This document shows positions 1-64,000 of a DNA stretch of 64,000 bases, in pieces. Source of the DNA: Ligula intestinalis (lineage: Eukaryota > Platyhelminthes > Cestoda > Diphyllobothriidea > Diphyllobothriidae); NCBI GenBank assembly GCA_036362985.1, contig JAYGXS010000007.1, forward strand, positions 11,727,590 through 11,791,589, written 5' to 3'. The position numbers and the translations under genes are program-made. Within the stretch, counting starts at the first letter, position 1; every line of letters begins with the position of its first letter. The notes under the pieces are model-generated. The model saw nothing but the letters and a program-made list of their open reading frames with translations. It was not told the DNA's origin and made no database searches.

Positions 1-1100
1 GCAGAATCAAGAATTTGTGGGTGTAGTGATTGTGTAACCCTAATGGAGTGTTTGGATGTGTGTGGATAATTTGAGTTTGTCCAACAATAGGTCATAAATT
101 GGGTTATAGACTAGGCGTGTGTAGAAATTTGCTAGCGCTATCAACACTTAAGTGTCGAACTCAACGTAACTGTTACGGTGACGGTTAATCTAAGAGTAAG
201 TGTTTACATTTGAGAGCTCCTTTGGTCTAGAAATGTCAGGCTTGGATTATCGTTTGGATTTGAGGGCCAGGGCCAGTTTTATGATTTTTGATTTTTGGGT
301 TAGACTTTTATAGGGGCTCGGGTCTTAGGGTTAGGAATTTATTGTTAGTAATAAAGATTAAGTTAAGGATACGGCGGGGTATGCGTGTACCAAAAAGTCT
401 TACGGCTTTTAGTTGGGGTAACCCGTCACAAACGTTGTCACGGTTGACGTGAGGGGGGCTATTTATTCACAGTTTTTCTGCGGGTTTGTAATGCCATAAT
501 TTAGGATACAAGTATGTAAAATTGTTAATTATTTCTCTGGCGCAAAGCGCATCTTTCAAATGGTGGCATCAATTCGTCGTCTACGCATTACAGGTCTCTT
601 GGCGAGTCGCTACACTATGAAAACTCCTTTAGAAGCATGCCATTACTTGCAGTTTGTTCATTTCTCTGACGACGGTTTCTTTTGTGATACCGAAAGCTCA
701 CAATAATGCAATCGCCGACCCAGTGATTGCGTCTTTTTTATCTTTAAAAAATGAATGTGTTATTTTTTGTCTTTCTAGTTAATCAGTTGTCCTCTGAGAA
801 TCCTACTTAGCTTCTCATTAAAACACATTTTATGAGAATCACTGGTCTTGCGGCAGGCAACAGATTTGGAGAATTATAAACGATGCCAAAATTTTACAGG
901 TAAACATTCAATGAAATAGGTAAAAGTAGGCTATCCACAATTGCTGCTACATTTCAGGTTTCATGAAACTACATAAAGTATGCTGGTTGGCAGAAAAAAA
1001 TAGTGCGCTTGTCAGGGGATGTGAGAGAGGGGGAAAGAGAATCCGGGTCAAAAAGCAGATCAACTTTAGAGGGAACTGGTAGTCAAAATAGGTGATAAGC
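1..1100. other. unassigned AT-rich sequence
   Basis: No open frame longer than about 60 codons and no repeat found elsewhere in the window. Nothing recognisable. Confidence 0.5.
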
Positions 1101-1104
1101 TGCT

Positions 1105-1280
1105 GGATGTTGGATTAGCGGCTTTCGGCCATGATAACTCCGGTGCGGCGACGAATTCTGTGGCGCACATGACCGGTCGGCGTAACCTGATATCGGCCGC
1201 ACTATTTTATCTACCAACCCGCATAATCTATTTAGTTATTTATTATATCAGTGTAAAGGTCGGATGACAATTTATCGGAC
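1105..1280 (+). repeat. direct repeat A, copy 1
   Basis: About 170 bp beginning with a GGATTAGCGGCTTT-like stretch and running to GGTCGGATGACAATTTATCG. It matches 1605-1780 in the same orientation by eye at roughly three quarters identity. The two copies bracket the palindromic HHR unit at 1400-1599, which suggests either a long direct repeat around an insertion or a duplicated element edge. Family not recognised. Confidence 0.6.
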
Positions 1281-1441
1281 CGTGAAAGGGGGGTTAGGAT
1301 CGGGGTCCAAAATCCGATCACTGTTGGGAAAAACTGGTACCCGAGTGAGGTAATAAGCTGCCGGCTAATACAAGTGAACATCCGTGTCCCAGGAAGCAAT
1401 TGAGAAGAAGAAGACTTAAACGCTGGGAAAATATGTTTATT

Positions 1442-1485
1442 TGCCTGACGTTTCGATATCCTTCGCAGATTCGTCATCAGAGACA
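1442..1485 (-). ncRNA. hammerhead-ribozyme-like motif, family 1
   Basis: On the minus strand the order is stem I strand UGUCU, core CUGAUGA, an extra C, an imperfect stem II, GAA, the palindrome ACGU, cleavage-site C, then AGGCA pairing with UGUCU (five pairs, one of them G-U). This is the architecture of minimal type I hammerheads known from Penelope-like elements. Stem II (UCUG facing AGGA) is partly decayed, so this copy is probably weak or inactive. Confidence 0.6.
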
Positions 1486-1512
1486 TGAGTAGCAGTACCT
1501 TTCTGCTACTCA

Positions 1513-1556
1513 TGTCTCTGATGACGAGTCCGCGACGGATATCGAAACGCCAGGCG
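1513..1556 (+). ncRNA. hammerhead-ribozyme-like motif, family 1, facing copy
   Basis: Inverted partner of the 1442-1485 motif. It has UGUCU, CUGAUGA, stem II UCCG pairing with CGGA around a CGA loop, then GAAA, then AGGCG, which can pair with UGUCU using G-U pairs. The cleavage triplet reads GCC rather than GUC, so the conserved U is lost here and cleavage would not be expected from this copy. Confidence 0.6.
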
Positions 1557-1604
1557 AAATAACATATTTTCCCAGCAATCGAGTCTTCTTCTTCTCAAGT
1601 TGCA

Positions 1605-1780
1605 GGCTGTTGGATTAACGACTTTTGGTCAGGGTGACTCCGGTGCCGTGACGAGGTCTTTATAGACGCACAGGACCGGTCGGCGTTGCCTGATGGCGGC
1701 CGCAATATTCTGTCTACCAAACGCGCATGATTTATTTAGTTTCTTCCCGTAGCAATGTGAAGGCCGGATGAGAATTTATC
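1605..1780 (+). repeat. direct repeat A, copy 2
   Basis: Second copy of the 1105-1280 repeat, starting in GGCTGTTGGATTAACGACTT and ending in GGCCGGATGAGAATTTATCG. It follows directly on the right end of the palindrome. No coding potential seen. Confidence 0.6.
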
Positions 1781-3924
1781 GAAAACAAACATTAGTTTAC
1801 CAATTTGTCTTCTAAACTTCTTGATGGAAATATTCGAAAAGTTTTGTTTAACGTTTGATTAATGTACGCCAACACTCAAAAACCAAACTCTTGCAGATAA
1901 AATCAAATAAATGCCAACAGTATTAAATGCCCGTAAGCCATTTCCACACTTCTAACAAAGCACAAAAAGCAATGTTTCTTGATGCGTAGATTAAGTTCTC
2001 CTGATTGTGAATTTACGAATCAATGGACTCCTCCTTTGGGTCCCAGAAATTGTTAAACTGGTTTAATATTTTCGCAATAAAATATAGCGCCATTAATAAA
2101 CACAGAAATTTACGTACGTGACCTACTTGCTTATATTTTATTCAGCGCGACAAATCTAGAAAGGTTTTACTTAATTACAGTTTATAGTTTTTTGGGTACC
2201 ATAATAATCCTGAAAAACATTTAGTGGTGAGAAGGTCATCTACTTTAATTTTTTGACGTCCAGCTTAACGCTCTGAAGTCAGATTATCAAAGTTCGTGGT
2301 GCCTTCCATTAACATGCACAACACATTTATGTTAGATTATTTTTGGTTTTTTAACATTTTATATTTAAGTTCAGCTTTCAAGTTTATTTACAGTTCATTA
2401 TTACGTTTATTATTTTTATTTGAGTTTAAGATTATTTTTCAGTTAAATGAGTTAAGTTAACTTTAATTTGTGCTTTTAGTTCGTTGATTTTAGATTCAGT
2501 TAGGTATTTTGTAATTTATTTATGCCCCAATATTTGGGAAATTGTACATACTAATTAAAGTGCACTTTTCTCTGACATACATGAGATAAGTGGGATAATT
2601 ATTCCTCTTGTTTAAACTTTTATAAGCTTTTTTTATATTTCTACTTTACTTCATTTTTATTGCCCATATTGGATACTCTCTGTTACATCCAGCCCTGTAT
2701 TTCAGAAGGATGGGGCTTTTGAGTTCTGGTTTGGGACCCAAAGCAGTATTCCACCTACGAATGTTGTTTCATTTTTTGAAAAAAGCCGCAAAAGCATGAA
2801 CCGTTGCTCAAACTTTGCGCATCCTACGTCAATGCAACGTTTAATTTCTGCGTTATACTATGGAATTGAGCTGACCGATAAAACTATCAGGATTGGAATT
2901 TAAGTTGGACATTTCTGTTTGTCTCCCAAAAGAGGTACTTGGCATGAAGAGGTGTTATGTGAAATTTTCCTTACAAATCGGTCACTTTCTATATCAGTTC
3001 CGCTGTCAAAAATCAAGCCAAATCTCTGATCTGCGACCAATTGGTTGTCTGCATTGACTATGTTAACTGGATCGACGAATCCATCTGTTAAGGACACAAC
3101 CTATATTGTCGTTAGGGCACAGTATATGTAATGCTGATTTGAGGCTTACTGCCTGGGAAAGTAAATTCTCAAAGTCAAAGAGTTTCACCTGCATGGTCAA
3201 AGCTTTTGCTGTTTAACTTGAGCACAAAACATTAATTCGAGGTTTAAAATGCCCGCAGGTAAGATTTTGCCTTTTCGCACATACTTCTTGGGTGAAAAAG
3301 TGACATGTTTCCATTTCAGTGCAAGTAAATTCTTCGATGTGATTGGACGTTGATAAAATAATATTGTCACATCAGGTCTCACATCAATAGAAGGATGACT
3401 GTGTCTAGAGCAAAAATAAGTATAAGAACCCTTACAGATATTTTGAGCATGACTATGCACACATGCAAACCATACGCGCTCCCATTTTGAAATAATTATT
3501 GTCTATTTTGGATTTATTTTACGTATGTGAAGGATTGATTAGCACAATGCATCAAAAATAAATTATCATCCTTAGCATTTTTGTGTTCTTAATGGCCCCT
3601 GATGCGCGTTAGTAAGAATTCATATCAAAAATTTGAACGAAGAGTAGGCGGAGAAAATTGCTTTTAAAATGCTCCGAACATTTTTATTTAAAAGTGTCCG
3701 GTTGCTGTGAGAAAGATTATTTTGAACATTTGCCGGTTAAAAAGGTGGTTAAAAGGTCCCCATTTAGTTCAAACATGCGCCTACCACCATCTTACATGAG
3801 ACAGAGAGCTGAGCCAAAATGGAAACCAGAAATGTTCTTTGTGCGAGTTTATTGCATTACCAGGTCGAATACAAAATGGTATTGACGTGGAAGTTAACTA
3901 TATAAACCATGAAATATTTGCCTG
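1781..3924. other. unassigned AT-rich stretch with one short shared repeat
   Basis: No convincing ORF or RNA gene. The only item with a partner is 2221-2292, listed separately. Two short minus-strand frames near 2.9-3.4 kb have no recognisable domain. Confidence 0.4.
2221..2292 (+). repeat. short dispersed repeat, copy 1
   Basis: The string around GTCATCTACTTTAATTTT and CAGCTTAACGCTCTGAAGTC has a diverged match at 54787-54855 on the same strand. The match is too short and diverged to assign to an element class. Confidence 0.4.
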
Positions 3925-4045
3925 TAGCACCCCAATCTGCGCCTGTCTTACACTTTCCTACGATCACTTATGCTTGAGGATTCTCGACAGCATCCAAAAT
4001 GTCAGTAAAATAAAAATCTTGTGCCAGTGATTGCATCTTCTTTGA
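3925..4045 (+). mobile_element. PLE-A 3' terminus with HHR-like hairpin (family 3)
   Basis: Matches the terminus downstream of the PLE-A GIY-YIG domain at 36.7 kb (minus strand). Features in order are a CCCCAATCTGCGC block, GAGGATTCTCGACAGCATCC (HHR stem II region, about 3976-3995), AAAATGTCAG, and a tail ending in CCAGTGATTGCATCTTC. GGAUUC can still pair partly with GCAUCC. The CUGANGA strand is degenerate here (GCUUGA), so this is a ribozyme relic. No PLE ORF lies beside it. Confidence 0.65.
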
Positions 4046-6736
4046 ATGATTGTCTTCTTACAAAAGGTAACTGTTTACATTTTAAAGGGAAGCCATCTGT
4101 GGTCTAAGCCCTGCATGTGTGTCTACAGAACATAACACCACCTTCCATTATGCAGCAGAGTTCTGACAAAATTCTCAATCGTCCTCGGAAATGGCCATGA
4201 GAGTGGCTTGTATGAATGGGACTGAAGAGGGGCAGTGACCTGCGGACGCCGCGATTAATTAATCCAAAAATCGCATTTTCGTCTATTTCCTTTTTATGCA
4301 AATCAAAAGACCGTGAAAAATAGAGGACATCGTTTTATTAATACGAAAAATAGAATTGGTTGATTTACCTAATCAGTGGTAGCTAGCAAGACGACATCGT
4401 TTAAAAAGAACCATAGATGAAAAGAACGCATTTATCACAGACAAAACCGACCACTTGTCCATAAATATGCAAACAGGTAACGGGAAGTCATTCACCGAAA
4501 CAGGGAATTCCCGTAAAGAACCAGCCAGGGCACTATTGTGCGTAGTGCCGCGATAAATAACAATGCTGGTCTCTGGGCCAAAGCAGTCAAAATGGGCTAT
4601 TTTAAGCATTTTTCGAAAACTTATCTTAATATTTAGCTCCGATAAAAACTTTCCCCCTTAAATACAATCTGCATTCACTAGCCTTGACCTTAAAAGCATA
4701 AGCTTTACCTTCATACCCTAACCAAAAATCTAAACGTAAATCTAATGGTAAAAACCCATCATTATCTTTAATCCTGATATTCAAGTTACTAATTAAATGC
4801 TAAGACTCCAAAAAATAGCTTTTACCAGTTGTAGGCTTAACCGCAATTGTCACCACTAAAATCACGCTAGCATTGACAAAAACACGCCCTTTTTATATAA
4901 ATACCTAGTGAACAGCAGAGACCACACAGATTACCGCATATCTTAGAGAATCGTATGTTTTTATGCATGCTCTTGATATTTTTTTCTATATTTTTTATCC
5001 GAAACGTGACGGCAGAAAGTAGCATTGCATTGCGCTAATACTGATGAACCATGCTCCCTAAATGAAATATATACACATTTTTACAACAGCGACTGGTTGG
5101 GGCGACCAACAGTATAATCGTCTACGTTTCTATGTACATTTAAGATATATATCTATATTCTGTAATCCGTCATGTTACGAAGGGAAATCACATTAAAGTA
5201 AAAGTGTTGAATATGTGATCCCAGGCAGTAAGTCAGAAGAAGGAAGGGCGTTCACTGGAAAAGATTTGTTTGACGATTCAAGTAGTCAGGTGCACAACAA
5301 ACGTTTCATGGGGGACGATCATCTTTCTTCGGAATGTAAATTAATTTTATATTCGTTATTTGGATTGCTGGTTAGCATTACCCTTTCATTAGCCAGAATC
5401 CAGAGAAAATATTCGCAAGCCAGCTTCTTCGCACCAAACTACACATGCAGCTGACATTGTATGTCCACCGTAGTCGTGGAAATGCCCGCGCAAGGATTTT
5501 TTTATGTCAAAATGGCGAGGTGCACTACTTCAGCTCTGCTCCATAAATCATGCCAAGAAACAATGTTATTCTATTTTTTTCTTTTAGCCTACGTACTTTT
5601 GGTAGCTGCGGTATTATTATCATTTCCAGGCTTTGGATCACTACCAATCAAAAATCAAAGTGGACAATCAACTCTCATAAAGGATTTACTCATTCACAAT
5701 TCTATATTTCTGCCACTCTAGTCTCGTACATTTTCTACCTCGAATGCCATTCTTTTTTCACGGTAAAAACGAGAAAGTACAAGGAATTACAACATAGCCT
5801 TGCTAAGAAGGAATGCACTTACACAACCACCAAAGCCACTTATGCAGTGCAGCTGTGAGCGGAATTTAGCAAACGGAAGTTTTATCTACCTGAAAACATC
5901 CACCAGCCAGAAGCACGGTCCCTTCTACTCGGAAGGACGTTGGTATGGGCAACAAAGTTTAACGGGAACAGTCCTCCTTAGCTGAGATTGTACTTCAAAT
6001 ATTTTCAAAATATTTTCGCTATTATATAGTGCTCTTTTTGTATAAAGTAATAACTGCGCGCAACAGGCTGTCTATTAAATTAAGTTGGCTCGATAAGAGA
6101 AAGGAAAATCAATAAAATTGCATACTGCAAAGTATTGAATTTTTGCTGGGTACATTTTTTGCGGGCGGACGGCAAAGACTTCATTCAAATGCCAGCACTC
6201 GTTCGCGACCGAAATATCTTGGTACATAAGCGTCTAACTAGACCAAAACCATCCTCAACCAAGCCATACTCATTTCATGAGTATTCAGTATAGTACCACA
6301 TATACATATAAAGAAAAGAGGAATTATGGTAAACACAGAGATGCCGCACCTTTTACTCAAACGGGATATTTCAGGCAGTCGTTAGGATATCAGAGTTTTC
6401 TCGAATTTTATAAAGCTTTCGCTACTCAAATGAGGCTTTTTTTAAAACGGTAAAACGTTGACTGTTCATTGTAGAACCATAAACCTTGTACGCATGACTG
6501 CTTTCTAATGTTCCATTGACGAAGACTTAATGTCAATATGTAAATCAGTTTAGCTAAGAGTGGCTTATAATTAGTTCCATAGTATCACATAAACTGAAAA
6601 ATATGTAATACTCAAAGGGTGGTACTGTTTAAAAAAATTATCTTTTGCATTTTGCGAGAGCAAATAAAATGACCATTTTGTAAACTATGAAAAAATCGTT
6701 TGAAATAATAAATAGCAATTTAAATGAAGCTATCTA
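4046..6736. other. unassigned stretch
   Basis: Several frames of 60-100 codons exist on both strands (for example 5550-5858 plus), but they overlap one another, have no recognisable domain and look like chance. No repeat from elsewhere in the window was recognised. Confidence 0.4.
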
Positions 6737-7651
6737 CAGTACGGCCTAAAACTCATATAATGTGCCACCTTATGCAAAAGATTGATACTCTCACGCTAAT
6801 CGGTATTGAGGAAAGTTGAAATAGTACTTATCGTGTAGTTTATTCTAAAGTGATTTCAGTCACGATAAGGTGCCAGCTCTTTAACGAGCTTCGTTCTTAC
6901 CGTTAACAAAATGTATGCACTGTGAAAGTGGTTCGTTAAATAGTATACATTTTTATTATTGCTTTTTACTGTCCTTTTTAATTCAAATAAATTTATGGAC
7001 AATATGCACAAAAAATTTATTTCTTCTACTCGTTTGGTAGCAAATTACAACTTTTGACGTGTCCATTTATAATTTTTCGTACCCGTAAGTTTATTGATGC
7101 CACCTATAATGTATATACCACGATCTACATCTATTGCAATATTTCATGAGAAATATGCGACTCCTTCCTGAAACCGTAGACGAAAACGTACTCGTCCTTA
7201 AAAAGGATGTACACAACGTGCAGTTTGTAAAGCTTGAACTCAAGTGTAGAAGTCAAAAGTTTTCAAAATTATTTGGCAGTTTGACAACTCTTTTAAAACC
7301 GAAAGACATCGTTTCAATTAGTATTAAATTTAAAGAAGGCATACTTTCCTACCAAATGTGGACCAGAAAAAACATTTTCGTGCATGTTTTCCGCAAAACC
7401 TATTTGAATTTAAAATGGCAGTTTAAATCAATGATAAATGCATACCTCTAATCTAGCCATTTTTAAACTACATAATTTTTTGTTAGCGGACAGACGAAAC
7501 ACATTGAAAAGCCTACACATTATCGTGATTGAAAGTATTTCAGAATAGACTACGCGATAATCAGTATTAAAACCTTACCCAATGCCACTTAGCGAGTGTC
7601 ACTCTAAATTTCACCTATGTCGGCATGTTACACGAATTTTGAGTCGTACTC
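6737..7651. mobile_element. TA-flanked foldback element F1
   Basis: The left end CAGTACGGCC is preceded by TA. The right end is the inverse of AGTACGACTC. Long terminal inverted repeats of about 300 bp hold the motifs GATTGATACTC, TCACGATAAGG and CTTTTTAACGAGC-like blocks, mirrored near 7490-7650. The central 300 bp is shared with F2, F3 and the 57 kb fragments. The 105-codon plus frame at 7134-7451 lies across the centre and arm, is not conserved in the other copies and is not a transposase. CAGT ends plus TA target sites suggest a Tc1/mariner-type non-autonomous element. The right TA is not preserved. Confidence 0.7.
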
Positions 7652-9452
7652 TTGATAGCTTCATTTAATTTTCCGGTCATAAATTCTAACGATTTCATTC
7701 ATAGTTTACAAAACCGTCTATACATGCAAATGAAAGAAGTTTATTTTACCATTAGTTTCATAAAAGCCCATTCTGCGGTTTAGGCTGCATTTATTGGTAC
7801 CTTTAACCTATCCTTATGGCAGATTGTTCACGGGATATTTCGTCACCATATGTGATCACTAGGTTGGCCACTCCAAGTTTATTTTCCGTCTGCAGTCAAC
7901 AGAACTTCGTTATCATTGCCATTTACGCCTCCTCTATGTAATTAATACTTCCAACCACTGCTGTAAAAGCACATACTCAGCAACTCTCGCTAATATATTT
8001 GACTCTTGCTAGAGTACTGAATTATTCAAATCAGACGTTAGGGCATGCCGTCCTGACGACTTTTGTGGGTCTCGAAATGACTAATTTTACCCTCATATAT
8101 TCTCAGTCCCAGATCGTGCATCATTGCTGGACACTCTGAGATTGCCGCTGAGAGGCGAAATCTCCGAGGCACATCGGAACGACCAGGCCTTGTAACTTAC
8201 TTGGTGTGTGATCCTATTGCCCTCCGCACAATCTTCGATTTTGACCGATGGTTCATCGGATCGACATTTCATAGTAAATTTCTAGGCATAATAAGCAGAG
8301 TGCTCGAGGCGGAATCCTAGACTGCTAAAACCTGAGTTTGAATGCGGCTCTCTAATGACGGACATCCTAGACACTTGTTTCTTTGTTAATATTTGTTTTT
8401 TGTTTAGAAATAATCGTCACTGTACAATTCAAACAAAAAAAAAATTACTGTTTTTTGGTTCCAAACCTTTCGAAAGTCCAGTGGGGCACAAAAAGACGGA
8501 ACAAATTGTTTTATCTTTGGTTGTAATGAGTAAGCTGCCCAAGTACACATAAGGTAGCTTTCTAGAAACCCCCTTTTCCTTAGCATTTGTGAAGGACAGG
8601 CTTACTCCACCAAATCAACATCTACATGTATACGCTAGTTGAATTCGGAGGATTGATAAGTAGGCATTGCATTGCGTAGGTCGAAGCTATTGCCATCATC
8701 AGATCCTGGAGAACCTAGCAATGTGCCTGTTTTTGGACGAACCCTTTCACCCCCGAAACTATACCTACCACAGTGGAGTCTCACCCATTTGCAAATTTTG
8801 TCGAAAATGCCCACAGGCCTGGTAGAGAGTGAAAAAATTACTGGAAGAGGCAGGCTCGCAGAAATGTTTCGCCGTTTGCTAAATCATTTGTGCATATCTT
8901 CCTCGCCCTCCCACCTGACATTTCAGCTGGCTGCCCATGTACGGCAGACTCGGCCAGGCCAGATCAGGCCACTTCTAACTGCCGTCCGGGTGTAGGGTCA
9001 GCAGCTGCCGCCTGCCCCCCCTCCCCCCTTGCGCATGTGTGGGGGGGGGCTGCGGATACACGTGTGCGGAGGGCCGAAGGGGGGACAGCCCGAACTGACC
9101 TCGGTGGGATCAGAGACGCCCTCACGAGGTCAGCGTATTCGTGGGCGCATGCACTGGGAGATAAGTCAGTCAGTCGGCCGGCTAGCCATCCAGCTGTTTC
9201 GACTGCACACGGCCCGCGACCTTGCAATCTCCACGGCCGATAAGCTACCGGTCCGACCTTACACGCCCCGTTCCTCCGTCCCCCCCCTTTCCCCCTGATG
9301 GTCCGCTGCTTTTCGCCACAGTTCACCTTGGTGGAAAAATTGCCAAACGTGGGATTGTTTTGCATAAGGCTGTCTTGGTTTAGTACTGTATAAATTCTAC
9401 CTGTTGGTGCGCTTATGCAGGCAAACACTGGTGGGCCTGTGATCGGCTGGAA
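7652..9452. other. unassigned stretch with a GC-rich patch
   Basis: About 8930-9300 is markedly GC-rich with C and G runs (including a run of nine to ten G near 9043) inside otherwise AT-rich DNA. Frames there on both strands overlap (117 and 154 codons) and consist of low-complexity Pro, Ala, Arg and Gly. I regard them as composition artefacts. The patch could be a promoter or CpG-like region, but no gene is visible beside it. Confidence 0.4.
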
Positions 9453-11107
9453 ATGGAAAATATTAATTTGGTATATTACTAAATATATAGATAAAAGGTT
9501 GCTCTATGAATCCAAATTTATTTACCCCGGCTGGAATTATGCCAAAAAACAAACATATTTTAGTGATAAAATTCGAATATAATAGGACTTTTTTTCTACT
9601 GAATAAGTACGGTAACATTGTGGGCCTCGAACATCCGTAAAAAGATGCATCATACGATGGATAATGTTATTTTGATATAACCATACACATGACTAAAACG
9701 GGGCTCTATTAATGCGAATTTATTCCCCACCTGCAATTATGCCGTAAAGCAAACTTTTTTTGAGGAAAAAATTCAAAAAAAGTATGATTTTTTTATACTA
9801 AAGAAGTACAATAATATGTTGGCTTATGTTTTCTTTAAAATAAAATTGAATTAATGAGGGCCTTGAAAATCCATAAAAGGATGCCTTGTGTTACGGAGAA
9901 TATTAGTTTGGTATTACTAAGCATATAAAAAAAACGTGGCTCTATAAATACGAATTTATTGCCCCACCTGCTCTTGAAATGCTGTAAAAATAGCAGCCGA
10001 AAAATAAAGTTATTTCGAGGATGAAATTTGAATAAAATGCAATTTTTTCTACTGAAAAAGTAGGATAATATGTTGGTTAATGTGTTCTATAAAATACAAT
10101 TTTATTTATCAGAGCCGTGAAAATCCGTAGAAAGATGCGAAATACAAAGGAGAATGTTAGTTTGATATAACTAAACGTATGGCTAAAATGTGACACTATG
10201 AATCCGAAATTTTTCTCCCCGGCTGGGATTTTGCCGAAAAGCAAAATTATGTTGAGGATAAAATTCAAATAAACTGCAATCGTTTGCTAAAAAAGTGCAA
10301 TTATATGTTGGTTTGTGTGTTTTATATGGTTTATGCGTTCCAAATGCACATGTGTCCCGTATGCATTCATAAATACCTCGAAAATGCATTGAAAGATGCC
10401 TAGTGTAATGGAGAATTTTAGGTTGGTATACTAGCAAACATATGGCTAAAACATGACTCTATGTATGCGAATTCATTCCCTCCGCCTATTTTGAGTATAA
10501 ATTTCAAATAAAATGCGTTTTTCCTACTGAAGAACTACGAACATATGTTGGCTTTTGCGTTATATAAAATATAATTGCATTTATAAATGCCCTGAAAACC
10601 CGTAGAAAGATGACTAGTTCAATAGAAAATGTAAGTTTGATATTACCAAATATATGGCCAAAACTTGGCTCCGTTAATACGAATATATTTTTCCACTCCC
10701 TCATTCCTAAAATGCTGCAAAAATAGCCCACACTCGAGTGTAAGGTTCAAAAAGAATGTCATTTTATAGCAAGTACTGCACCTTCATGGTCCAGCGCTTT
10801 TCGGAACCCTTTGGAAGACCGTGGAACCTATGAAACAATTGCCTGATGTTGGGCTTATGCAAACGACCATTGATGCAGTCAAAGTCGCCTGGCAATAGCA
10901 CAGCAGTGGAAACTTAAGGTCAGTATTACTCAATAAAACCTGAGTGGGAATTTATTTGCTCTGCAGTGTTGCTGAACAAGGTGATAACTTTAAAAAAAAA
11001 TACAAATTAAGTGTGATTTTTTACCAAAACGTAATTAAAGTATGTTTGCTTGTTCGTTCTACAAAATACATTTAACTTACAAAGACCTATAAAATCCTTA
11101 GAAAGAT
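9453..11107 (+). repeat. diverged tandem array of about 205-260 bp units
   Basis: Units start near 9453, 9658, 9895, 10150, 10411, 10623 and a decayed one near 10915. Each begins with a GGAGAATGTTAGTTTGGTAT-like string. Each then has ATGGCTAAAA, a GAATTTATT..CCACCTGC block, GAGGATAAAATTCAAATAAA, a CTACTGAAAAAGTA string, ATATGTTGGCTTATGT, and finally GAAAATCCGTAGAAAGATGC. Small minus-strand frames inside it are not conserved between units. It behaves like an old satellite or VNTR-type array. An orphan unit lies at 14.76-14.87 kb. Confidence 0.8.
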
Positions 11108-12266
11108 GTTAAGCTTTCAAATTGCTTTTGTTTTGACGGATGAACGGGAAACGTGAATTTAACAGTAAATATCTTGGCGTATTTGAAAAAACTCTTGAAT
11201 TTATTGTATACTGGTCGGAAAACGTTTCATGAGGTCTATTACTGACTTTAATTACTGTAGCCGAGTTTTTTAATCTTTTATCTATTTTCTATAGGGGCTT
11301 CACTGACCCTTTCATTGTACAAGCAATTTATGTGATATTTGTTTGCTTTTACTATGCTTTGGGACAAAATGCGTCTTTATTAGGTCTGCATTCAACATTA
11401 ACGCTGACTGTTTGATTAACAGAAGTCAAGGTCTTCAAAGTCTCCCGAAGACTGACGTTGTGTTTAAAATTTGACGACAAAATCTTTTGCAGGGTGTCCT
11501 AGGAGGAGTTCAAATGACTCTTTTTTCTGGCATATATATATTTTAATAGATAACTTTTCCTATTGTCGTCTTTAACCAAGAACTGGCATCTCAAAATATA
11601 CGGCGATAATTCTAATCGACAGTGCATTTTTCAGCTTTTAGATATAATGAGATCTGACCTTACCCAAAGATTTCACATCGCACTCCCTTGAGTCCTAGTT
11701 TCCATACAAATCGCTGCCAAAGCATTTTGCTCGAGCTTATGGCTACTGGGCGCCGCGAGACCCTGGGATTGGTCGACAAACTGGCAAACATCTCATTAGT
11801 TAAAAAGAAGCAGACATGATTCACCCGGTGTTAATGATTCCAGCTCGAAGCCATCTTCAAATGAGGGAAAGAGAGAGAGATAGACTGAAGTCGATGATTG
11901 AGCGTACTTTTCTCCCTATAACCAATATGCGCTAGGAAGGTTGTAATTCGGAAAATCGCCAACCAAGGGGATAACTCGGAACACACGTTGAGCCCAGTAT
12001 GCGTTTGTACGGAGTGATCGACTGATGGAATGAAAGTCAGGCTGCAGTGATTCCTTCTAACTGTGCCTTTTTTGGCATACGCACTCACGTGGAAGCCAAG
12101 CCTGATATGACGGCGCGCAAAGATGTGACATGGGCCACGCCAGCCGCCTGCACCTCCTCCCACCTCCAGCATTTTTAACTCTGTCTTGACACCAGGTCCA
12201 GACGGGAGGATGAAGCAGCGAGTGAAGTAATGCTGTACAAGTCTACCTTAACTGCAATCCAGTGCA
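11108..12266. other. unassigned stretch
   Basis: No domain-bearing frame. The 113-codon minus frame at 11831-12172 is low-complexity and unrecognised. Nothing else seen. Confidence 0.4.
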
Positions 12267-13146
12267 AGTCACTGTCCCCACACTATCCTGACGTGGAGCA
12301 CACGGCAGATCTCGACGAAGACGATGGTCAAGTGATCGTACAATTAAGCGTGATAGTATTAGCTGATTGTTCAAAACGCAAGGGACGTCTGCATTTTCTT
12401 AATCACGCCCTGTAACTCGCATCTTTGTTGTTAATCCTATTAGTGTACGAGGAGTGCGAGGTTGAAATTCGAGACTTTAATGAGCGATCACACTAAAGTT
12501 TATGGAATGCCTTAATACTTGAAAAGTTTGATTATCAAATCTGGTGACTAGTTTTGCCATTTTGTTGATTAAAATATGGTTGGATTTTATCGAATGAACT
12601 CAAAGCGTCCGGCTCAGTTTAGTCAAGATGTTCATGTAATGCAACATTGTTGACGGTGTGTGTGTATCCAAGCAGGAAGGTGTTGACCACGTCAGACACT
12701 GTCCCCGCACCATCCTGCTGCGGAGTACACGGCAGACCTTGACGAAGACGACGGTCAAACGACCGTACTATTAGGAGTGATAGTAGTAGCAGTCGTAGCG
12801 GTGGTAACATGAGTATCAGTAGTAGTCAACCAGACTACTACGGAAGTGTTGGTGTCCCTCTCGAAGCCACCATTTGGGACAGTATAAGCTGATTGTTCAA
12901 AACGCCGGGCGTGTCTGCGTTTTCTTAATCACGCCCTGTAACTCGCATCTTTGTTGTTAATCCTATTAGTGTACGAGGACTGCGAGGTTGACATTCGGGA
13001 CTTTAGTGAGTGACCACACTACAGTTCTTTTGGAATGTTTTGTTACTTAAACTGTGTACTGTTTGGTTATCAAATCTGGTGACTAATTTTGCAATTTTAT
13101 TCGTTAAAATAGGGTGAGATTTTATCAAATGAAGTCAAAGTGTTCT
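12267..13146 (+). repeat. tandem duplication, second copy with a 107 bp insert
   Basis: Copy 1 is 12267-12608 and copy 2 is 12698-13146. Shared strings include ACGGCAGA, TTAATCACGCCCTGTAACTC, TAATCCTATTAGTGTACGAG and TCAAATCTGGTGACTA, at high identity by eye. Copy 2 carries extra sequence at about 12778-12884 containing AGT and GTA-rich text. No conserved ORF spans the unit. The function is unknown. Confidence 0.8.
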
Positions 13147-13270
13147 TCTACGTTCAGTCCAGATTTTAATGCGCAATGCAAATTTACTAACTTGTTTTCA
13201 AAAACTACCTAGCACCTTATATTTCAGTGTATGTAGTTTGTGAAAATGTATTGGAAAACTCAGATAACTT

Positions 13271-13303
13271 AGAAGAAGATGAAGAAGAAAAAGAAGAAGA
13301 GGC
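13271..13303 (+). repeat. GAA/AAG-rich microsatellite
   Basis: Imperfect run of GAA triplets. It sits just upstream of a PLE-A terminus relic whose own tail is TTCTTCTTCT-rich, so the run may have arisen from such tails. Confidence 0.7.
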
Positions 13304-13339
13304 ACAAAAGGATGGTGTCATTACCGGAACAAGAATTTT

Positions 13340-13460
13340 ATTTTCCTGACCCCTATCTGCGCATGGCTCTTACTATCCCATGGTTACCTATAATTAAGGA
13401 TTCTCGACAGAATCGGAAACGTCTTGTTACAGCGATCACATCTTCTTCTTCTGGGCTGAT
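13340..13460 (+). mobile_element. PLE-A 3' terminus with HHR-like hairpin (family 3)
   Basis: Copy of the same terminus as at 3.9 kb: CCTATCTGCGCATGGC, GGTTACCTATAATTAA, stem II GGAUUC (13398) with GAAUCG, then GAAACGUC, then a tail ending in CATCTTCTTCTTC. GAAAC and GUC are intact. The CUGANGA strand has decayed to AUAAUUAA. No coding part is attached. Confidence 0.65.
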
Positions 13461-14689
13461 TTCTGAAATTCACATATCTTCTATTGACAATCAGATAAGT
13501 CAACCAAAAACTTTTTACCATTCTCATATAATGTAAATAATAAACAACAAACTAAAGTAAGCTTAAACCGAACTAAGACGAATACTACTAAAAGTTAGCT
13601 CAGGATTATGGGCTAGGCGTAGCTAACGTAGACAACCAATGTAACTTCTACCAATGTTAAAATAAGTCTGAAATGCGTGTTCCATTAGAAATTATTACTA
13701 AGTTGAAGTCGGGAGATGGATTATCATGTGATGCAGTTACATGGTATATCAGATAGACCAGCATGCCTGCTCTAGAGTGCGTGTCGTTTTACTCACCGGC
13801 AGGTTTCACGATCTACAAAAAGGATCTGTCGTTAAATTTTTGTGAGGAAAACGTAAGATTTCTTGGGCTTATTTGCATGTTTAGGACAAATGTAAAATTT
13901 GGTTTTTTAAAAGACTGCTTTATTCCCAAAAAATGTTGGGTTTTATCTGCCCTTGCAGTTGCCCTTACGGGTTTACAGTCTAAAAATTGTATGCTCATGA
14001 CTAGTTTTTCACTCTTTTCATTAGAATATACCACTGTAGCCTATGAATATCGGCCCAAGTATTCATATCAGCTTGCCGTTTGCAAATATAGGAGCTATAG
14101 ACTCGGACTAATTTATTTCAGGGTAGATATGAATTGCTGAGAAAATATGAATGAAAAAATAGCGTTTTGACCAGGAAACCCATGGGGAATGCTTGTAGAC
14201 ACGCTGATGAGCCAAATGCCTTGCAGCTGTACCATGTTATGAGATAATACCAAAAAACATGCACCAACAGTATTGTGTAGCTGTCAACCCAACTTCTCCA
14301 TGATACAGAAAACTTTTGGCGTGAATATTAACTGTGTTAGATACTTTATAAAGCACCGCGATAGTTCGACCGTCGTGTTCGACGATATCCGCTACGGGCT
14401 TAACGAATTGAAGCACTCGGTGACTGTAGCCCAAAAAGAAAAAAGTAGTTAAGGCAAACTGGCCGAGTCTACCCTTCTCTCTGACCACTCTCACACTTAA
14501 TTCCGGTGGTTCAGACAGAGTCAAGCAGGCCGAAAATATTTTTCAGGGGGCGCAGGCGGCTGTCGCGACAAACACTTAACACGCGTACCAACAATACGTC
14601 TCGCTAGGTATGCCCCCGACAGGGAGCGCCAACATAAACGGACACAGACGATGCGACGCGAATGCACATTGTCTGGTCCCAAAAAATTG
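13461..14689. other. unassigned stretch with an unrecognised 125-codon frame
   Basis: The plus frame at 13763-14140 is open for 125 codons but has no recognisable domain, no repeat partner and an almost equal-length shadow on the other strand. I do not call it a gene. The rest holds nothing recognisable. Confidence 0.3.
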
Positions 14690-14870
14690 CCCCATTAGAA
14701 GCTCTTTTAAAACCGAAAGCTTAACTTATTTTAAGTGTAAATTCAAACACTATTTTACCCGCCATAAAATGCGTGCGTAAAAAGGATGCTTGCTTATGTT
14801 TTCTAGAGGATGTAGTTTTATTTGTAAAGGCACCAAAAAAAACCGTTAAAAAAGGCCTAGTGTTTAAGTT
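14690..14870 (+). repeat. composite scrap: foldback inner arm plus orphan tandem unit
   Basis: 14700-14755 (CTTTTAAAACCGAAAGCTTA and the following AT text) matches the inner arm of the TA foldbacks. 14760-14870 (ATGCTTGCTTATGTTTTCTA and AAGGCCTAGTGT) matches the 9.4-11.1 kb tandem units. The juxtaposition raises the possibility that the tandem unit derives from a foldback element interior. Confidence 0.5.
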
Positions 14871-15806
14871 TTTCTTCCTTCAAGTGCGGCTGTGATTAGT
14901 CACTCCGCGCGGACGATGCTCACGCGAAGGCTCACCGCCACCCACGAGTGCACTTGTACCCACCGTCTACGCCCTTCTGTCTAGCCAATCACCAGTCAAG
15001 GTCGACATAAACAAAGTCCACTCCCGCCGTCACCTCACTTCAGATGCGCCCCTGTGGCCTGCAGCTGCTAGCTTGTCTTACAGTCAAATTTCTACCACCT
15101 TTTCTCCATTCCTTCTCTACGGCATAAACGGTTGCTTCCACTCTGCCCTCTCATGATTTCTCGTCACCCAATGAACCGGGTCTGAAGATTGCAGTCGCTT
15201 GGGCTTTAATTACCTAACCCCCTGCGGCAGGGTTTCTGTGAGCGACTGCAGGAGCATGAATTCAAAGGCTGGCAACCTGTCATTTCTGAAATATCATAAC
15301 TTCCAGCATCAGTAAAAGAATGTTACTGATTAATAACGCTATTTTGGCTTTTTGAACAACGTTTCATGAGATGGATCACTGATTTTAATCACGTTGACTG
15401 TCCGTTGAAAGCGCTTCTAGGGTAGTCTGCTTGCACAATCAAGAGACACAACTTACCTGTCGACTCTATCCTCTTTGGTGTACGGTCCAGCTTGGCGCGT
15501 TTTAACCTGATGCCAAACCTGGAAACCTGATTGTACCTTTATCAGAAAGAAATTGCGTCATGGCAGTTGCAAATTCAGTAACTGGTAAGTCTTATGTTGC
15601 AATCCACATAACACCGCGGCCATCGAGGTGGCTACTAAAATATTTTTCCACCGACTTTTTAATGATATAAAAATAATATAGTTTAAAATATTTGATGGAT
15701 ATTCACTGATCGCCAACGGAACTCAATCTTCCTCGCCGCCTTGGGGCTCATTCTTGAGGTCCACTAATAGCCGCATAGTGGCTAGTAGTCTAGGCAGATA
15801 GCATTC
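14871..15806. other. unassigned stretch
   Basis: No ORF with a domain and no recognised repeat. It is moderately GC-rich near 14.9-15.1 kb. Confidence 0.4.
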
Positions 15807-15827
15807 ATATATATATATATATATATG
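15807..15827 (+). repeat. TA dinucleotide repeat
   Basis: Run of about ten AT/TA units marking the left edge of the 15.8-16.3 kb composite. A matching run lies at 16281-16300. Confidence 0.9.
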
Positions 15828-16087
15828 GAACAAAGGTGCTCATCCGATCTATCTGGTAAGGGCACATACTTGTCCCGGAAGTGCCTTGAGGCTCGTACTT
15901 GAGCGATATCAGGCTTGTCGCTTAGCGACCTCAGAATATGATGGAGTGATCTGACAAAGACAAGGGAGACCGGAATGGCCATTTCTGGCTTGTTAGCCGT
16001 CATCAGCCAGTCAAGTACGAGCCTCAAGGCACTTCCGGGACAAGTTTGTGCCCTTACCAGATAGATCGGATGAGCACCTTTGTTCCA
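15826..16087. repeat. 77-bp inverted repeat enclosing a hammerhead motif
   Basis: Arms 15826-15902 and 16011-16087 are inverted copies that I read as differing at a single position. Between them are 108 bp that hold, on the minus strand, a SINE tail with an HHR (15968-16012). High arm identity suggests recent origin or repair-based homogenisation. Transcribed RNA would make a 77-bp stem closing on the ribozyme. The arm sequence is not found elsewhere in the window. Confidence 0.85.
15968..16012 (-). ncRNA. hammerhead-ribozyme-like motif in SINE tail
   Basis: Best-preserved SINE motif. Minus strand order: stem I GACUGG, core CUGAUGA, an extra C, stem II GGCU with AACA loop and AGCC, an opposing A, GAA, the palindromic stem III AUGGCCAU, cleavage-site U, then CCGGUC. 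GACUGG pairs with CCGGUC over six positions (one G-U). All three helices and both core strands are present. The C and A at the base of stem II do not form the usual G-C, which could lower activity. The family comparison is to the schistosome Sm-alpha SINE-like repeats and PLE hammerheads. Confidence 0.75.
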
Positions 16088-16103
16088 TCATATTCCCGAT
16101 CAC

Positions 16104-16280
16104 AACTGACAAAGCAACGAGCCCGTGGCGCCGAGGTAGGGTGGTAAACCCAATGACCAAAGGTCAAGGGTTCGAATCTCGGGGGTTCCGACCCCTGAGA
16201 TTGGGTATGACTAGCTGATGACGGCAAACAAGCCAGAAATGGCCATTCCGGTCTCCCTTGTCTTTGTCGGATCCACTCCA
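16104..16280 (+). mobile_element. tRNA-derived SINE with embedded hammerhead motif
   Basis: tRNA-like head with an A-box-like stretch near GTGGCGCCGAGG and a clear B-box GGGTTCGAATCT (16168-16179). It is followed by a GGGTATGAC linker, the HHR at 16209-16253, and the tail GTCTCCCTTGTCTTTGTCGG ending at a TA run. The same order is seen at 19.5 and 62.0 kb. It would be transcribed by RNA polymerase III from the internal promoter and mobilised by another element's reverse transcriptase (family knowledge). The last 65 bp are inverted relative to the minus-strand SINE tail at 15.95-16.01 kb. Confidence 0.75.
16209..16253 (+). ncRNA. hammerhead-ribozyme-like motif in SINE
   Basis: GACUAG, CUGAUGA, C, GGCA-AACA-AGCC, A, GAA, AUGGCCAU, U, CCGGUC. 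One stem I position is mismatched (A against C) and one stem II pair is weakened (A for U). Core strands are intact. Confidence 0.7.
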
Positions 16281-16300
16281 TATATATATATATATATATA
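16281..16300 (+). repeat. TA dinucleotide repeat
   Basis: Ten TA units directly after the SINE tail. In this family the end seems to prime simple-repeat growth. Confidence 0.9.
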
Positions 16301-17000
16301 AAGGCAGTTCCGCCTTGTGTTACAAGGCTAAAATGCTAGCTGTTTTCTCAAAGGTTCATAAAATCTTCTGAAATAGCTTAATTTACGTTGTTAAAGGAAG
16401 GGAAGTGATTCTCAACGGGAGGATGGCTGATGAAACCATTCCGAAATGACTTCTCTATGAGTGCACCGCAGTGATCACTCGAAGGTATTGTGCATAAAAA
16501 CTGTAAAAACACCTTAAAAACTATACCTAGGTGTCTCCAAATTAACCAAGAGACCAGACAAACACTAGTTTTGAGCAGGAATCCATACCGAAATGCTGCA
16601 GAGCTGCAGAAGCTACTCTCGAATTTGATCACTCAGAGCAAACTGGCAAGCGTTCGAGCCTCATTCCCCCGTAGCGAGGCCCTTTGTGGGTGTTCCTCGT
16701 TTTAGCAGACGTCGGTGAATTGAAATGAATTAGCCATCTTAATATCGAAACTACCCATCAATCCGTGTGTAAACCAAAACCCACGTCGGATTCGCAACCG
16801 GGGCACTTCTTTCAGCTGCTGGCAGTCCTAACTCTACATATCCATGGAAACGGAGACACGATCAGAATTTGAGGGAAACCCACGGCCAGCGCCATTGCGG
16901 CCACACATTCAAATCACACCTCTCCCTGGTCCACCACCTGTTAATTCATCCTATGAAACCGAGGAACTACCCATCTGGATCGTAGACCAATGCTCTAGAC
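16301..17000. other. unassigned stretch
   Basis: Short overlapping frames without recognisable domains. Nothing else seen before the hAT-like element. Confidence 0.4.
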
Positions 17001-17242
17001 CAGAGGTGGTGAACCTTTTTGACTCAGAGCTAAAAAAGCAAATATGTGGAAATACATTTCTGTGAGAGCCATATAATATTTTTAAAGATTGAATTCCGCT
17101 ACAGGTCTCTGCAGTGGCACGTCATCGGAGGAACCAAAGTCACAAAATCGGAAGTTTCTTATTCCACTTTTATCTAAGAGAGCCAGATGCGAGCGCCAAA
17201 AGAACCACACTTGGCTCGCGAGCTTTACGTTCTCGAATCCTG
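17001..17242. mobile_element. hAT-type MITE with 8-bp target duplication
   Basis: The left end CAGAGGTGGTGAACCTTTTT and the right end, inverse of CAGGATTCGAGAACG, resemble hAT termini (CAG at both ends, a GGTG..AACCT block, and a GGCTCGCGAGC block near the right end at 17213-17223). Flanking octamers CTCTAGAC (16993-17000) and TTATAGAC (17243-17250) agree at six of eight positions and fit the hAT target preference centred on TCTAGA. At 242 bp it cannot encode a transposase. Long minus and plus frames crossing it are chance. Confidence 0.7.
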
Positions 17243-17250
17243 TTATAGAC

Positions 17251-18910
17251 ATTAACCTTCGACCGCATATTTTTATACCTCGAGCACCTTTTGGGCCGTA
17301 CACGCACGTACCTACGCGAATATTCGCCGAAATAGCCCACATCCCGAAAGAGCACCCCGTTCCTACACAGAAGCAGGGATTTTTATGGACATAACTGTAC
17401 ATTTTATGACCATTAAGCACACACACACCAATCCAGCAATGAGATTAACAACCACCGATAGTCATGGGTGGCATTTTGTACTTGCTTTTATGCGGAGATG
17501 TGATATGCGAGAGCCCGGGAAACCCATAATTGCCGCAGCCCACTAGCTAACAGTTTTGTACCGGCCACTGATGCACAGGAGATGTAAGAGAAATCGATTG
17601 AAGTCGATATTCAGGAGGAGGGAGTCATCATTTATGATCATGGTAACTCGGATGCGACTGAACCTATTGTAAGCCAGTTGATACCTCGCCACCAAAAGGA
17701 TCCCCAAGTCACAAGTCTGGCAAGACTGAACTCAAACAGCTTTACCGCTCAAAAACCTGCACGGTGGTACCGTGCACGACAGCCAGCCACTTAGGAGCAA
17801 AAGTGGGGACTCGACAAGTTTAGGCTGTAGAATGAGTAATCAATCGGCTGCCACCAATCAAATGAGGCAGAATTATCGATTACCTACGCGCGCACACGTG
17901 GCGAGTTGACACCGAGCGTGCAAAAGAACAGTAGCGCGCAGTGAGCGAAACTCAGCGCACGAATAGTAGCGTGATTCAGCATAGTTGCTCTGAGCAACAG
18001 ATGCCTACAGATCCACCACACCGCGCTCCTAAGGGCGAGCGGATGACTCGCCCGCCCTTCAAGTGCATGCGAGACTTCAAAGAATCCTCCTCGCTGTGAC
18101 TTTCATGATACTTACAACTTCTGTGAGAGGGCGGTGGGCAGGTAAGTCTGGCCAGTCACTGCGCGCTGTCCATTTCCTAATCAGTTGGGCAAAGAGATTG
18201 AGCATGAGACTGACCTGATTCAGATCTAGAACGTTTTCCCCACTGCAGAAACAAAAACATTGCTCTTTGGACTACGATAAAACACTGACAGCCACGGCTT
18301 ATCTGGTTGCCAATCGAGCGCATAGTGCACTCTTCTCCAGAAATGAAAGCCATAATGCATTCTGCCTGTGATATTCTCAGCTGCGTGGGATAGGCGTCCT
18401 CTTCATTAGGGAGGCTGCTACGTCTGGTGATGTGAGACAAGTCTGAGTAGAGCGACATATTTGTTAGGATCAGCCAGCTAGCAGGCAGCCAACATGCAGG
18501 TAGGGAGCCACGCTCACGGCAGGCTATCGATCAGCCTACACGCAGCGAACACACATTGGCAAGCAATCAATCGGTAATTTTAAATTTAAAGCTGCAGACA
18601 GCCCTTGAGTCCCAAGTCAATCGTGTCGCTCCTCACACCAGGACACTATCTGATTGGCCCGATGGACATGGCTGTACACGCATTTGTTACCTTAAATCTG
18701 TTGTGCTACTTACGCTCAGAGACTTCTACCTTTGCACACTTCTTACGTGTTCTTCCTTGGGAACTCAAACAATATGTTATTTGGTGCAGACGTCTCAGCT
18801 TTGGTTACATTTAGAACATGATTGGTCTGTTCTTCCAACATACCAACGGCTGCCACCTGCCTAACGGTCAGCTTGACACTTTTGAGTTGACCCAAGTGTG
18901 AAAATCTCTA
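17251..18910. other. unassigned, locally GC-rich stretch
   Basis: About 17870-18180 is richer in GC and CpG than the surroundings. Frames at 18177-18458 minus and 18556-18864 plus are unrecognised. No repeat partner seen. Confidence 0.35.
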
Positions 18911-18993
18911 GGCATTTGGCGGGATTTGAACCCGTGCATCAGAAAAAGCCTTTGCCGGAGGCTAATGCTCTAAAGCTAAGCTACCAAGGCCCA
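18911..18993 (-). repeat. tRNA-like SINE head
   Basis: On the minus strand a GGTAGCTTAGCTTTAGAGC A-box region, a 13-nt stretch in place of the variable loop, and a B-box-containing arm CGGGTTCAAATCCCG. The 7+5+5 bp cloverleaf does not close properly (acceptor ends mismatch), so this is a tRNA-derived SINE or pseudogene, not a working tRNA. A sister copy lies at 19210-19282 and both share the GTTGAC..CAAGTGTGAAAA flank. Confidence 0.65.
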
Positions 18994-19209
18994 CTTCACG
19001 CCATGATTTTAATCACGCTTGGATCAATATAACCTGCTCAACTTTTCGCTCATATGGAACCCACCTATACGGGAGCAAGTTGACTGCCCAAGCAGGATTT
19101 CCTAAGCAATCATCTAGAATCCACCGAAATGACTACTAGGCTGACTTAATTATGAAGTTGGTTTGGCAGATTTGCTTAATTTGAGTTGACTCAAGTGTGA
19201 AAAACTCTG

Positions 19210-19282
19210 GGCCTTTTGCGGAATTTGAACCCGCGCATCAGAAAAAGCCTTTGGCGGTGGCTAATGCTTAACCGCATAGCGG
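19210..19282 (-). repeat. tRNA-like SINE head, second copy
   Basis: Same family and orientation as 18911-18993: GCATTAGCCACCGCCAAAGG, CTTTTTCTGATGCGCGGG, TTCAAATTCCGC. The 5' part is truncated. Confidence 0.6.
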
Positions 19283-19502
19283 TTGGTTAGTCAAGATTGA
19301 GTGCGATAAACGCAGTGCAGTCCTGCTCCAGTAAAACAGCTTCGTGGGCAAAATCACGGTCTTGCGCACCTCGTAGGGCGATGGATGCGCAGTACAGGAC
19401 CAAAAGGAAAAGCACCCAAGGCCACAACGGAATACATGAGTTCTGCCAGCGACTGGTGAATGTTAATCAATAACTGTAAATATCCCACGATCTAAACCGG
19501 CA

Positions 19503-19670
19503 TGACAGCGAGCCCGTGACTCAATAGTTCGGGTGTTAGACTTCTTACCGAAAGGTCGCGGGTTCGAGCCTCCGATGGTACACCACCCGGGGTTGTGTAT
19601 GGCTGGCTGATGACGGCTAATACGTAAGAAATGGCCATTCCGGGCTCCCTTGTCCTTGCCGACAGCGTTT
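19503..19670 (+). mobile_element. tRNA-derived SINE with hammerhead motif
   Basis: Head GAGCCCGTGACTCAATAGTT, B-box GCGGGTTCGAGCC, linker GGTTGTGTATGG, HHR at 19601-19645, tail GCTCCCTTGTCCTTGCCG. Same family as 16104-16280 and 62043-62208. Confidence 0.7.
19601..19645 (+). ncRNA. hammerhead-ribozyme-like motif in SINE, decayed stem II
   Basis: GGCUGG, CUGAUGA, C, GGCU, AAUA, CGUA (stem II right strand changed from AGCC), GAA, AUGGCCAU, U, CCGGGC. Core and stem III are intact. Stem II is broken and stem I has one internal mismatch, so it is probably inactive. Confidence 0.6.
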
Positions 19671-20399
19671 ATCTGCCCAGAGGACCACTCCCACCCACTG
19701 GCCCTTTTGACCTGCTCCGGAGCTAAAATGTCTACCGTCTACTCGATTAGTAAATCTGATCTGTGCCATACAGGCTGGTAGGCGCAGGAATGGCGGCTAG
19801 TTTACAGCAATGACAGACTTGCGCGGCATCTAATTCATTCTCTGTTTCTTCCGCCATCCAGCTGGGCCTGCTGTCAGGACAGAGTAAGGGAGACCGACGA
19901 GGGCACGGTGGTTGATAGACAGTCCGTTCGCAAATGCCACAGATGTCTAGTTAGCGCGAACTGGACCAGATTTTGCCACAAGCAAGAAAGGCATGTGAAT
20001 TCGAGTTCAAGTGAGTGAGAACTGATGGCCCGGGCCACACACGCACACAGCTGAAATCTCCGTCCTGCGAGAAGGACCTCATCCTGCGGTCATTTTTCAG
20101 TCTTCCAAGGTGCGGATTGTAATGCAGAATGCAGGCTTTACAAGCGCCTCGGCACCGACTGTTGTGTCGATGCGGGCCACAGAGTCCACCTCACTTTTTA
20201 ATCCCCGACGCCCTCCCCGCCCCCGAGGCGTCCAAGTCAGTGATCCAGCCAGCATGGCGTGAGGGTGCCCCCGGGGCCAGCCTTCAGCCATGGGCACGCT
20301 GTCCAAAGAACGCACGCTGAACCCCTGGCTTGTCCTTGCTCGGATTTGACACATCCTATCCTAGGGAGCCCCTACACTTTGAGAGTAACAACCCCATCT
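19671..20399. other. unassigned, GC-rich in the second half
   Basis: About 20100-20340 is GC-rich and gives overlapping frames on three tracks, which I treat as compositional. No domain recognised. Confidence 0.35.
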
Positions 20400-20620
20400 C
20401 TCGCAAAAGGCATTTTCAGGAAGTCAAGTCAGGTGAACGAACGTTTTCGATTAATTCATCATCAGGCAAATACAATAATATAAAGGGAGAGTAGAGTCAG
20501 CAAACGTTTAAGCAACCAATCAGCGGTTATTAGGGGGGAGGGCGTGTTGAGAATCAAAGGGCAGTGGGAAGGAGGAACGGGTCATACACTAAGTTCATGT
20601 CACTCAATCGTCTCGTCGCC
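20400..20620 (-). mobile_element. PLE-type terminus with HHR-like motif (family 5)
   Basis: About 200 bp similar on the same strand to 47600-47830. Shared features are GTCAAGT near the right end of the minus reading, CGAAAACGUUCGUU, CUGAUGAUGAA and an upstream CCAATCA..GTTTA region. A GTGACATGAACTTAG block upstream (minus sense) also matches the 32.8-33.0 kb copy. No ORF is attached. Confidence 0.6.
20431..20470 (-). ncRNA. hammerhead-ribozyme-like motif, family 5
   Basis: Minus strand: CUGAUGA, a short stem II region UGAAUUAAUC, GAA, stem III AACG-UU-CGUU, cleavage-site C, then ACCUG. Stem III forms a four-pair hairpin. Stem II is very short and stem I pairs only weakly, so confidence as a functional ribozyme is low. 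Confidence 0.5.
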
Positions 20621-20904
20621 GCTAACTCTACCCTCACTTTATATGATTGTATTTGCTTGATAATCAATTGATTGAAAAAGCGTTTTGTCTACAACCACAA
20701 AAGTTTGCTCTGCCGAAGAAAGGTTTCAAGCAGAAGCGGAATGCCTCTTTAAATTATTCTCCAAAAATGGATACTCACGTAAGTTTGTGTATCGATGTAA
20801 CAGTAGTCCAAGCAAAACGGTATTTTAAATAATAAAACCACCCGGGCACCAAAACATGGCAAACCCTCCCATACGTAAAAAATGCATCTCAGCCTGTCGA
20901 AAGA

Positions 20905-21075
20905 CAAGTAAGAAGACACTAGGATAAACGTTAAGTGGGTCGCCCACGCTGGATACCCCTAGTCTTGTGGTTTCTTTTAATATTATTGGTTAAGGTTTAG
21001 TTTATTATTTAGTTTGAAGTTAAATTTTAGTTTTAATTCATTTTTCAGTTTAATTGGATACCACCAAAGTTAGAT
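20905..21075 (+). repeat. dispersed repeat, copy 1
   Basis: Matches 29545-29690 on the same strand: CCACGC..GGATACC, CTAGTC..GTGGTTTCTT, then TTTAG/TTTAGTT-rich AT text. Class not recognised. Confidence 0.5.
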
Positions 21076-21186
21076 AAATATGTTTGATTGACTACTTTAT
21101 ACAGAAGTAAGCTAACTTAACTCAGCTAAACTTAACAAATCTAACTAAATTAACTACACTAAAACTAAAATAAAACTAATAAACTA

Positions 21187-21310
21187 ATACCCCACCTGCG
21201 CATGTTTCAGACTGTTCTTCGATAACCTATGATTGAGGATCCCCGAGGGAAGCCGAAATGTCAGGAAAATAAAGTCCTTGTTCCAGTGATCGCATCTTCT
21301 TCTTCTTAAC
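21187..21310 (+). mobile_element. PLE-A terminus with HHR-like hairpin, upstream of a PLE-A endonuclease scrap
   Basis: CCCACCTGCGCATGTTTCAG, AACCTATGATTGA, a hairpin GGAUCCC..GGGAAGCC, GAAAUGUC, AGG, and a tail ending in GATCGCATCTTCTTCTTC. It lies 50 bp upstream of the GIY-YIG fragment 21361-21735 on the same strand. PLEs often have a copy of their terminal region in front (pseudo-LTR), which fits this order. Confidence 0.65.
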
Positions 21311-21360
21311 TAATACCATCGGTCCCATAAGACAGAATTCTGGGGCTGGAGGTATTTAAC

Positions 21361-21735
21361 ATGGGCGACTTTAGCCAACACAATATTGAAGTAGCAAAAA
21401 ATGACGTAACTACCTCACGCTCGCAACATGTACACCTTAAGAACAGGGTTGGCTACCTTTATAAAAGCAAGTGTTGTCTGCAAAACCCCTGTGCCAGTTG
21501 TGATGGCGTTTATTTTGGTCAAATTGGAAAATCTATCTCCATCCGCATAAAAAAAACATCACTTAATGGCAAGAAGATCATTTATCCCAGATACCCGTGC
21601 ACGCAGTAGAAATTGGCCATGACTTCGCGTGAGAGAGCACACGAATTGCTGGCACTTGCCCAATCAGAGAAGGCATGCATCAATCGACATGCTGATTGAG
21701 CTGTCACATACAAATTTCTCAAGGGAAACATTTAA
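21361..21735 (+). mobile_element. PLE-A GIY-YIG endonuclease fragment
   Basis: Open frame to 21609 contains RVGYLYKSKCCLQNPC, then CDGVYFGQIGKSISIRI, which corresponds to the GIY..YIG strands and the Arg helix of the PLE endonuclease. After 21609 the reading continues in another frame with HAVEIGHDFA (the conserved TGH-like motif) and then a stop. The subfamily match is to the 36.9-37.1 kb copy (TLETGHKFAWENTRI). No RT part is present. It is a 5'-truncated, frameshifted relic. Confidence 0.75.
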
Positions 21736-22745
21736 ACGCGCACAGCCAGTCATGTTAGGAGGAAAAAATGCACACAACATGTACTAGCACAGACATCGTG
21801 CTAATACTCAGCTGTTCCGCTACACACCCTGTAGTCTGGTGGTGAACTTGGAGCCAGCCTCAATATTATATAATTATTTCGTTCCCAAAGATACACAGAT
21901 ATATTCAACCAGGAATGGTCCCACACCGATCCAACTGGATTTCCAAAGTAAACAAACTACGTGTGGGTGGCTAAGTGACTACCTGCTAGGCCGAAATTGC
22001 AGACGGATTACAGCGTTTGGGGGTAACTTAATACGGAAGTGTTTCTGGCTTATTAGCCTTCATCAGCCAAGCATAACCCTGACCGCTAGCTAGGTCGGAC
22101 AAAACAACCATGCGCACGCACAAGTGGCGCCGATTGTCCGCCACTGTGTTCTACCAGATGGAACCACAGCAGACGCGTCTTCGACCGCGTTTCCACCCGC
22201 CTTCACGGCGACCAAGGTCTGCTACACCAAACCTCCCTACGGTGGATCTATCTGCCCTCCTCTACATCTCTGTTTTTGACGACGGAGCATTCCCACCCGA
22301 CCACGCTGCTCCAACGTGCCCTCCTCCACGCTGCCAGGATTGAGACCCACCCGGCGGGGCTCCTGCTCTGACGAGGGCTAATAGCCAGCCAGCCAGCCAG
22401 CAGATGGGACATCAGCACTTCATTGAACCGAAGTCTATCGATGCCTCGCCATCTGCCATTCTTTGTCACTGCAGATAGAGTATATGATTACATAGGCAGA
22501 AAAACATTTCCGACAAAGACAATTCAGACTGGGGTTATACCATTTTACCTATGCACTTATCATAATGCCAGCTTGATGGTTTCCGAAAGAAACCTTTTCT
22601 AATCCATGTCACTTTTGAATTATCTTTAAAAACGGTATTTGCGGGTTCCTTTTCTTATTAATTTCAAAATTTCTTGCCCAGAGTTTTATTTTCCTCCATA
22701 TCTTTGACCTTTGCGCATTTTAAGAACAATTTTTTTTCTCTTCAG
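21736..22745. other. unassigned stretch containing one minus-strand HHR scrap
   Basis: Apart from the HHR at 22031-22072, only a short GCCA microsatellite near 22382-22402 and unrecognised frames. Confidence 0.4.
22031..22072 (-). ncRNA. hammerhead-ribozyme-like motif, SINE type
   Basis: Minus strand: GCUUGG, CUGAUGA, A, GGCU-AAUA-AGCC, A, GAA, ACACU, U, CCGU. Stem II is perfect and the core is intact. Stem III has lost its palindrome (two bases shorter) and stem I keeps three or four pairs. No B-box is visible upstream, so the SINE head is lost or highly diverged. Confidence 0.6.
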
Positions 22746-22982
22746 ATGCTAAAAATTGGCGAGTTGGGGCTACGGTTAAGTTCTTCGATGTAAACCACCC
22801 TGCTTTTACTTTTGCTCTAAAGCATCTAGTAGACCTAGACGAAGGCTTTTTTCGATTAGCTGCAAATTCCTATTCGCCGCATGCTAAAAAACGCCAGTAT
22901 TGGCAATTGGGCTGCATCCTTCACCGCCGGTGGCTGTGGGCATTCGCTGGATGCGTTCAGGACAGTTTAAAGCACATGTGAG
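22746..22982 (+). CDS. possible internal exon, weak MBT-like resemblance
   Basis: A strong 3' splice-site pattern (eight T then CTCTTCAG, 22731-22745) precedes a frame open to a TGA at 22980-22982. The translation begins AKNWRVGATVKFFDVNHPAF and contains LVDLDEGFFRL and KKRQYWQLGC. The VG..VKFFD..HP pattern and a later aromatic-rich segment recall the malignant-brain-tumour (MBT) chromatin-reader fold, but this is only a loose impression. A GTAGAC at 22828-22833 could be the donor. No other exon was found nearby. It may equally be chance. Confidence 0.2.
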
Positions 22983-23214
22983 ATTTTGATGTATGTCCTG
23001 CAGGATGAAAATTTGTTTAATTTGGAGTTAGTGGAGGTTGGCAGAATACATTCGAACCGAACGAAAACACAGTGCTTGTGAAATTCAACTGGAGGTCAAA
23101 ATCTGGGACGAAAACTGCATTCTCGAGAATACAATAAAGTGAGAAGGGTGAGGGCTCAAAAGCGCTGATCAAAATGTAAAATTTAAAAATATATAAAATA
23201 CACCAGAGGCACTC

Positions 23215-23275
23215 TGAAGGGTCGGACCCGTAACCCTCAAGTTCCGGCACACAATCTCACTCAGCATACCTACGA
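23215..23275 (-). repeat. tRNA-like SINE head
   Basis: Minus strand GGTATGCTGAGTGAGATTG (A-box-like) and GGGTTACGGGTCCGACCC (B-box arm). It lacks a closing cloverleaf. Confidence 0.5.
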
Positions 23276-23521
23276 TTTTCCACAGCACATGCATAATCTG
23301 AAGGATGCTATGAAACTGTACAATCTGAGGATTCAAACTTTTCGCGCGAATATTAGGGTTTTCGAAGATCTTAAACTAGATTTGGCCCGAACGCGATGCA
23401 TCTCAATAATCTAATTATAAGGAGGGATGGCAGAATTCGATAATTCAATAAACTTGATTGTAAAAAGCTTGCGGTTTCGCTGGGATTCGACGCCATGTCA
23501 ACTAGGGGAGGCTTTGATACA

Positions 23522-23602
23522 GCCTCGTAGTTCAGTTGGCAGAGAGCTGACGGCACTAAAGCCCTCTCTTGTTAATATGGGTCAAAATCCAACCCAGGCC
23601 AC
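23522..23602 (+). repeat. tRNA-like SINE head
   Basis: GCCTCGTAGTTCAGTTGGCA is a good A-box and GGGTCAAAATCCAACCC a decayed B-box arm, followed by a GTTTCACAGTTAGGTCAA tail like the ATTTACAATTGGGTCAA tail at 28.65 kb. Not a functional tRNA. Confidence 0.6.
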
Positions 23603-23612
23603 GTATGTTTCA

Positions 23613-24119
23613 CAGTTAGGTCAACTGCATAATCTAATTCTATTTTTATATTGCTCTAATTGACAGAAATCTTGTTCAAAAATCTGCATGTCGTAAGAGC
23701 TGCAATGTATGAACGAAAGTCGCAGTTGAAAATAAATCTCAACATCTTGATTATTAAGTGCCAAAAAATCGTATAATCTCAAGAAAAAACATAGGAAAAA
23801 TACGGAAGGACTGTAAGTTATAAATTTTACGTCAGCTTCTTGCTAGTCTAGTGGCACATTTTATGGAAAAATTAAAAAAACCGAAGAAGAACGAGAAAGG
23901 ACTGAGTACATTAGTCAGCAGATGACTCGGGAGAAGTCGAGTGAAGAGGTAACTTTCATGAATTAACCATTTTTGGATTTCTTCATACTGACTTAAAAAA
24001 ACAATCGCTTAAGTCTAAATTTAGCCGTGTGAGTAAACTATATGAACAGACAGCCCTTATTAAGACACCATAGTGCATACAAAAAGACTAATTTGTTGGG
24101 GTGAACTTGATATGTCAAA
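23613..24119. other. unassigned AT-rich stretch
   Basis: Nothing recognisable. Confidence 0.4.
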
Positions 24120-24650
24120 GTCAAAAACCGGCATGCTTTTCTACCTCTTAGCCTTTTAAATGCAAACAAAATGTAGTCTCTAGTTTAAACTTCTCAAATG
24201 AGCTAATGATTTGCGATCATTTTTCAACTACCTGATGTTTGAGTTTAAAAAACGCCTATTATCGGATAGTTTATGCAAGTTCTGACATCATCCGCATGGT
24301 CGGTTCGAGATTTCGGACTGCCAGGATATAACACCATGAAATAACAAATTGCGACCTGTCTCGTAAAAATGAAAAACCGGCCATTACATTCGAGCACGCA
24401 TGCCTTTCTTGCTGTTAAAACTTTAAAAGGAGACGAAAAAATAGTATCTAGTTTAAACTCTACGTGAGATACAAATAAGTTTCCTATATTCGATTATTTT
24501 TACAGCTACCGGATGTCCGAATTTATAAAATTTACTTGATCGGTCCGAGATTCCTGACTGCCAGTGTTAACAACATGGAAAAACAGAGTGCAACCAGTCT
24601 TGTAAAAATGAAAAATTGACTGCTACCTTCGAGCAAGGGGTAAAGCCTTA
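24120..24650 (+). repeat. tandem repeat of about 245 bp, two units plus a partial third
   Basis: Units near 24120-24367 and 24368-24607, then the start of another. Shared strings: ATTCGAGCACGCATGCCTTT or its CTTCGAGCAAGG variant, CTAGTTTAAACT, GGTC..CGAGATT, GACTGCCAG, GTAAAAATGAAAAA. Diverged, noncoding. Confidence 0.7.
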
Positions 24651-25594
24651 AAAAATGCCCTGTATGAAGCCCGGCTGATTTTCAAATGCATTTTCAAGAG
24701 AAGAGGACATTTTGGCACAATGTCGAACCACCTACCTGGCTCGTCGTAATGGACCGCCGATCCACGGAGAACCCCCGTCGGGAATCCCGCACGACATTCT
24801 TTAAAGCTCTTCAACGGATGGTGTAGCTCCAGCCGACTTGCACCAGTTCACGGTGTGTGTATGTGCCTATCCGAGGTTAAGGCGCAAACAACTGCGATAG
24901 CACCAGCGATGATGCGTTGCAATTTGCTGTGCAATCCGCCAGGCTACAGCTGAGCAACAACTGTGGTCGCCACCTCCTGCTGCCGGCACCATTGCCGTCA
25001 GCACAGTGCCAAACCCAGCCGCAGCCTGATTGGCCAGTCGCCCGTCCAATGGGAAAGCGCTGCGTGGGAAGACGTGCACCAGCAGGCCGTAGATGCGGTG
25101 CTTTTATCCTCATCGCGGCACTTAATAACGCGGTAACGCCTGGCCACAACGCGAATTCGTTTGGAGACTCGAGTAGGCAAGTGTTCAGGTGGGATGGAAG
25201 GCAAGATCTGTGTGCCCAGAAGTACAGATAAATGAAAAGTCAGAACGTGCGAAGACTCTACCTTGTGTGTGGGTGTATTCCCACCGCTAAAAGTCCGTGA
25301 AAGGCTGACCTACTGGCGGAGAGAAAAAAACTTCGGGTGGCTAACGCTAGACACTATCCAGTCAGGACATAAATGGTTGACGGCGATAACATGATGGCCT
25401 CCTTGTTGATTTATGGAATGCCAACTAAGAAAGCTGGTCTCCGCTTGATGTAATTTGCCTTAGCATTTAAGGCGCATTTTTCCTGGTGCAAATTTAAAGC
25501 ACACATGGACAGCAGCATTTAGTTGAACCAATAAAATTCGGCAAGTTCTATTCAGCTGTGGCATTTCATGGCATAACATCAGTAACCTATGAGC
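24651..25594. other. unassigned stretch, GC-rich at 24.87-25.2 kb
   Basis: Overlapping frames on four tracks in the GC-rich part have no recognisable domain. Inverted CCAAT-like strings (ATTGGCC, CCAATGGG) occur near 25.03-25.05 kb. They could be promoter elements or chance. Confidence 0.35.
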
Positions 25595-26620
25595 GAATAA
25601 AAAAATTGAACTCGTACAGAAAAATCGATGGAAACACCAAGGTCAAAGTAAATTGCCACGTAGGCTTATCAATAATTTAACCAAATTAAAACGCACCGTG
25701 GGGAGCAAAGGCTCAGAAAAATTATTATAATGGCAAAAGGCGGAATGTGAGAAATGTGTGAATAATAGAGCTGGATGTTACCAAGGCAAAGTTACGTCAG
25801 CCAGGTGCTCCGACTGGTTACATAAGTCGGAGTTTAACCGCTATATACAGGCAACCTCCAGTTGTCATAATTTATGAGTTGTTCGTGCCAAAACATGTAC
25901 TCAGAAGGGTGGTTTGGGATCCAGATGGTGACCCATATCAAGCAAATGTTTAGTCATAGATGAAAATGGAATCGTTTTTTTTTTGCTTTGACAGCCAACT
26001 ACGCAGATGATCTGTAGTTCTTGTTCCAAGTTGCCGTTGCCTTCACCCAAAGTACTTGCATCCGGACGTGCTTCGAAATTTATAGACGTAGTTTGAATTG
26101 TTAAGCACTGGCAAAACATCGTTTGCGCATGGAATTGGTAGAGACAGTGTAGGACTGCAAAATATGAGTTCGGCCGCAAGTACCTAAGGCAAACGCAACG
26201 GCAGTTGGCAGTTAGATCTGCATAAAATCTACCTAGATGGTTTTCAAAGCAAGAAAACAGAATTCCAGTTTCATCTATTATTAAACGCTTGCTTATTACG
26301 GGTCACTATGTGGACCCCAGGACATTCTTCCGAGTACTTGTTCGGGTTCAAACAACTCGTCAATTGTGCTAGCTGAAGGCGGGTTGTATATGGCGGTTTA
26401 ACCCCAACCTATGCAGACAGTCGGTTACGTGATTAACTTTACTTTACCTTGGTAACATCCAGCTACCTTTTTTATACATTTCGCATCCTCCCATTTTTGC
26501 CTTAAACATTTTTTTCCCACGGTGTTTGTTGATTTGCTTGCATTATTGATTAGCGTATGTAGCAAGTTACTTGTTTATTGCATCGATTTTTATGTACGAA
26601 ATTAATTTTTGTATTTTTGG
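25595..26620. mobile_element. foldback element with about 400-bp inverted arms
   Basis: The left arm 25595-26015 is inverted at 26235-26620. Mirrored strings include CACCGTGGG, AGCTGGATGTTACCAAGG, TTTAACCGC.ATATACA, GAGTTGTT, GTACTC.GAAG and GTGACCC. The spacer is about 220 bp. There is no sequence relation to the TA-flanked family. Ends are blurred, and no target duplication was identified. No transposase. Confidence 0.75.
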
Positions 26621-28566
26621 AAAACAATTGCGTTGGAGTTCTAGGCTCATTTTTTGGCTCCAGTTCTCTTCACACGGTAAAATCCTTCCAGAAAAACAAC
26701 GTTTTAAGAAAAAAATTACTAAAATGTTAGAACGCTGCTGTATCTGCTTTTTACGCAGGCTATTTTGAACGAAAATATTCAATTTTTTACTGTGCAGGTT
26801 ATCTAATATTATTTGCTTCCTAAACCAAAATATCAACTACAATTCAAATGCACTTTTTTAGATGCATCTGAATTGACGGTGACATTCAGTTCATCGTAAC
26901 TCATGGCTCATTCGTGAGGTCAAAGTTACAAGAATATAATATCGCAAATGAATTTGCTTCTGTCTGATTTACAGAAATATACGAACAAAATACACCACTG
27001 GTATTTTCAGTTGTCTGAGATGCTGTATTATTATATAAGAACTCATAGTTCCTACTAACGGGACTGTCCAACTTTTGGAAATTTTGGAAAAAAATTTAAA
27101 AAATCAATATTTTTCAATCGCAGTATGATTTTGAGGGAGAAAATATGCTTTGTGGCTTTTGAAGATATGACATAATGTTAAAATAGCGTACCAAACTCAA
27201 AATCACAAGCACATATGCGTCGCTATAAAGTTTCTACATGGCGACTTAATTGTTTAAAATAAAGGAAGTCGTCAAAAATATATCTTTTTAATATTCACGT
27301 GAGGGCACGATCACAGTTAATCGTAAAATGAATAAAAGTTTTCTTCGCAAAAACAAACTTAGGGTTTTAAACCAGACAGTCACACTCAAAACACATCGTA
27401 GGCGTCCTAGATTGTGTAAAAACTCGATTTTGTGAGCCAATTGTACACTGATTGGTAAAGTGTAAAAAGGTTTAACCCACCATCTGGGGACTATTTGTAA
27501 GAAATTATTGATATAATCATAGAAGTAAAATGCAGTCTTTCATACTTGTTGAATATATTTTTCTCACTGTGAGCTTTCAACTTCAATCAGAATGCCCAAA
27601 TTAAAAAATCTTGTGCTTTGGAAACTGATTTCACTTTGATCAGAAAAGAATAAGGTGTCTGTGTGGCCTTTTGGGAGTCATTTGTCCAGACACTATTGAA
27701 ATATTTTTAAGTGAAATCCGTGCTTTAAATTTTTAACTTTCTCATGTTTGTTGAAAGTGTTTGTCACTGTGACTTCTGAATGAAATCAGAAAGTTCAAAT
27801 TAAAAAAAGGAATTTCTATTCAACCCCTACGGCACTTCAACCAAATGACGTTTAATTCAAAGAGGTTTTTTATAAAGACATCTGGCAACTTCCCTTGAAA
27901 CCACTTCTTTTTCATATTTCAGTGAAAGGCACCGAAAATGGCAACATCCGAAGTGTCTGGGCAGATTCACGTGCGCTTACAGAAGTTTAAAGGGGTGTCT
28001 GGTTTACAGGCGATATATTTATTTCCATTTCTCATAACTTTTAATGATTGATGAGGCAGGGCGTGGAAATGGCGCTTTAATGTGATTCGATATATTATGT
28101 CTGAAACAAATGCCTCCAACGAATGTTTGAGGAATTTAGCAAACACCATCTGCTTCGAATACTTGTTTATATATTTATTTTTGATCCCATATGCACCCAA
28201 AATCCTATAAATCCGTGATTTTTTAGCTATTTAAAAATTGGTCGGTCGCTGACTTATTTAAAACTGAACTATTTGAGGTGGAAAAAAAGCAAGACCTGTT
28301 CTCTTTTATGAAAATGAGACGATATTGTCCTGACAAAGTGATGCCGGCCGGATTTCGTGAATTATCATCTAATGTCCTTGGTCTAATAGGTATGACCGCA
28401 AGATTCACTTATACATATAGTATTTCCCTATTGTGGTAAGAAAATTGCATAACCTAGATTAGAATCGTGTAAATCTTCGGGTGTCCATCAGAATGAATGT
28501 AAGCGTAGCGTCCGTAGACATTCTGTCATTTTACTAAAATTATATGAAAATTCACGGCACATGGTT
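26621..28566. other. unassigned AT-rich stretch
   Basis: Weak internal similarity between about 27540-27620 and 27740-27800 (CACTGTGA.CTT, AATCAGAA, AAATTAAAAAA). Otherwise nothing recognisable. Confidence 0.4.
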
Positions 28567-28643
28567 AGCCTCGTAGCTCAATGGTAGAGCGCTAGCTGCA
28601 TAAAGCCTCCCCTGCTGTGTTGGTTCGATTCACACTAAGACCG
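28567..28643 (+). repeat. tRNA-like SINE head
   Basis: GCCTCGTAGCTCAATGGTAG is a near-canonical A-box and TTGGTTCGATTCACA a near-canonical B-box. Between them the anticodon arm cannot be closed, and the acceptor ends do not pair. Pol III transcription is plausible, aminoacylation is not. Confidence 0.65.
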
Positions 28644-29253
28644 CGAATTATTTACAATTGGGTCAATCAAAACATATTAAAATATTCAAAGGCCCTGGTT
28701 TAAGAAAAAGTGTTGAATAATTTAACGAGAAATATTAACTCAAGCCAAGTACATTGACCAAACGTGTTGCACTGTGACCAAATATAAATGGAGAATATGA
28801 TGGTTTAATATTCCGCCTACGATATGAACCACTTTTTGATTCACCAGGGATTTTGGTTAATTAGGTAACATTGGCTAGTACTTGCTCGTCAGATAACACA
28901 GTGCTTAATTAAAAAAGGACTGATTTCCGCAAAGTTTACGAATAAAAATCAATATTTTTTGGAATGTGAAATACATATGCTTACATTATTTTGCTATGGT
29001 CATTTATTCTGTAAACAAGATAGACGCTGAGGGTAGAAACAAGCGCTGTTTTTATTTTATTTTTCCAGTTAAGTATGCCAGTTTTGTCCTCAATAGGTAA
29101 ATGCGCTTGGAAGTCATCTCGAGAGATTCTAAAGGGATTGGCTAGAAAATTCTACTTGGAAAATCAGTTAACGGTAGCAAACTTGGTGTTTTCAATGCGT
29201 TGCAGTAGGCTGGCTGGATAATTTTAATTTGATTAAACTCCCGTGCCCCAGTG
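28644..29253. other. unassigned AT-rich stretch
   Basis: Begins with the SINE tail (ATTTACAATTGGGTCAA). Nothing else recognised. Confidence 0.4.
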
Positions 29254-29320
29254 GGCATTCGTGGCTCAGGTCTTTAGAGCGTTTGCTGTGTTACGTGGGT
29301 TTGAATCCAAACGAGGCCAC
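29254..29320 (+). repeat. tRNA-like SINE head, truncated
   Basis: GGGCATTCGTGGCTCAGG, TTAGAGCG, and GTGGGTTTGAATCCAAAC (B-box arm) ending in GAGGCCAC. About ten bases of the anticodon region are missing relative to a tRNA. Confidence 0.55.
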
Positions 29321-29544
29321 ATTCTTTTTCATTGCTGGGCAAAGCGAATGCATTTTCCCTTGAAAACACGTTATCACTGAGTGTTCCAAAAGTGGGTACA
29401 ATTAATTACCTCTTTTCCGCATTTTATTGGTATATGGACAGTTTACGTGACTTCCAGTCAGAAACGACAAAAGTGCAATTCGAGTCGTCATGGGTACCAC
29501 TTTAAATTATAAATTATATTGGCAAAGAGAAAGAACGTGAAGTA

Positions 29545-29690
29545 ACGATAAAGTTGGTCAACCACGCCAGATACCTCTTGTCTCTAGTCCCGTGGTTTCT
29601 TCAAGTTTTAGCTTGGTTTTAGTTAAGTTTAGTTCTTAGTCCATTTTTTACTTGATTAGTTCAATTTTAGAAATGTTAATATTTTCCACG
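29545..29690 (+). repeat. dispersed repeat, copy 2
   Basis: Partner of 20905-21075, same strand. Confidence 0.5.
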
Positions 29691-30219
29691 AATTTAGATT
29701 AATTTTATAGGGGATCGTACAATAACATTCCTTCTTGCATCTTTTGAGAAGTAACATTCCTTTTGTGTATAGTTTATAGTTAAAGAAGTAATATCTTCCG
29801 CCTTTAAGGTTTTCGTAATCCCTGAATATTTATGCACCTACTATATTCAGGGTTTTCAGACAACGTGCATATTGGCGCACATTGTACAATTTTCCTGACA
29901 AGAAACTCACAAATGTCAGCATGCCATGAGAAGGCTGTGATATACTTCGCATCCAAGTTTTTAATGTCGTAAAGTTTGCAAGCAGCCTTCATAGTAGGAA
30001 TAAGCACGGTACCATATGAATGGTTATGTCAGGGTGTTAACTATCTTAAAATCGGAAACCTTTTTTAAAACCAAAAAAATAGTTTTCTCTTCATGCCCAA
30101 AATTTAAAGTTCAGTAGTCGCCACATACCATGCAGTTTTCATAACTTTTTATATGTTTGATCATTACCCGAATACCAATTTGAATGCCTTTTGAACGATT
30201 AAAAATTATCATGAACTGC
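29691..30219. other. unassigned AT-rich stretch
   Basis: Nothing recognisable. Confidence 0.4.
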
Positions 30220-31260
30220 ATCAGGCATATTAGCTACTTGATAGAACTACAGGAATTACTAAGTGTTTGTAAAGAAAAAAAGAATTCTCTCGATAATCCC
30301 GTGATTTTGGAGACGTAAAAAAGAGCTATAAATTATTTAAAACATTTTAGATATTTTGTTAAATTGAAAACTTGAAGCAAACACTTTCTATATATAGAAA
30401 AAAATTTTCTTTAGTGAAGATATTCTGTTAAATTAAGTCTTATTGGATAAGTATTTATTGAATGTCATCAACAAGTGTCATAATTATCGGTGTTTTTACT
30501 GTGTTCTTTGCTAAATTTATAAATTCTGCATTTGTTCGAGGTTTACACCAAAACCTTTTAAATAAGAAAGATATAAAGCGCATTCACCAAAATAAAGTGT
30601 TTTCCGATATTAGTTAAAATGAATATGGCAAGGTTTACGATATACAAAAATGCCTCAAAACAGCAAAACACATTTTGGAGGGTAAATCTTGTCCGCACTG
30701 GAGTTGGGAAACTACTATTCCTAAGATTAATAAAAAAAACTTTTCATGAAAGATTACCTCTTAGAAATTGCTTTGATTAGATATTCGGCTGATGAACTGC
30801 TGCGTTTATTAAATTTTTCCAAACTTAATGTCACAATGAAATTTAATACTTTTGAGAATAAACTTAAGTTTCCTGTCGATAAACGATTCAATTTGACTGA
30901 AGATGAAAGAATTTTCTTTTCTCTTTGCAAATTGATTACCTTCCGCATGAGTAGATTAATTTCACATTCAGTTATAAACTGGAAAATTCAAAAAAACTGG
31001 CTTTATACATTTCCATTTTTTGAACTACTTATTATTCTTTCGTCTGTTCCGTTTCTAAATAAAGCAAAAGGGTAGCGTAAAGTATGCAAAAAATTATATT
31101 TTATTCACGACTTACATCCAACAAGGGCTTCTTTGTCTTAAGTTTGCGAGGAAATGTTAGACATTTGGTTTTTATTGAAGGACATTCGAGGTTCATTTGT
31201 GCATTCAAACAAATTCTCTTCTGTTATTGGATTTTTGTGCAAAAAACTTCTCAGAATAAC
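30220..31260 (+). repeat. unclassified long interspersed repeat, copy 1
   Basis: About 1 kb similar to 51450-52404 continued at 53276-53430. Landmarks: ACTAAGTGTTTGT, TTCTCTCGATAAT, AAAACAGCAAA.CACATT, ATTCCTAAGATT.ATAAAAAA, GCTGA.GAACT.CTGCGT, CGTTTCTAAATAA. A 109-codon plus frame (30746-31075) starts MKDYLLEIALIRYSADELLR. The other copy keeps a similar but stop-riddled reading (ADELLR.L.F, KLI.FR, PVSK), so the frame may be the remnant of a real element protein. No named domain recognised. Confidence 0.6.
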
Positions 31261-32497
31261 TGAACATAATTGTTAAAATACAAACCGTCAATGTTATCAC
31301 AAGCAAATTTGGTCCCTCTTAATTTGCTTCACTTCAATCAGAACAATTTTGGATAAACTTTTCCATTTCTGAAAGGGATATTTTTTGTACCTATTTTACT
31401 TATTTTGCAGTTCTTTCCTAGTATTTTCAACATTAAAGTGTGGTTTGGTTCTCACATTTGTAATAGCATAGGAAAGTCCTTCGATATGAGACTGCTCTCA
31501 TTTCCACGAAAATAAATGTCCATTTCTCTTAATAAACCTAACTAAAATCCTGATTTTCCTAACGAAAATGCTTTTACAAAATTGAATGAACGCAGTTAAT
31601 AACAAAGTGTTTACAAACATATACTAAATTGTCCAGCCAAATTTCATAATTAGCGTTGCATGGTCATTGGTGACTACTGTAGATGATTTTTTCGGCCAAT
31701 AGTCAGCAAGAAAACATACTTGGTGGTGATTTGCGGCCCCTTCGAATTTCATATTTGAAAAAATATCTTTCGGTTTTAAAGATGTTTCTTACTTGCCAAT
31801 AATTTTGAGCCCTACCGGCCGTAACACTGGAAATCAAGATTTCGAAATTGCCTGATGTGTACATTCTGTTTAAGGAAAAGTAAATATTTCCGTGAAGAGT
31901 GCGGAAGAAACCACACAGTTCTCATAAAATTTTCCAATGGATGTGAACTTAGTTGTATAATTTGTAATCACCATTTAGAAATGAACAGATATGCTAGTTT
32001 ATGAATGTACATTTTACCTTCATAAAAAATTCTCATAAAAGGAAGGTGTTACATCCCAAGAAGTTATTATTGTATACATAACGAGTATAAGCAGGCATAC
32101 TGTAGTGCATGTCCTCAATGAGCTAAAGTTGAATTTATAATACCAGCGAAAATTAATAAGTGCAGGTGCAGAATACCTAAGTAGCCATTTTTGCTTGCAC
32201 ACATTTGTAGGCGATAGGCAAGGGGCCTTTTCTGCAACCGCCTTTCCGACGTGACCAAAATGTATCGAGTTTCGGCTGCATGATTATTCTCATTAAAACC
32301 ACACTTTATTCATATGTTGAAATTGAAAAAAAACATCTCAGAATTTCAATTGACCTTTCATGAGATAGTAAATTAACTGAGTTTTGAGTTTACTCGAGTT
32401 TTGTCAGTCCAATCATTGCAGCGGCTCCCATATTCAGTCATGGTGGCAGGGGAAAATAGAGTGAGGCGGGCGAAATACATGTGTCCAGTAGCACATA
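31261..32497. other. unassigned AT-rich stretch
   Basis: Nothing recognisable. Confidence 0.4.
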
Positions 32498-32706
32498 CAG
32501 GACAGCACCAAATTCGTGCAACATGCAGCCATTTGTGAAACGTCGATACACATTTGCTAATCGGCATTCAGTACAGCTGCAATACTAATTATCGGGTAGT
32601 CTACGTTCAAGTCATTTCAGTCACAATAGGATGCCAACTTTTTAACGACCTACTTTCTGACCCCTAACAAAAAGTGTGAACTAAAAAAATGGCTACTTAA
32701 TTAGTA
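32498..32706 (+). mobile_element. solo left arm of TA-flanked foldback (F6)
   Basis: Starts CAGGACAGCACCAAATTCGT directly after TA, continues GCAACATGCAGCCATTTGTG, GCTAATCGGCATT, TCATTTCAGTCACAATAGGA and TTTTTAACGACC, and stops after GCTACTTAATTAGTATGCA. The centre and right arm are missing. Confidence 0.7.
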
Positions 32707-32759
32707 TGCATGTAAGAAGCAGTGACTTTTGTAGGAGAGGGAAATTAGCCGAATATGCA

Positions 32760-32960
32760 CCGTTTAAGGCCCCCCAGATTCCCACGGATGACTTGCAAGG
32801 AAGATATACACGCTACTGCAAAGGCAGTACTAGTATTCACCTGAGCTTTCCCTCTCACTCAGGAGGTCATCATCAGGGGGGGTGGGGACAAAGCAATAGC
32901 AACTGAGAAGGGGAGGGGTGAATGTGAGGGCTATGTTCACGTCATCTCACGGCGCGCGTC
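32760..32960 (-). mobile_element. PLE-type terminus with HHR-like motif (family 5 relative)
   Basis: Upstream on the minus strand, GATGACGTGAACATAGCC resembles the region before the family-5 motif at 20.4 kb. The motif is followed by AGGTGAATACTAGTACTGCC. No coding part. Confidence 0.55.
32838..32882 (-). ncRNA. hammerhead-ribozyme-like motif with AGCU stem III
   Basis: Minus strand: CUGAUGA, a UGA insertion, stem II CCUC (loop CUGAGUGA) GAGG, GAA, palindrome AGCU, cleavage-site C, then AGGUG, which can pair with a CACC upstream across a C-run bulge. Stem II is perfect. The change of stem III from ACGU to AGCU keeps self-complementarity, which supports the model. Confidence 0.6.
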
Positions 32961-33619
32961 ATTGGCTGGGATTTGGGTTGCGGTAGGGTGTCGGCGGGAA
33001 CGGTAAAGCACGTAAATATTAGGAAGGCAATAAAACGTCGAATATCCTGATATCATAATGCGAATATTCTACACGCAGCCACAATGCCAGCTTTTGGTGC
33101 ACAGACAATTGTACTACTGCTAGATTGAATAGGGTAGACTGTGGGAGAGGGAGAAGAGAATCACGAAATGAAGCAATCAAATAAGCGAGGATCGATGATC
33201 TGAGGTGCAGAATGGCCCAACTACAGTTGGGCAGACCCCTTGATTGCTGGGTAGCACAGAAAGGCATTTAGCAGGGCCACCCAAATCGAGGACGTCAGGT
33301 TTGCACTGTTTATTTTTTACTTCAGCGGGACCTGCGATCTTGGCTTAGATTTAAAATAGGAACAGGCACTGACAATTCATCAGTAGTGGACGCCTCCTGA
33401 TCGACTGGGTGAAAGGGAGGTGCACAGATGGTCGCATACAGACTGCAGGCACCGAAAGTCATCCTTAAGATGGCGTGGGCCGTGGTGAGGGCTAACCACA
33501 ATTTGGCTGTGCAAATGTAACTGATTTTTCTGTTCGTTTCCAATGTCTACAACGGCAGAAGTTCCGAGTTTCGACACTAAGACGAATGCAAACGAGATAT
33601 GTCCGATACGACACCAGGA
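32961..33619. other. unassigned, moderately GC-rich
   Basis: Minus frames at 33019-33267 and 33322-33577 have no recognised domain. Confidence 0.35.
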
Positions 33620-33838
33620 TTTTTACAGAGGGGACAAAGTCCTCGTCTTCGTGCTTCGATTAGATCGGTATAAGCCAGCAGCCTGCAATCAAGAGAGTCA
33701 GTAGGAATTATATTCTCTGCCTCTTCGTTCGTAAGTGCCAGAGGCAGTAACTTTTGCAGCTGCTGTTCACGCTTGCGAGAATAAGGCAGAGGCGAGTCAG
33801 GTATCTCGTCTGACGTCGTTTGACTGGCAATTGGGGGC
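33620..33838 (-). CDS. possible exon, unrecognised protein
   Basis: On the minus strand a TTTGCAG splice-acceptor pattern is followed by an open frame. It starts PPIASQTTSDEIPDSPLPYS and runs through EAENIIPTDSLDCRLLAYTD and RRRGLCPLCKNPG to a stop near 33577. The hydrophilic, low-repeat composition and two closely spaced Cys look more protein-like than the surrounding frames. The family is not recognised. The in-frame start near 33843 is TTG, so an internal exon is more likely than a complete gene. A GTGTCG after CCTG (about 33617-33622) is a poor donor candidate. Confidence 0.2.
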
Positions 33839-33844
33839 TGCAAA

Positions 33845-35189
33845 TCTATCTCAAAAATGACAAGAGTAGATCAATGGCCAAATGACGCAGGTACCGGTAC
33901 CGCTTTCGAAGACCGTGATTCATCGGGTAGCATTCAATGTGCACAAAACTGCCCGAAATGCATTGCGGCAGCTCACAGTTATAAGGTAACAGCGATTCAC
34001 AGTGTGGAGATATAAATCCCGTGCATCATCTCCAGAAGAGAAAAAATAAGAGGGAGCAATTTCACAAAACGGAATATATTTTGACTGAAGTTTCAAAAAC
34101 ACACTCATTCCCATCGTCAGAGTACCGTGCATGCTCTTCCGTAGGCCTTAAGTAAAATCGTCTTGCCGCCAGCCTCGTGTTATACCCGTGCTCGCTGCAC
34201 GTGCGTTCACCTGCCTGGTGGACGCTGGTTTGCTCTGACGTTTTGAAACCGACCAGTGGTGGATCCGCGTCCCCTTTGTTCCTTGCGCCACTATCGTGAT
34301 AGACGCTGCGCCACTTTACTCGCCACCCTTTTCCTAGCCAGGTGGGGGATCGTTCAGTTGTTGGTGTTCGCTTGGAGCGCTGTCGGCTTCACGGGCGCCT
34401 CCGAGGGAAAGGGTTTCGGAGGCGACGGCGCGACTCCAACTGGTGGACTGAGAGTCAGGCTGTTGTATATGGGTTTTTAAATTGGCCTCCATGTCATTCC
34501 CACGCATTAAGCTCCGAGCTAGTTTTATAGCACCCTTTTTAGCAAAACGAGCTCAAAAATACGAGTTCCAGGTGAGCTCGCGTTTGCGCTCTTGAAGCTT
34601 GAAAAATCTAATTTCATTTTTTAGCCGGACAAGGATTACCTCCTTTCATGCAAAAGCCACCTATTTTTCAAAACGCAGTTAAATATTACTTTTGGAAGAC
34701 TGTTTAGTAATATATGTATATAAATATAGAAAGCGGGCCTAAAAAATATTCTGGTACAAAAAATAAAAAATAAGCTTTCTTAGCCGCTTTTTCAGAATTC
34801 CCGGCTACCCGAACGCAGCAAATTGGAGTTCATGGACGGTTCTGTTAGCCCGTAGGGCCTTGGCGCATCAACTTCCTTATCATTGCGTCGTATGTCTGAA
34901 AGGAGGAAATTAGTAAATTTAGACTTTTATAGGGAAACGTGACGCAACAACAAATGACAAGGTTAAGTGTATAAGTTTACTCACATACGTAAAGGCCATT
35001 GCCAACCCAGCTGGTTGCAACAGTTGAAATACCACCTCAAAGGTTCCTATTATTCGAGGAAGTACCCTCGACAATTCAGTTCACTGCCCCTTTGGCAGCC
35101 AGAATACGACGCGTTTGCTCTCCTGAAACAGTGGAAGTAGTGTTGCAGTAGCTACAAAACACACTGCGCAGCAAAGAGAGATTAATTCA
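33845..35189. other. unassigned, GC-rich at 34.14-34.48 kb
   Basis: The frame 33920-34132 minus and overlapping plus frames 34256-34530 are unrecognised. The GC-rich patch could be a promoter for a minus-strand gene that would include the 33.6-33.8 kb exon candidate, but there is no direct support. Confidence 0.3.
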
Positions 35190-35690
35190 TAAGACAACCT
35201 TTTCTAGGAGACACCACAAGGGAACAAGTAAGGTGACGTCTATGGCAGCAGTCACAGATGCCCTCCCGTCGGCAAACCTACGGGTATTCTTCGCCAACTC
35301 TCCCCTTGTACTGATTGGGGGAGTATAGGGCAACTAACGTTGTAGATCATATTCATGTACATTTATTTCTTCGCCTGCTCCTGTGGAGCGGGATATAGTG
35401 GCCGAACAACGCGACGTCTGGAGAAGTGGGTACGCGAACACATAACAGCTAGGCTCGGCAAACGAGAATATCGATCGATTTTAAGTTCGATCTTTGCACA
35501 CTTGATCGATACAAACCACCAAGTTAGCGCGAGAGAGGCCTTCCAATTCTTATGTCAAGCACAGACACACCAATCTAACGGCCTGCGCAAACGAGTACTC
35601 ACCACAGCCGAATACGTGATAATCTGTCTAGAAAAGCCCCTTCTCTGCTGAAAAAAGGCGCTGATGGCAGCAGTTTGCCTACCTTGGCCA
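35190..35690 (+). mobile_element. PLE-B connector and GIY-YIG endonuclease fragment
   Basis: PFLGDTTREQVR, then (shifted frame) DALPSANLRVFFANSPLVLI, two stops, then the open frame 35355-35651. That frame contains FACSCGAGYSGRTTRRLEKW, REH, SSIFAHLIDTNHQVSAREAF and RVLTTAEYVIICLEKPLLC. These match the connector and GIY-YIG nuclease of PLEs: the YIG-equivalent YSG, the Arg in TTRRL, and the H in the NHQV segment. RT is absent. The 3'-terminal motif of this family follows at 35.94 kb. Frameshifts and stops make it a pseudogene. Confidence 0.8.
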
Positions 35691-35919
35691 ACTACACGAG
35701 TGAATCCCATGCCGCCCGAACCCACACCATCCGAAGCCACGCGCGCCGACCGTAAGAACATCGTTCACCCCTTCCTCTTCGTTGTTTGCCAGACCTTAAG
35801 TCCTCAAGACGCCGGCGTCAGCATGCATAAGACGAGGAAAAAACCGAGATTACTAATTTCACGCCATCCACCCTCCTCCCTACCAAGAGGACCATTGCAA
35901 CACTACTTATAACAGACTG
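35691..35919 (+). mobile_element. PLE-B 3' untranslated remainder
   Basis: Lies between the endonuclease stop and the terminal HHR-like motif. The reading frame 35664-35912 is a shadow of the degraded ORF end (CLPWPTT is a relic of the conserved C-terminal Pro-Trp-Pro segment). Confidence 0.4.
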
Positions 35920-36010
35920 TTTTAATACCTGCAATTTTATTGGCCTGTTGACGAATTGCTGAAAATACGTGTTTGCCAGCATGGCTTTTAATCGTAAAAT
36001 TGAGATTTTT
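35920..36010 (+). mobile_element. PLE-B terminus (family 4 HHR-like)
   Basis: TGCAATTTTATTGGCC, HHR motif, TTTTAATCGTAAAATT hairpin-like string, GAGATTTTTGCA. Same order as 44.99-45.07 kb downstream of another PLE-B endonuclease, which links this terminus to PLE-B. Confidence 0.7.
35940..35979 (+). ncRNA. hammerhead-ribozyme-like motif, family 4
   Basis: UUGGC, CUGUUGA (core with one change), a nine-base stem II region, GAA, AAUACGUGUU (decayed palindrome), cleavage-site U, GCCAG. UUGGC pairs with GCCAG over five positions. Stem II is minimal. Confidence 0.55.
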
Positions 36011-36609
36011 GCAGACGTTGGCTGTTCTATCGGTGACTTCCTTGTTCAGTAAAGACTAAGGAGGCCGCAGACATGATTTAAGCGGAGAATTGATACAAAC
36101 TCTTCGTATTGTGCCTGGCTTGTACTGCGCCCCCCAGTGCGATAACCATTCCCAACTCGCCACTCAGCTCTGGGGACGGCCTCTAGAACTACGTATGCCA
36201 CAAGGAAGTATTTTTTTCACTAACCGGGTCAAGGAACCGTGAAACCGAGGCAAGAGTTATATCTTATTCTGTGGAGCCCTTTAAACATCGATTTGATATC
36301 CCTAGGTGGCCACACAACTTGAACGACCTGTGATTCGAGTACCTTGTATGCTTAGAACTCTGCATAGAATAGTAAAATATTGAAATACTGGCATCCCAAG
36401 ATATTAAATTATGAAGGGAAGGGCTTCGTTGGGAAAACGGAAACTTCATTGTGCACATTTTCGAGGCAGGATCCCCCACTCGTCTTCAGATGGGAGAAAA
36501 TGTGTAACAAACAGCTAAAGAATGTTAAACTTTCAGAAATATCAATATTCATCTGACGTGTTCACTGATTGGCAGGATTGTCAGTCTGCGCTAGTAGGCG
36601 TTAAGTGCT
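36011..36609. other. unassigned stretch
   Basis: Nothing recognisable. Confidence 0.4.
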
Positions 36610-36867
36610 TTTTTAAAAGAAAAGGATGCAATCACTGGAACAAGAGTTTTATTTGTCTGACGTTTCGGATTCCCTCGGGAATCTTTAATCGTGGGCGATG
36701 GCAACACAGTCTTGGTAATGCGCAGATAGGGTTGCCTATCTACTTGCCTTTTGTCATTCTGCTGTGGTTGATGGCGCTCACTGAGTTTGGCTTCGAGGTA
36801 ACTATAGCTGACGTCTAACTCGATATGCCTGGTAATGCATGCCTAGTCTTAGTGCATTACTTCCAGG
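36610..36867 (-). mobile_element. PLE-A 3' UTR and terminus with HHR-like hairpin (family 3)
   Basis: Directly follows the PLE-A endonuclease on the minus strand: CAACCCTATCTGCGCATTAC, ACGATTAAAGATTC, hairpin GAUUCC with GGAAUC, GAAACGUC, AGACAAATAAAA, TTGTTCCAGTGATTGCATCC. The motif is 36655-36695. This is the copy that ties family 3 termini to PLE-A. Stem II is a perfect six-pair helix. The CUGANGA strand has decayed to ACGAUUAA. Confidence 0.75.
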
Positions 36868-38140
36868 AATTAACGGCCTTTTCTATTTGAATAACTGCCA
36901 ACAATCCGCGTGTTCTCCCATGCGAATTTGTGGCCAGTTTCCAGTGTCTGCATGGTCACCTTGGATAAATGGTTTCGTCTTCTGACCGCTGATGGATGTT
37001 GGTGTAGGCGGATTGAGGTTTTTCCCAGTGTGGTCACAGTAAACTTCATGACAACTGAAAAACGGGATCTTGTAGACAACCCTTTTTCTTTTAAGATAGC
37101 CAACCACGTCCTAAGGGTGTACAAGCTGTGATCGGAAGGTGGTTGCGAGTTGGTGTGACACTTGTGTCTGGTGTTTTTTTTAGTTTTCTTTCGACAAGCT
37201 TACATAATTTTTTTTCCAACTGGGAGAGTTCGCCAGGTTAGTGTTTGCGGTAGTTTGTATGTCGTGCCATTCGAAATGCCTTTTTCTTTTCCTTTGGATG
37301 CTTGCCGTTTTATGCCATGAAGCACAAAATTGCGTAGAAACCATTTTTAGAGAATAATTTCAAAAAGTTTTTTATTCCTTCTTCGTAACCTTTGTCATCA
37401 AGGCAGTGTGTTTTAGCTCGGTTGATGAGGCTGTAGACAGAACTTTTTTTGTTAGAGACTAAATGGTTGCTCATAAAATGTAGACTGACTTCCAAATATG
37501 CTTCTTTACGGTAAACAGATGTACGAAGTGTTCCATTGGTATTTCCATGTACAAGGGTATCTAGGAATGAGATTTTCCCGTCAAACTCCGTTTGGAGTGC
37601 AAATGCAATTCCTGTGAATGTGGAATTGAGCTTCTTGTGGATAAGGTCCAAATCATTCTTCCTGATGATGACAAATTTATCATCTATAGAGCGTAGCCAG
37701 AATTTGGGTTTGGCTGTGGAGAGGACTATTGTTTCACTTTTTTGCATTTTAGCTTCGGCCGGAAAGCCAGACATGGGTGAACCCATGTGAGCTCCTTGTA
37801 GTTGTTGGTAGTGTTAAGCGAAGAAGGAAAGTTGGTTTCAAGACAAAGTAAGTGTTGGAGTAAAGCCTCTGCAGGTACATTAATGTTGTAGACCTGGCGT
37901 AGTTTTTATCGGTGCAGCGTCTCGCTAAATCCAGAGGGATTGAGGTGAGGAGTGAGACCATCTCGAATGAAACCATGATTTCGTCAGTTAAGACTTTGAT
38001 TCTTTTTAGTTTTTCTAGAAACGCTTTTGAATTACCAATGTAGTACTCAGAGTTCTTTTTAAGTGGGTTTAGTTGGTAAAACAGCCACTTAGAGACCCTG
38101 TAGTCGGGTGTACCGATTAAAGAAACTATCAGTCACAGTT
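36868..38140 (-). mobile_element. PLE-A reverse transcriptase plus GIY-YIG, pseudogene
   Basis: Most complete PLE here. From 38137 the minus strand reads LIVSLIGTPDYRVSKWLFYQ, then MVSFEMVSLLTSIPLDLA (RT motif A region, first catalytic Asp replaced by Glu in SFEMVS). After a frameshift near 37790 it reads QLQGAHMGSPMSGFPAEA, KFWLRSIDDKFVIIRK (motif C, IDD kept), GKISFLDTLVHGNTNGTLRT, SVYRKEA and NRAKTHCLDD (thumb) to a stop at 37310. The GIY-YIG part (36868-37124) lies in two frames: RVVYKIPFFSCHEVYCDHTG, then SAVRRRNHLSKVTMQTLETG and HKFAWENTRIVGS. PLEs prime at chromosome breaks or ends and use this nuclease for insertion (family knowledge). The 5' end is truncated. At least two frameshifts make it inactive. 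Confidence 0.85.
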
Positions 38141-38904
38141 GAATTCCATTTTCCCAAAGAAGACTTTATCTTCATAACTGTATTAAAGTATACATCAGAA
38201 CCAACTGACAACAACAATCAGTGCATTATGCCACTATTAAACAAAGAGGGAAGAATGAAAGGGGTACAAACTTAAACAATGGATAGACGTATTCAAGAAC
38301 AAGGGAGTCGTCCAAATATTGCCTGAATCTACACAATGGAAGTACACATGTCCAACAACACTACATGTGTGCAGGACGAAGCTAGGCCTGCGATAGCGTG
38401 CGTGGTGGGAGAGGGGACGATCGCTGCCTTCATGTGACTTCGGAGCCAGTTACTGTGGTGTCTCATTGATGTGAAACATTCCTCGGGAGGGGTGTTGTAT
38501 ACTGCACCGGATGGGTTGTTCAAGTGGTCCTTGAAGCGGCAACGACTAGGCTACACGCGAGGGGAACCTGGGTCAAGAGTGTTCAGTTCAACTAGGTGCA
38601 CCAGCTGTATATCAAGGCATTTTTTTCTTAAACAGGAGCAGTGGCATTTTAAAGTGGCACTCTTGCAGCCGCGACTGTTTTGGACACGCGTGTACATTCG
38701 ATTGGAAGTGGTTCAAAAGGCGTCAGGTCATCCAGGCGTGGAAAGTTGCCTGCGCGCAGTCGCTTGACGTTGAGACATTGAGCTTTGAACAAATGTGGAG
38801 TTCAGCCAGCAGTCTTGTGGAAAAGGGATTCAACGTAGGGGGTGGGAACAGCTTCTAGGTCGGACATAATCGCACTGGAGATGGACTTAAAGAATTATAA
38901 AATT
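38141..38904. other. unassigned stretch upstream of PLE-A
   Basis: May include the unreadable N-terminal PLE-A region near 38.14-38.2 kb. Frames at 38.3-38.8 kb are unrecognised. Confidence 0.35.
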
Positions 38905-39066
38905 TCAAAGAAAGGTGTCCTTTGGGAAAGTGAGTAAATTTATTGAGTAATATTTCGACACTGGTTCACTAACTCGTCGTCAGACTTGAGATAGAAGTGC
39001 CTGGAGATCCAGTGTCGAAAAGTTACTGAATAAACTTACTCGCTTTCCTGAAGGACGCCTTTCCTT
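38905..39066. repeat. head-to-head pair of PLE-C termini with HHR-like motif (family 2)
   Basis: Arm 38905-38962 (minus) and arm 39010-39066 (plus) are inverted copies: TCCAGTGTCGAAA, ATAAA.TTACTC.CTTTCC, AAGGA.G.C. The minus side holds a full HHR motif at 38945-38988: AGU, CUGACGA, stem II with UGG pairing with CCA around UGAA, GAAA and the tail. The plus side keeps only the distal half (CCTGGAGATCCAGTGTCGAA). Second example of inverted terminal units, after 1.4-1.6 kb. Confidence 0.7.
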
Positions 39067-41069
39067 GAAATTTCATTTCTTGGGGTGCCTGTCTTTCAGC
39101 TTATACGAAACAAGGCCAAAATTGCTAAGCTTAATTTATTACTGTGACTTATTTACCTTGAAACACAAACTAAGGTTGTGACCCTGTTTTCATTCATGTG
39201 GCTGTAATGCCCTTACATTGTTTCTGATTCTTGAGATTTATATATTTTAAAATATGGCTTTTAAAAGCGTAAGCCTATGTCCCTCAAATAAAATGACTGG
39301 TTAGGGCTAATGCTTGTATAATTGTGCAGATATTTTGTCTCCTGGCGTGCTTCAAATGGTTTAATTTCCTTCAATTGCAGCAGAGCCACGGGTGTGTTTA
39401 TTTGCTGAAGCTGACTCCAAGCAAATCTAAGAATTTGCCTTTTATCGTGGTTTCCATAATACCGTTGTTCGCACTTATTCCGTTGCGTGGATGCTCACAT
39501 CACTGGTTGTTTGTTCAGCTTTCAGTGCGAGCTGGATATTTGCATCGAACGAGTTCAATATCTCCTTGCCCTTTGCACCTTATTTAGGCAACGGTGAAAA
39601 TGTTTTTGGCATAACATATCCGGGAGTTCGGCTGATGTTAGGTTAATACCCGATGCAAAACCACTTTGGCTGTCAGGTATGATCTAATATAGCCCATAAA
39701 AAGAACCCCTTACTTTTCTGTAGATTTTTCCACTAAATTTGAAAAGGGTGATAAATAAATGTCATAGAAATTCTATCAGGACTCCAGAGAGTTGATGCTC
39801 ATCCACTAGCATTTTACCAGGACTTAATTGAGCATTTCTATCGCTAACTGTTATGAAATAAGGCGAAGAACGAAATAAAATCCAAAATATCAGGAATTTA
39901 TCTGGCTTTAGTGTTTAGCAGGGGCTGTTCCTTTTAGTGAGTTTCTCACATTAAGCGTGAGACCGTCAAGCACCAGTTTTGCAAAATGCGATGTCGACGA
40001 GCCATTTAGAGATAAAGTGGGACATGTGGGGGTGCGTTTGCCCACTGCTTTTCTGGGAGACTGCAAAAAAGGAGTTGTTAATGAACCCCTCTGACGATTT
40101 ATAGATGCCTACATTCTCCTACCTCATTCTTTACTGCTCTCCAGCTATTTATCCAGCTCAACCTAAAAAACTGGTCAGTTTTAAACGTATCCTCCGAATA
40201 TTCTCTTCAGCTGCCGGTGTTTCTTTCCTTTTAAGCTGATATTATAATACGGGAACACTTGAAAACGGTCAAGCAATTTGCCGATCGTATCCTCTATACT
40301 CGAAACTAATGGCTATGAAGTCTTCCCTTACTATGCGCCGAAGTTTCCGCCATACAGTAGTCGCCGGTAACTAAGCCCACCTCGGGCCCAGACCAAATTG
40401 GGCTTAATAAGCGGTGGGCGCATTAAGCAGAGAGTTCTAGTTCTTGATTAGCAAACACTGTTTAGGCACTACACATTACATACGTACTGTAATATGTGTA
40501 GAGCTTGGTTATGTACAAGAAAGGAATGCTATTTGGCTGTATTTTACGTAATAACAAAAACAAAAAAAATAATTTGTGACACGTAACCAGTTGCGAAAGT
40601 AGAGAGATAAGAATTTTTACTCTATTCTGTTGGCAAACAGGACTTTGTAGCCGGCGACCGGGCTTATTAGCCGGTGGATTTTGCTTTGTAAAATTCCGGC
40701 ATGTTACCACTCGAAACTCCCATTATTAGCATGCTACCTCAGGTATGATGAAATGGAAATGCAGAAGTTGAAAGTTGACCGGTCTTCATCACAGATGTGG
40801 ATATCATGTAAACCTTTAAACTTTGAATGTTTAATGACCCTTTAAATAACCTTATGCCTTGTTCTCCGTGAATGGAAGCATATTTTGCCGAACATTTTAG
40901 ATATTAACACTCAAAATAAAACTTTTTCTCGCTCTCAGCACTGCTTGTGACCACACTTGCAGACCCGAGAAATGTAGAGCCCGTGGATAAATCTTTTTCA
41001 CTGATTTTTTTTACTTGAAGGTAGTTACGGCAGATCTTAATAATTCACTCGATCCACATGTGATAAAGT
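39067..41069. other. unassigned stretch
   Basis: Two kilobases without a recognised repeat or domain-bearing frame. The frames at 39324-39587 and 40462-40710 are unrecognised. Confidence 0.4.
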
Positions 41070-41135
41070 CGGCATTCTCGGTGGGATTCGAACCCATGGC
41101 ATCAAAAGCTTTACCTTACCAAGCTTCGAGGCCTC
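41070..41135 (-). repeat. tRNA-like SINE head
   Basis: Minus strand GGCCTCGAAGCTTGGTAAGG, then ATGGGTTCGAATCCCACCG, a perfect B-box arm. The anticodon region is deleted. Divergently placed to the plus-strand head at 41168. Confidence 0.6.
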
Positions 41136-41167
41136 CAACAGGAAAATTGATGTAAATCCCAATTGGG

Positions 41168-41246
41168 TCGATTCGTCAGTTGGCTGGAGCGTTCATTGTA
41201 CTGAATCCTTCCCCATGCTTGGGTTCGAATTCCACCAAGGCTGACC
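41168..41246 (+). repeat. tRNA-like SINE head
   Basis: TCGATTCGTCAGTTGGCTGG (A-box-like) and TTGGGTTCGAATTCCACC (B-box). No complete cloverleaf. Confidence 0.55.
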
Positions 41247-41619
41247 ACTTTTTGCATGTGGGCCAAGTGAATTTATTTTAAATGTCAACTCCCATGAGGC
41301 AGTCAGCTGTAATGAGTTTACCTTGGTTCATCAGTTGAAGGCCATAAACGGAATCCCTGAAGGTAAATCAACACGGCACCACCAACGCGGTCGTTATCAC
41401 TTGTTTGTAGTAGTCCGACATGTTACCACGTACTCAGGAAGTATCGATCAGAAGCATTTGCTTAGTTGAACCACAGTAAAATATAAGACTTTTTAGTAAA
41501 TAATTGGTCGCATTATGGTGCTTATAGTTTGTGTATAGTAGCTTTCATCTTCCTTCATATTTCTATTCATTGGAAAATGGGAATCTCAAGTGACGTTATT
41601 TGAAGTAAAGACGTTCTTC
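41247..41619. other. unassigned stretch
   Basis: Nothing recognisable. Confidence 0.4.
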
Positions 41620-42462
41620 GGAAAACAATGTAAGTTTATTCAGTAAATTTTCTACGCTGAATCCCCAGGTCGTCGTCGGGCTTTAGAAGATGTGCAACGA
41701 GCAACTTACCTTTCAAACGTACTGAAAAAAAATTAATAATCACTTTTTTGTGAGCGCTAATTGGCGGCAACCATTTGCGTCACTTTGTATTGATCGACTC
41801 TCGTCTATCTTTCTTTGCAATGTTTGTACATTCTATCCATCTCGATATGTCCTTTGATGCATGAATCATCGGAGTGCGTTACCTCAATAAATGAGCCACC
41901 CTTTGGGAGAAGCCAACTCCGAAGATGCATGTTTGGTCCAATGCGAAGGTGTGTCCCGTATCAAGGCTATGCATAGCCACTTCGGATAAATGGTCATGTC
42001 GTTTCACCACCAATTGGTGCTTATGGATCTGTGGGGAGAGAGACCTTCCTTTTTGTCCACAATATACGGTACCAAAAACTTTGCAGGGGCTTTTGTAAAC
42101 TACTTCTTTTTTATCAAAATAGCCAACCCTTGCCTTGGGGTCTAAGAGCTAAGCGCGTAAAGTGGCCGTTGGTTTGTTTGCCGCCTTATTCGGTAGTTCC
42201 ACAAGTGCCTTTCAACGAGCTCAGGCACATTCTTTATGGATTCGCCATGTATTTGTTTTTGGCGCCCGAGTAGAACTACCTAGTTCCTATTCTCTGATTT
42301 TTTGTTGATTCATGCAGTGATATTCAAAGTCTCTGGGATAACCATTGCGAGAAAACAAATCAAACGGATAATTTAGTTCAACTCGGTGGGTTTCCTCGTC
42401 AGAGCAATGGTTCTTCGCTCGGCGTTGCAGACTGTTGACGATACCACTTTTGCGAAATGGCC
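41620..42462 (-). mobile_element. PLE-C: RT thumb, connector, GIY-YIG and 3' terminus
   Basis: Minus strand in order: FRKSGIVNSLQRRAKNHCSD and ELNYPFDLFSRNGYPRDF (PLE RT C-terminal thumb, 42290-42460); connector LVELPNKAANKPTATLRAL; then, in another frame, KARVGYFDKKEVVYKSPCKV, GTVYCGQKGRSLSPQIHKHQ, HLSEVAMHSLDTGHTFALD (GIY-YIG, 41870-42140); a 170-bp 3' region; then the family-2 HHR. GIY equivalents are VVY and VYCG, and the DTGH motif is kept. At least two frameshifts. It abuts an oppositely oriented PLE-C terminus at about 42462. Confidence 0.8.
41638..41684 (-). ncRNA. hammerhead-ribozyme-like motif, family 2
   Basis: Minus strand: CCGACGA (core start U changed to C), C, GAC, CUGG-GGAU-UCAG, C, GUA, GAAA, then AUUU, ACUG. 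The stem II inner helix CUGG/UCAG is kept with a G-U. Core change and altered stem III suggest inactivity. Confidence 0.55.
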
Positions 42463-43150
42463 ATGCACTCCGTCGATTCATGTATCAACCCACACATCGA
42501 ATTGGATTGAATGCATAAACGTCTCAAATAAAGATTGAAGAGACGAGAGCCGATCGATAGAGACTGACCCAAGTGACAGCCGCCAGTTAGCGCCTGCGTG
42601 AAGCGATTATTTACTTCTTCAGTTCATTTGAATTTTTGATGGTTTTTGCACATCTTACACCTCAAGGATAGGGTTAGCTATCTATAAAAAATAAGTCGTT
42701 AAAAAGATCCTGTGCAAAGCTTGTAATGCCGAAAACTGTGGACAAAAGGAAGCATACGTCTCCCCACACATCCATAAGCACCTACTGACAGTGAAGAAAA
42801 GTGACCATTTATCCGAAGTGGCTTTAAGTAGCCTTGATACGGGACACAGCATCGCATGGGAAACGCATCTTTGTGATCTGTCTCTCACAAAGAGTGGATA
42901 ATTTATTGAGGCCACGCACTCCGATGATTTACACATAAACGGATGTATCAGACCGATAGAATGTACAAATATATTTCAAAGAAAGATAGATGAGAGTCGA
43001 TCAATACAGAGTGACGCAAATGGCAGCCGCCAATTAGCGCTCACACGAAATTACTATTGCTTTTTTTCCAGCACGTTTGAACGTTTAGTTGTTCTTTGCA
43101 CATCTTCTAAAGTCTGACGACGACTTGGGGATCCAGGGTCGAGTAAACTT
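42463..43150 (+). mobile_element. PLE-C partial tandem: terminus, GIY-YIG, terminus
   Basis: 42463-42663 is a PLE-C 3' region (GCACTCCG, CAAATAAAGATTGAAGAGACG, CAGCCGCCAGTTAGCGC). It runs into a GIY-YIG frame on the plus strand (42664-42900: RIGLAIYKK, stop, VVKKILCKACNAENCGQKEA, HLSEVALSSLDTGHSIAWE). A second copy of the same 3' region follows (CAGCCGCCAATTAGCGC), ending in the family-2 HHR. Terminus before and after coding sequence is the pseudo-LTR arrangement described for PLEs. The coding part is 5'-truncated and carries stops. Confidence 0.8.
43109..43141 (+). ncRNA. hammerhead-ribozyme-like motif, family 2, 3'-deleted
   Basis: AAGU, CUGACGA, C, GAC, UUGG-GGAU-CCAG, G, GUC, GA, then AGTAAACTT. 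The core strand and stem II are excellent. The AAAC, stem III and first stem I bases are deleted relative to the 38.95 and 41.64 kb copies, so no cleavage is expected. Confidence 0.6.
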
Positions 43151-43804
43151 TCCTTGCTTTCCAAATAATGTTCTTCATTCAATTTCTGTTTATCCATCAA
43201 AAGTGGCAGATTTATGCTAAGCGATATAAAATTGGCTCTAGAAGAATGGCATTTCTTCCCGTAAAAAATAGCAGTTTGTTTTGCCTCAGCTTTAACTGAC
43301 ATTTTTACTTTAGTTACGAAGGTCGAGGCATGATTCTTCCCATCTAAAAAGCCTGATTCATTAGCAAAGCACTTAAAGGAATTACAACTGTTATGGGTTT
43401 CAGCTCTTTGCTTTGATTGGTAATGTTGCCGATATATTTGCCCGTGCGAAATTTACCAGGCCCTCGAGGGGTATTGCTACGCGTCTCGCATGGACAGCTT
43501 TCTACACCATATGGAAAGTGCACAACATACCTGTTGCCTTATTATACCTCCTCTCCCATAATAAAAGCTGCTCTTATGTTGGGCATATGGAAAGGTCGAG
43601 CCGTGGCAACCGCATTTTCACGTTGCAGAAAAGAACGCCGTCAAAAGGGTGCAAAAGTATGTTTGTTTTATTTTTTTAAGCTAACCACAAAGCCCGAATT
43701 CCAGATAGGTCGTAGCCAACATCCTGATATTCATACTTTCTCTTTACGGAGTAGACCAGTCGGAAATGTTCTATTGTGAAGACAACCACTGCACAGAAGT
43801 AGAA
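43151..43804. other. unassigned stretch
   Basis: Overlapping plus frames at 43413-43779 have no recognised domain. Confidence 0.35.
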
Positions 43805-43877
43805 AATACCATCGCGGGAACAGGAACTTTATTTGCATGAGGTTTTGGATTCCGTCGAGAACGGTTTATCATAGGTA
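43805..43877 (-). mobile_element. PLE-A terminus relic (family 3)
   Basis: Minus strand CCTATGATAAACCGTTCTCG, ACGGAAUCC, AAAACCUC, TTTATTTGCA-type tail inverted, GTTCCCGCGATGG. It joins directly to a plus-strand PLE-B copy at 43878. Confidence 0.6.
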
Positions 43878-44640
43878 ACCGTCTCCTGGCTAACATATTA
43901 ATGGGCAAGCTAGAGAACTTTCAAATAAGTGATCAAATCCACAAGTTAAAGCACTACGGTTGCTACGTTTATGATATCTTCGCGATCGCCACAACCGAAA
44001 CCGATAGATACGCACTCTTAAACGCGGTTAATTAAGGCCATCCATCCATACAGATCACGTTGGAGATGGAAAAAGCAGGTTCGCTCCCTTTCCTGGGCGT
44101 CCTTCTAAGTCATCGACCTGATGGTAGCGTCCGAAGGAGCGTGTATAGAAAGAAAAATTGGTTTGGACAATATACGAACTTTAACAATTTCGTAACCCTC
44201 CAACAGAAGCGAAACCTAGTTCACTGCTTAACGCAAAGAGCTGCAAAAAATTGATCGGCAGACACTCGACGAGGCCGTGTCACAAACTTTCCTAGCAGCG
44301 AGATTTCGGTTACTTTCCTCAACCAACCCGGTCTGACTCAGACCACATCAATGTGCATCTACTCCTTTGCATGAGTCGGTGCCTATCCAAACGAATAAAG
44401 GAACACCTCCCGCAATGGCTAAGCAAGGGTGAAGTCAATACCACCAGGACCATCAACAGCTCTATTCTAGCGCAAATGGTGGATTCCGGACATCGAGTAG
44501 ACCCCAACGAAGCCTTCAGGGTGATCCATATGGTCCCACCAAACTACCATCAGTCACTGGGTTAGCGGCTGCTGGCAACAGCGGAAGCAACTGCTATCCG
44601 GTTGAAGAAGCCACTTTTGTGCGCGCGAATGAACCTGCTG
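43878..44640 (+). mobile_element. PLE-B reverse transcriptase end plus GIY-YIG, pseudogene
   Basis: Plus strand LLANILMGKLENFQISDQIH, KLKHYGCYVYDIFAIATTET (RT motif C with the first Asp of the catalytic pair changed to Tyr), a stop, EMEKAGSLPFLGVLLSHRPD, SVRRSVYRKKNWFGQYTNFN, LVHCLTQRAAKN (thumb). In a second frame 44353-44565 gives CLSKRIKEHLPQWLSKGEVN, INSSILAQMVDSGHRVDPNE and RVIHMVPPNYHQSL, the GIY-YIG C-terminal half. The same nuclease subfamily is at 35.4 kb. Starts abruptly at the PLE-A relic. Inactive on three counts: catalytic change, stop and frameshift. Confidence 0.85.
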
Positions 44641-45070
44641 CGAGCTCCAAGCTTAGCATGGCCAACGGCCACCTAGCTACCGGTATTTTTTCCCAGCCTC
44701 CTCTTTTTCCCTTTCCGCCTCTCCCAAATTCCCGCGTAATAAGCCGCTTGTTACAACCCCAACCCCCTCCCCTATCCCCTGGACTAATTTGCTTGTAACT
44801 TTGAACATCATTTACCTTTTAAACTTTACCTTCCTCCCATATAAATTTAATGGCCTGATTAGAATTTATTGCAAGTATACGTATGCTCACAAATTGCTCT
44901 TCTGCTTTCTGTGATGGGAATTTTCGCAATGTTAAAACGATTATATAAACACTGCAATTAACTGACCATTTTTATTCCCTATGTCATGTACCAGCCTGAT
45001 GATGAATAACCGAAAACAATTGTTTGCCAATATGACTTTTCAATCGTAAAATGGGAATTTTCGCAAAATC
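44641..45070 (+). mobile_element. PLE-B 3' UTR and terminus
   Basis: Pyrimidine-rich stretch (44700-44780), then CTCCCATATAAATTTAATGG, GTATGCTCACAAATTGCTCT, TGTGATGGGAATTTTCGCAA, then the family-4 HHR and a second AATGGGAATTTTCGCAA. The repeat of that string suggests internal tandem structure. Confidence 0.65.
44991..45030 (+). ncRNA. hammerhead-ribozyme-like motif, family 4
   Basis: CCAGC, CUGAUGA, UGAAUAACC, GAA, perfect palindrome AACAAUUGUU (45015-45024), cleavage-site U, GCCAA. The 35.94 kb copy has UUGGC in place of CCAGC, which would pair fully with GCCAA. Stem II is at most two or three pairs, so it may need dimer context. Confidence 0.6.
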
Positions 45071-45599
45071 ATTCATGTATGGCAACATTAGGCGACGATG
45101 GGAAGACTCGAAGTCGTTGCAATACCTTCGAGAAAACCAGAATTCTGTAAGCAGCCTTACGTGGTTATGAAAAGGGTCGATAAAGATCGCATGCCTTCTC
45201 GTGCATGATGGTGGCACATAATTCATGATAAAAAAGGTATTTCATCTCAAAATCTTATGCTCCTGTGCATGTTAGCTCATATGGTATCTTAAGCAGTGAC
45301 AATCGACTATGGATTTTTTGGTTCTTGAACAAATCAGCAATAATAATATAACGTTTGGTTTTTGATCCCCAATACGGCCTGAATAAAAGACTGCAAGATA
45401 TTTGTCTCGAATAATGGGACGGGAGCAATCGTAGTTGATCATATAGTTAGGGCTGTTTAATTGTATTCATCCTTGTATAATAAATAGCCAAAAATAAAGT
45501 CAGGTTGTCCTGCAAAGCGCTAATCTCGCCCCCAGATTTCCATTCTCATTTCGAACTAAAAATTCGTTTAAATCGTCAGCCCTTTGTGTCTGCCCTGAC
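45071..45599. other. unassigned stretch
   Basis: Nothing recognisable between two PLE-B terminal pieces. Confidence 0.4.
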
Positions 45600-45795
45600 C
45601 TCTAGATACACACGTTAACAAGTCAGACTAATTCACCTGTAACGTTAAATATACCTTTCCTGCAATTTAACCTTTTACACTTTACCCCCTCCCATATAAA
45701 TGTAATGGCCTGATAAAAGTTTATTGAAAGTACGTATGCTCGCCAATTGCGCTTCGAAGTTCTGTGATGGGAATTTTCGCAACCTTAAAACAACC
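45600..45795 (+). mobile_element. second PLE-B 3' UTR copy
   Basis: CTCCCATATAAATGTAATGG, GTACGTATGCTCGCCAATTG and TCTGTGATGGGAATTTTCGC repeat 44.79-44.94 kb on the same strand, about 830 bp downstream. Indicates a partial tandem of PLE-B termini. Confidence 0.65.
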
Positions 45796-45849
45796 GTAGA
45801 ATAGTCTGAGGCATGCACAGATTGCCCCAACTTTGTAGTTCGAAGCGGC

Positions 45850-46032
45850 CACTTGAATGCGCACTGTAATTATTAGCTCCCGTTACCATAGCAGGGGATC
45901 ATAATTGGTGCAGTGAGAGCTTGGTAGTCTGCCGCTATTACGTTATCCGTGTTGGATGCAGACTTGATAATGACGTGAAAATTGTGTTCACTCTTGTCAG
46001 AATTGTTGCTGGAACAGGCTTATTCCACGTGA
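45850..46032 (-). mobile_element. duplicate of PLE-D C-terminal region
   Basis: Similar on the same strand to 46490-46700: ATTACGTTATCCGTG..GGATGC, GACTTGATAA, GAAAATT.TG.TC and AATTATTAGCTCCC against ACGTTGTCCGTGATGGATGC and AATTATCAGCTCCC. The two copies flank the family-1 and family-3 termini. Confidence 0.65.
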
Positions 46033-46048
46033 CTGCTAAGGAAATGAC

Positions 46049-46375
46049 TCAGTACTGAATTGAGAAGAAGATGACTCGATCACTGGGACAATACTTTGAT
46101 TCGCCTGATATTTCGAGATCCGTCACGGATTCGTCATCAGACACTTTGTCAAAAAGCAGCAACAGAAACGGAAATTCATTGCACTTTCTGCGATAACATA
46201 TTAATATCGAGACACCTGTGCAGGAATCGAATCTGCGCATAAGTTGTCGACTCTTGTAGGGCAAATTTTTCCCACCGTCAAGCCGATGGGAGCGAATTGT
46301 GCCCAAAGAGATTGTCGATAAAAAAGGGAATATGCAAGTTCCAGGAAGCAGTTCAGTAGAAGACGGTGCGACCAC
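46049..46375 (-). mobile_element. PLE terminus, family 1, long copy
   Basis: Minus strand CTTCCTGGAACTTGCATATT, a 200-bp body including TCTGTTGCTGCTTTTTGACA, HHR 46102-46145, CAGTGATCGAGTCATCTTCT. A 108-codon frame runs through it, but it crosses the HHR and is not conserved in other copies, so it is not a gene. Confidence 0.65.
46102..46145 (-). ncRNA. hammerhead-ribozyme-like motif, family 1
   Basis: GUGU, CUGAUGA, C, GA, AUCCG-UGA-CGGAU, CUC, GAAA, UAUC, AGGCG. The stem II inner helix has five perfect pairs. Stem III palindrome ACGU has become AUAU, which is still self-complementary. Confidence 0.65.
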
Positions 46376-46379
46376 TGGA

Positions 46380-46480
46380 ACAAGAATGTTTTTTTCCCGA
46401 CATTTTAGATTCTGTCAAGAATCTTTAATCATAGGTTACCGAAGGATAGTGTGACACATGTGCAGATAGGGGTGATACAT
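46380..46480 (-). mobile_element. PLE-A type terminus (family 3)
   Basis: Minus strand CACCCCTATCTGCACATGTG, CGGTAACCTATGATTAAAG, hairpin GAUUC with GAAUC, UAAAAUGUC (GAAAC decayed), GGGAAAAAAACATTCTTG. It lies about 40 bp downstream of the PLE-D endonuclease, so it may be an insertion or the natural end of that element. Confidence 0.6.
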
Positions 46481-46489
46481 GCAAGGATT

Positions 46490-47135
46490 ACACGGTATTT
46501 ATAGTTCTTACTATAATTATCAGCTCCCTAAAAAACCACTTGGGATCTTAGTTAGTATGGCTATGAATTGACAATTCGCTTTCGACTCATAAATTGCCGC
46601 GATTACGTTGTCCGTGATGGATGCGGACTTGATAAATGCGCGAAAATTATGCTCGTTGACGTCAGACTTGTTGCTAGGCCAGGCCCTTCTAACGTGACTG
46701 ATCCCCTGGCTGAGGCAATGTTTCAGTAGGCGATATGAGAACGGCAACTCATTGCGCTTGTTGATGGATTGTGGGCCTGAGAACCATGACTCGAGCAGCT
46801 GGCGGCTCACGCGGTTGTCACCTCTTGTGAGCATTACGGCCTGGTTAAACGTGAAAATATGGCTGATTCCCGTTGAGTGAGCTACAACCTGAGAGTGGGC
46901 GTCTTTATTTCTTACCGCCACTGCCTGCTCGGACATTCGCGTCCGAAGTAATCTCCCCGCTTCTCCGACGTAGCTGCTTTGTCCATAACTGCACTAGATC
47001 CGATAAACCACTCCAGCCGTTTCCTGCCGTGGCACTGGGGCCTTGGTTATCCTGATAGTTGATCCTGACCTGTGGGCAACTGCAAATCCAAGAAGGGTGA
47101 GCAGGCGGCTGACTGCTTCTAAAGAGCTCGCCAGG
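46490..47135 (-). mobile_element. PLE-D connector and GIY-YIG endonuclease, one stop
   Basis: Minus strand FLASSLEAVSRLLTLLGFAV, GSTIRITKAPVPRQETAGVV, YRI, stop, CSYGQSSYVGEAGRLLRTRM, AVAVRNKDAHSQVVAHSTGI, SHIFTFNQAVMLTRGDNRVS, RQLLESWFSGPQSINKRNEL. All GIY-YIG landmarks are present: GVVY, YVG, the R of RTRM, E at SWF, and N at SINK. Only one in-frame stop interrupts about 190 codons. It is the best-preserved endonuclease in the window. RT is missing upstream. Confidence 0.85.
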
Positions 47136-47599
47136 AAACTACTTCTGTCGAACACCGTTGCCTTTATTTAGCTCGGTGTGAGTTATGTTCAGCATTCTGA
47201 CAGTTTCTGTGGAATTCACCCAGACTGCATCGTCCTCTTCAAATTGGACATTTTTTCCAACGGAGCCACCTGGGGCGGAAGGAAAGAGTGAGGTAGACGC
47301 TTTAAAAGTCTGCATAGTCAAAAGTAAATTAAACCTCTAGGATGCATCTCGTAGTCTAAAGTTGTGTCGTATCGCTTTCGGCGTTTGAACTGTTTTGATC
47401 GTAAGTGCAAATGTATTCACATAGTGTTCAGTTATCTACTTAAATGTATGACGTCAACAAATTCTGTCAGTCTCGTGACTTTTGCCTTGTTAACATTTCT
47501 GCCAGGAAAATATTTTTCCATTTTCTTAAACGTAGGCTAGTTAACTAAAATGCCCTATCAGGCCCGGGTCTTAATCTCATTCCATTTTGGCGATAAGAC
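47136..47599. other. unassigned stretch
   Basis: Minus frame 47139-47321 is unrecognised. No RT remains found upstream of PLE-D. Confidence 0.4.
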
Positions 47600-47830
47600 G
47601 CATGTAAGCAACTTGACTTAAGTCAAGTTGGGCGAACGTACGTTTTCGATTTTTCATCACTAGACTATTAAAGTAATGCAAGGAAGGGTGGAGCGACAAG
47701 CGTTTACGCATCCAATCAACAGTAAACAAGGGGAGAGGGCATGCAGAGATCAATATGTCAGATTCTAGTCATATCAAGGGGTCAGAGAAGGGGGGAAGAT
47801 GGGAGAAGGGTGTATTCACGGAAGTCCAGG
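47600..47830 (-). mobile_element. PLE-type terminus with HHR-like motif (family 5)
   Basis: Partner of 20400-20620. A short perfect hairpin ACTTGACTTAAGTCAAGT (47612-47629) sits at its 3' side in minus sense. Confidence 0.6.
47629..47665 (-). ncRNA. hammerhead-ribozyme-like motif, family 5
   Basis: Minus strand UAGUGAUGAAAAAUC (core decayed from CUGAUGA), GAA, perfect palindrome AACGUACGUU (47635-47644), cleavage-site C, GCCC. The palindrome is conserved better than the core. Confidence 0.5.
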
Positions 47831-48317
47831 CCGACATATCACTGCCCAATAACATCTTGTGATAGTCACCAAAGAAAGAACACGACAAGAAGTGTGTAAC
47901 GGCAGATGTCTTTAAGTGTTATCGGTACAACGTATTTTAGGAAAAAAACGCGTGTAAATGATGTCCCGTGGGCCAATCAGATCCTCTCCTGAAATAGTCG
48001 CTGGTTTGATTGGTTTGTTGGCTCAGTGGATGACTTTGCATCTTCTTCTTCTGTATTTTGAATTCTGAACTATCGATCGATTGATGGCTTGTGTACGTTC
48101 GCCCGTGTAGGAAGATCGATCGCCTACCTGGAATGCGACTATGGCTTGCAAGGTACTGTTTGCTAAGGCTGGTCGTTAGGCCATCCTAATAAAGGGAAGG
48201 GGTCCGATAAATACTTTAAGTTGCTGCGTCGTCACTGTTACTTAACAGAGTAGGAGGTGTGAGGATGCATGCTAAATGCCCACGTAACCGCCTTCTGTGC
48301 GCACAAAATAGAATTAT
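47831..48317. other. unassigned stretch
   Basis: A short GCATCTTCTTCTTC near 48039-48052 is a PLE-A tail scrap. Nothing else recognised. Confidence 0.4.
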
Positions 48318-49171
48318 TTAGCCTCTGCTATCGCAAGTATCCGCTGACACAGGAACTTGAGTTGTTTCTCCCTCACTCGTGACTCGGAGCACTTGGTTGA
48401 TCTCTACCTTACTGTAACTTGTACCTGATACGGCTGTAATCATACCTGATCTAGCTGGCCTCAATAATGTCATGGACGGTACCTCTTCACGCGTGACGAT
48501 TGATGGCAGCAGATCTCGAAAGCTCCGCCCATCCTCTTCTCCAGCAACAACGATCGAAAATTGAGTGACCGCTTCCATGTCCTGACGAACGGTATTAAGC
48601 CAAGCTTTAAGTTGTCCTCTTCCTCAACGCCCCCAGGTGAGCTGCGGTGCCGAATCGAGAGCAGCGTAGCAAAACTCCTGCGGCGGAAGACGGAGAGCGT
48701 GCTCAGCCCACCTCAGTCGTCTTTCTAGAAAGGCCTGCGATGTCTTCACAATACTGTTGCAGCAAGTGCGTACTGTCTCATTTGAGAAGAAATCAGTACA
48801 CTTCACCCAAAACATGGTCTTCAGGCAGCGGTTGTCAAAACTGGAAATCATCGCCCACTTGTAACGCGAACAGCCCAGCATTCACATCCATAGAGGAGAA
48901 CTGACCGGACGGATGTACCAGTACACACGGATCTTTGGGGCGATGGCGATATGGCGTCGGATCAATAGACAGTTTGGGAGGATCGAGGAACCCGACGAGG
49001 AGCATCGTCCTTACTCTGTCCATTTAGTAGCAACCGCGCCTCGAAATATTTAAAGCTATCTACTTGTTCAAGTTGACTTCCGTTAATCTCCAGGAGTTCA
49101 TTCTCCTGGTCAAGTATGTAGTTCAAGAATAATATAGTCTTCCTCATATTTATAGCCCAGTCAACCGGCAC
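48318..49171 (-). mobile_element. LINE reverse transcriptase C-terminal region, pseudogene
   Basis: Minus strand in shifting frames: INMRKTILFLNYILDQENEL, GSQLEQVDSFKYFEARLL (the V..FKYLG-type motif after the RT palm), SSFDNRCLKTMFWVKCTDFF, NETVRTCC, ERRLRWAEHALRLPPQEF, then MEAVTQFSIVVAG. This order (KYLG motif, F..CLR, RLRW.GHVLR, W.R) is typical of the C-terminal half of non-LTR retrotransposons of the RTE/CR1 kind common in flatworms. RT catalytic core and endonuclease are absent. At least three frameshifts. Confidence 0.75.
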
Positions 49172-49359
49172 AGCGAAGGTTCAAGAACAACTTTTATGGC
49201 CCGACGCACGTAGACGAGCCAGATCTTGTGTTAACTCCCTATTCGAAGCCTCCAATCGGGTAAGGATGTCAGATCGAGGTCAGATGCCCTGCGCTCGTGA
49301 GGTTGATGCTGACGAACGTGCTTCCACCTCCTTAGTTTTCTCTCTTTAATAGCTTAGGA
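49172..49359. other. unassigned, probably LINE-derived
   Basis: Between two LINE tails. No readable motif. Confidence 0.3.
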
Positions 49360-49460
49360 TATCCTTGAGGTGTAGCATCGAATGCGGACTGCCTCATTTG
49401 AGACGAAGTCAGTATACTTCACTCGAAGGATGGTCCTCAGGCAACGGTCTACTCAGTGAC
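49360..49460 (-). mobile_element. second LINE C-terminal scrap
   Basis: Minus strand DRCLRTILRVKYTDFVSNEA, VRIRCYT, equivalent to the NRCLKTMFWVKCTDF segment at about 48.8 kb. A separate copy upstream of the first in the same orientation. Confidence 0.65.
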
Positions 49461-49492
49461 CATTTTCAATTAAATGGACCATAATTACACTA

Positions 49493-50485
49493 ACGTAGAC
49501 GCCGTTGATAATGCAATATTCCGACATATGCGAAAGATTGATACTCTTTTGCTAATTGGTATCGACTCAACTTATGATATGGATTATTGTGTAGTCTATT
49601 CTGAAGTCAATTTAGTCAGGATAGGATGCCGGCTTTTCAAGGAGCTCCTATCTGACTCTTAGCAAAGCATTTATGTTTTAAAAAATGACTGCTTAAATAG
49701 TATGCCTTTTTATCATTGATTTTGGTTGCCTTTAAAAATTCAAGTGTATTTTATGGAAAACAAAGACGAAAAAATTATTTCTTGTGCATGTTTGATAGAA
49801 AATTACACCTACTTTAAATTTTATACGCAAAAGAAAGGGAGATTTCGGTTATAAAAAAGGTGCTTATCATGAGCTTTTCTACATCTGTGAGGTGTTTATT
49901 CGTGAAGCATCGTATCTGTCAATTTATTAACGCTGCCTAAACTGCTTAAAATATGTTCCACCTCTACTTCAATATTTTATGACGATTATGTGAGGTCTTC
50001 CTCAAACTGTAGGTGAAAATTTACTTTTTCTTAAGTAAGATGTACACAGGGTGCAGTTTCCAAACATTGAATGCGAATATAGCAGTCACTAGTTTAGAAA
50101 ATTATTCGGCAATTGAGCAACTTTTTTAAAACCGAAAGCTGCCCTTCCTTCAAGTATAAATTTTAAAGGTGTAATTTTTCTATCAAAAATGCACATGAAA
50201 TAATTTTTTCGTCAATGTTTTCCATGAAATAGATTTGAATTTTTAAAGGAAGTCAAAATCAATTGTAAAAAGGCATACTACTTAAGTGGTCAGTTTTTAC
50301 AAAAGATACGTTTTGCTAGGAGTCAGAAAAGAGCTTGCTGAAAAGCCGGCATCCTATCCTGACTGAAATGACTTCAGAACTGACTACACAATAATCCGTA
50401 TCACAAGTTGACTCAATGCCCACAACCGAATGAGTATCAATCTTTCGCATATGTCGGAATATTGCATGATCAATGGTGTCTACTG
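49493..50485. mobile_element. complete TA-flanked foldback element F2
   Basis: 993 bp. The left end ACGTAGACGCC and the right end, inverse of CAGTAGACACC, are each next to TA. Arms of about 330 bp mirror each other (AATATTCCGACATATGCGAA, AGATTGATACTC, GGATGCCGGCTTTTCA). A roughly 300-bp centre is shared with F1, F3 and the 57 kb pieces. Short arm frames (62 codons on each strand) are mirror images and noncoding. Confidence 0.85.
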
Positions 50486-51289
50486 TATATAAGGACTTTA
50501 CCACATTTCAGTTTAGCCCGCCAGGATGATGCTCTCGCATGGGCTTAGATAGGCTTAAAAAACAATAGGAAGTTCAAAGGCGTTTGTCTATATTTCCCTT
50601 AATAAATTCAATTGACTTGACTTGTTAGACCAATATAACCTGCCCCACAGGAGCATGTAAAGGCATAGATGCGCATTGCAATAGTCTGCAACGGAAGTCT
50701 ATCTTTGCTTTAAATGCGAAAAAAATGTGGAGTGCTGGAAAGGACTAGTCTTATTTTTGCAGCTGGATATGTGCGCGCGATTGCAGTGTTTAACTGAATA
50801 ACAGCATAAATTTGCCTCACAGCTTGTCATACTACAAGGTTGAGGGGGAAGGTTGTCCCTGTCAGTCGTCGCTGCCTGGCCGTGGGCCGTTGGCTCCTAA
50901 CTCGCTCCATTCCGTCAATGTTTATTTAGGCGGTTGCGAACGTGTGGCGGGTTGGCGTTCACTTGCCCAGCCCAGGCATCGATAATTTGTTTTCCTCTCC
51001 CCAACCGCTCCCCCCCCCCGAAAGTTCGTCATTGTGAGAGCTAGGCTTGATTGCCTCCCCCCCCTCATCCCCCAGCTACCAGTGGATCGTTTCTCTAGCC
51101 GACGGCCTACCAGCCATGCGGGCAGCTCTCTGGCGCACGGACCACTTAACTGTTGTAGTTTTTGGGCTGCCAAGTTCTGTCAAAAACGAGGGCACCGTTT
51201 CGGTTCTATCATCTGACTTACGACAGCTGTCAAGTCAGAGACATCACTATTAAACGGAACTCGCTCGCTGCAGTAATTATTTCGTTGGC
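50486..51289. other. unassigned, GC-rich at 50.86-51.18 kb
   Basis: C-runs near 51010-51070. Overlapping frames without recognisable domain. Nothing else. Confidence 0.35.
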
Positions 51290-51406
51290 TCAGATAAACA
51301 CAGCTGACCTGGTGTCCACTTTCAGAAGTAGAAGATGTGATGGCTTGAGCAAGCAGTTTACATACCTGAAGTTTCGGCTTCTGTCGAGCACCCTTCGTCA
51401 GATGTA
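51290..51406 (-). mobile_element. PLE-A type terminus with intact HHR core strands (family 3)
   Basis: The motif at 51361-51406 reads CUGACGA, AGGGUGC-UCGACA-GAAGCC, GAAAC, UUC, AGGUAUGU, then a GCTCAAGCCATCACATCTTC tail. It is the family-3 copy in which CUGANGA survives, and it shows that the GGATTC hairpins elsewhere are stem II of a hammerhead. Stem II is now imperfect and UUC replaces GUC. Confidence 0.65.
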
Positions 51407-51449
51407 ATCCTAATCGGTGTCCATACCGTCGGTCCTATACTAGCGAGAA

Positions 51450-52404
51450 ACATATAAATAGTAATCAGTAGCATTAGGCACATTGAGTACTGAACCGATT
51501 TATAAGAAGTACTAAGTGTTTGTTAAGAAAAATAAAATTTTCTCGATAATTTCCAGGTGTCCATACCTTTGTTACTAAAAATAAAATTTTCTCGATAATT
51601 TCCAGGTTTTGTGAAGTATAAAACTTAAAGAAACCACTTTCTTTATGTAAAAGAATTCGCCTTTAGTCAAAATATTTTGTATATATGGTAATGAGTTGAT
51701 AACTACTTATTGAATATCGTGGAATAAAGTCTCTCTTCATTTCGCTCGTTTTCGGTTTTTTTCATTGATAGTTGATTAATTGCGCTTCTGTTCAACGTTT
51801 GCATTTAACCTTGGAAAATAAGATATAAGTAAACAGCATTTACCGTAAAAAACGAGCTTTTGGATATTATTTACTATGTAGATGGCTCTGTTGGTCAAAT
51901 TTGGAAATGCTTCAAAACAGCAAACCACATTGCCGAGCATACAACATGTCTCCTGGATACCACGTACATAGTTATTCCTAAGATTGATAAAAAAGTTTTC
52001 ATAATAGGTTACCTCTTTAAAAGTGCCTTTATTGGATATTAAGCTGACGAACTACTGCGTATGTTAACTTTTTTCAAGGTAATTGAGCAGTGAAATTTGA
52101 GATTTTTGAGAATTTCCGTAATTAACCTGAAAAAAACGATTAAATTTGACGGGAGATGAAAGAAAATACCTTCCTCTTCAAAATTGATTATTTTTCGCTT
52201 CAGAAGATTTATTACAAGATCCGTACTAAACGTTCAAATGCAAAAAAAACAGGCCACGTATATGACCATTTTTTGAAATACTTAAAATTCTTCTGTCTGT
52301 CCCGTTTCTAAATAACGCTTGAGCGGAACCTATTGTTTGCAAAAAACTATATTTCTACATGACTTACATTCAAAAAGGCTTTCTATGGGCTGTCTGTGCA
52401 GTTA
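51450..52404 (+). repeat. unclassified long interspersed repeat, copy 2 (left part)
   Basis: Matches 30220-31130 along its length and is interrupted at 52404 by foldback F3. The sequence resumes at 53276. The reading ADELLRMLTFFK corresponds to ADELLRLLNFSK of copy 1 but is full of stops. A short CTAAAAATAAAATTTTCTCG duplication lies near 51.53-51.6 kb. Confidence 0.6.
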
Positions 52405-53273
52405 CAGTAGACGCCTTTGATCGTGCAATATTTCGAGATATGCGAGAGACTAATACTCTTTCGCTAATCGGAATTTACTCCAGTTATGATACTGATTATC
52501 GTGTAGTGTATTTTGAAGTCATTTCAGTAAGGATAGGATGCCGGCTTTTCAACGAGCTCCTTTCTGACTCTTAGCAAAACGTTTATGTTGTTAAACTGAC
52601 TACTTAAGTAGAATGCCTTTTTATCAGTGATTCTGACTGCCTTTATAAATTCAAATATATTTTATGAAAAAAAAACATGCACGAGAAAATTATCTTTTGT
52701 CCTTGTTTGATAGCAAATTACGCATTATTTAAATTTTATCCTCAAAGAAATGGTAGCTTCAGTTTTAAATAAGTTGCTTATTATGATCTTTTTTACGATT
52801 GTTAGGTCTTCATCCATAATTAATCATATCCGGTAATTTAAAAGTGCTGCCTATACTGCATAAAATATATTCCAAATCCATTTCAGCATTTGAGAACTAC
52901 AAGGTGACGTCTTCCTCAAACTGTAGGCAAAACTGTACATTTCCTTAAACAGAATGCACACTGTGCACAGGTTTTAAACCTTGAGTTCGAGTGTAGCATT
53001 CACTCGTTTAGAAAATTGTTCGGCAATTAGGCAACTTTTTTATAAAAGCAGACAGAATTAATTAGAAAAAGGCATACTACTTAAGTAGTCATTTTTTATA
53101 AAAGAAACGTTTTGCTAGGAGCTCGTAAAAAAGCTGGCTTTTTATCCTTACTGAAACGACTTCAGAATACACTACACGATAATCAGTATCATAACTGGAG
53201 TAGATTCCGATTAGCGAAGGAGTATTAGTCTTTCGCACATGTCGAAATATTGCATGATCAGCGGCGTCTACTG
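52405..53273. mobile_element. complete TA-flanked foldback element F3, nested
   Basis: 869 bp, starting CAGTAGACGCC and ending GGCGTCTACTG, with TA immediately outside both ends (52403-52404 and 53274-53275). Arms of about 300 bp. It is inserted within the unclassified repeat (copy 2), whose halves align to uninterrupted copy 1. This confirms both boundaries and the TA target duplication. No transposase ORF. Confidence 0.9.
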
Positions 53274-53275
53274 TA

Positions 53276-53430
53276 CATGTAGAAACTTAGTTTACGCGCA
53301 CGACGAGCTGTGCGGTCAACGAAAATTTTCTACCAAGAACTTTTTGTTTCTGCATTTTTTTGCAAAAAAACTTTGCAGAATAGCTAAATATAATTTTGTA
53401 AACTTCTATTGCTGCTTGTTTCTGAAAATC
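53276..53430 (+). repeat. unclassified long interspersed repeat, copy 2 (right part)
   Basis: Continues the alignment to 31130-31260 (GCAAAAAACTT.CAGAATA.CT, ATAATT.TAAA). The 118-codon minus frame over it is not conserved in copy 1. Confidence 0.5.
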
Positions 53431-53804
53431 CATGCGATTTCTCACACCTCGTTTTAGTTTCATTTGATCCCTTCCAGTACTGGAAGGGATTGTTATTCCA
53501 ACTTTTTTACTAATTATGGAATTCTTCCAAAGCACAATGCATAGAAGAAGAAAGTTTTGTCCTCTCTTTCCTCGTAGCATACGAAATTCCTTTGATGTAA
53601 ACGAACGCATGATATAGCAAAAGTGAGAGCTTATTTTTCCCAATAACTTTAAATAAGAGGGCAGTTTTCCAAACCAAAGCCCTTCTTATTATTAAATCCA
53701 CTCAATTGATCAAAATAACCTGTCCAGATATACGCTTAATTATCCGGTTAAATTTCGACCTGAAATTCGCTTGCAGGATTCGCGAACTGTACCTTATTAG
53801 TTCG

Positions 53805-53822
53805 CCCCCCCCCCCCCCCCCC
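53805..53822 (+). repeat. poly-C tract, 18 bases
   Basis: Uninterrupted run of C. Length is likely polymorphic or error-prone in assembly. Confidence 0.95.
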
Positions 53823-54786
53823 ATTTAATGATTATCAGGCCTGCGGTTTCGGATTTTCTCGTCGGAGACAGCATCAGGTCAGTATTCAGTCATCCTTAAT
53901 GAGGTCACCCATCCTCTCCACTCTGAACTGATGACTGCGAAGTCTTACCGCCCCATGCGCCTGGGCTTCCGTCATATCTCTTGCAGCACATCAGCATATC
54001 AGCACTCGTTACTCCCTCACGCTACCTTACGTGTAAAGAAGCGGAAATTGAGAAGTTTAAAGCTGACCTGTTTCCATAGTAGACGTAGATACCGCGTAAA
54101 ACTTGAATTATGAGTATTACGCGACCTTTTACCTTTTAACATGACCCATTGCTAAACCTATTCTTTGCTCTCTGTGAATGGATCCACTACTTTCGCTGAA
54201 AATTTATAATTTATAATCGTAAATAAAGCAAGATTCTGTTTTTTTTAAAGTGTAGTGCAGTTTACTTAGAAAATATGCATACAGGGCAATGTTGAAGTGA
54301 ACTGCGCGGCAAGCTGTCACAGCCAGCTTCCCTACGTGTATCCAACCTTATTAGTATTAAAAAAGGAGTGTTCTAGCTGCACCTAGAGGCCCGCGTGCAT
54401 TCAAATCTGCACAGAGGTAAAGAAATGGTTCCGTTGCTCGAGCACTACTCTCTCTTACCAAAAACTCAGTATGATAAGCCATAGTACACTGTATTTCCTA
54501 GTAAAGTAGCAGCATCGGCAAAAGTAGTTTATGAAGTCCCACTCATTAATCCTTAATTCCTGCATGTTGTCCTAAGAAAACGGTGTTCAAAGTGTTGTGT
54601 GGGTTAGGAATAAGGATACACAGTAAAATATTTTTGATAACTGCTATATGCATTTTATTTTATTTTATTTGGAAGTGTTGATGATTTATATCTGTAGATT
54701 TACCTAATCTGTATAACCATTTAACGTATTGCAGAAAAACCTGGTTATCAAATTGGAGGTTTCTTGAAATTCCCGAAAAATAGAAA

Positions 54787-54855
54787 TGGTGGTTAGGAGG
54801 TCGTCTACTTCAATCTTCCCGAGGCCCAACTTACCGTTCTGGAGTTAGGTTAGTA
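54787..54855 (+). repeat. short dispersed repeat, copy 2
   Basis: Partner of 2221-2292: GGTCGTCTACTTCAAT, CCAACTTACCGTTCTGGAGT. Confidence 0.4.
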
Positions 54856-55469
54856 TAGCCCGCGGCGCGAAACCCTACGCACAGCTTAAAATTGCATGCG
54901 GAACAACTTACTTCCAGCGGCCGCAAGAAAACTCTTTGAATACTTTTTTTATCGCTTTAAACTTGCTTCTAAAGATTTCCTTCTCCGCCTATGCTATTTC
55001 TCACCCCCTCCTCGAAACCCTCTAACTGCCGTTTTCGTAGGACAAAACGCTGGACCCAGGGGTATATGAGTGGGACTACATAAGCTACTTTTATCGCAGC
55101 ATCTTTTGCCAGCTCCAGATCGTCATATGCGCAGTATATGCAGATGTAGCAGTTAAGCAAACAGCCTATTTTTAACTCAGCATCATCACTCGGTTGTTTA
55201 AGCCATGCAGCTTCCACACACTGCATTCGTTGCTGCGACCCATTTTCATTACAAAAGGACCTTTTGTCCGTGAATGACACTCATGATAAAGTATATTTCT
55301 ATGGATTTTAAATTTGCAGTCTATGTTAAACGTAGCAACATCACTCCCAACAGCCGGTGGTGCAGAATGTGCAGCCTCCCTGCACCGCATTCTTTGCTTT
55401 TGCCCATCTAAATTACCAGCCTAGACTAATCTGGTAGAAAAGAAGATGCTAGTTTCGGAAAGCAGTTCA

Positions 55470-55560
55470 GAGGGAGAAAATGCTATCACTGGTACAAGAA
55501 GTGTATTGACCTGACTTTTAGGAATCGTGTTCAAACATCTCATCAGAGATTTAGAAAATT
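55470..55560 (-). mobile_element. PLE-A type terminus, diverged (family 3)
   Basis: Minus strand AAAUCU, CUGAUGA, GAUGUUUGAACACGAUUCC, UAAAAGUC, AGGUCAATACAC, TTGTACCAGTGATAGCATTT. CUGAUGA is intact but GAAAC is lost, the reverse of the decay in most family-3 copies. Confidence 0.55.
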
Positions 55561-55929
55561 CCTTCTCCCACCTGTGGCCTCTTCACCATCTGAATAGAAT
55601 AAACTTAGACTGACAATTCTCCGGCAGTAGGACTTCTAACGAGTTGAAAAATAGGTGATAGCCCCGTTGTTTGGGTATCACACGTTAATGACTGAATGGA
55701 AGTTTGAAATGTCAGCATGTCAACGACGCTGATTTGTGAATAAAATTTCTTGAATATCTATGTTACTTGGGCTCGGAAGGTAACTAAGAAAAAACAAACG
55801 AGATCGCTAGGACAATAACTCTAGTTGCCTGACGTTGCAGGTTCCTTTTTGAGAGGGGTAGATTGCAGAGTGTGGGTTGCAGGATGCGGCTGCTACTGTA
55901 TTGTATACTCATCACATAGCAGTTTGAAC
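55561..55929. other. unassigned stretch
   Basis: Nothing recognisable. Confidence 0.4.
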
Positions 55930-56180
55930 TTTGAGAAGAGGACGACTCGATCGTTGGGACAATATTTTTATTCGTCTTCCGTTTCGACATCCGTCACGGA
56001 GTCAGCATCAGAGACATTATCACAGAATAGCAGCAGATAAAGGTATTTTTTGCCGAAAAATTTAAAAGTACACAGAAAATCGATAAATGTTTGGACTGTG
56101 CGCTGATTCGTGAAGTCAGCAATGAATATCAGGCGAATAAACACATTGTCCCAGCGATCGAGTCGTCTTCTTCTCAATTA
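55930..56180. repeat. inverted pair of family-1 PLE termini
   Basis: The left tail 55935-55981 (minus) and the right tail 56127-56180 (plus) are inverted copies (CAGCGATCGAGTCGTCTTCT). The left unit has a recognisable HHR. The right unit keeps only CUGAUU..GAAUAUC AGGCG (about 56102-56137). Third head-to-head arrangement in the window. Confidence 0.7.
55972..56016 (-). ncRNA. hammerhead-ribozyme-like motif, family 1, with stem II covariation
   Basis: UGUCU, CUGAUGC (last core A changed), U, GAC, UCCG-UGA-CGGA, U bulge, GUC, GAAACG. The GAC/GUC pair replaces the GAG/CUC-type outer pairs inferred from other family-1 copies, a compensatory double change. The cleavage triplet is altered. Confidence 0.6.
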
Positions 56181-56699
56181 CTTCCTGGGACTCGCATGTT
56201 CACTTGTACTCGCAGTTTGAACTTTGTATCCTACGCGATCCACCCTGTGCACCACTGCAAGATGTCATAAGGATAACAACCTGCGAGACGAGTGAAAATT
56301 TTTGCGAGAGCTTCCGCACGTCAAAAACGTCTCGGAGGTCGTCGGCCGCCTTCCCGCACCTTTTAGAGTCGCACACCATTAGTTTTCAGGTAATGAGATC
56401 AAGGGACTTACTGCAACACCCGGAGACATCTATCGCATGTTAATGGTGTAGGGAGCAAAGCTCCTACGTCGGGGAAACTGGTCGTTTACCGTCTATTCTG
56501 AGCATCGGAAGGTGGCGCTATCGCCAAACCCGCACGCAGTTGCTTAGCAACGAGCCGACTGCAGTTGTTTTGTCCGAAACTGCATCAGATAATATAGACT
56601 ATTCCGAAAGTGTCTTGTAGCGGCAGTGGGTCCTCTGGTTTCACCATCTGGCACCTGATGGTTGCCTCTGGTATTATGAATGAACACCTCACAGTCGTC
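56181..56699. other. unassigned stretch
   Basis: Continues with CTTCCTGGGACTCGCATGTT, the family-1 tail, then nothing recognised. Confidence 0.4.
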
Positions 56700-57365
56700 A
56701 AAAATCTCACAATTAGGAACGTTTTTAAAACCTAAGGATACCCCTTCTTTAAATATAAAATTTAAATAAGGCGTAAATTGCTACCGAACGAGTACAAGAA
56801 ATATTTTTTCGTTTATTCCTTCCATAAGCTATAGTTGAACTTATAAAGGCAATCAAAATCCATTATAAGAATGCATACTATTTAAGTAGCCATTTTTACT
56901 GAATCTGCCTTTTGTAAGCGATCAGAAAGAACTCCAATCAAAGAGCCGGCATCCGTCAATCTATTAATGCTGCTTAACAGCACGATCCACATCTATGGCA
57001 AAATTATATGATAACTATGCGACCTCTTTCTCAAACTGTAGACAATACGTTGTTTTTTCCTTGAAAATAATTAACACAGCATGTTGTTTGGAAACCTTGA
57101 ATTCAGGTGTAACAGTCTGTAAAATTTCAAAACTGTTCAGTAGTTCAAAAAAACTTTTAAAACCAAACGATACGTTTTATTCAAGGATAAAATTTAAAGA
57201 GTGCAAGAATGTATATTTTCGTGCATGTTTTCTATAAACAGTCGAAATCCATGACAGAAAGTCATACTATTGGAGTGACCCTCTTTAACAGAATGTTCTT
57301 TTTGTAAGTGGTCAGAAAGAATGCCCATAAAAGAATCGGAATCCTATCGTGACTGAAAATAATGG
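56700..57365. mobile_element. two truncated TA-foldback right halves in tandem (F4)
   Basis: 56700-56955 and 56956-57365 each contain the inner arm (TTTTTAAAACC, GCATACTATTTAAGTAGCC or TCATACTATT) and end in GCCGGCATCC or ATCGGAATCC. The centre (CACATCTATGGCAAAATTAT, CTCAAACTGTAGACAATACG) precedes the second. Outer ends with CAGT are missing. Confidence 0.7.
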
Positions 57366-59040
57366 AAATTCGACTGTTTGATAAGCAGTATCGCAACCCT
57401 ATTTAATGGTTTTTTGCGAGTGATTACCAGTTTATTTGCAAATTGCTGTATTTTGCTTGCAGCACTGGCTTTGGGAATCGCACCTGCTGCTAACCGAATG
57501 CACTTCCGCTGTCCGTAAATCCATTGTTTCTTTGAGGCAACCAGCTTTTTACCATTCACTTTTAGCACTGGAGCCTGCCCCCAGGACTTTTACTGGTCGG
57601 TCTGTTAACAGCACCTATCAAAACTAATCCTACCGGTGCAATCTTACAGCTTTAGTCAACGAGCAGCAGACTCCTGGACGAGACGGAGTCATTTGGAATT
57701 CCAGAGACGTGCTCAAGAGCATCATGTCCATCCCCTGTTTTTGACTGGTCGTCTGGATGTCCTAGATGGTCGGGACGGTGTTTGAGCAGAATGTGATCCT
57801 GGATGTTGTCATCGACGAGTTTGCTCAGACGCGGAGGATGCAGTCGAGGATTCTGAATTGCAATCTTTTCGATGGGTGTAAATGGCTACCAGCACAACTT
57901 CTTCAACCGGTGAATGGGAAAAAATGCTGAGCAGCATAATAGTGTGGGATACGAAGTAGTCCTGCTAGATAATAGACGATAAAACGCATCCCAGCGGTTA
58001 TAAACTAGTTGATCATATAAGGCTTGGAGGGCCAGAGTGTGATGGATAATTTAATAAGGTGTAACAGGAGTAGAATAGGAGTCATTGGTTACTGACTCCC
58101 AGACAAGTGCAGTCCAGCTATGAATGGGCCGGAGTCTGGAGGTGCACTCTGGCATGTAGACCACCGGGTCCGGAAGACTACAACCCAACAGTAAATCGCC
58201 GGTTCTGGAAGTGACTGAGCGTAAAATACTCCACACAGTAAGTTTCTTTGTGCACTAGTCTTTGGAAGCGGTTGGCCAGTAAGCCAGACGGAGGATGACC
58301 TTGAACGGGGGTTTTAATATCGTCTCTCACGCATGCGTGGTGAACGTGCAAGACACGACATGTCCTCGCGGCGTCCGAGGAAAGCATTGCTAAGAAATAC
58401 AAGATGGCTATAATGTAATCGACTCCACATTTTGGGGAGTGGTTTCTTACATCGGAGGCCATCGGAACAGCCTTTCCGCATCACTTAGAGTCACGTGCAG
58501 ACCGGAGGTAAACATAAGGCGCCAGATGATGAAATCAGAGGATCCACTGCCAATACAAGAAACTTTCAGAGTCGTCTATAGTACCTGATGCAGCTTCAGA
58601 CAAAAGAGAATTCTTAGGACGTGAATTACCAAACAAGTGGCAGCCGTGCCGAGAAGTGACACCAATTGTCAAATTGCGACTCATTCGATGAAATTCCGGG
58701 TGCACACATTCAGAAAAACTTGGGCAAAATTTCCCACGAGAGGTGATTATTGCGTCAGTGTTCAGTTCCTTGAGTCATGTTTCATGAACCCCCAGTAAGG
58801 ATCAACTAAAATGATTTGCCCGCTCCATATTCGGTGCTGAGACACAGATTTGCCAGTCAAGGAGTGCACAGTGCCGGTAAGCCAGATAACTGAGCAATTA
58901 TCATGCGTTAAGCCAACATGAGGGATGACAGTTCAGCCAACCACGAGCCGCACACCAGCCACAGGAGCGGGCAACCCTCCTCGATGAAGGCGGAGCCCTT
59001 AATCATCATTAGTGGGCATTGGCATATTGACTGTCTCCTA
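57366..59040. other. unassigned stretch
   Basis: A plus reading near 57.65-57.9 kb (LTALVNEQQTPGRDGVIWN) faintly recalls the start of non-LTR RT domains, but the following residues do not continue the match. No other signal. Confidence 0.3.
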
Positions 59041-59200
59041 TAAATGCTGCAACTCCCTGTGCACGAATTAACCTTTTCTGCTACTGTCTCTGATGCTGGA
59101 TCTGCGACGGATTTAGAAACGCCAGGTGAATAAAATTTTTGCCCCAGTTATCACATTTACTTCTCCTGAATTACTTCCTGGGACCCGTGGGTTCGCTTGT
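59040..59200 (+). mobile_element. PLE terminus, family 1
   Basis: GCAACTCCCTGTGCAC, CTTTTCTGCTACTGTCT, HHR, GGTGAATAAAATTTTTGCCC, ACTTCCTGGGACCCGTGG. Shares its leading block with the unit at 59585, 545 bp downstream in the same orientation. Confidence 0.65.
59085..59128 (+). ncRNA. hammerhead-ribozyme-like motif, family 1
   Basis: UGUCU, CUGAUGC, UGGA, UCUG-CGA-CGGA, UUUA, GAAACG, CC, AGGUG. Stem II inner helix has four positions with one G-U. The cleavage triplet GCC lacks U. Stem I UGUCU/AGGUG relies on G-U pairs. Confidence 0.55.
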
Positions 59201-59584
59201 ACTGAAAGGACTAACAGAAAGTCGGTGAAACGCCAGTAGCAGCCGTGTTGGAGGCAAAATGCGCTAAACAACTCAATTACCACTAGGTTTTCGGACATGC
59301 ATTGAAGTAAATGAGGTCAAAATTATGAGCGAGGATACGACGGTTACTTCCGAGGAGATCGATTTTCTGCCGCAGAGGACGGCAGCGCGGGGACGGTGAC
59401 CTGCGCGCGTGGATAAGCTTTAAATCAAAGTAGGCTTGCGTCGCATCCTCCTCACTCGGTCTCTCTCTCTGTTCCATCACCCACCAGCGTCCGGATACCG
59501 GGCCAACAGGTAATTAGCGCAGAAGCGGACAACTATTATCGATGGGACCGGAGCCCTCAGTTGTCAGGAGCTTGGCCACGGCAA
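59201..59584. other. unassigned stretch
   Basis: Between two family-1 units. Nothing recognised. Confidence 0.4.
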
Positions 59585-59690
59585 CTACTGCAACTGCCTG
59601 TGCACAAGCTACCTGGTGTACCTGCTTTTATCTCTGAGGATGTGGGTTCCAGAGGGAGTTCGAAACGTCCGGCTTGTCCCAGCCCTCACC
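59585..59690 (+). mobile_element. PLE terminus, family 1 variant
   Basis: GCAACTGCCTGTGCAC and TGCTTTTATCT precede the motif. The tail (GGCTTGTCCCAGCCCTCACC) differs from family 1. Confidence 0.55.
59629..59675 (+). ncRNA. hammerhead-ribozyme-like motif, variant
   Basis: UAUCU, CUGAGGA (valid CUGANGA with G), UGU linker, GGG-UUCC-AGA-GGGA with bulged G then UUC, GAA, ACGU, cleavage-site C, CGGC. Both core strands, stem III palindrome and GUC are intact. Stem I pairing is weak. Among the PLE-type motifs it has the best core. Confidence 0.65.
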
Positions 59691-60113
59691 TCTACTACTT
59701 CCCGGTCTCAGTTACTATCAACTGGAATCCATAGAGAGGATGAACAAGGAGTGCGCCAGCACTCTGCCTATCCAGGGAAGGGAAAAAAGAGACTGCATCG
59801 GCCAGCGCAGGCCGCTGATAATGATGATGCTGATGAAACCGACCACATTCCCAGCGCCGGCCAGTTTTTTCGCGGAAAACATGTTCTGCTTCTCTTTTTT
59901 TTCTGTGCGTGCACACGCCGACCCGGCTGCACTGCACTGCAGCTGATAGGCAACACACGTAATCGCCAGCAGCACCGGCGCTGCACACACTAAACCGTCC
60001 GCCCACGGCCGGCTGGTTTTCAGGTCAGCACGCTGTGTGCGCAGGCGCGCCAGGAAAATTGGCGTGTGGGTTGGGATAACTGGGCCCTGCGGGTAGTATA
60101 TTTCACCATCCCC
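59691..60113. other. GC-rich unassigned stretch
   Basis: Overlapping frames of 70-125 codons on both strands without a domain (59616-59993 plus and antisense). I treat them as compositional. Confidence 0.35.
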
Positions 60114-60131
60114 TGTGTGTGTGTGTGTGTT
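60114..60131 (+). repeat. TG dinucleotide repeat
   Basis: About nine TG units. Confidence 0.9.
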
Positions 60132-60218
60132 TAAGTATATGTCTGTTCACTGCGGGGAAGCATTTCAATCCCATATCTGCGCACCTGCAGGTAAACGATT
60201 TAGGCCTCAGCATCGTTG

Positions 60219-60384
60219 GTGTTAAATGTAGCTTATCACTCCAAGTAGTGTATCTTTTGTGTTAAACGTAGCCTGATCACTCCAAGTAGCCAGAGTTATG
60301 TGTACCGTTCGTGCTTAACGTAGCCCTATCACTCCAAGTGATAGAAGTTAAGTGCGTTCAACGAAGCACAATCAGTCCAAGCAG
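60219..60384 (+). repeat. minisatellite, four 30-bp units
   Basis: Units near 60219, 60259, 60311 and 60354 with GTGTTAAACGTAGCC and ATCACTCCAAGTAG, separated by 10-22 bp of unrelated sequence. Decays to the right. Confidence 0.75.
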
Positions 60385-60472
60385 CTGTGCGTCCTAGGCG
60401 TAGAAAATGTTGATTATCCAGCCGCATGCATTAGAATTAAACGATCGCAAAAAAGCAGATCGATCCCATATG

Positions 60473-60740
60473 AAGTATGGCTCAGGATTTGTGCAACATG
60501 CCGACATTTGTGAAAGATTGGCTGTGAGGAGGTTAGACAAAAAGTCGGCGGTATCAAGGCGTGCTGCAAAGATGGGCCACGTCTTCAACATTGACGTCGT
60601 TAAAATTGTCGGCTGTGGTGGCGATCAGACCTCAAGGCAGATTAAAGAAGCCCAGACGTCAATTGCATGTACGGTAAACCGCCACATCCGTATGCCAACC
60701 CCGTATCTGGTTCTACGGGCCCTCCTAACAGGAGACCCAC
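60473..60740 (+). mobile_element. foldback edge scrap fused to PLE-D type GIY-YIG C-terminus
   Basis: 60473-60520 (AGTATGGCTCAGGATTTGTG, CAACATGCCGACATTTGTGA) is the outer arm of a TA foldback. Directly after it the same open frame reads RLAVRRLDKKSAVSRRAAKM, GHVFNIDVVKIVGCGGDQTS, RQIKEAQTSIACTVNRHIRM, PTPYLVLRALL, the C-terminal half of a PLE GIY-YIG domain (R helix, GH motif, E of the third helix, N of VNRH). The 142-codon frame 60407-60835 is thus a chance fusion, not a gene. The antisense 175-codon frame is a shadow. Confidence 0.7.
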
Positions 60741-61394
60741 ACAATGTGGAACAATCGGAGCCACCAACTGATTCTGCAGTACAGACGGAGAAGCGCAATA
60801 CAACAGACGGCCAACGTATGGGAGGGGCAAAATAAGCTCTGGCAACACTGCGACCGAAATAACCATACCACAGGTGGCTGTGATATCACAAGTGCCAGTG
60901 AGATGCGCGTTAAACGCAGCAGCCCAGCCAGTATTGGCAGGCGAGGAACACGTAAAAAGATAAGCATATGACAAGAATGGTGAGTCAAAATGTTTAGTCT
61001 TTGAAAAAGGGCAAACGGCACAACCACCCGGAATGTCAAACATCCAATAAACCTCTCCTCGTGAACTTTCATGCTTCTTTTGATATATACATATACAAGG
61101 TGAGATAGGCTCAGTGTCAGAACCGGCAACTCGACCGTTGAGTTCGACTACGTCCACCATATGCCCCAAACAGCTTGGTGCAGGACCGTGACTTTAAAGT
61201 GATAGTAGACTTGCGTAGCATCTACCGCTTTCTATCTTCTATCATCCACCTGTGTCCGGTGTTAAGATGGAGACAAGAAGACCAGAAGCGGGATCGGGCG
61301 CAGGTGGCTAGCGCGACCGAAACCGCTCCTAGACGTGCCACATCGCAAGTGTCAAAACACACACACACAAGACAATTCGACCCTCGATTGCGAC
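60741..61394. other. unassigned stretch
   Basis: Nothing recognisable beyond the antisense shadow of the PLE frame. Confidence 0.4.
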
Positions 61395-61535
61395 TATGCA
61401 TACCATGTGTTCCGCAGTGTGGTGGTACAATGTTCAGGACGTGTCAAAAGGTCGCGGGTTGCACCCTTCGGTGGCGGTACCACTTGGGGTTGGGTGTGAC
61501 TGGGTCTCCCTTGCCTTTGCCGGGAATGTTAATCC
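61395..61535 (+). mobile_element. tRNA-derived SINE lacking the hammerhead
   Basis: B-box region AAGGTCGCGGGTTGCACCC and linker GGGGTTGGGTGTGACTGG run straight into GTCTCCCTTGCCTTTGCCGG. Relative to sister copies about 42 bp between the two strands of stem I are missing (junction 61497-61506). Confidence 0.65.
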
Positions 61536-61602
61536 TAACCCTTTTACTCGTGTACTTAACTCCTTGTTTGGACTAATAAGATTGTAAAAGCTCAACGGCG
61601 TT

Positions 61603-61990
61603 TTATCCGGCTGCCTGTTCGCTCCATATTACCACAAGCATTAAATTCAGTAAAGCTACTTGCATCCCAGATACAGAGAAGTCACTTCCTGAAAATGGGA
61701 CCGAGTGGACAGCCGGCACTCCAAAAGGGCCCATCACTTGCGGCTGCCTGTGCTGCGTCGAGATTCCGACATCCTTACTTGCACTTGTTGCGGCTGAGAT
61801 CACGACTGATCTAGCCGGCCTCGATGATGTCCCATACGGTGCTTCTCTACATGTTAAGATCCGTGGTAGCAGGTCTGAACAGTCCAAACCCTTCTCTTTG
61901 CCAACGCCAGAGGCCAAGTATTAAAGGTCCAAGAACCACAACCATGCGCTAATTGACTGAGTCGAGCCAGGTTTTGAGTTGACCGCTTCT
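61603..61990 (-). mobile_element. LINE C-terminal tail, pseudogene
   Basis: Minus strand WKHRRSGQLKTWLDSVN, stop, VVVLGPLILGLWRWQREGF, RSTVWDIIEAG. The same tail is seen at 48.3-48.6 kb (TREEVPSMTLLRPARSG against CREAPYGTSSRPARSV in parallel frames). 5'-truncated and interrupted. Confidence 0.65.
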
Positions 61991-62042
61991 TCGGTGCTTC
62001 CAATTAGGTAACGTTTCAAGTCGAGGGCAGTAGCACTGAGAA

Positions 62043-62208
62043 AGACAACCAGCTCGTGACTCAGTGGTTAGAACGGTCGATTTCTGGTCAAAAGATCGCA
62101 AGTTCGAGCTTTGACTGGTGCAGCATGTGGGGTTAGATTTGACTGGATGATGAGGATTAGTCAGTCAGAAATGGCCACTCCAGTCTCCCTTATCTTCGCC
62201 GGCAATGC
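62043..62208 (+). mobile_element. tRNA-derived SINE with hammerhead motif
   Basis: A-box region GCTCGTGACTCAGTGGTTAG, B-box CGCAAGTTCGAGCT, linker GGGGTTAGATTTGACTGG, HHR 62141-62185, tail GTCTCCCTTATCTTCGCCGG. Confidence 0.7.
62141..62185 (+). ncRNA. hammerhead-ribozyme-like motif in SINE, decayed core, compensated stem I
   Basis: GACUGG pairs perfectly with CCAGUC (the U-G pair of sister copies has become U-A). The core reads AUGAUGA and the position before the cleavage site is C instead of U, so it is inactive. Stem II is also changed. Confidence 0.6.
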
Positions 62209-63649
62209 CATCTGCCTAAATAACAGGCTCCTGTTGTGAACATCAGTCATTTTTGATGTTTCGCATAGTTTGGAAATACGGCCCAGGTGGCTATCTTCTA
62301 TGGACTAATATTCAAAAAACATTGCGTTTCTGGTAAACTCTTTTAAGCAATATCATATTCGAAAGGTTTTAATATAAACTTCGAACAAAATCTACATTAA
62401 TGTAAGAAAGCCTGAAGACACTGAAAATGGTCGAAAATTTTCCAGAATTTGAAAGGCGAGCTGAAAGTAATTGTAATCAAATACCTGACATATTTATAAA
62501 TAAATTTGACGGAAGAGAAGTTCTTTTGATATGAATAAGATTGCATGAATATAGTCTCACCTGACTGTACGGCGGGAAAGCCATGCAAAATTTCGAAGAT
62601 GGCAAAAGAAGGATTGTGTCCTTTGCTTTTCTCCAACTTCAAGTCTAATTTAGAAAATATAACCTTGCATGGCTAAATTTTTGTCGTTATCGCCTTCTCA
62701 ATGTGTATTCTACTAGGTTTCTGGCCCCCCAAAAGAACACTGGCCTTTAGAGACTGACGCATTATAACCCCCTATATTCTGCTGGCTGCACAGGCGTCGT
62801 CTAAAAAACAAAACCTGTGGTGCAGTTTTGCGACTATTTTTGGACGTTCTGATTGGGTTTAGAATGCCTCAGTGGAGGCACCTGGTAGGCAGTCGCTCCA
62901 CCAAAGCTACAAGTGCCCGGCCAGGGGCCGTGGGTATGGGTTAAGTTACCCACTCTGCCCACTACAATGTGTGGAATTCATCCATTCAGTCAAAGTTTGT
63001 CGACTACTTGGGCAGGTTTTAAAACATTCAATCTTGAATCCAATGGATGAATACCATGCTCAGGTATTAATGTTTGTTGGTTTAAGTTCAATTTGACATC
63101 CCAAACAGCAAACGAAAAACCCCTTCCTTCTGTACTACGGGATATGTTGTAGTAATGTTTAACTGTGTGGGGCATATCGAGAGAAATAAAATGATTTTCA
63201 AAAAATAGAGCATACAAAATCAGAAAGTTAAAGTAACAATTATTTAAGTTAGCCAGTGTTTGCGCGCGAAAATTACAACAACTAGGAAAGAAGAAGAAAA
63301 ATAAGGCCCAAACGTGTCTAAATGGACAAAGTTTTTGACTATATCAACTCTATTAGGTCTCTTTATCGATAAATACCATATCTTTAAAGAAATTCAACTT
63401 TTGAGAAAACGCATTATGCATTTACCAATCCAAAGACTGCACTAGGAAAGCAAATTCTTGCAGCTGCTACTAGTGACCTTTCTTTCTATTGAAATATGCT
63501 TCCAGGTGTAACCATACCGTGCATTGTTTGTGTTCCCGGCGACTACCACAACATATTTTATTGAAAGCCATTAACCAAAAGGTCAGCGCTGCCACTGTTT
63601 GTTCCTTTCTGCTTCCTATGTGTGCTGTAACAGTACTAGCAAGGGTATA
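62209..63649. other. unassigned stretch
   Basis: Nothing recognisable. Confidence 0.4.
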
Positions 63650-64000
63650 CGGTACGGGAGAGAATTCGTGCAACATTCCGCCATATACGAAAGTCTGATA
63701 CTCTTACACTAATCGGCATTGACGTAGGTTGTGATACTGATTTATCGTGTAGCCTATTCTGAAATTATTTCAGTCATAATAGGATGCGGGCTTTTCAACG
63801 AGCTCCTTTCTGACCGCTAACAAAACGCATGTGTTGTAAACAGTGACAGCGTATATCGTCTGCGTTTTTATCAATGATTTTGACCACTCTTATAACTTAA
63901 AATAATTTTATCGAAAACATAAACAAAAAATTATTTATTGTACTCCTTTTGTAGAAAATTAGGCTTCCTTTAAATTTTATACTTTGCTTGTAAAAAGTTT
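63650..64000 (+). mobile_element. TA-flanked foldback element, left arm, cut by window end (F5)
   Basis: TA then CGGTACGGGAGAGAATTCGT, GCAACATTCCGCCATATACG, ACTAATCGGCATTGA, TCATAATAGGATGCGGGC, CTGACCGCTAACAAAACGC. Belongs to the F1 and F6 end subtype. The rest lies beyond the window. Confidence 0.75.

Follow-up and report, generated by a model that had tools for sequence, protein, structure and literature searches.

Candidate dimeric hammerhead motifs with palindromic stem III sequences in decayed mobile elements of Ligula intestinalis

The window analysed here, a 64,000-nucleotide stretch of Ligula intestinalis DNA, was found to contain hammerhead-type motifs above the chance level, carried by decayed mobile elements of several families in repeat-rich DNA. 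We read these as decayed, Penelope-like-looking retroelements, a SINE, and a second, unnamed short element (group 3), with minimal type I hammerheads whose stem III is dimeric, and put the probability of this reading at roughly two in three. The motifs fall into three homologous groups. Group 3 carries paired changes in stem III and palindromic bases at its apex. This comparison of homologous copies from a single genome is evidence that stem III kept its self-complementarity and not its sequence, as the dimer model directly predicts. If the same holds genome-wide, the shifting palindromes would explain how processing stays separate between related selfish RNAs.

The pattern CTGANGA…GAAA was over-represented in the window, with 21 matches compared to a shuffled mean of 5.07 and a largest value of 12. 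The combination of CUGANGA, GAA, a Watson-Crick palindrome (4-14 nt, A first and T last), and H was found at 13 sites, compared to a mean of 0.38 and a largest value of 3 in 100 dinucleotide shuffles. Ten of the 13 belong to the Penelope-like tail group, the SINE group, or group 3, and those at 5.04, 38.95, and 62.41 kb lie outside them. The preliminary description of this DNA had placed bases able to pair upstream of CUGANGA after every palindrome. At least three contiguous stem I pairs next to H17 were found at four of the 13 sites (15.98, 19.6, 38.95, and 1.45 kb), while there were none at 32.8 and 59.6 kb and two at 45.0 kb. Of the 33 copies in the three groups, 14 have kept both CUGANGA and GAA (8 of 20 in the Penelope-like tail group, 4 of 5 in the SINE group, and 2 of 8 in group 3) and, therefore, only the best copies have a type I core. 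A scored scan allowing one core mismatch gave seven sites at a score of at least 24, where 60 shuffles averaged 0.5. At a score of 18 it gave 50 sites compared to 23.5, so low scores are uninformative. The Rfam hammerhead models had no match in the window, either at the gathering threshold or at E up to 10.

The palindromes first reported, ACGU, AGCU, AUGGCCAU, AACAAUUGUU, and AACGUACGUU, all stand directly after GAA at the coordinates checked. They had been assigned to several families and called independent. Motif groups do exist, but there are only three homologous ones and, thus, the independence was overstated. Nhmmer joined the 32.8 kb site (E 1.2e-11) and the 59.6 kb site (E 1.2e-9), which had been listed apart from families 1-3, to the Penelope-like tail group. 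The sites at 45.0 and 47.6 kb, counted as two families, are homologues of each other and were united in group 3, to which six more copies were added. CUGANGA, said to lie upstream of each palindrome, is present at the 13 sites; in the 47.6 kb copy CTAGTGA is aligned in its place, and this copy is outside the 13. Inverted copies were frequent in the window. Coordinates are given in Table 1.

Table 1. Motif copies and protein-like frames in the window
Group	Positions	Strand	Features
Group 3	1765..1798	+	core CGGATGA; 14-nt stem III, 5/7 pairs
Group 3	20435..20465	-	stem III AACGUUCGUU, 4/5 pairs
Group 3	20657..20687	+	homology reaches stem III only; AAAGCGUUUU, one G-U; next base G
Group 3	35945..35974	+	core CUGUUGA; stem III AAUACGUGUU, one G-U
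Group 3	44855..44888	+	14-nt stem III AGUAUACGUAUGCU, 7/7 pairs, one G-U; core and GAA decayed
Group 3	44996..45025	+	stem III AACAAUUGUU at 45015-45024
Group 3	45710..45741	+	core CUGAUAA; 12-nt stem III AGUACGUAUGCU, 5/6 pairs
Group 3	47634..47663	-	stem III AACGUACGUU at 47635-47644; core mutated
SINE hammerhead	15975..16006	-	stem I 6 bp; stem II GGCU/AGCC; stem III AUGGCCAU at 15975-15982
SINE hammerhead	16215..16246	+	stem III AUGGCCAU at 16239-16246
SINE hammerhead	19607..19638	+	stem III AUGGCCAU at 19631-19638; stem II broken
SINE copy	22042..22066	-	core and stem II intact; stem III lost
SINE copy	62147..62178	+	core AUGAUGA; stem I 6 bp; stem II GAUU/AGUC; AUGGCCAC
Type A	666..699	+	stem III AGCU
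Type A	1448..1480	-	stem III ACGU at 1448-1451; stem I 5 bp
Type A	1518..1551	+	stem III ACGC, outer pair broken; head-to-head with 1.45 kb copy
Type A	32843..32876	-	stem III AGCU at 32844-32847; stem I poor
Type A	34087..34120	-	stem III ACUU, inner pair broken; weak nhmmer match, E 0.47
Type A	46107..46140	-	stem III AUAU
Type A	51368..51401	-	stem III ACUU, inner pair broken
Type A	59634..59669	+	core CUGAGGA; stem III ACGU at 59665-59668; stem I poor
Type B	3975..4042	+	stem III AUGU
Type B	21230..21307	+	stem III AUGU; upstream of stretch homologous to 36876-37147
Type B	36616..36690	-	stem III ACGU; 3' of decayed frames, Penelope-like in appearance
Type B	46353..46431	-	stem III AUGU; downstream of frame 46520-46993
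Decayed frames	37310..38132	-	look by eye like Penelope-like reverse transcriptase
Frame	46520..46993	-	looks by eye like GIY-YIG endonuclease of Penelope-like element

The eight copies of group 3 were taken from 17 rows of a homology search, with a partial match at 1245-1282 left out of the stem III analysis. The choice of four of them (1.76, 45.70, 20.65, and 44.84 kb; E 0.016 to 1.8) was in part visual and was made with their palindromes already recognised; membership was, therefore, retested using a leave-one-out profile with stem III masked. Six of the eight copies were recovered at E 1.4e-5 or better; 47.67 was found at E 0.43 and 20.65 was not recovered at E up to 1, and these two were assigned by blastn. 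Among those recovered, the 44.84 and 45.70 copies are close relatives of each other. A profile of the four strongest copies found 45.70 at E 0.018, 44.84 at E 0.19, and 20.65 at E 6.4, and did not find 1.76.

Five of the copies carry different 10-mers as stem III, and 24 of the 25 cells pair at the correct register, compared to at most 16 at other offsets (-25 to +29). Three of the five pairs changed on both sides among these 10-mers, and none did when the partners were slid. Comparison with shuffled controls had been proposed; within the window, the observed pairing was reached by 9 of 500 shuffles, and other measures by 9 to 79 of 500. Four of the five 10-mers are fully self-complementary with G-U allowed; among the window's 2521 GAA sites, 20 are. 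Outer cells are paired in 37 of 40 cases across the eight copies (permutation p 4e-5) and in 27 of 30 across the six recovered by the profile (p 0.006; 24 of 30 with Watson-Crick pairs, p 0.0014). The four strongest copies on their own gave p 0.057, or 0.029 with Watson-Crick pairs. Self-complementarity with paired changes between homologues was found in group 3 only, and this pattern supports dimeric pairing there. The internal covariation described earlier for the whole window thus holds within group 3, is weak in the Penelope-like tail group, and does not extend to the SINE, which has one palindrome only.

The 20 copies of the Penelope-like tail group, the 32.8 and 59.6 kb sites among them, were drawn from 29 nhmmer rows. 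The nine rows left out were 13350, which begins within stem III, 11859, and seven with E of at least 0.66; 53.88 (E 0.31) and 34.12 were kept despite weak E values. Stem III is ACGT in five copies, ATGT in three, ATAT, ACGC, ACTT, and AGCT in two each, and ACGG, AAGT, ACCT, and ACCG in one each. The ACGU ascribed to the first three families is, therefore, accompanied by nine other sequences. It is fully Watson-Crick self-complementary in 9 of 20 copies, compared to 98 of 945 GAAA sites, and the inner pair is Watson-Crick in 12 of 20 (p 0.031). Type A and B counts use 18 of the 20 copies, as the core could not be aligned in 55.85 and 56.13. The inner pair is formed in 8 of the 12 copies of type A (Watson-Crick p 0.03; with G-U, 0.09), and in 10 of 18 copies of both types (p 0.10; 13 of 18 with G-U, p 0.06). 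These marginal values (p 0.02-0.10) suggest at most weak covariation of stem III in this group. Stem I pairs in 36 of 48 type A cells. Type B has A3/U8 where type A has C3/G8, and a Watson-Crick 3-8 pair is kept in 17 of the 18 copies. Nine of the 12 type A copies have no standard partner for base 10.1, which follows CUGANGA at the foot of stem II; stem II is then closed by the next base inward, with 10.2-11.1 pairing in 9 of 12. The 10.1-11.1 pair is also absent in group 3 copies 20.45, 44.99, and 35.94, is present in 1.76, and is replaced by a C-A mismatch in SINE 15.98. This pair is highly conserved in type I hammerheads, with active natural exceptions described in section 8 of PMC3088659.

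Some tail copies are neighbours on the same strand (46.43/46.14 kb and 56.0/55.85/55.55 kb) in incomplete elements. The elements are presumably Penelope-like, judging by motifs, read by eye in the two protein-like regions, that resemble those of a telomerase-like reverse transcriptase and a GIY-YIG endonuclease. Pfam, NCBIfam, and PDB gave no significant match for either region, and a single-sequence structure model of the endonuclease-like frame was unusable (pLDDT 42). Among public viral contigs, no relative of the two regions was confirmed and the SINE and group 3 patterns had 0 matches. The Penelope-like pattern matched 10 stretches there (seven variants of one, two of another, and one alone), which were set aside as chance-like.

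The SINE group has five copies and a single unchanging stem III palindrome, AUGGCCAU. Stem II differs in sequence between 15.98 and 62.15 and folds in both. The SINE body is repeated, and visual inspection suggests A- and B-box-like motifs in its head at 16.2, 19.6, and 62.1 kb; ARAGORN found no tRNA in the window. Two strands of SINE 15.98 are predicted to form a classical double hammerhead, as the unconstrained two-strand optimum contained 20 of 20 expected stem I and III pairs plus an A14-U17 pair, at -37.9 compared to -26.4 for two monomers.

Dimer folding was sampled with 19 copies: 8 of 20 Penelope-like, 4 of 5 SINE, and 6 of 8 group 3 copies, plus 38.95. SINE 15.98 was the only one with all expected dimer pairs. 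Seven of the eight Penelope-like copies had none, and group 3 copies had 0 of 10 to 14 of 16 and never the whole fold. Fewer shuffles were as low in dimer energy gain for group 3 copies 35.94 (25 of 300), 44.84 (6 of 300), and 47.67 (9 of 300). The gain was ordinary for SINE 15.98 (52 of 300), SINE 62.15 (177 of 300), and Penelope-like 1.48 (268 of 300) and was dropped as evidence. Self duplexes of seven group 3 palindromes ranged from -6.4 to -17.7 kcal/mol. Dimers had been envisaged within tandem transcripts. The group 3 comparison favors dimeric pairing, but the 44.84 and 44.99 kb palindromes, 141 bp apart on the same strand, are predicted not to pair (duplex -0.1 kcal/mol), which counts against dimerisation inside one transcript.

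The Penelope-like tails could instead be plain hairpins, in which the CUGAYG strand pairs with CGUCAG as one long imperfect hairpin and, as an inverted repeat, yields the palindrome and the hammerhead core as mere by-products. This hairpin is the predicted monomer optimum of the 1.48 and 46.14 copies, pairs 78 of 96 cells in the 12 type A copies compared to 75 of 108 for hammerhead stems I, II, and III, and gives the extra C after CUGAUGA a partner in G12. However, most of its pairs are nearly invariant and hence uninformative. Stem III base 3 and its hairpin partner N7 show no covariation (type A, p 0.86 for 6 of 12 with G-U and p 0.96 for 1 of 12 Watson-Crick; types A and B, p 0.89 for 11 of 18), whereas the inner stem III pair of the hammerhead does slightly. 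The long hairpin also leaves the SINE and group 3 unexplained; it was rejected for lack of covariation and we consider it unlikely. Another possibility is that the hammerheads work as monomers. The statement that a monomer could hardly close such a helix applies to ACGU, but palindromes of 8-14 nt could form a stem III of 2-5 bp capped by a tetraloop, which would make a dimer unnecessary in group 3 and the SINE. Passages of PMC7229834 and PMC7761336 report most invertebrate retrozyme ribozymes as active monomers. The four capping bases are, however, Watson-Crick palindromic in four of the eight group 3 copies (P 0.001) although useless to a monomer hairpin, which argues for dimers in group 3. 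In the five copies with longer palindromes for which both energies were estimated, a hairpin stem III never lowered the value (SINE 15.98, -10.0 to -7.7; SINE 62.15, -6.9 to -3.5; group 3 44.99, +2.5 to +3.6; 35.94, -2.6 to +0.5; 45.70, -2.4 to -2.2). Action as monomers, therefore, appears improbable.

It is very unlikely that the palindromes were simply inherited and drifted unselected. The copies are few and related in sequence, four were added partly by eye, and the strongest four give the borderline p above; chance and descent account poorly, however, for the two-sided changes among five different 10-mers, absent from the slid controls, and for the result with the six profile-recovered copies. 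Palindromes acting at the DNA level, as a target or protein-binding site or in hairpin processing of element ends, would need no RNA role. The blastn homology of the 20.65 copy ends at stem III and the window is rich in inverted copies, which speaks for this reading. Yet the palindrome lies between GAA and H plus the stem I strand, as a hammerhead needs, and its sequence is not conserved, in contrast to a binding site, so we give this explanation very little credence.

If the dimeric reading is correct, RNAs transcribed from an active parent would associate in pairs: one copy would provide the CUGANGA strand, stem II, and GAA, the second would supply the cleavage base and the 3' strand of stem I, and both would share one self-complementary stem III. 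The paired copies would cleave after H17 and release unit-length RNA, and stem III would drift between palindromes because self-complementarity alone matters. Such cleavage and dimerisation would take place in cells and serve the retroelement cycle. A more speculative idea, quite unlikely in our judgment, is that stem III is a private dimerisation code: each retroelement lineage would drift to its own palindrome, so its ribozyme would pair best with its own kind and be shielded from other lineages. As a second strand of this idea, type B would have swapped the catalytic C3-G8 for A3-U8. The 44.99 kb palindrome gave only -0.1 to -0.9 kcal/mol with six other group 3 palindromes. Since some cross duplexes are strong (47.67/45.70, -8.1; 35.94/44.84, -8.1; 20.45/47.67, -6.9), any privacy of this kind would be limited to some lineages.

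A palindromic stem III design that fits cutting in pairs has already been published for related elements, by Perreault in 2011 and reportedly by Lünse in 2017. Minimal type I hammerheads of Penelope-like elements were reportedly described by Cervera and de la Peña in 2014 and by Lünse, Weinberg, and Breaker in 2017. The copies here likewise have a small type I core and a very short stem III, for which dimeric cleavage was proposed, and some likewise lie beside Penelope-like-looking frames. In contrast, most type A copies have an unpartnered base before stem II, type B has A3/U8, and the copies are mostly decayed. The preliminary description's appeal to dimeric cleavage in these hammerheads agrees with passages of PMC7761336 and PMC6466107, and part of PMC11167929 offers further precedent. 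The Figure S8 legend of Perreault et al. (2011; PMC3088659) notes palindromes in stem III or loop III of several hammerheads, from Aedes and others, and proposes dimers, the same idea as in the preliminary description; the present case differs in that homologous copies within one 64 kb stretch show the change. Animal retrozymes, as covered in passages of Cervera and de la Peña (2020; PMC7229834), are likewise short, non-coding, and equipped with type I hammerheads. The axolotl type in the same passages has a one-pair stem III with a palindromic tetraloop, and its dimeric constructs cleave better. A tandem-repeat search of the window found no tandem array of retrozyme-like units. Sm-alpha and Sj-alpha of schistosomes are SINE-like, carry hammerheads, and are tRNA-derived in S. 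mansoni (PMC2770079). The SINE described here resembles them as a SINE-like element with a candidate hammerhead, and differs in that its stem III is an 8-nt palindrome.

The window is repeat-rich (41.7% GC), and CTGANGA…GAAA was matched 21 times in it compared to 5.07 expected. A stricter motif was searched in which a Watson-Crick palindrome of 4-14 nt, with A first and T last, lies directly after GAA and is followed by the cleavage base H. This motif was found at 13 sites compared to 0.38 in shuffles (100 shuffles, largest 3), showing that the palindromic hammerhead motifs noticed in the preliminary description are real. With at least three contiguous stem I pairs added, 4 sites were found, and 0.01 were expected from shuffles. 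Ten of the 13 palindrome sites belong to three homologous groups: a Penelope-like tail group, a SINE group, and group 3. Since these copies are not independent, the excess reflects repeated elements and not repeated inventions.

The preliminary description proposed several families, each with its own palindromic stem III (the stretch straight after GAA). Distinct groups do exist, but profile searches gave only three. The supposed families at 45.0 and 47.6 kb are one, both lying in group 3, and the sites at 32.8 and 59.6 kb were placed by profile searches in the Penelope-like tail group. The sites at 1.4-1.5, 34.1, 46.1, and 51.4 kb, also in that group, are taken to be the families numbered 1-3. 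By our own count, an undamaged core (both CUGANGA and GAA) remains in 8/20 Penelope-like tail copies, 4/5 SINE copies, and 2/8 group 3 copies. Two more hammerhead-like sites (see the table) are alike in layout only and showed no profile link to the three groups.

Stem III covariation was examined in group 3, whose eight copies (named, like all copies here, by position in kb) carry AACGUUCGUU, AACGUACGUU, AACAAUUGUU, AAUACGUGUU, AAAGCGUUUU, AGUACGUAUGCU, and AGUAUACGUAUGCU, plus a 14-mer that has decayed. Of the 25 cells (stem III base pairs scored per copy) in the five 10-mers, 24 pair, with 16 or fewer at every other offset from -25 to +29. Both-side changes were found in three of the five pairs and in none of the slid controls. 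The observed pairing was reached by 9/500 shuffles, and other measures by 9 to 79/500. For all eight copies, 37/40 outer cells were paired (p 4e-5; this and the following group 3 permutation p-values are guides, since the permutation preserves column make-up and not relatedness). Removing copy 20.65 left 32/35 (p 9e-4), and the four strongest copies alone gave 19/20 (p 0.057). Membership was re-checked using a leave-one-out profile with stem III masked, which recovers six copies; these showed 27/30 paired cells (p 0.006), or 23/25 (p 0.008) without 45.70, a close relative of 44.84. A profile built from the four strongest copies found 45.70 at E 0.018, 44.84 at E 0.19, and 20.65 at E 6.4, and did not find 1.76. 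The apical (central) four bases are Watson-Crick palindromic in 4/8 copies (P 0.001) and in 5/8 with G-U (P 0.002); a monomer hairpin would not need this. A second stretch, like GATGGGAATTTTCGCAA, is common to four copies about 25 nt 3' of stem III.

The SINE group contains five copies with the hammerhead motif, plus one at ~61.5 kb without it. The tRNA-like head was recognized only by eye, and the tRNA-SINE label is a putative one given from its motifs. Stem III is AUGGCCAU in three copies, AUGGCCAC in one, and lost in one. Stem I is 6 bp in copies 15.98 and 62.15, and stem II is GGCU/AGCC in one of these and GAUU/AGUC in the other. In an unconstrained fold, two 15.98 strands are predicted to form a classical double hammerhead with 20/20 expected pairs and an additional A14-U17 pair, where both strands contribute to each unit's stem I. 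The remaining three copies folded as dimers gave 7/18, 8/18, and 12/18 expected pairs, and the size of the SINE dimer energy gain is ordinary. The hammerhead-less copy, which lacks a ~35-nt stretch between GACTGG and GTCTCC, is a deletion or an older form.

Twenty copies of the Penelope-like tail group, a putative label given from motifs, were examined by profile search. Complete Watson-Crick self-complementarity of stem III was seen in 9/20, compared to 98/945 GAAA sites in the window. The inner stem III pair is Watson-Crick in 12/20 copies (permutation p 0.031), or 15/20 with G-U (p 0.022); for the 18 copies whose core could be aligned, these values are 10/18 (p 0.10) and 13/18 (p 0.06). The expected dimer pairs were absent from the predicted folds of 7/8 copies folded, and these folds do not favour a dimer. 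A plain hairpin is the preferred predicted fold of copies 1.48 and 46.14, and a test for covariation of this hairpin within the group found none.

Two types were distinguished in this group. Type A carries CUGANGA or a close variant, and in 9/12 of its copies a single base without a partner, usually a pyrimidine, separates CUGANGA from the first stem II pair. Such a base also occurs in group 3 copies 20.45, 44.99, and 35.94, and not in 1.76. Type B has six copies, of which 36.69, 46.43, and 21.23 lie beside stretches that look Penelope-like. It replaces core C3 and G8, with A3 in 6/6 and U8 in 5/6 copies. Across both types, a Watson-Crick 3-8 pair is kept in 17/18 copies, and the permutation p of 4e-5 is not to be read literally because the swap was probably one ancestral event. 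According to section 8 of Perreault et al. (PMC3088659), U3-A8 occurs in natural hammerheads. Type B may simply be dead, since G12 is lost in 3/6 copies.

The best reading is that these are putative dimeric type I hammerheads processing retroelement RNA; the preliminary description also pointed to dimeric hammerheads. The alternatives apply to separate groups and can hold side by side, so their odds need not sum to one. Group 3 copies 44.84 and 44.99 are 141 bp apart and their palindromes do not match each other, which counts against dimers forming simply within one transcript; each of these copies would need to encounter RNAs of its own type. Since most cores are decayed, the copies in the window are fossils of once active elements. 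Orientation was tested with a hand-compiled list of 36 hammerhead-like sites, fragments counted in. Same-group neighbours within 300 bp were head-to-head in five cases, tandem in two, and tail-to-tail in none (strand-shuffle p 0.013 at 300 bp, 0.044 at 600, and 0.062 at 1000).

Coordinates of hammerhead-related features and other repeats in the window
Feature	Position	Remark
Type B copy	21230-21307	core positions 3/8 compared
Type B copy	46353-46431	core positions 3/8 compared
Type B copy	36616-36690	core positions 3/8 compared
Type B copy	3975-4042	core positions 3/8 compared
Type B copy	13393-13452	core positions 3/8 compared
Type B copy	43795-43863	core positions 3/8 compared
Head-to-head pair	1466/1532	
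Head-to-head pair	13340/13405	
Head-to-head pair	15994/16227	
Head-to-head pair	20455/20665	
Head-to-head pair	55996/56110	
Second group 3 stretch	44913-44931	
Second group 3 stretch	45048-45066	
Second group 3 stretch	45766-45783	
Second group 3 stretch	1821-1841	
Hammerhead-like site	36459-36489	layout only
Hammerhead-like site	38953-38983	layout only
Self-inverted repeat	38890-39081	around the 38.95 kb site
Large self-inverted repeat	25596-26615	
Cluster of related repeats	49495-53275	both orientations
Hammerhead-less SINE copy	61380-61560	

The dimeric palindromic stem III design is already known. According to the Figure S8 legend in Perreault et al. 2011 (PMC3088659), stem III and loop III are palindromic in several hammerheads, for which a dimer is modelled, and Penelope-linked variants cleave as dimers according to the title of Lünse et al. 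2017. One type of axolotl retrozyme has a palindromic tetraloop, and axolotl retrozymes work better as dimers (PMC7229834). PMC11167929 describes one Penelope-like hammerhead that cleaved only when its protein was added, with partial C3G/G8C rescue. Hammerhead-bearing SINEs are known as Sm-alpha and Sj-alpha (PMC2770079), and the other titles on hammerheads and SINE-like elements, in a collection largely of open-access papers, suggested no further one. Since the design is known, what the window adds to it is covariation among homologous copies.
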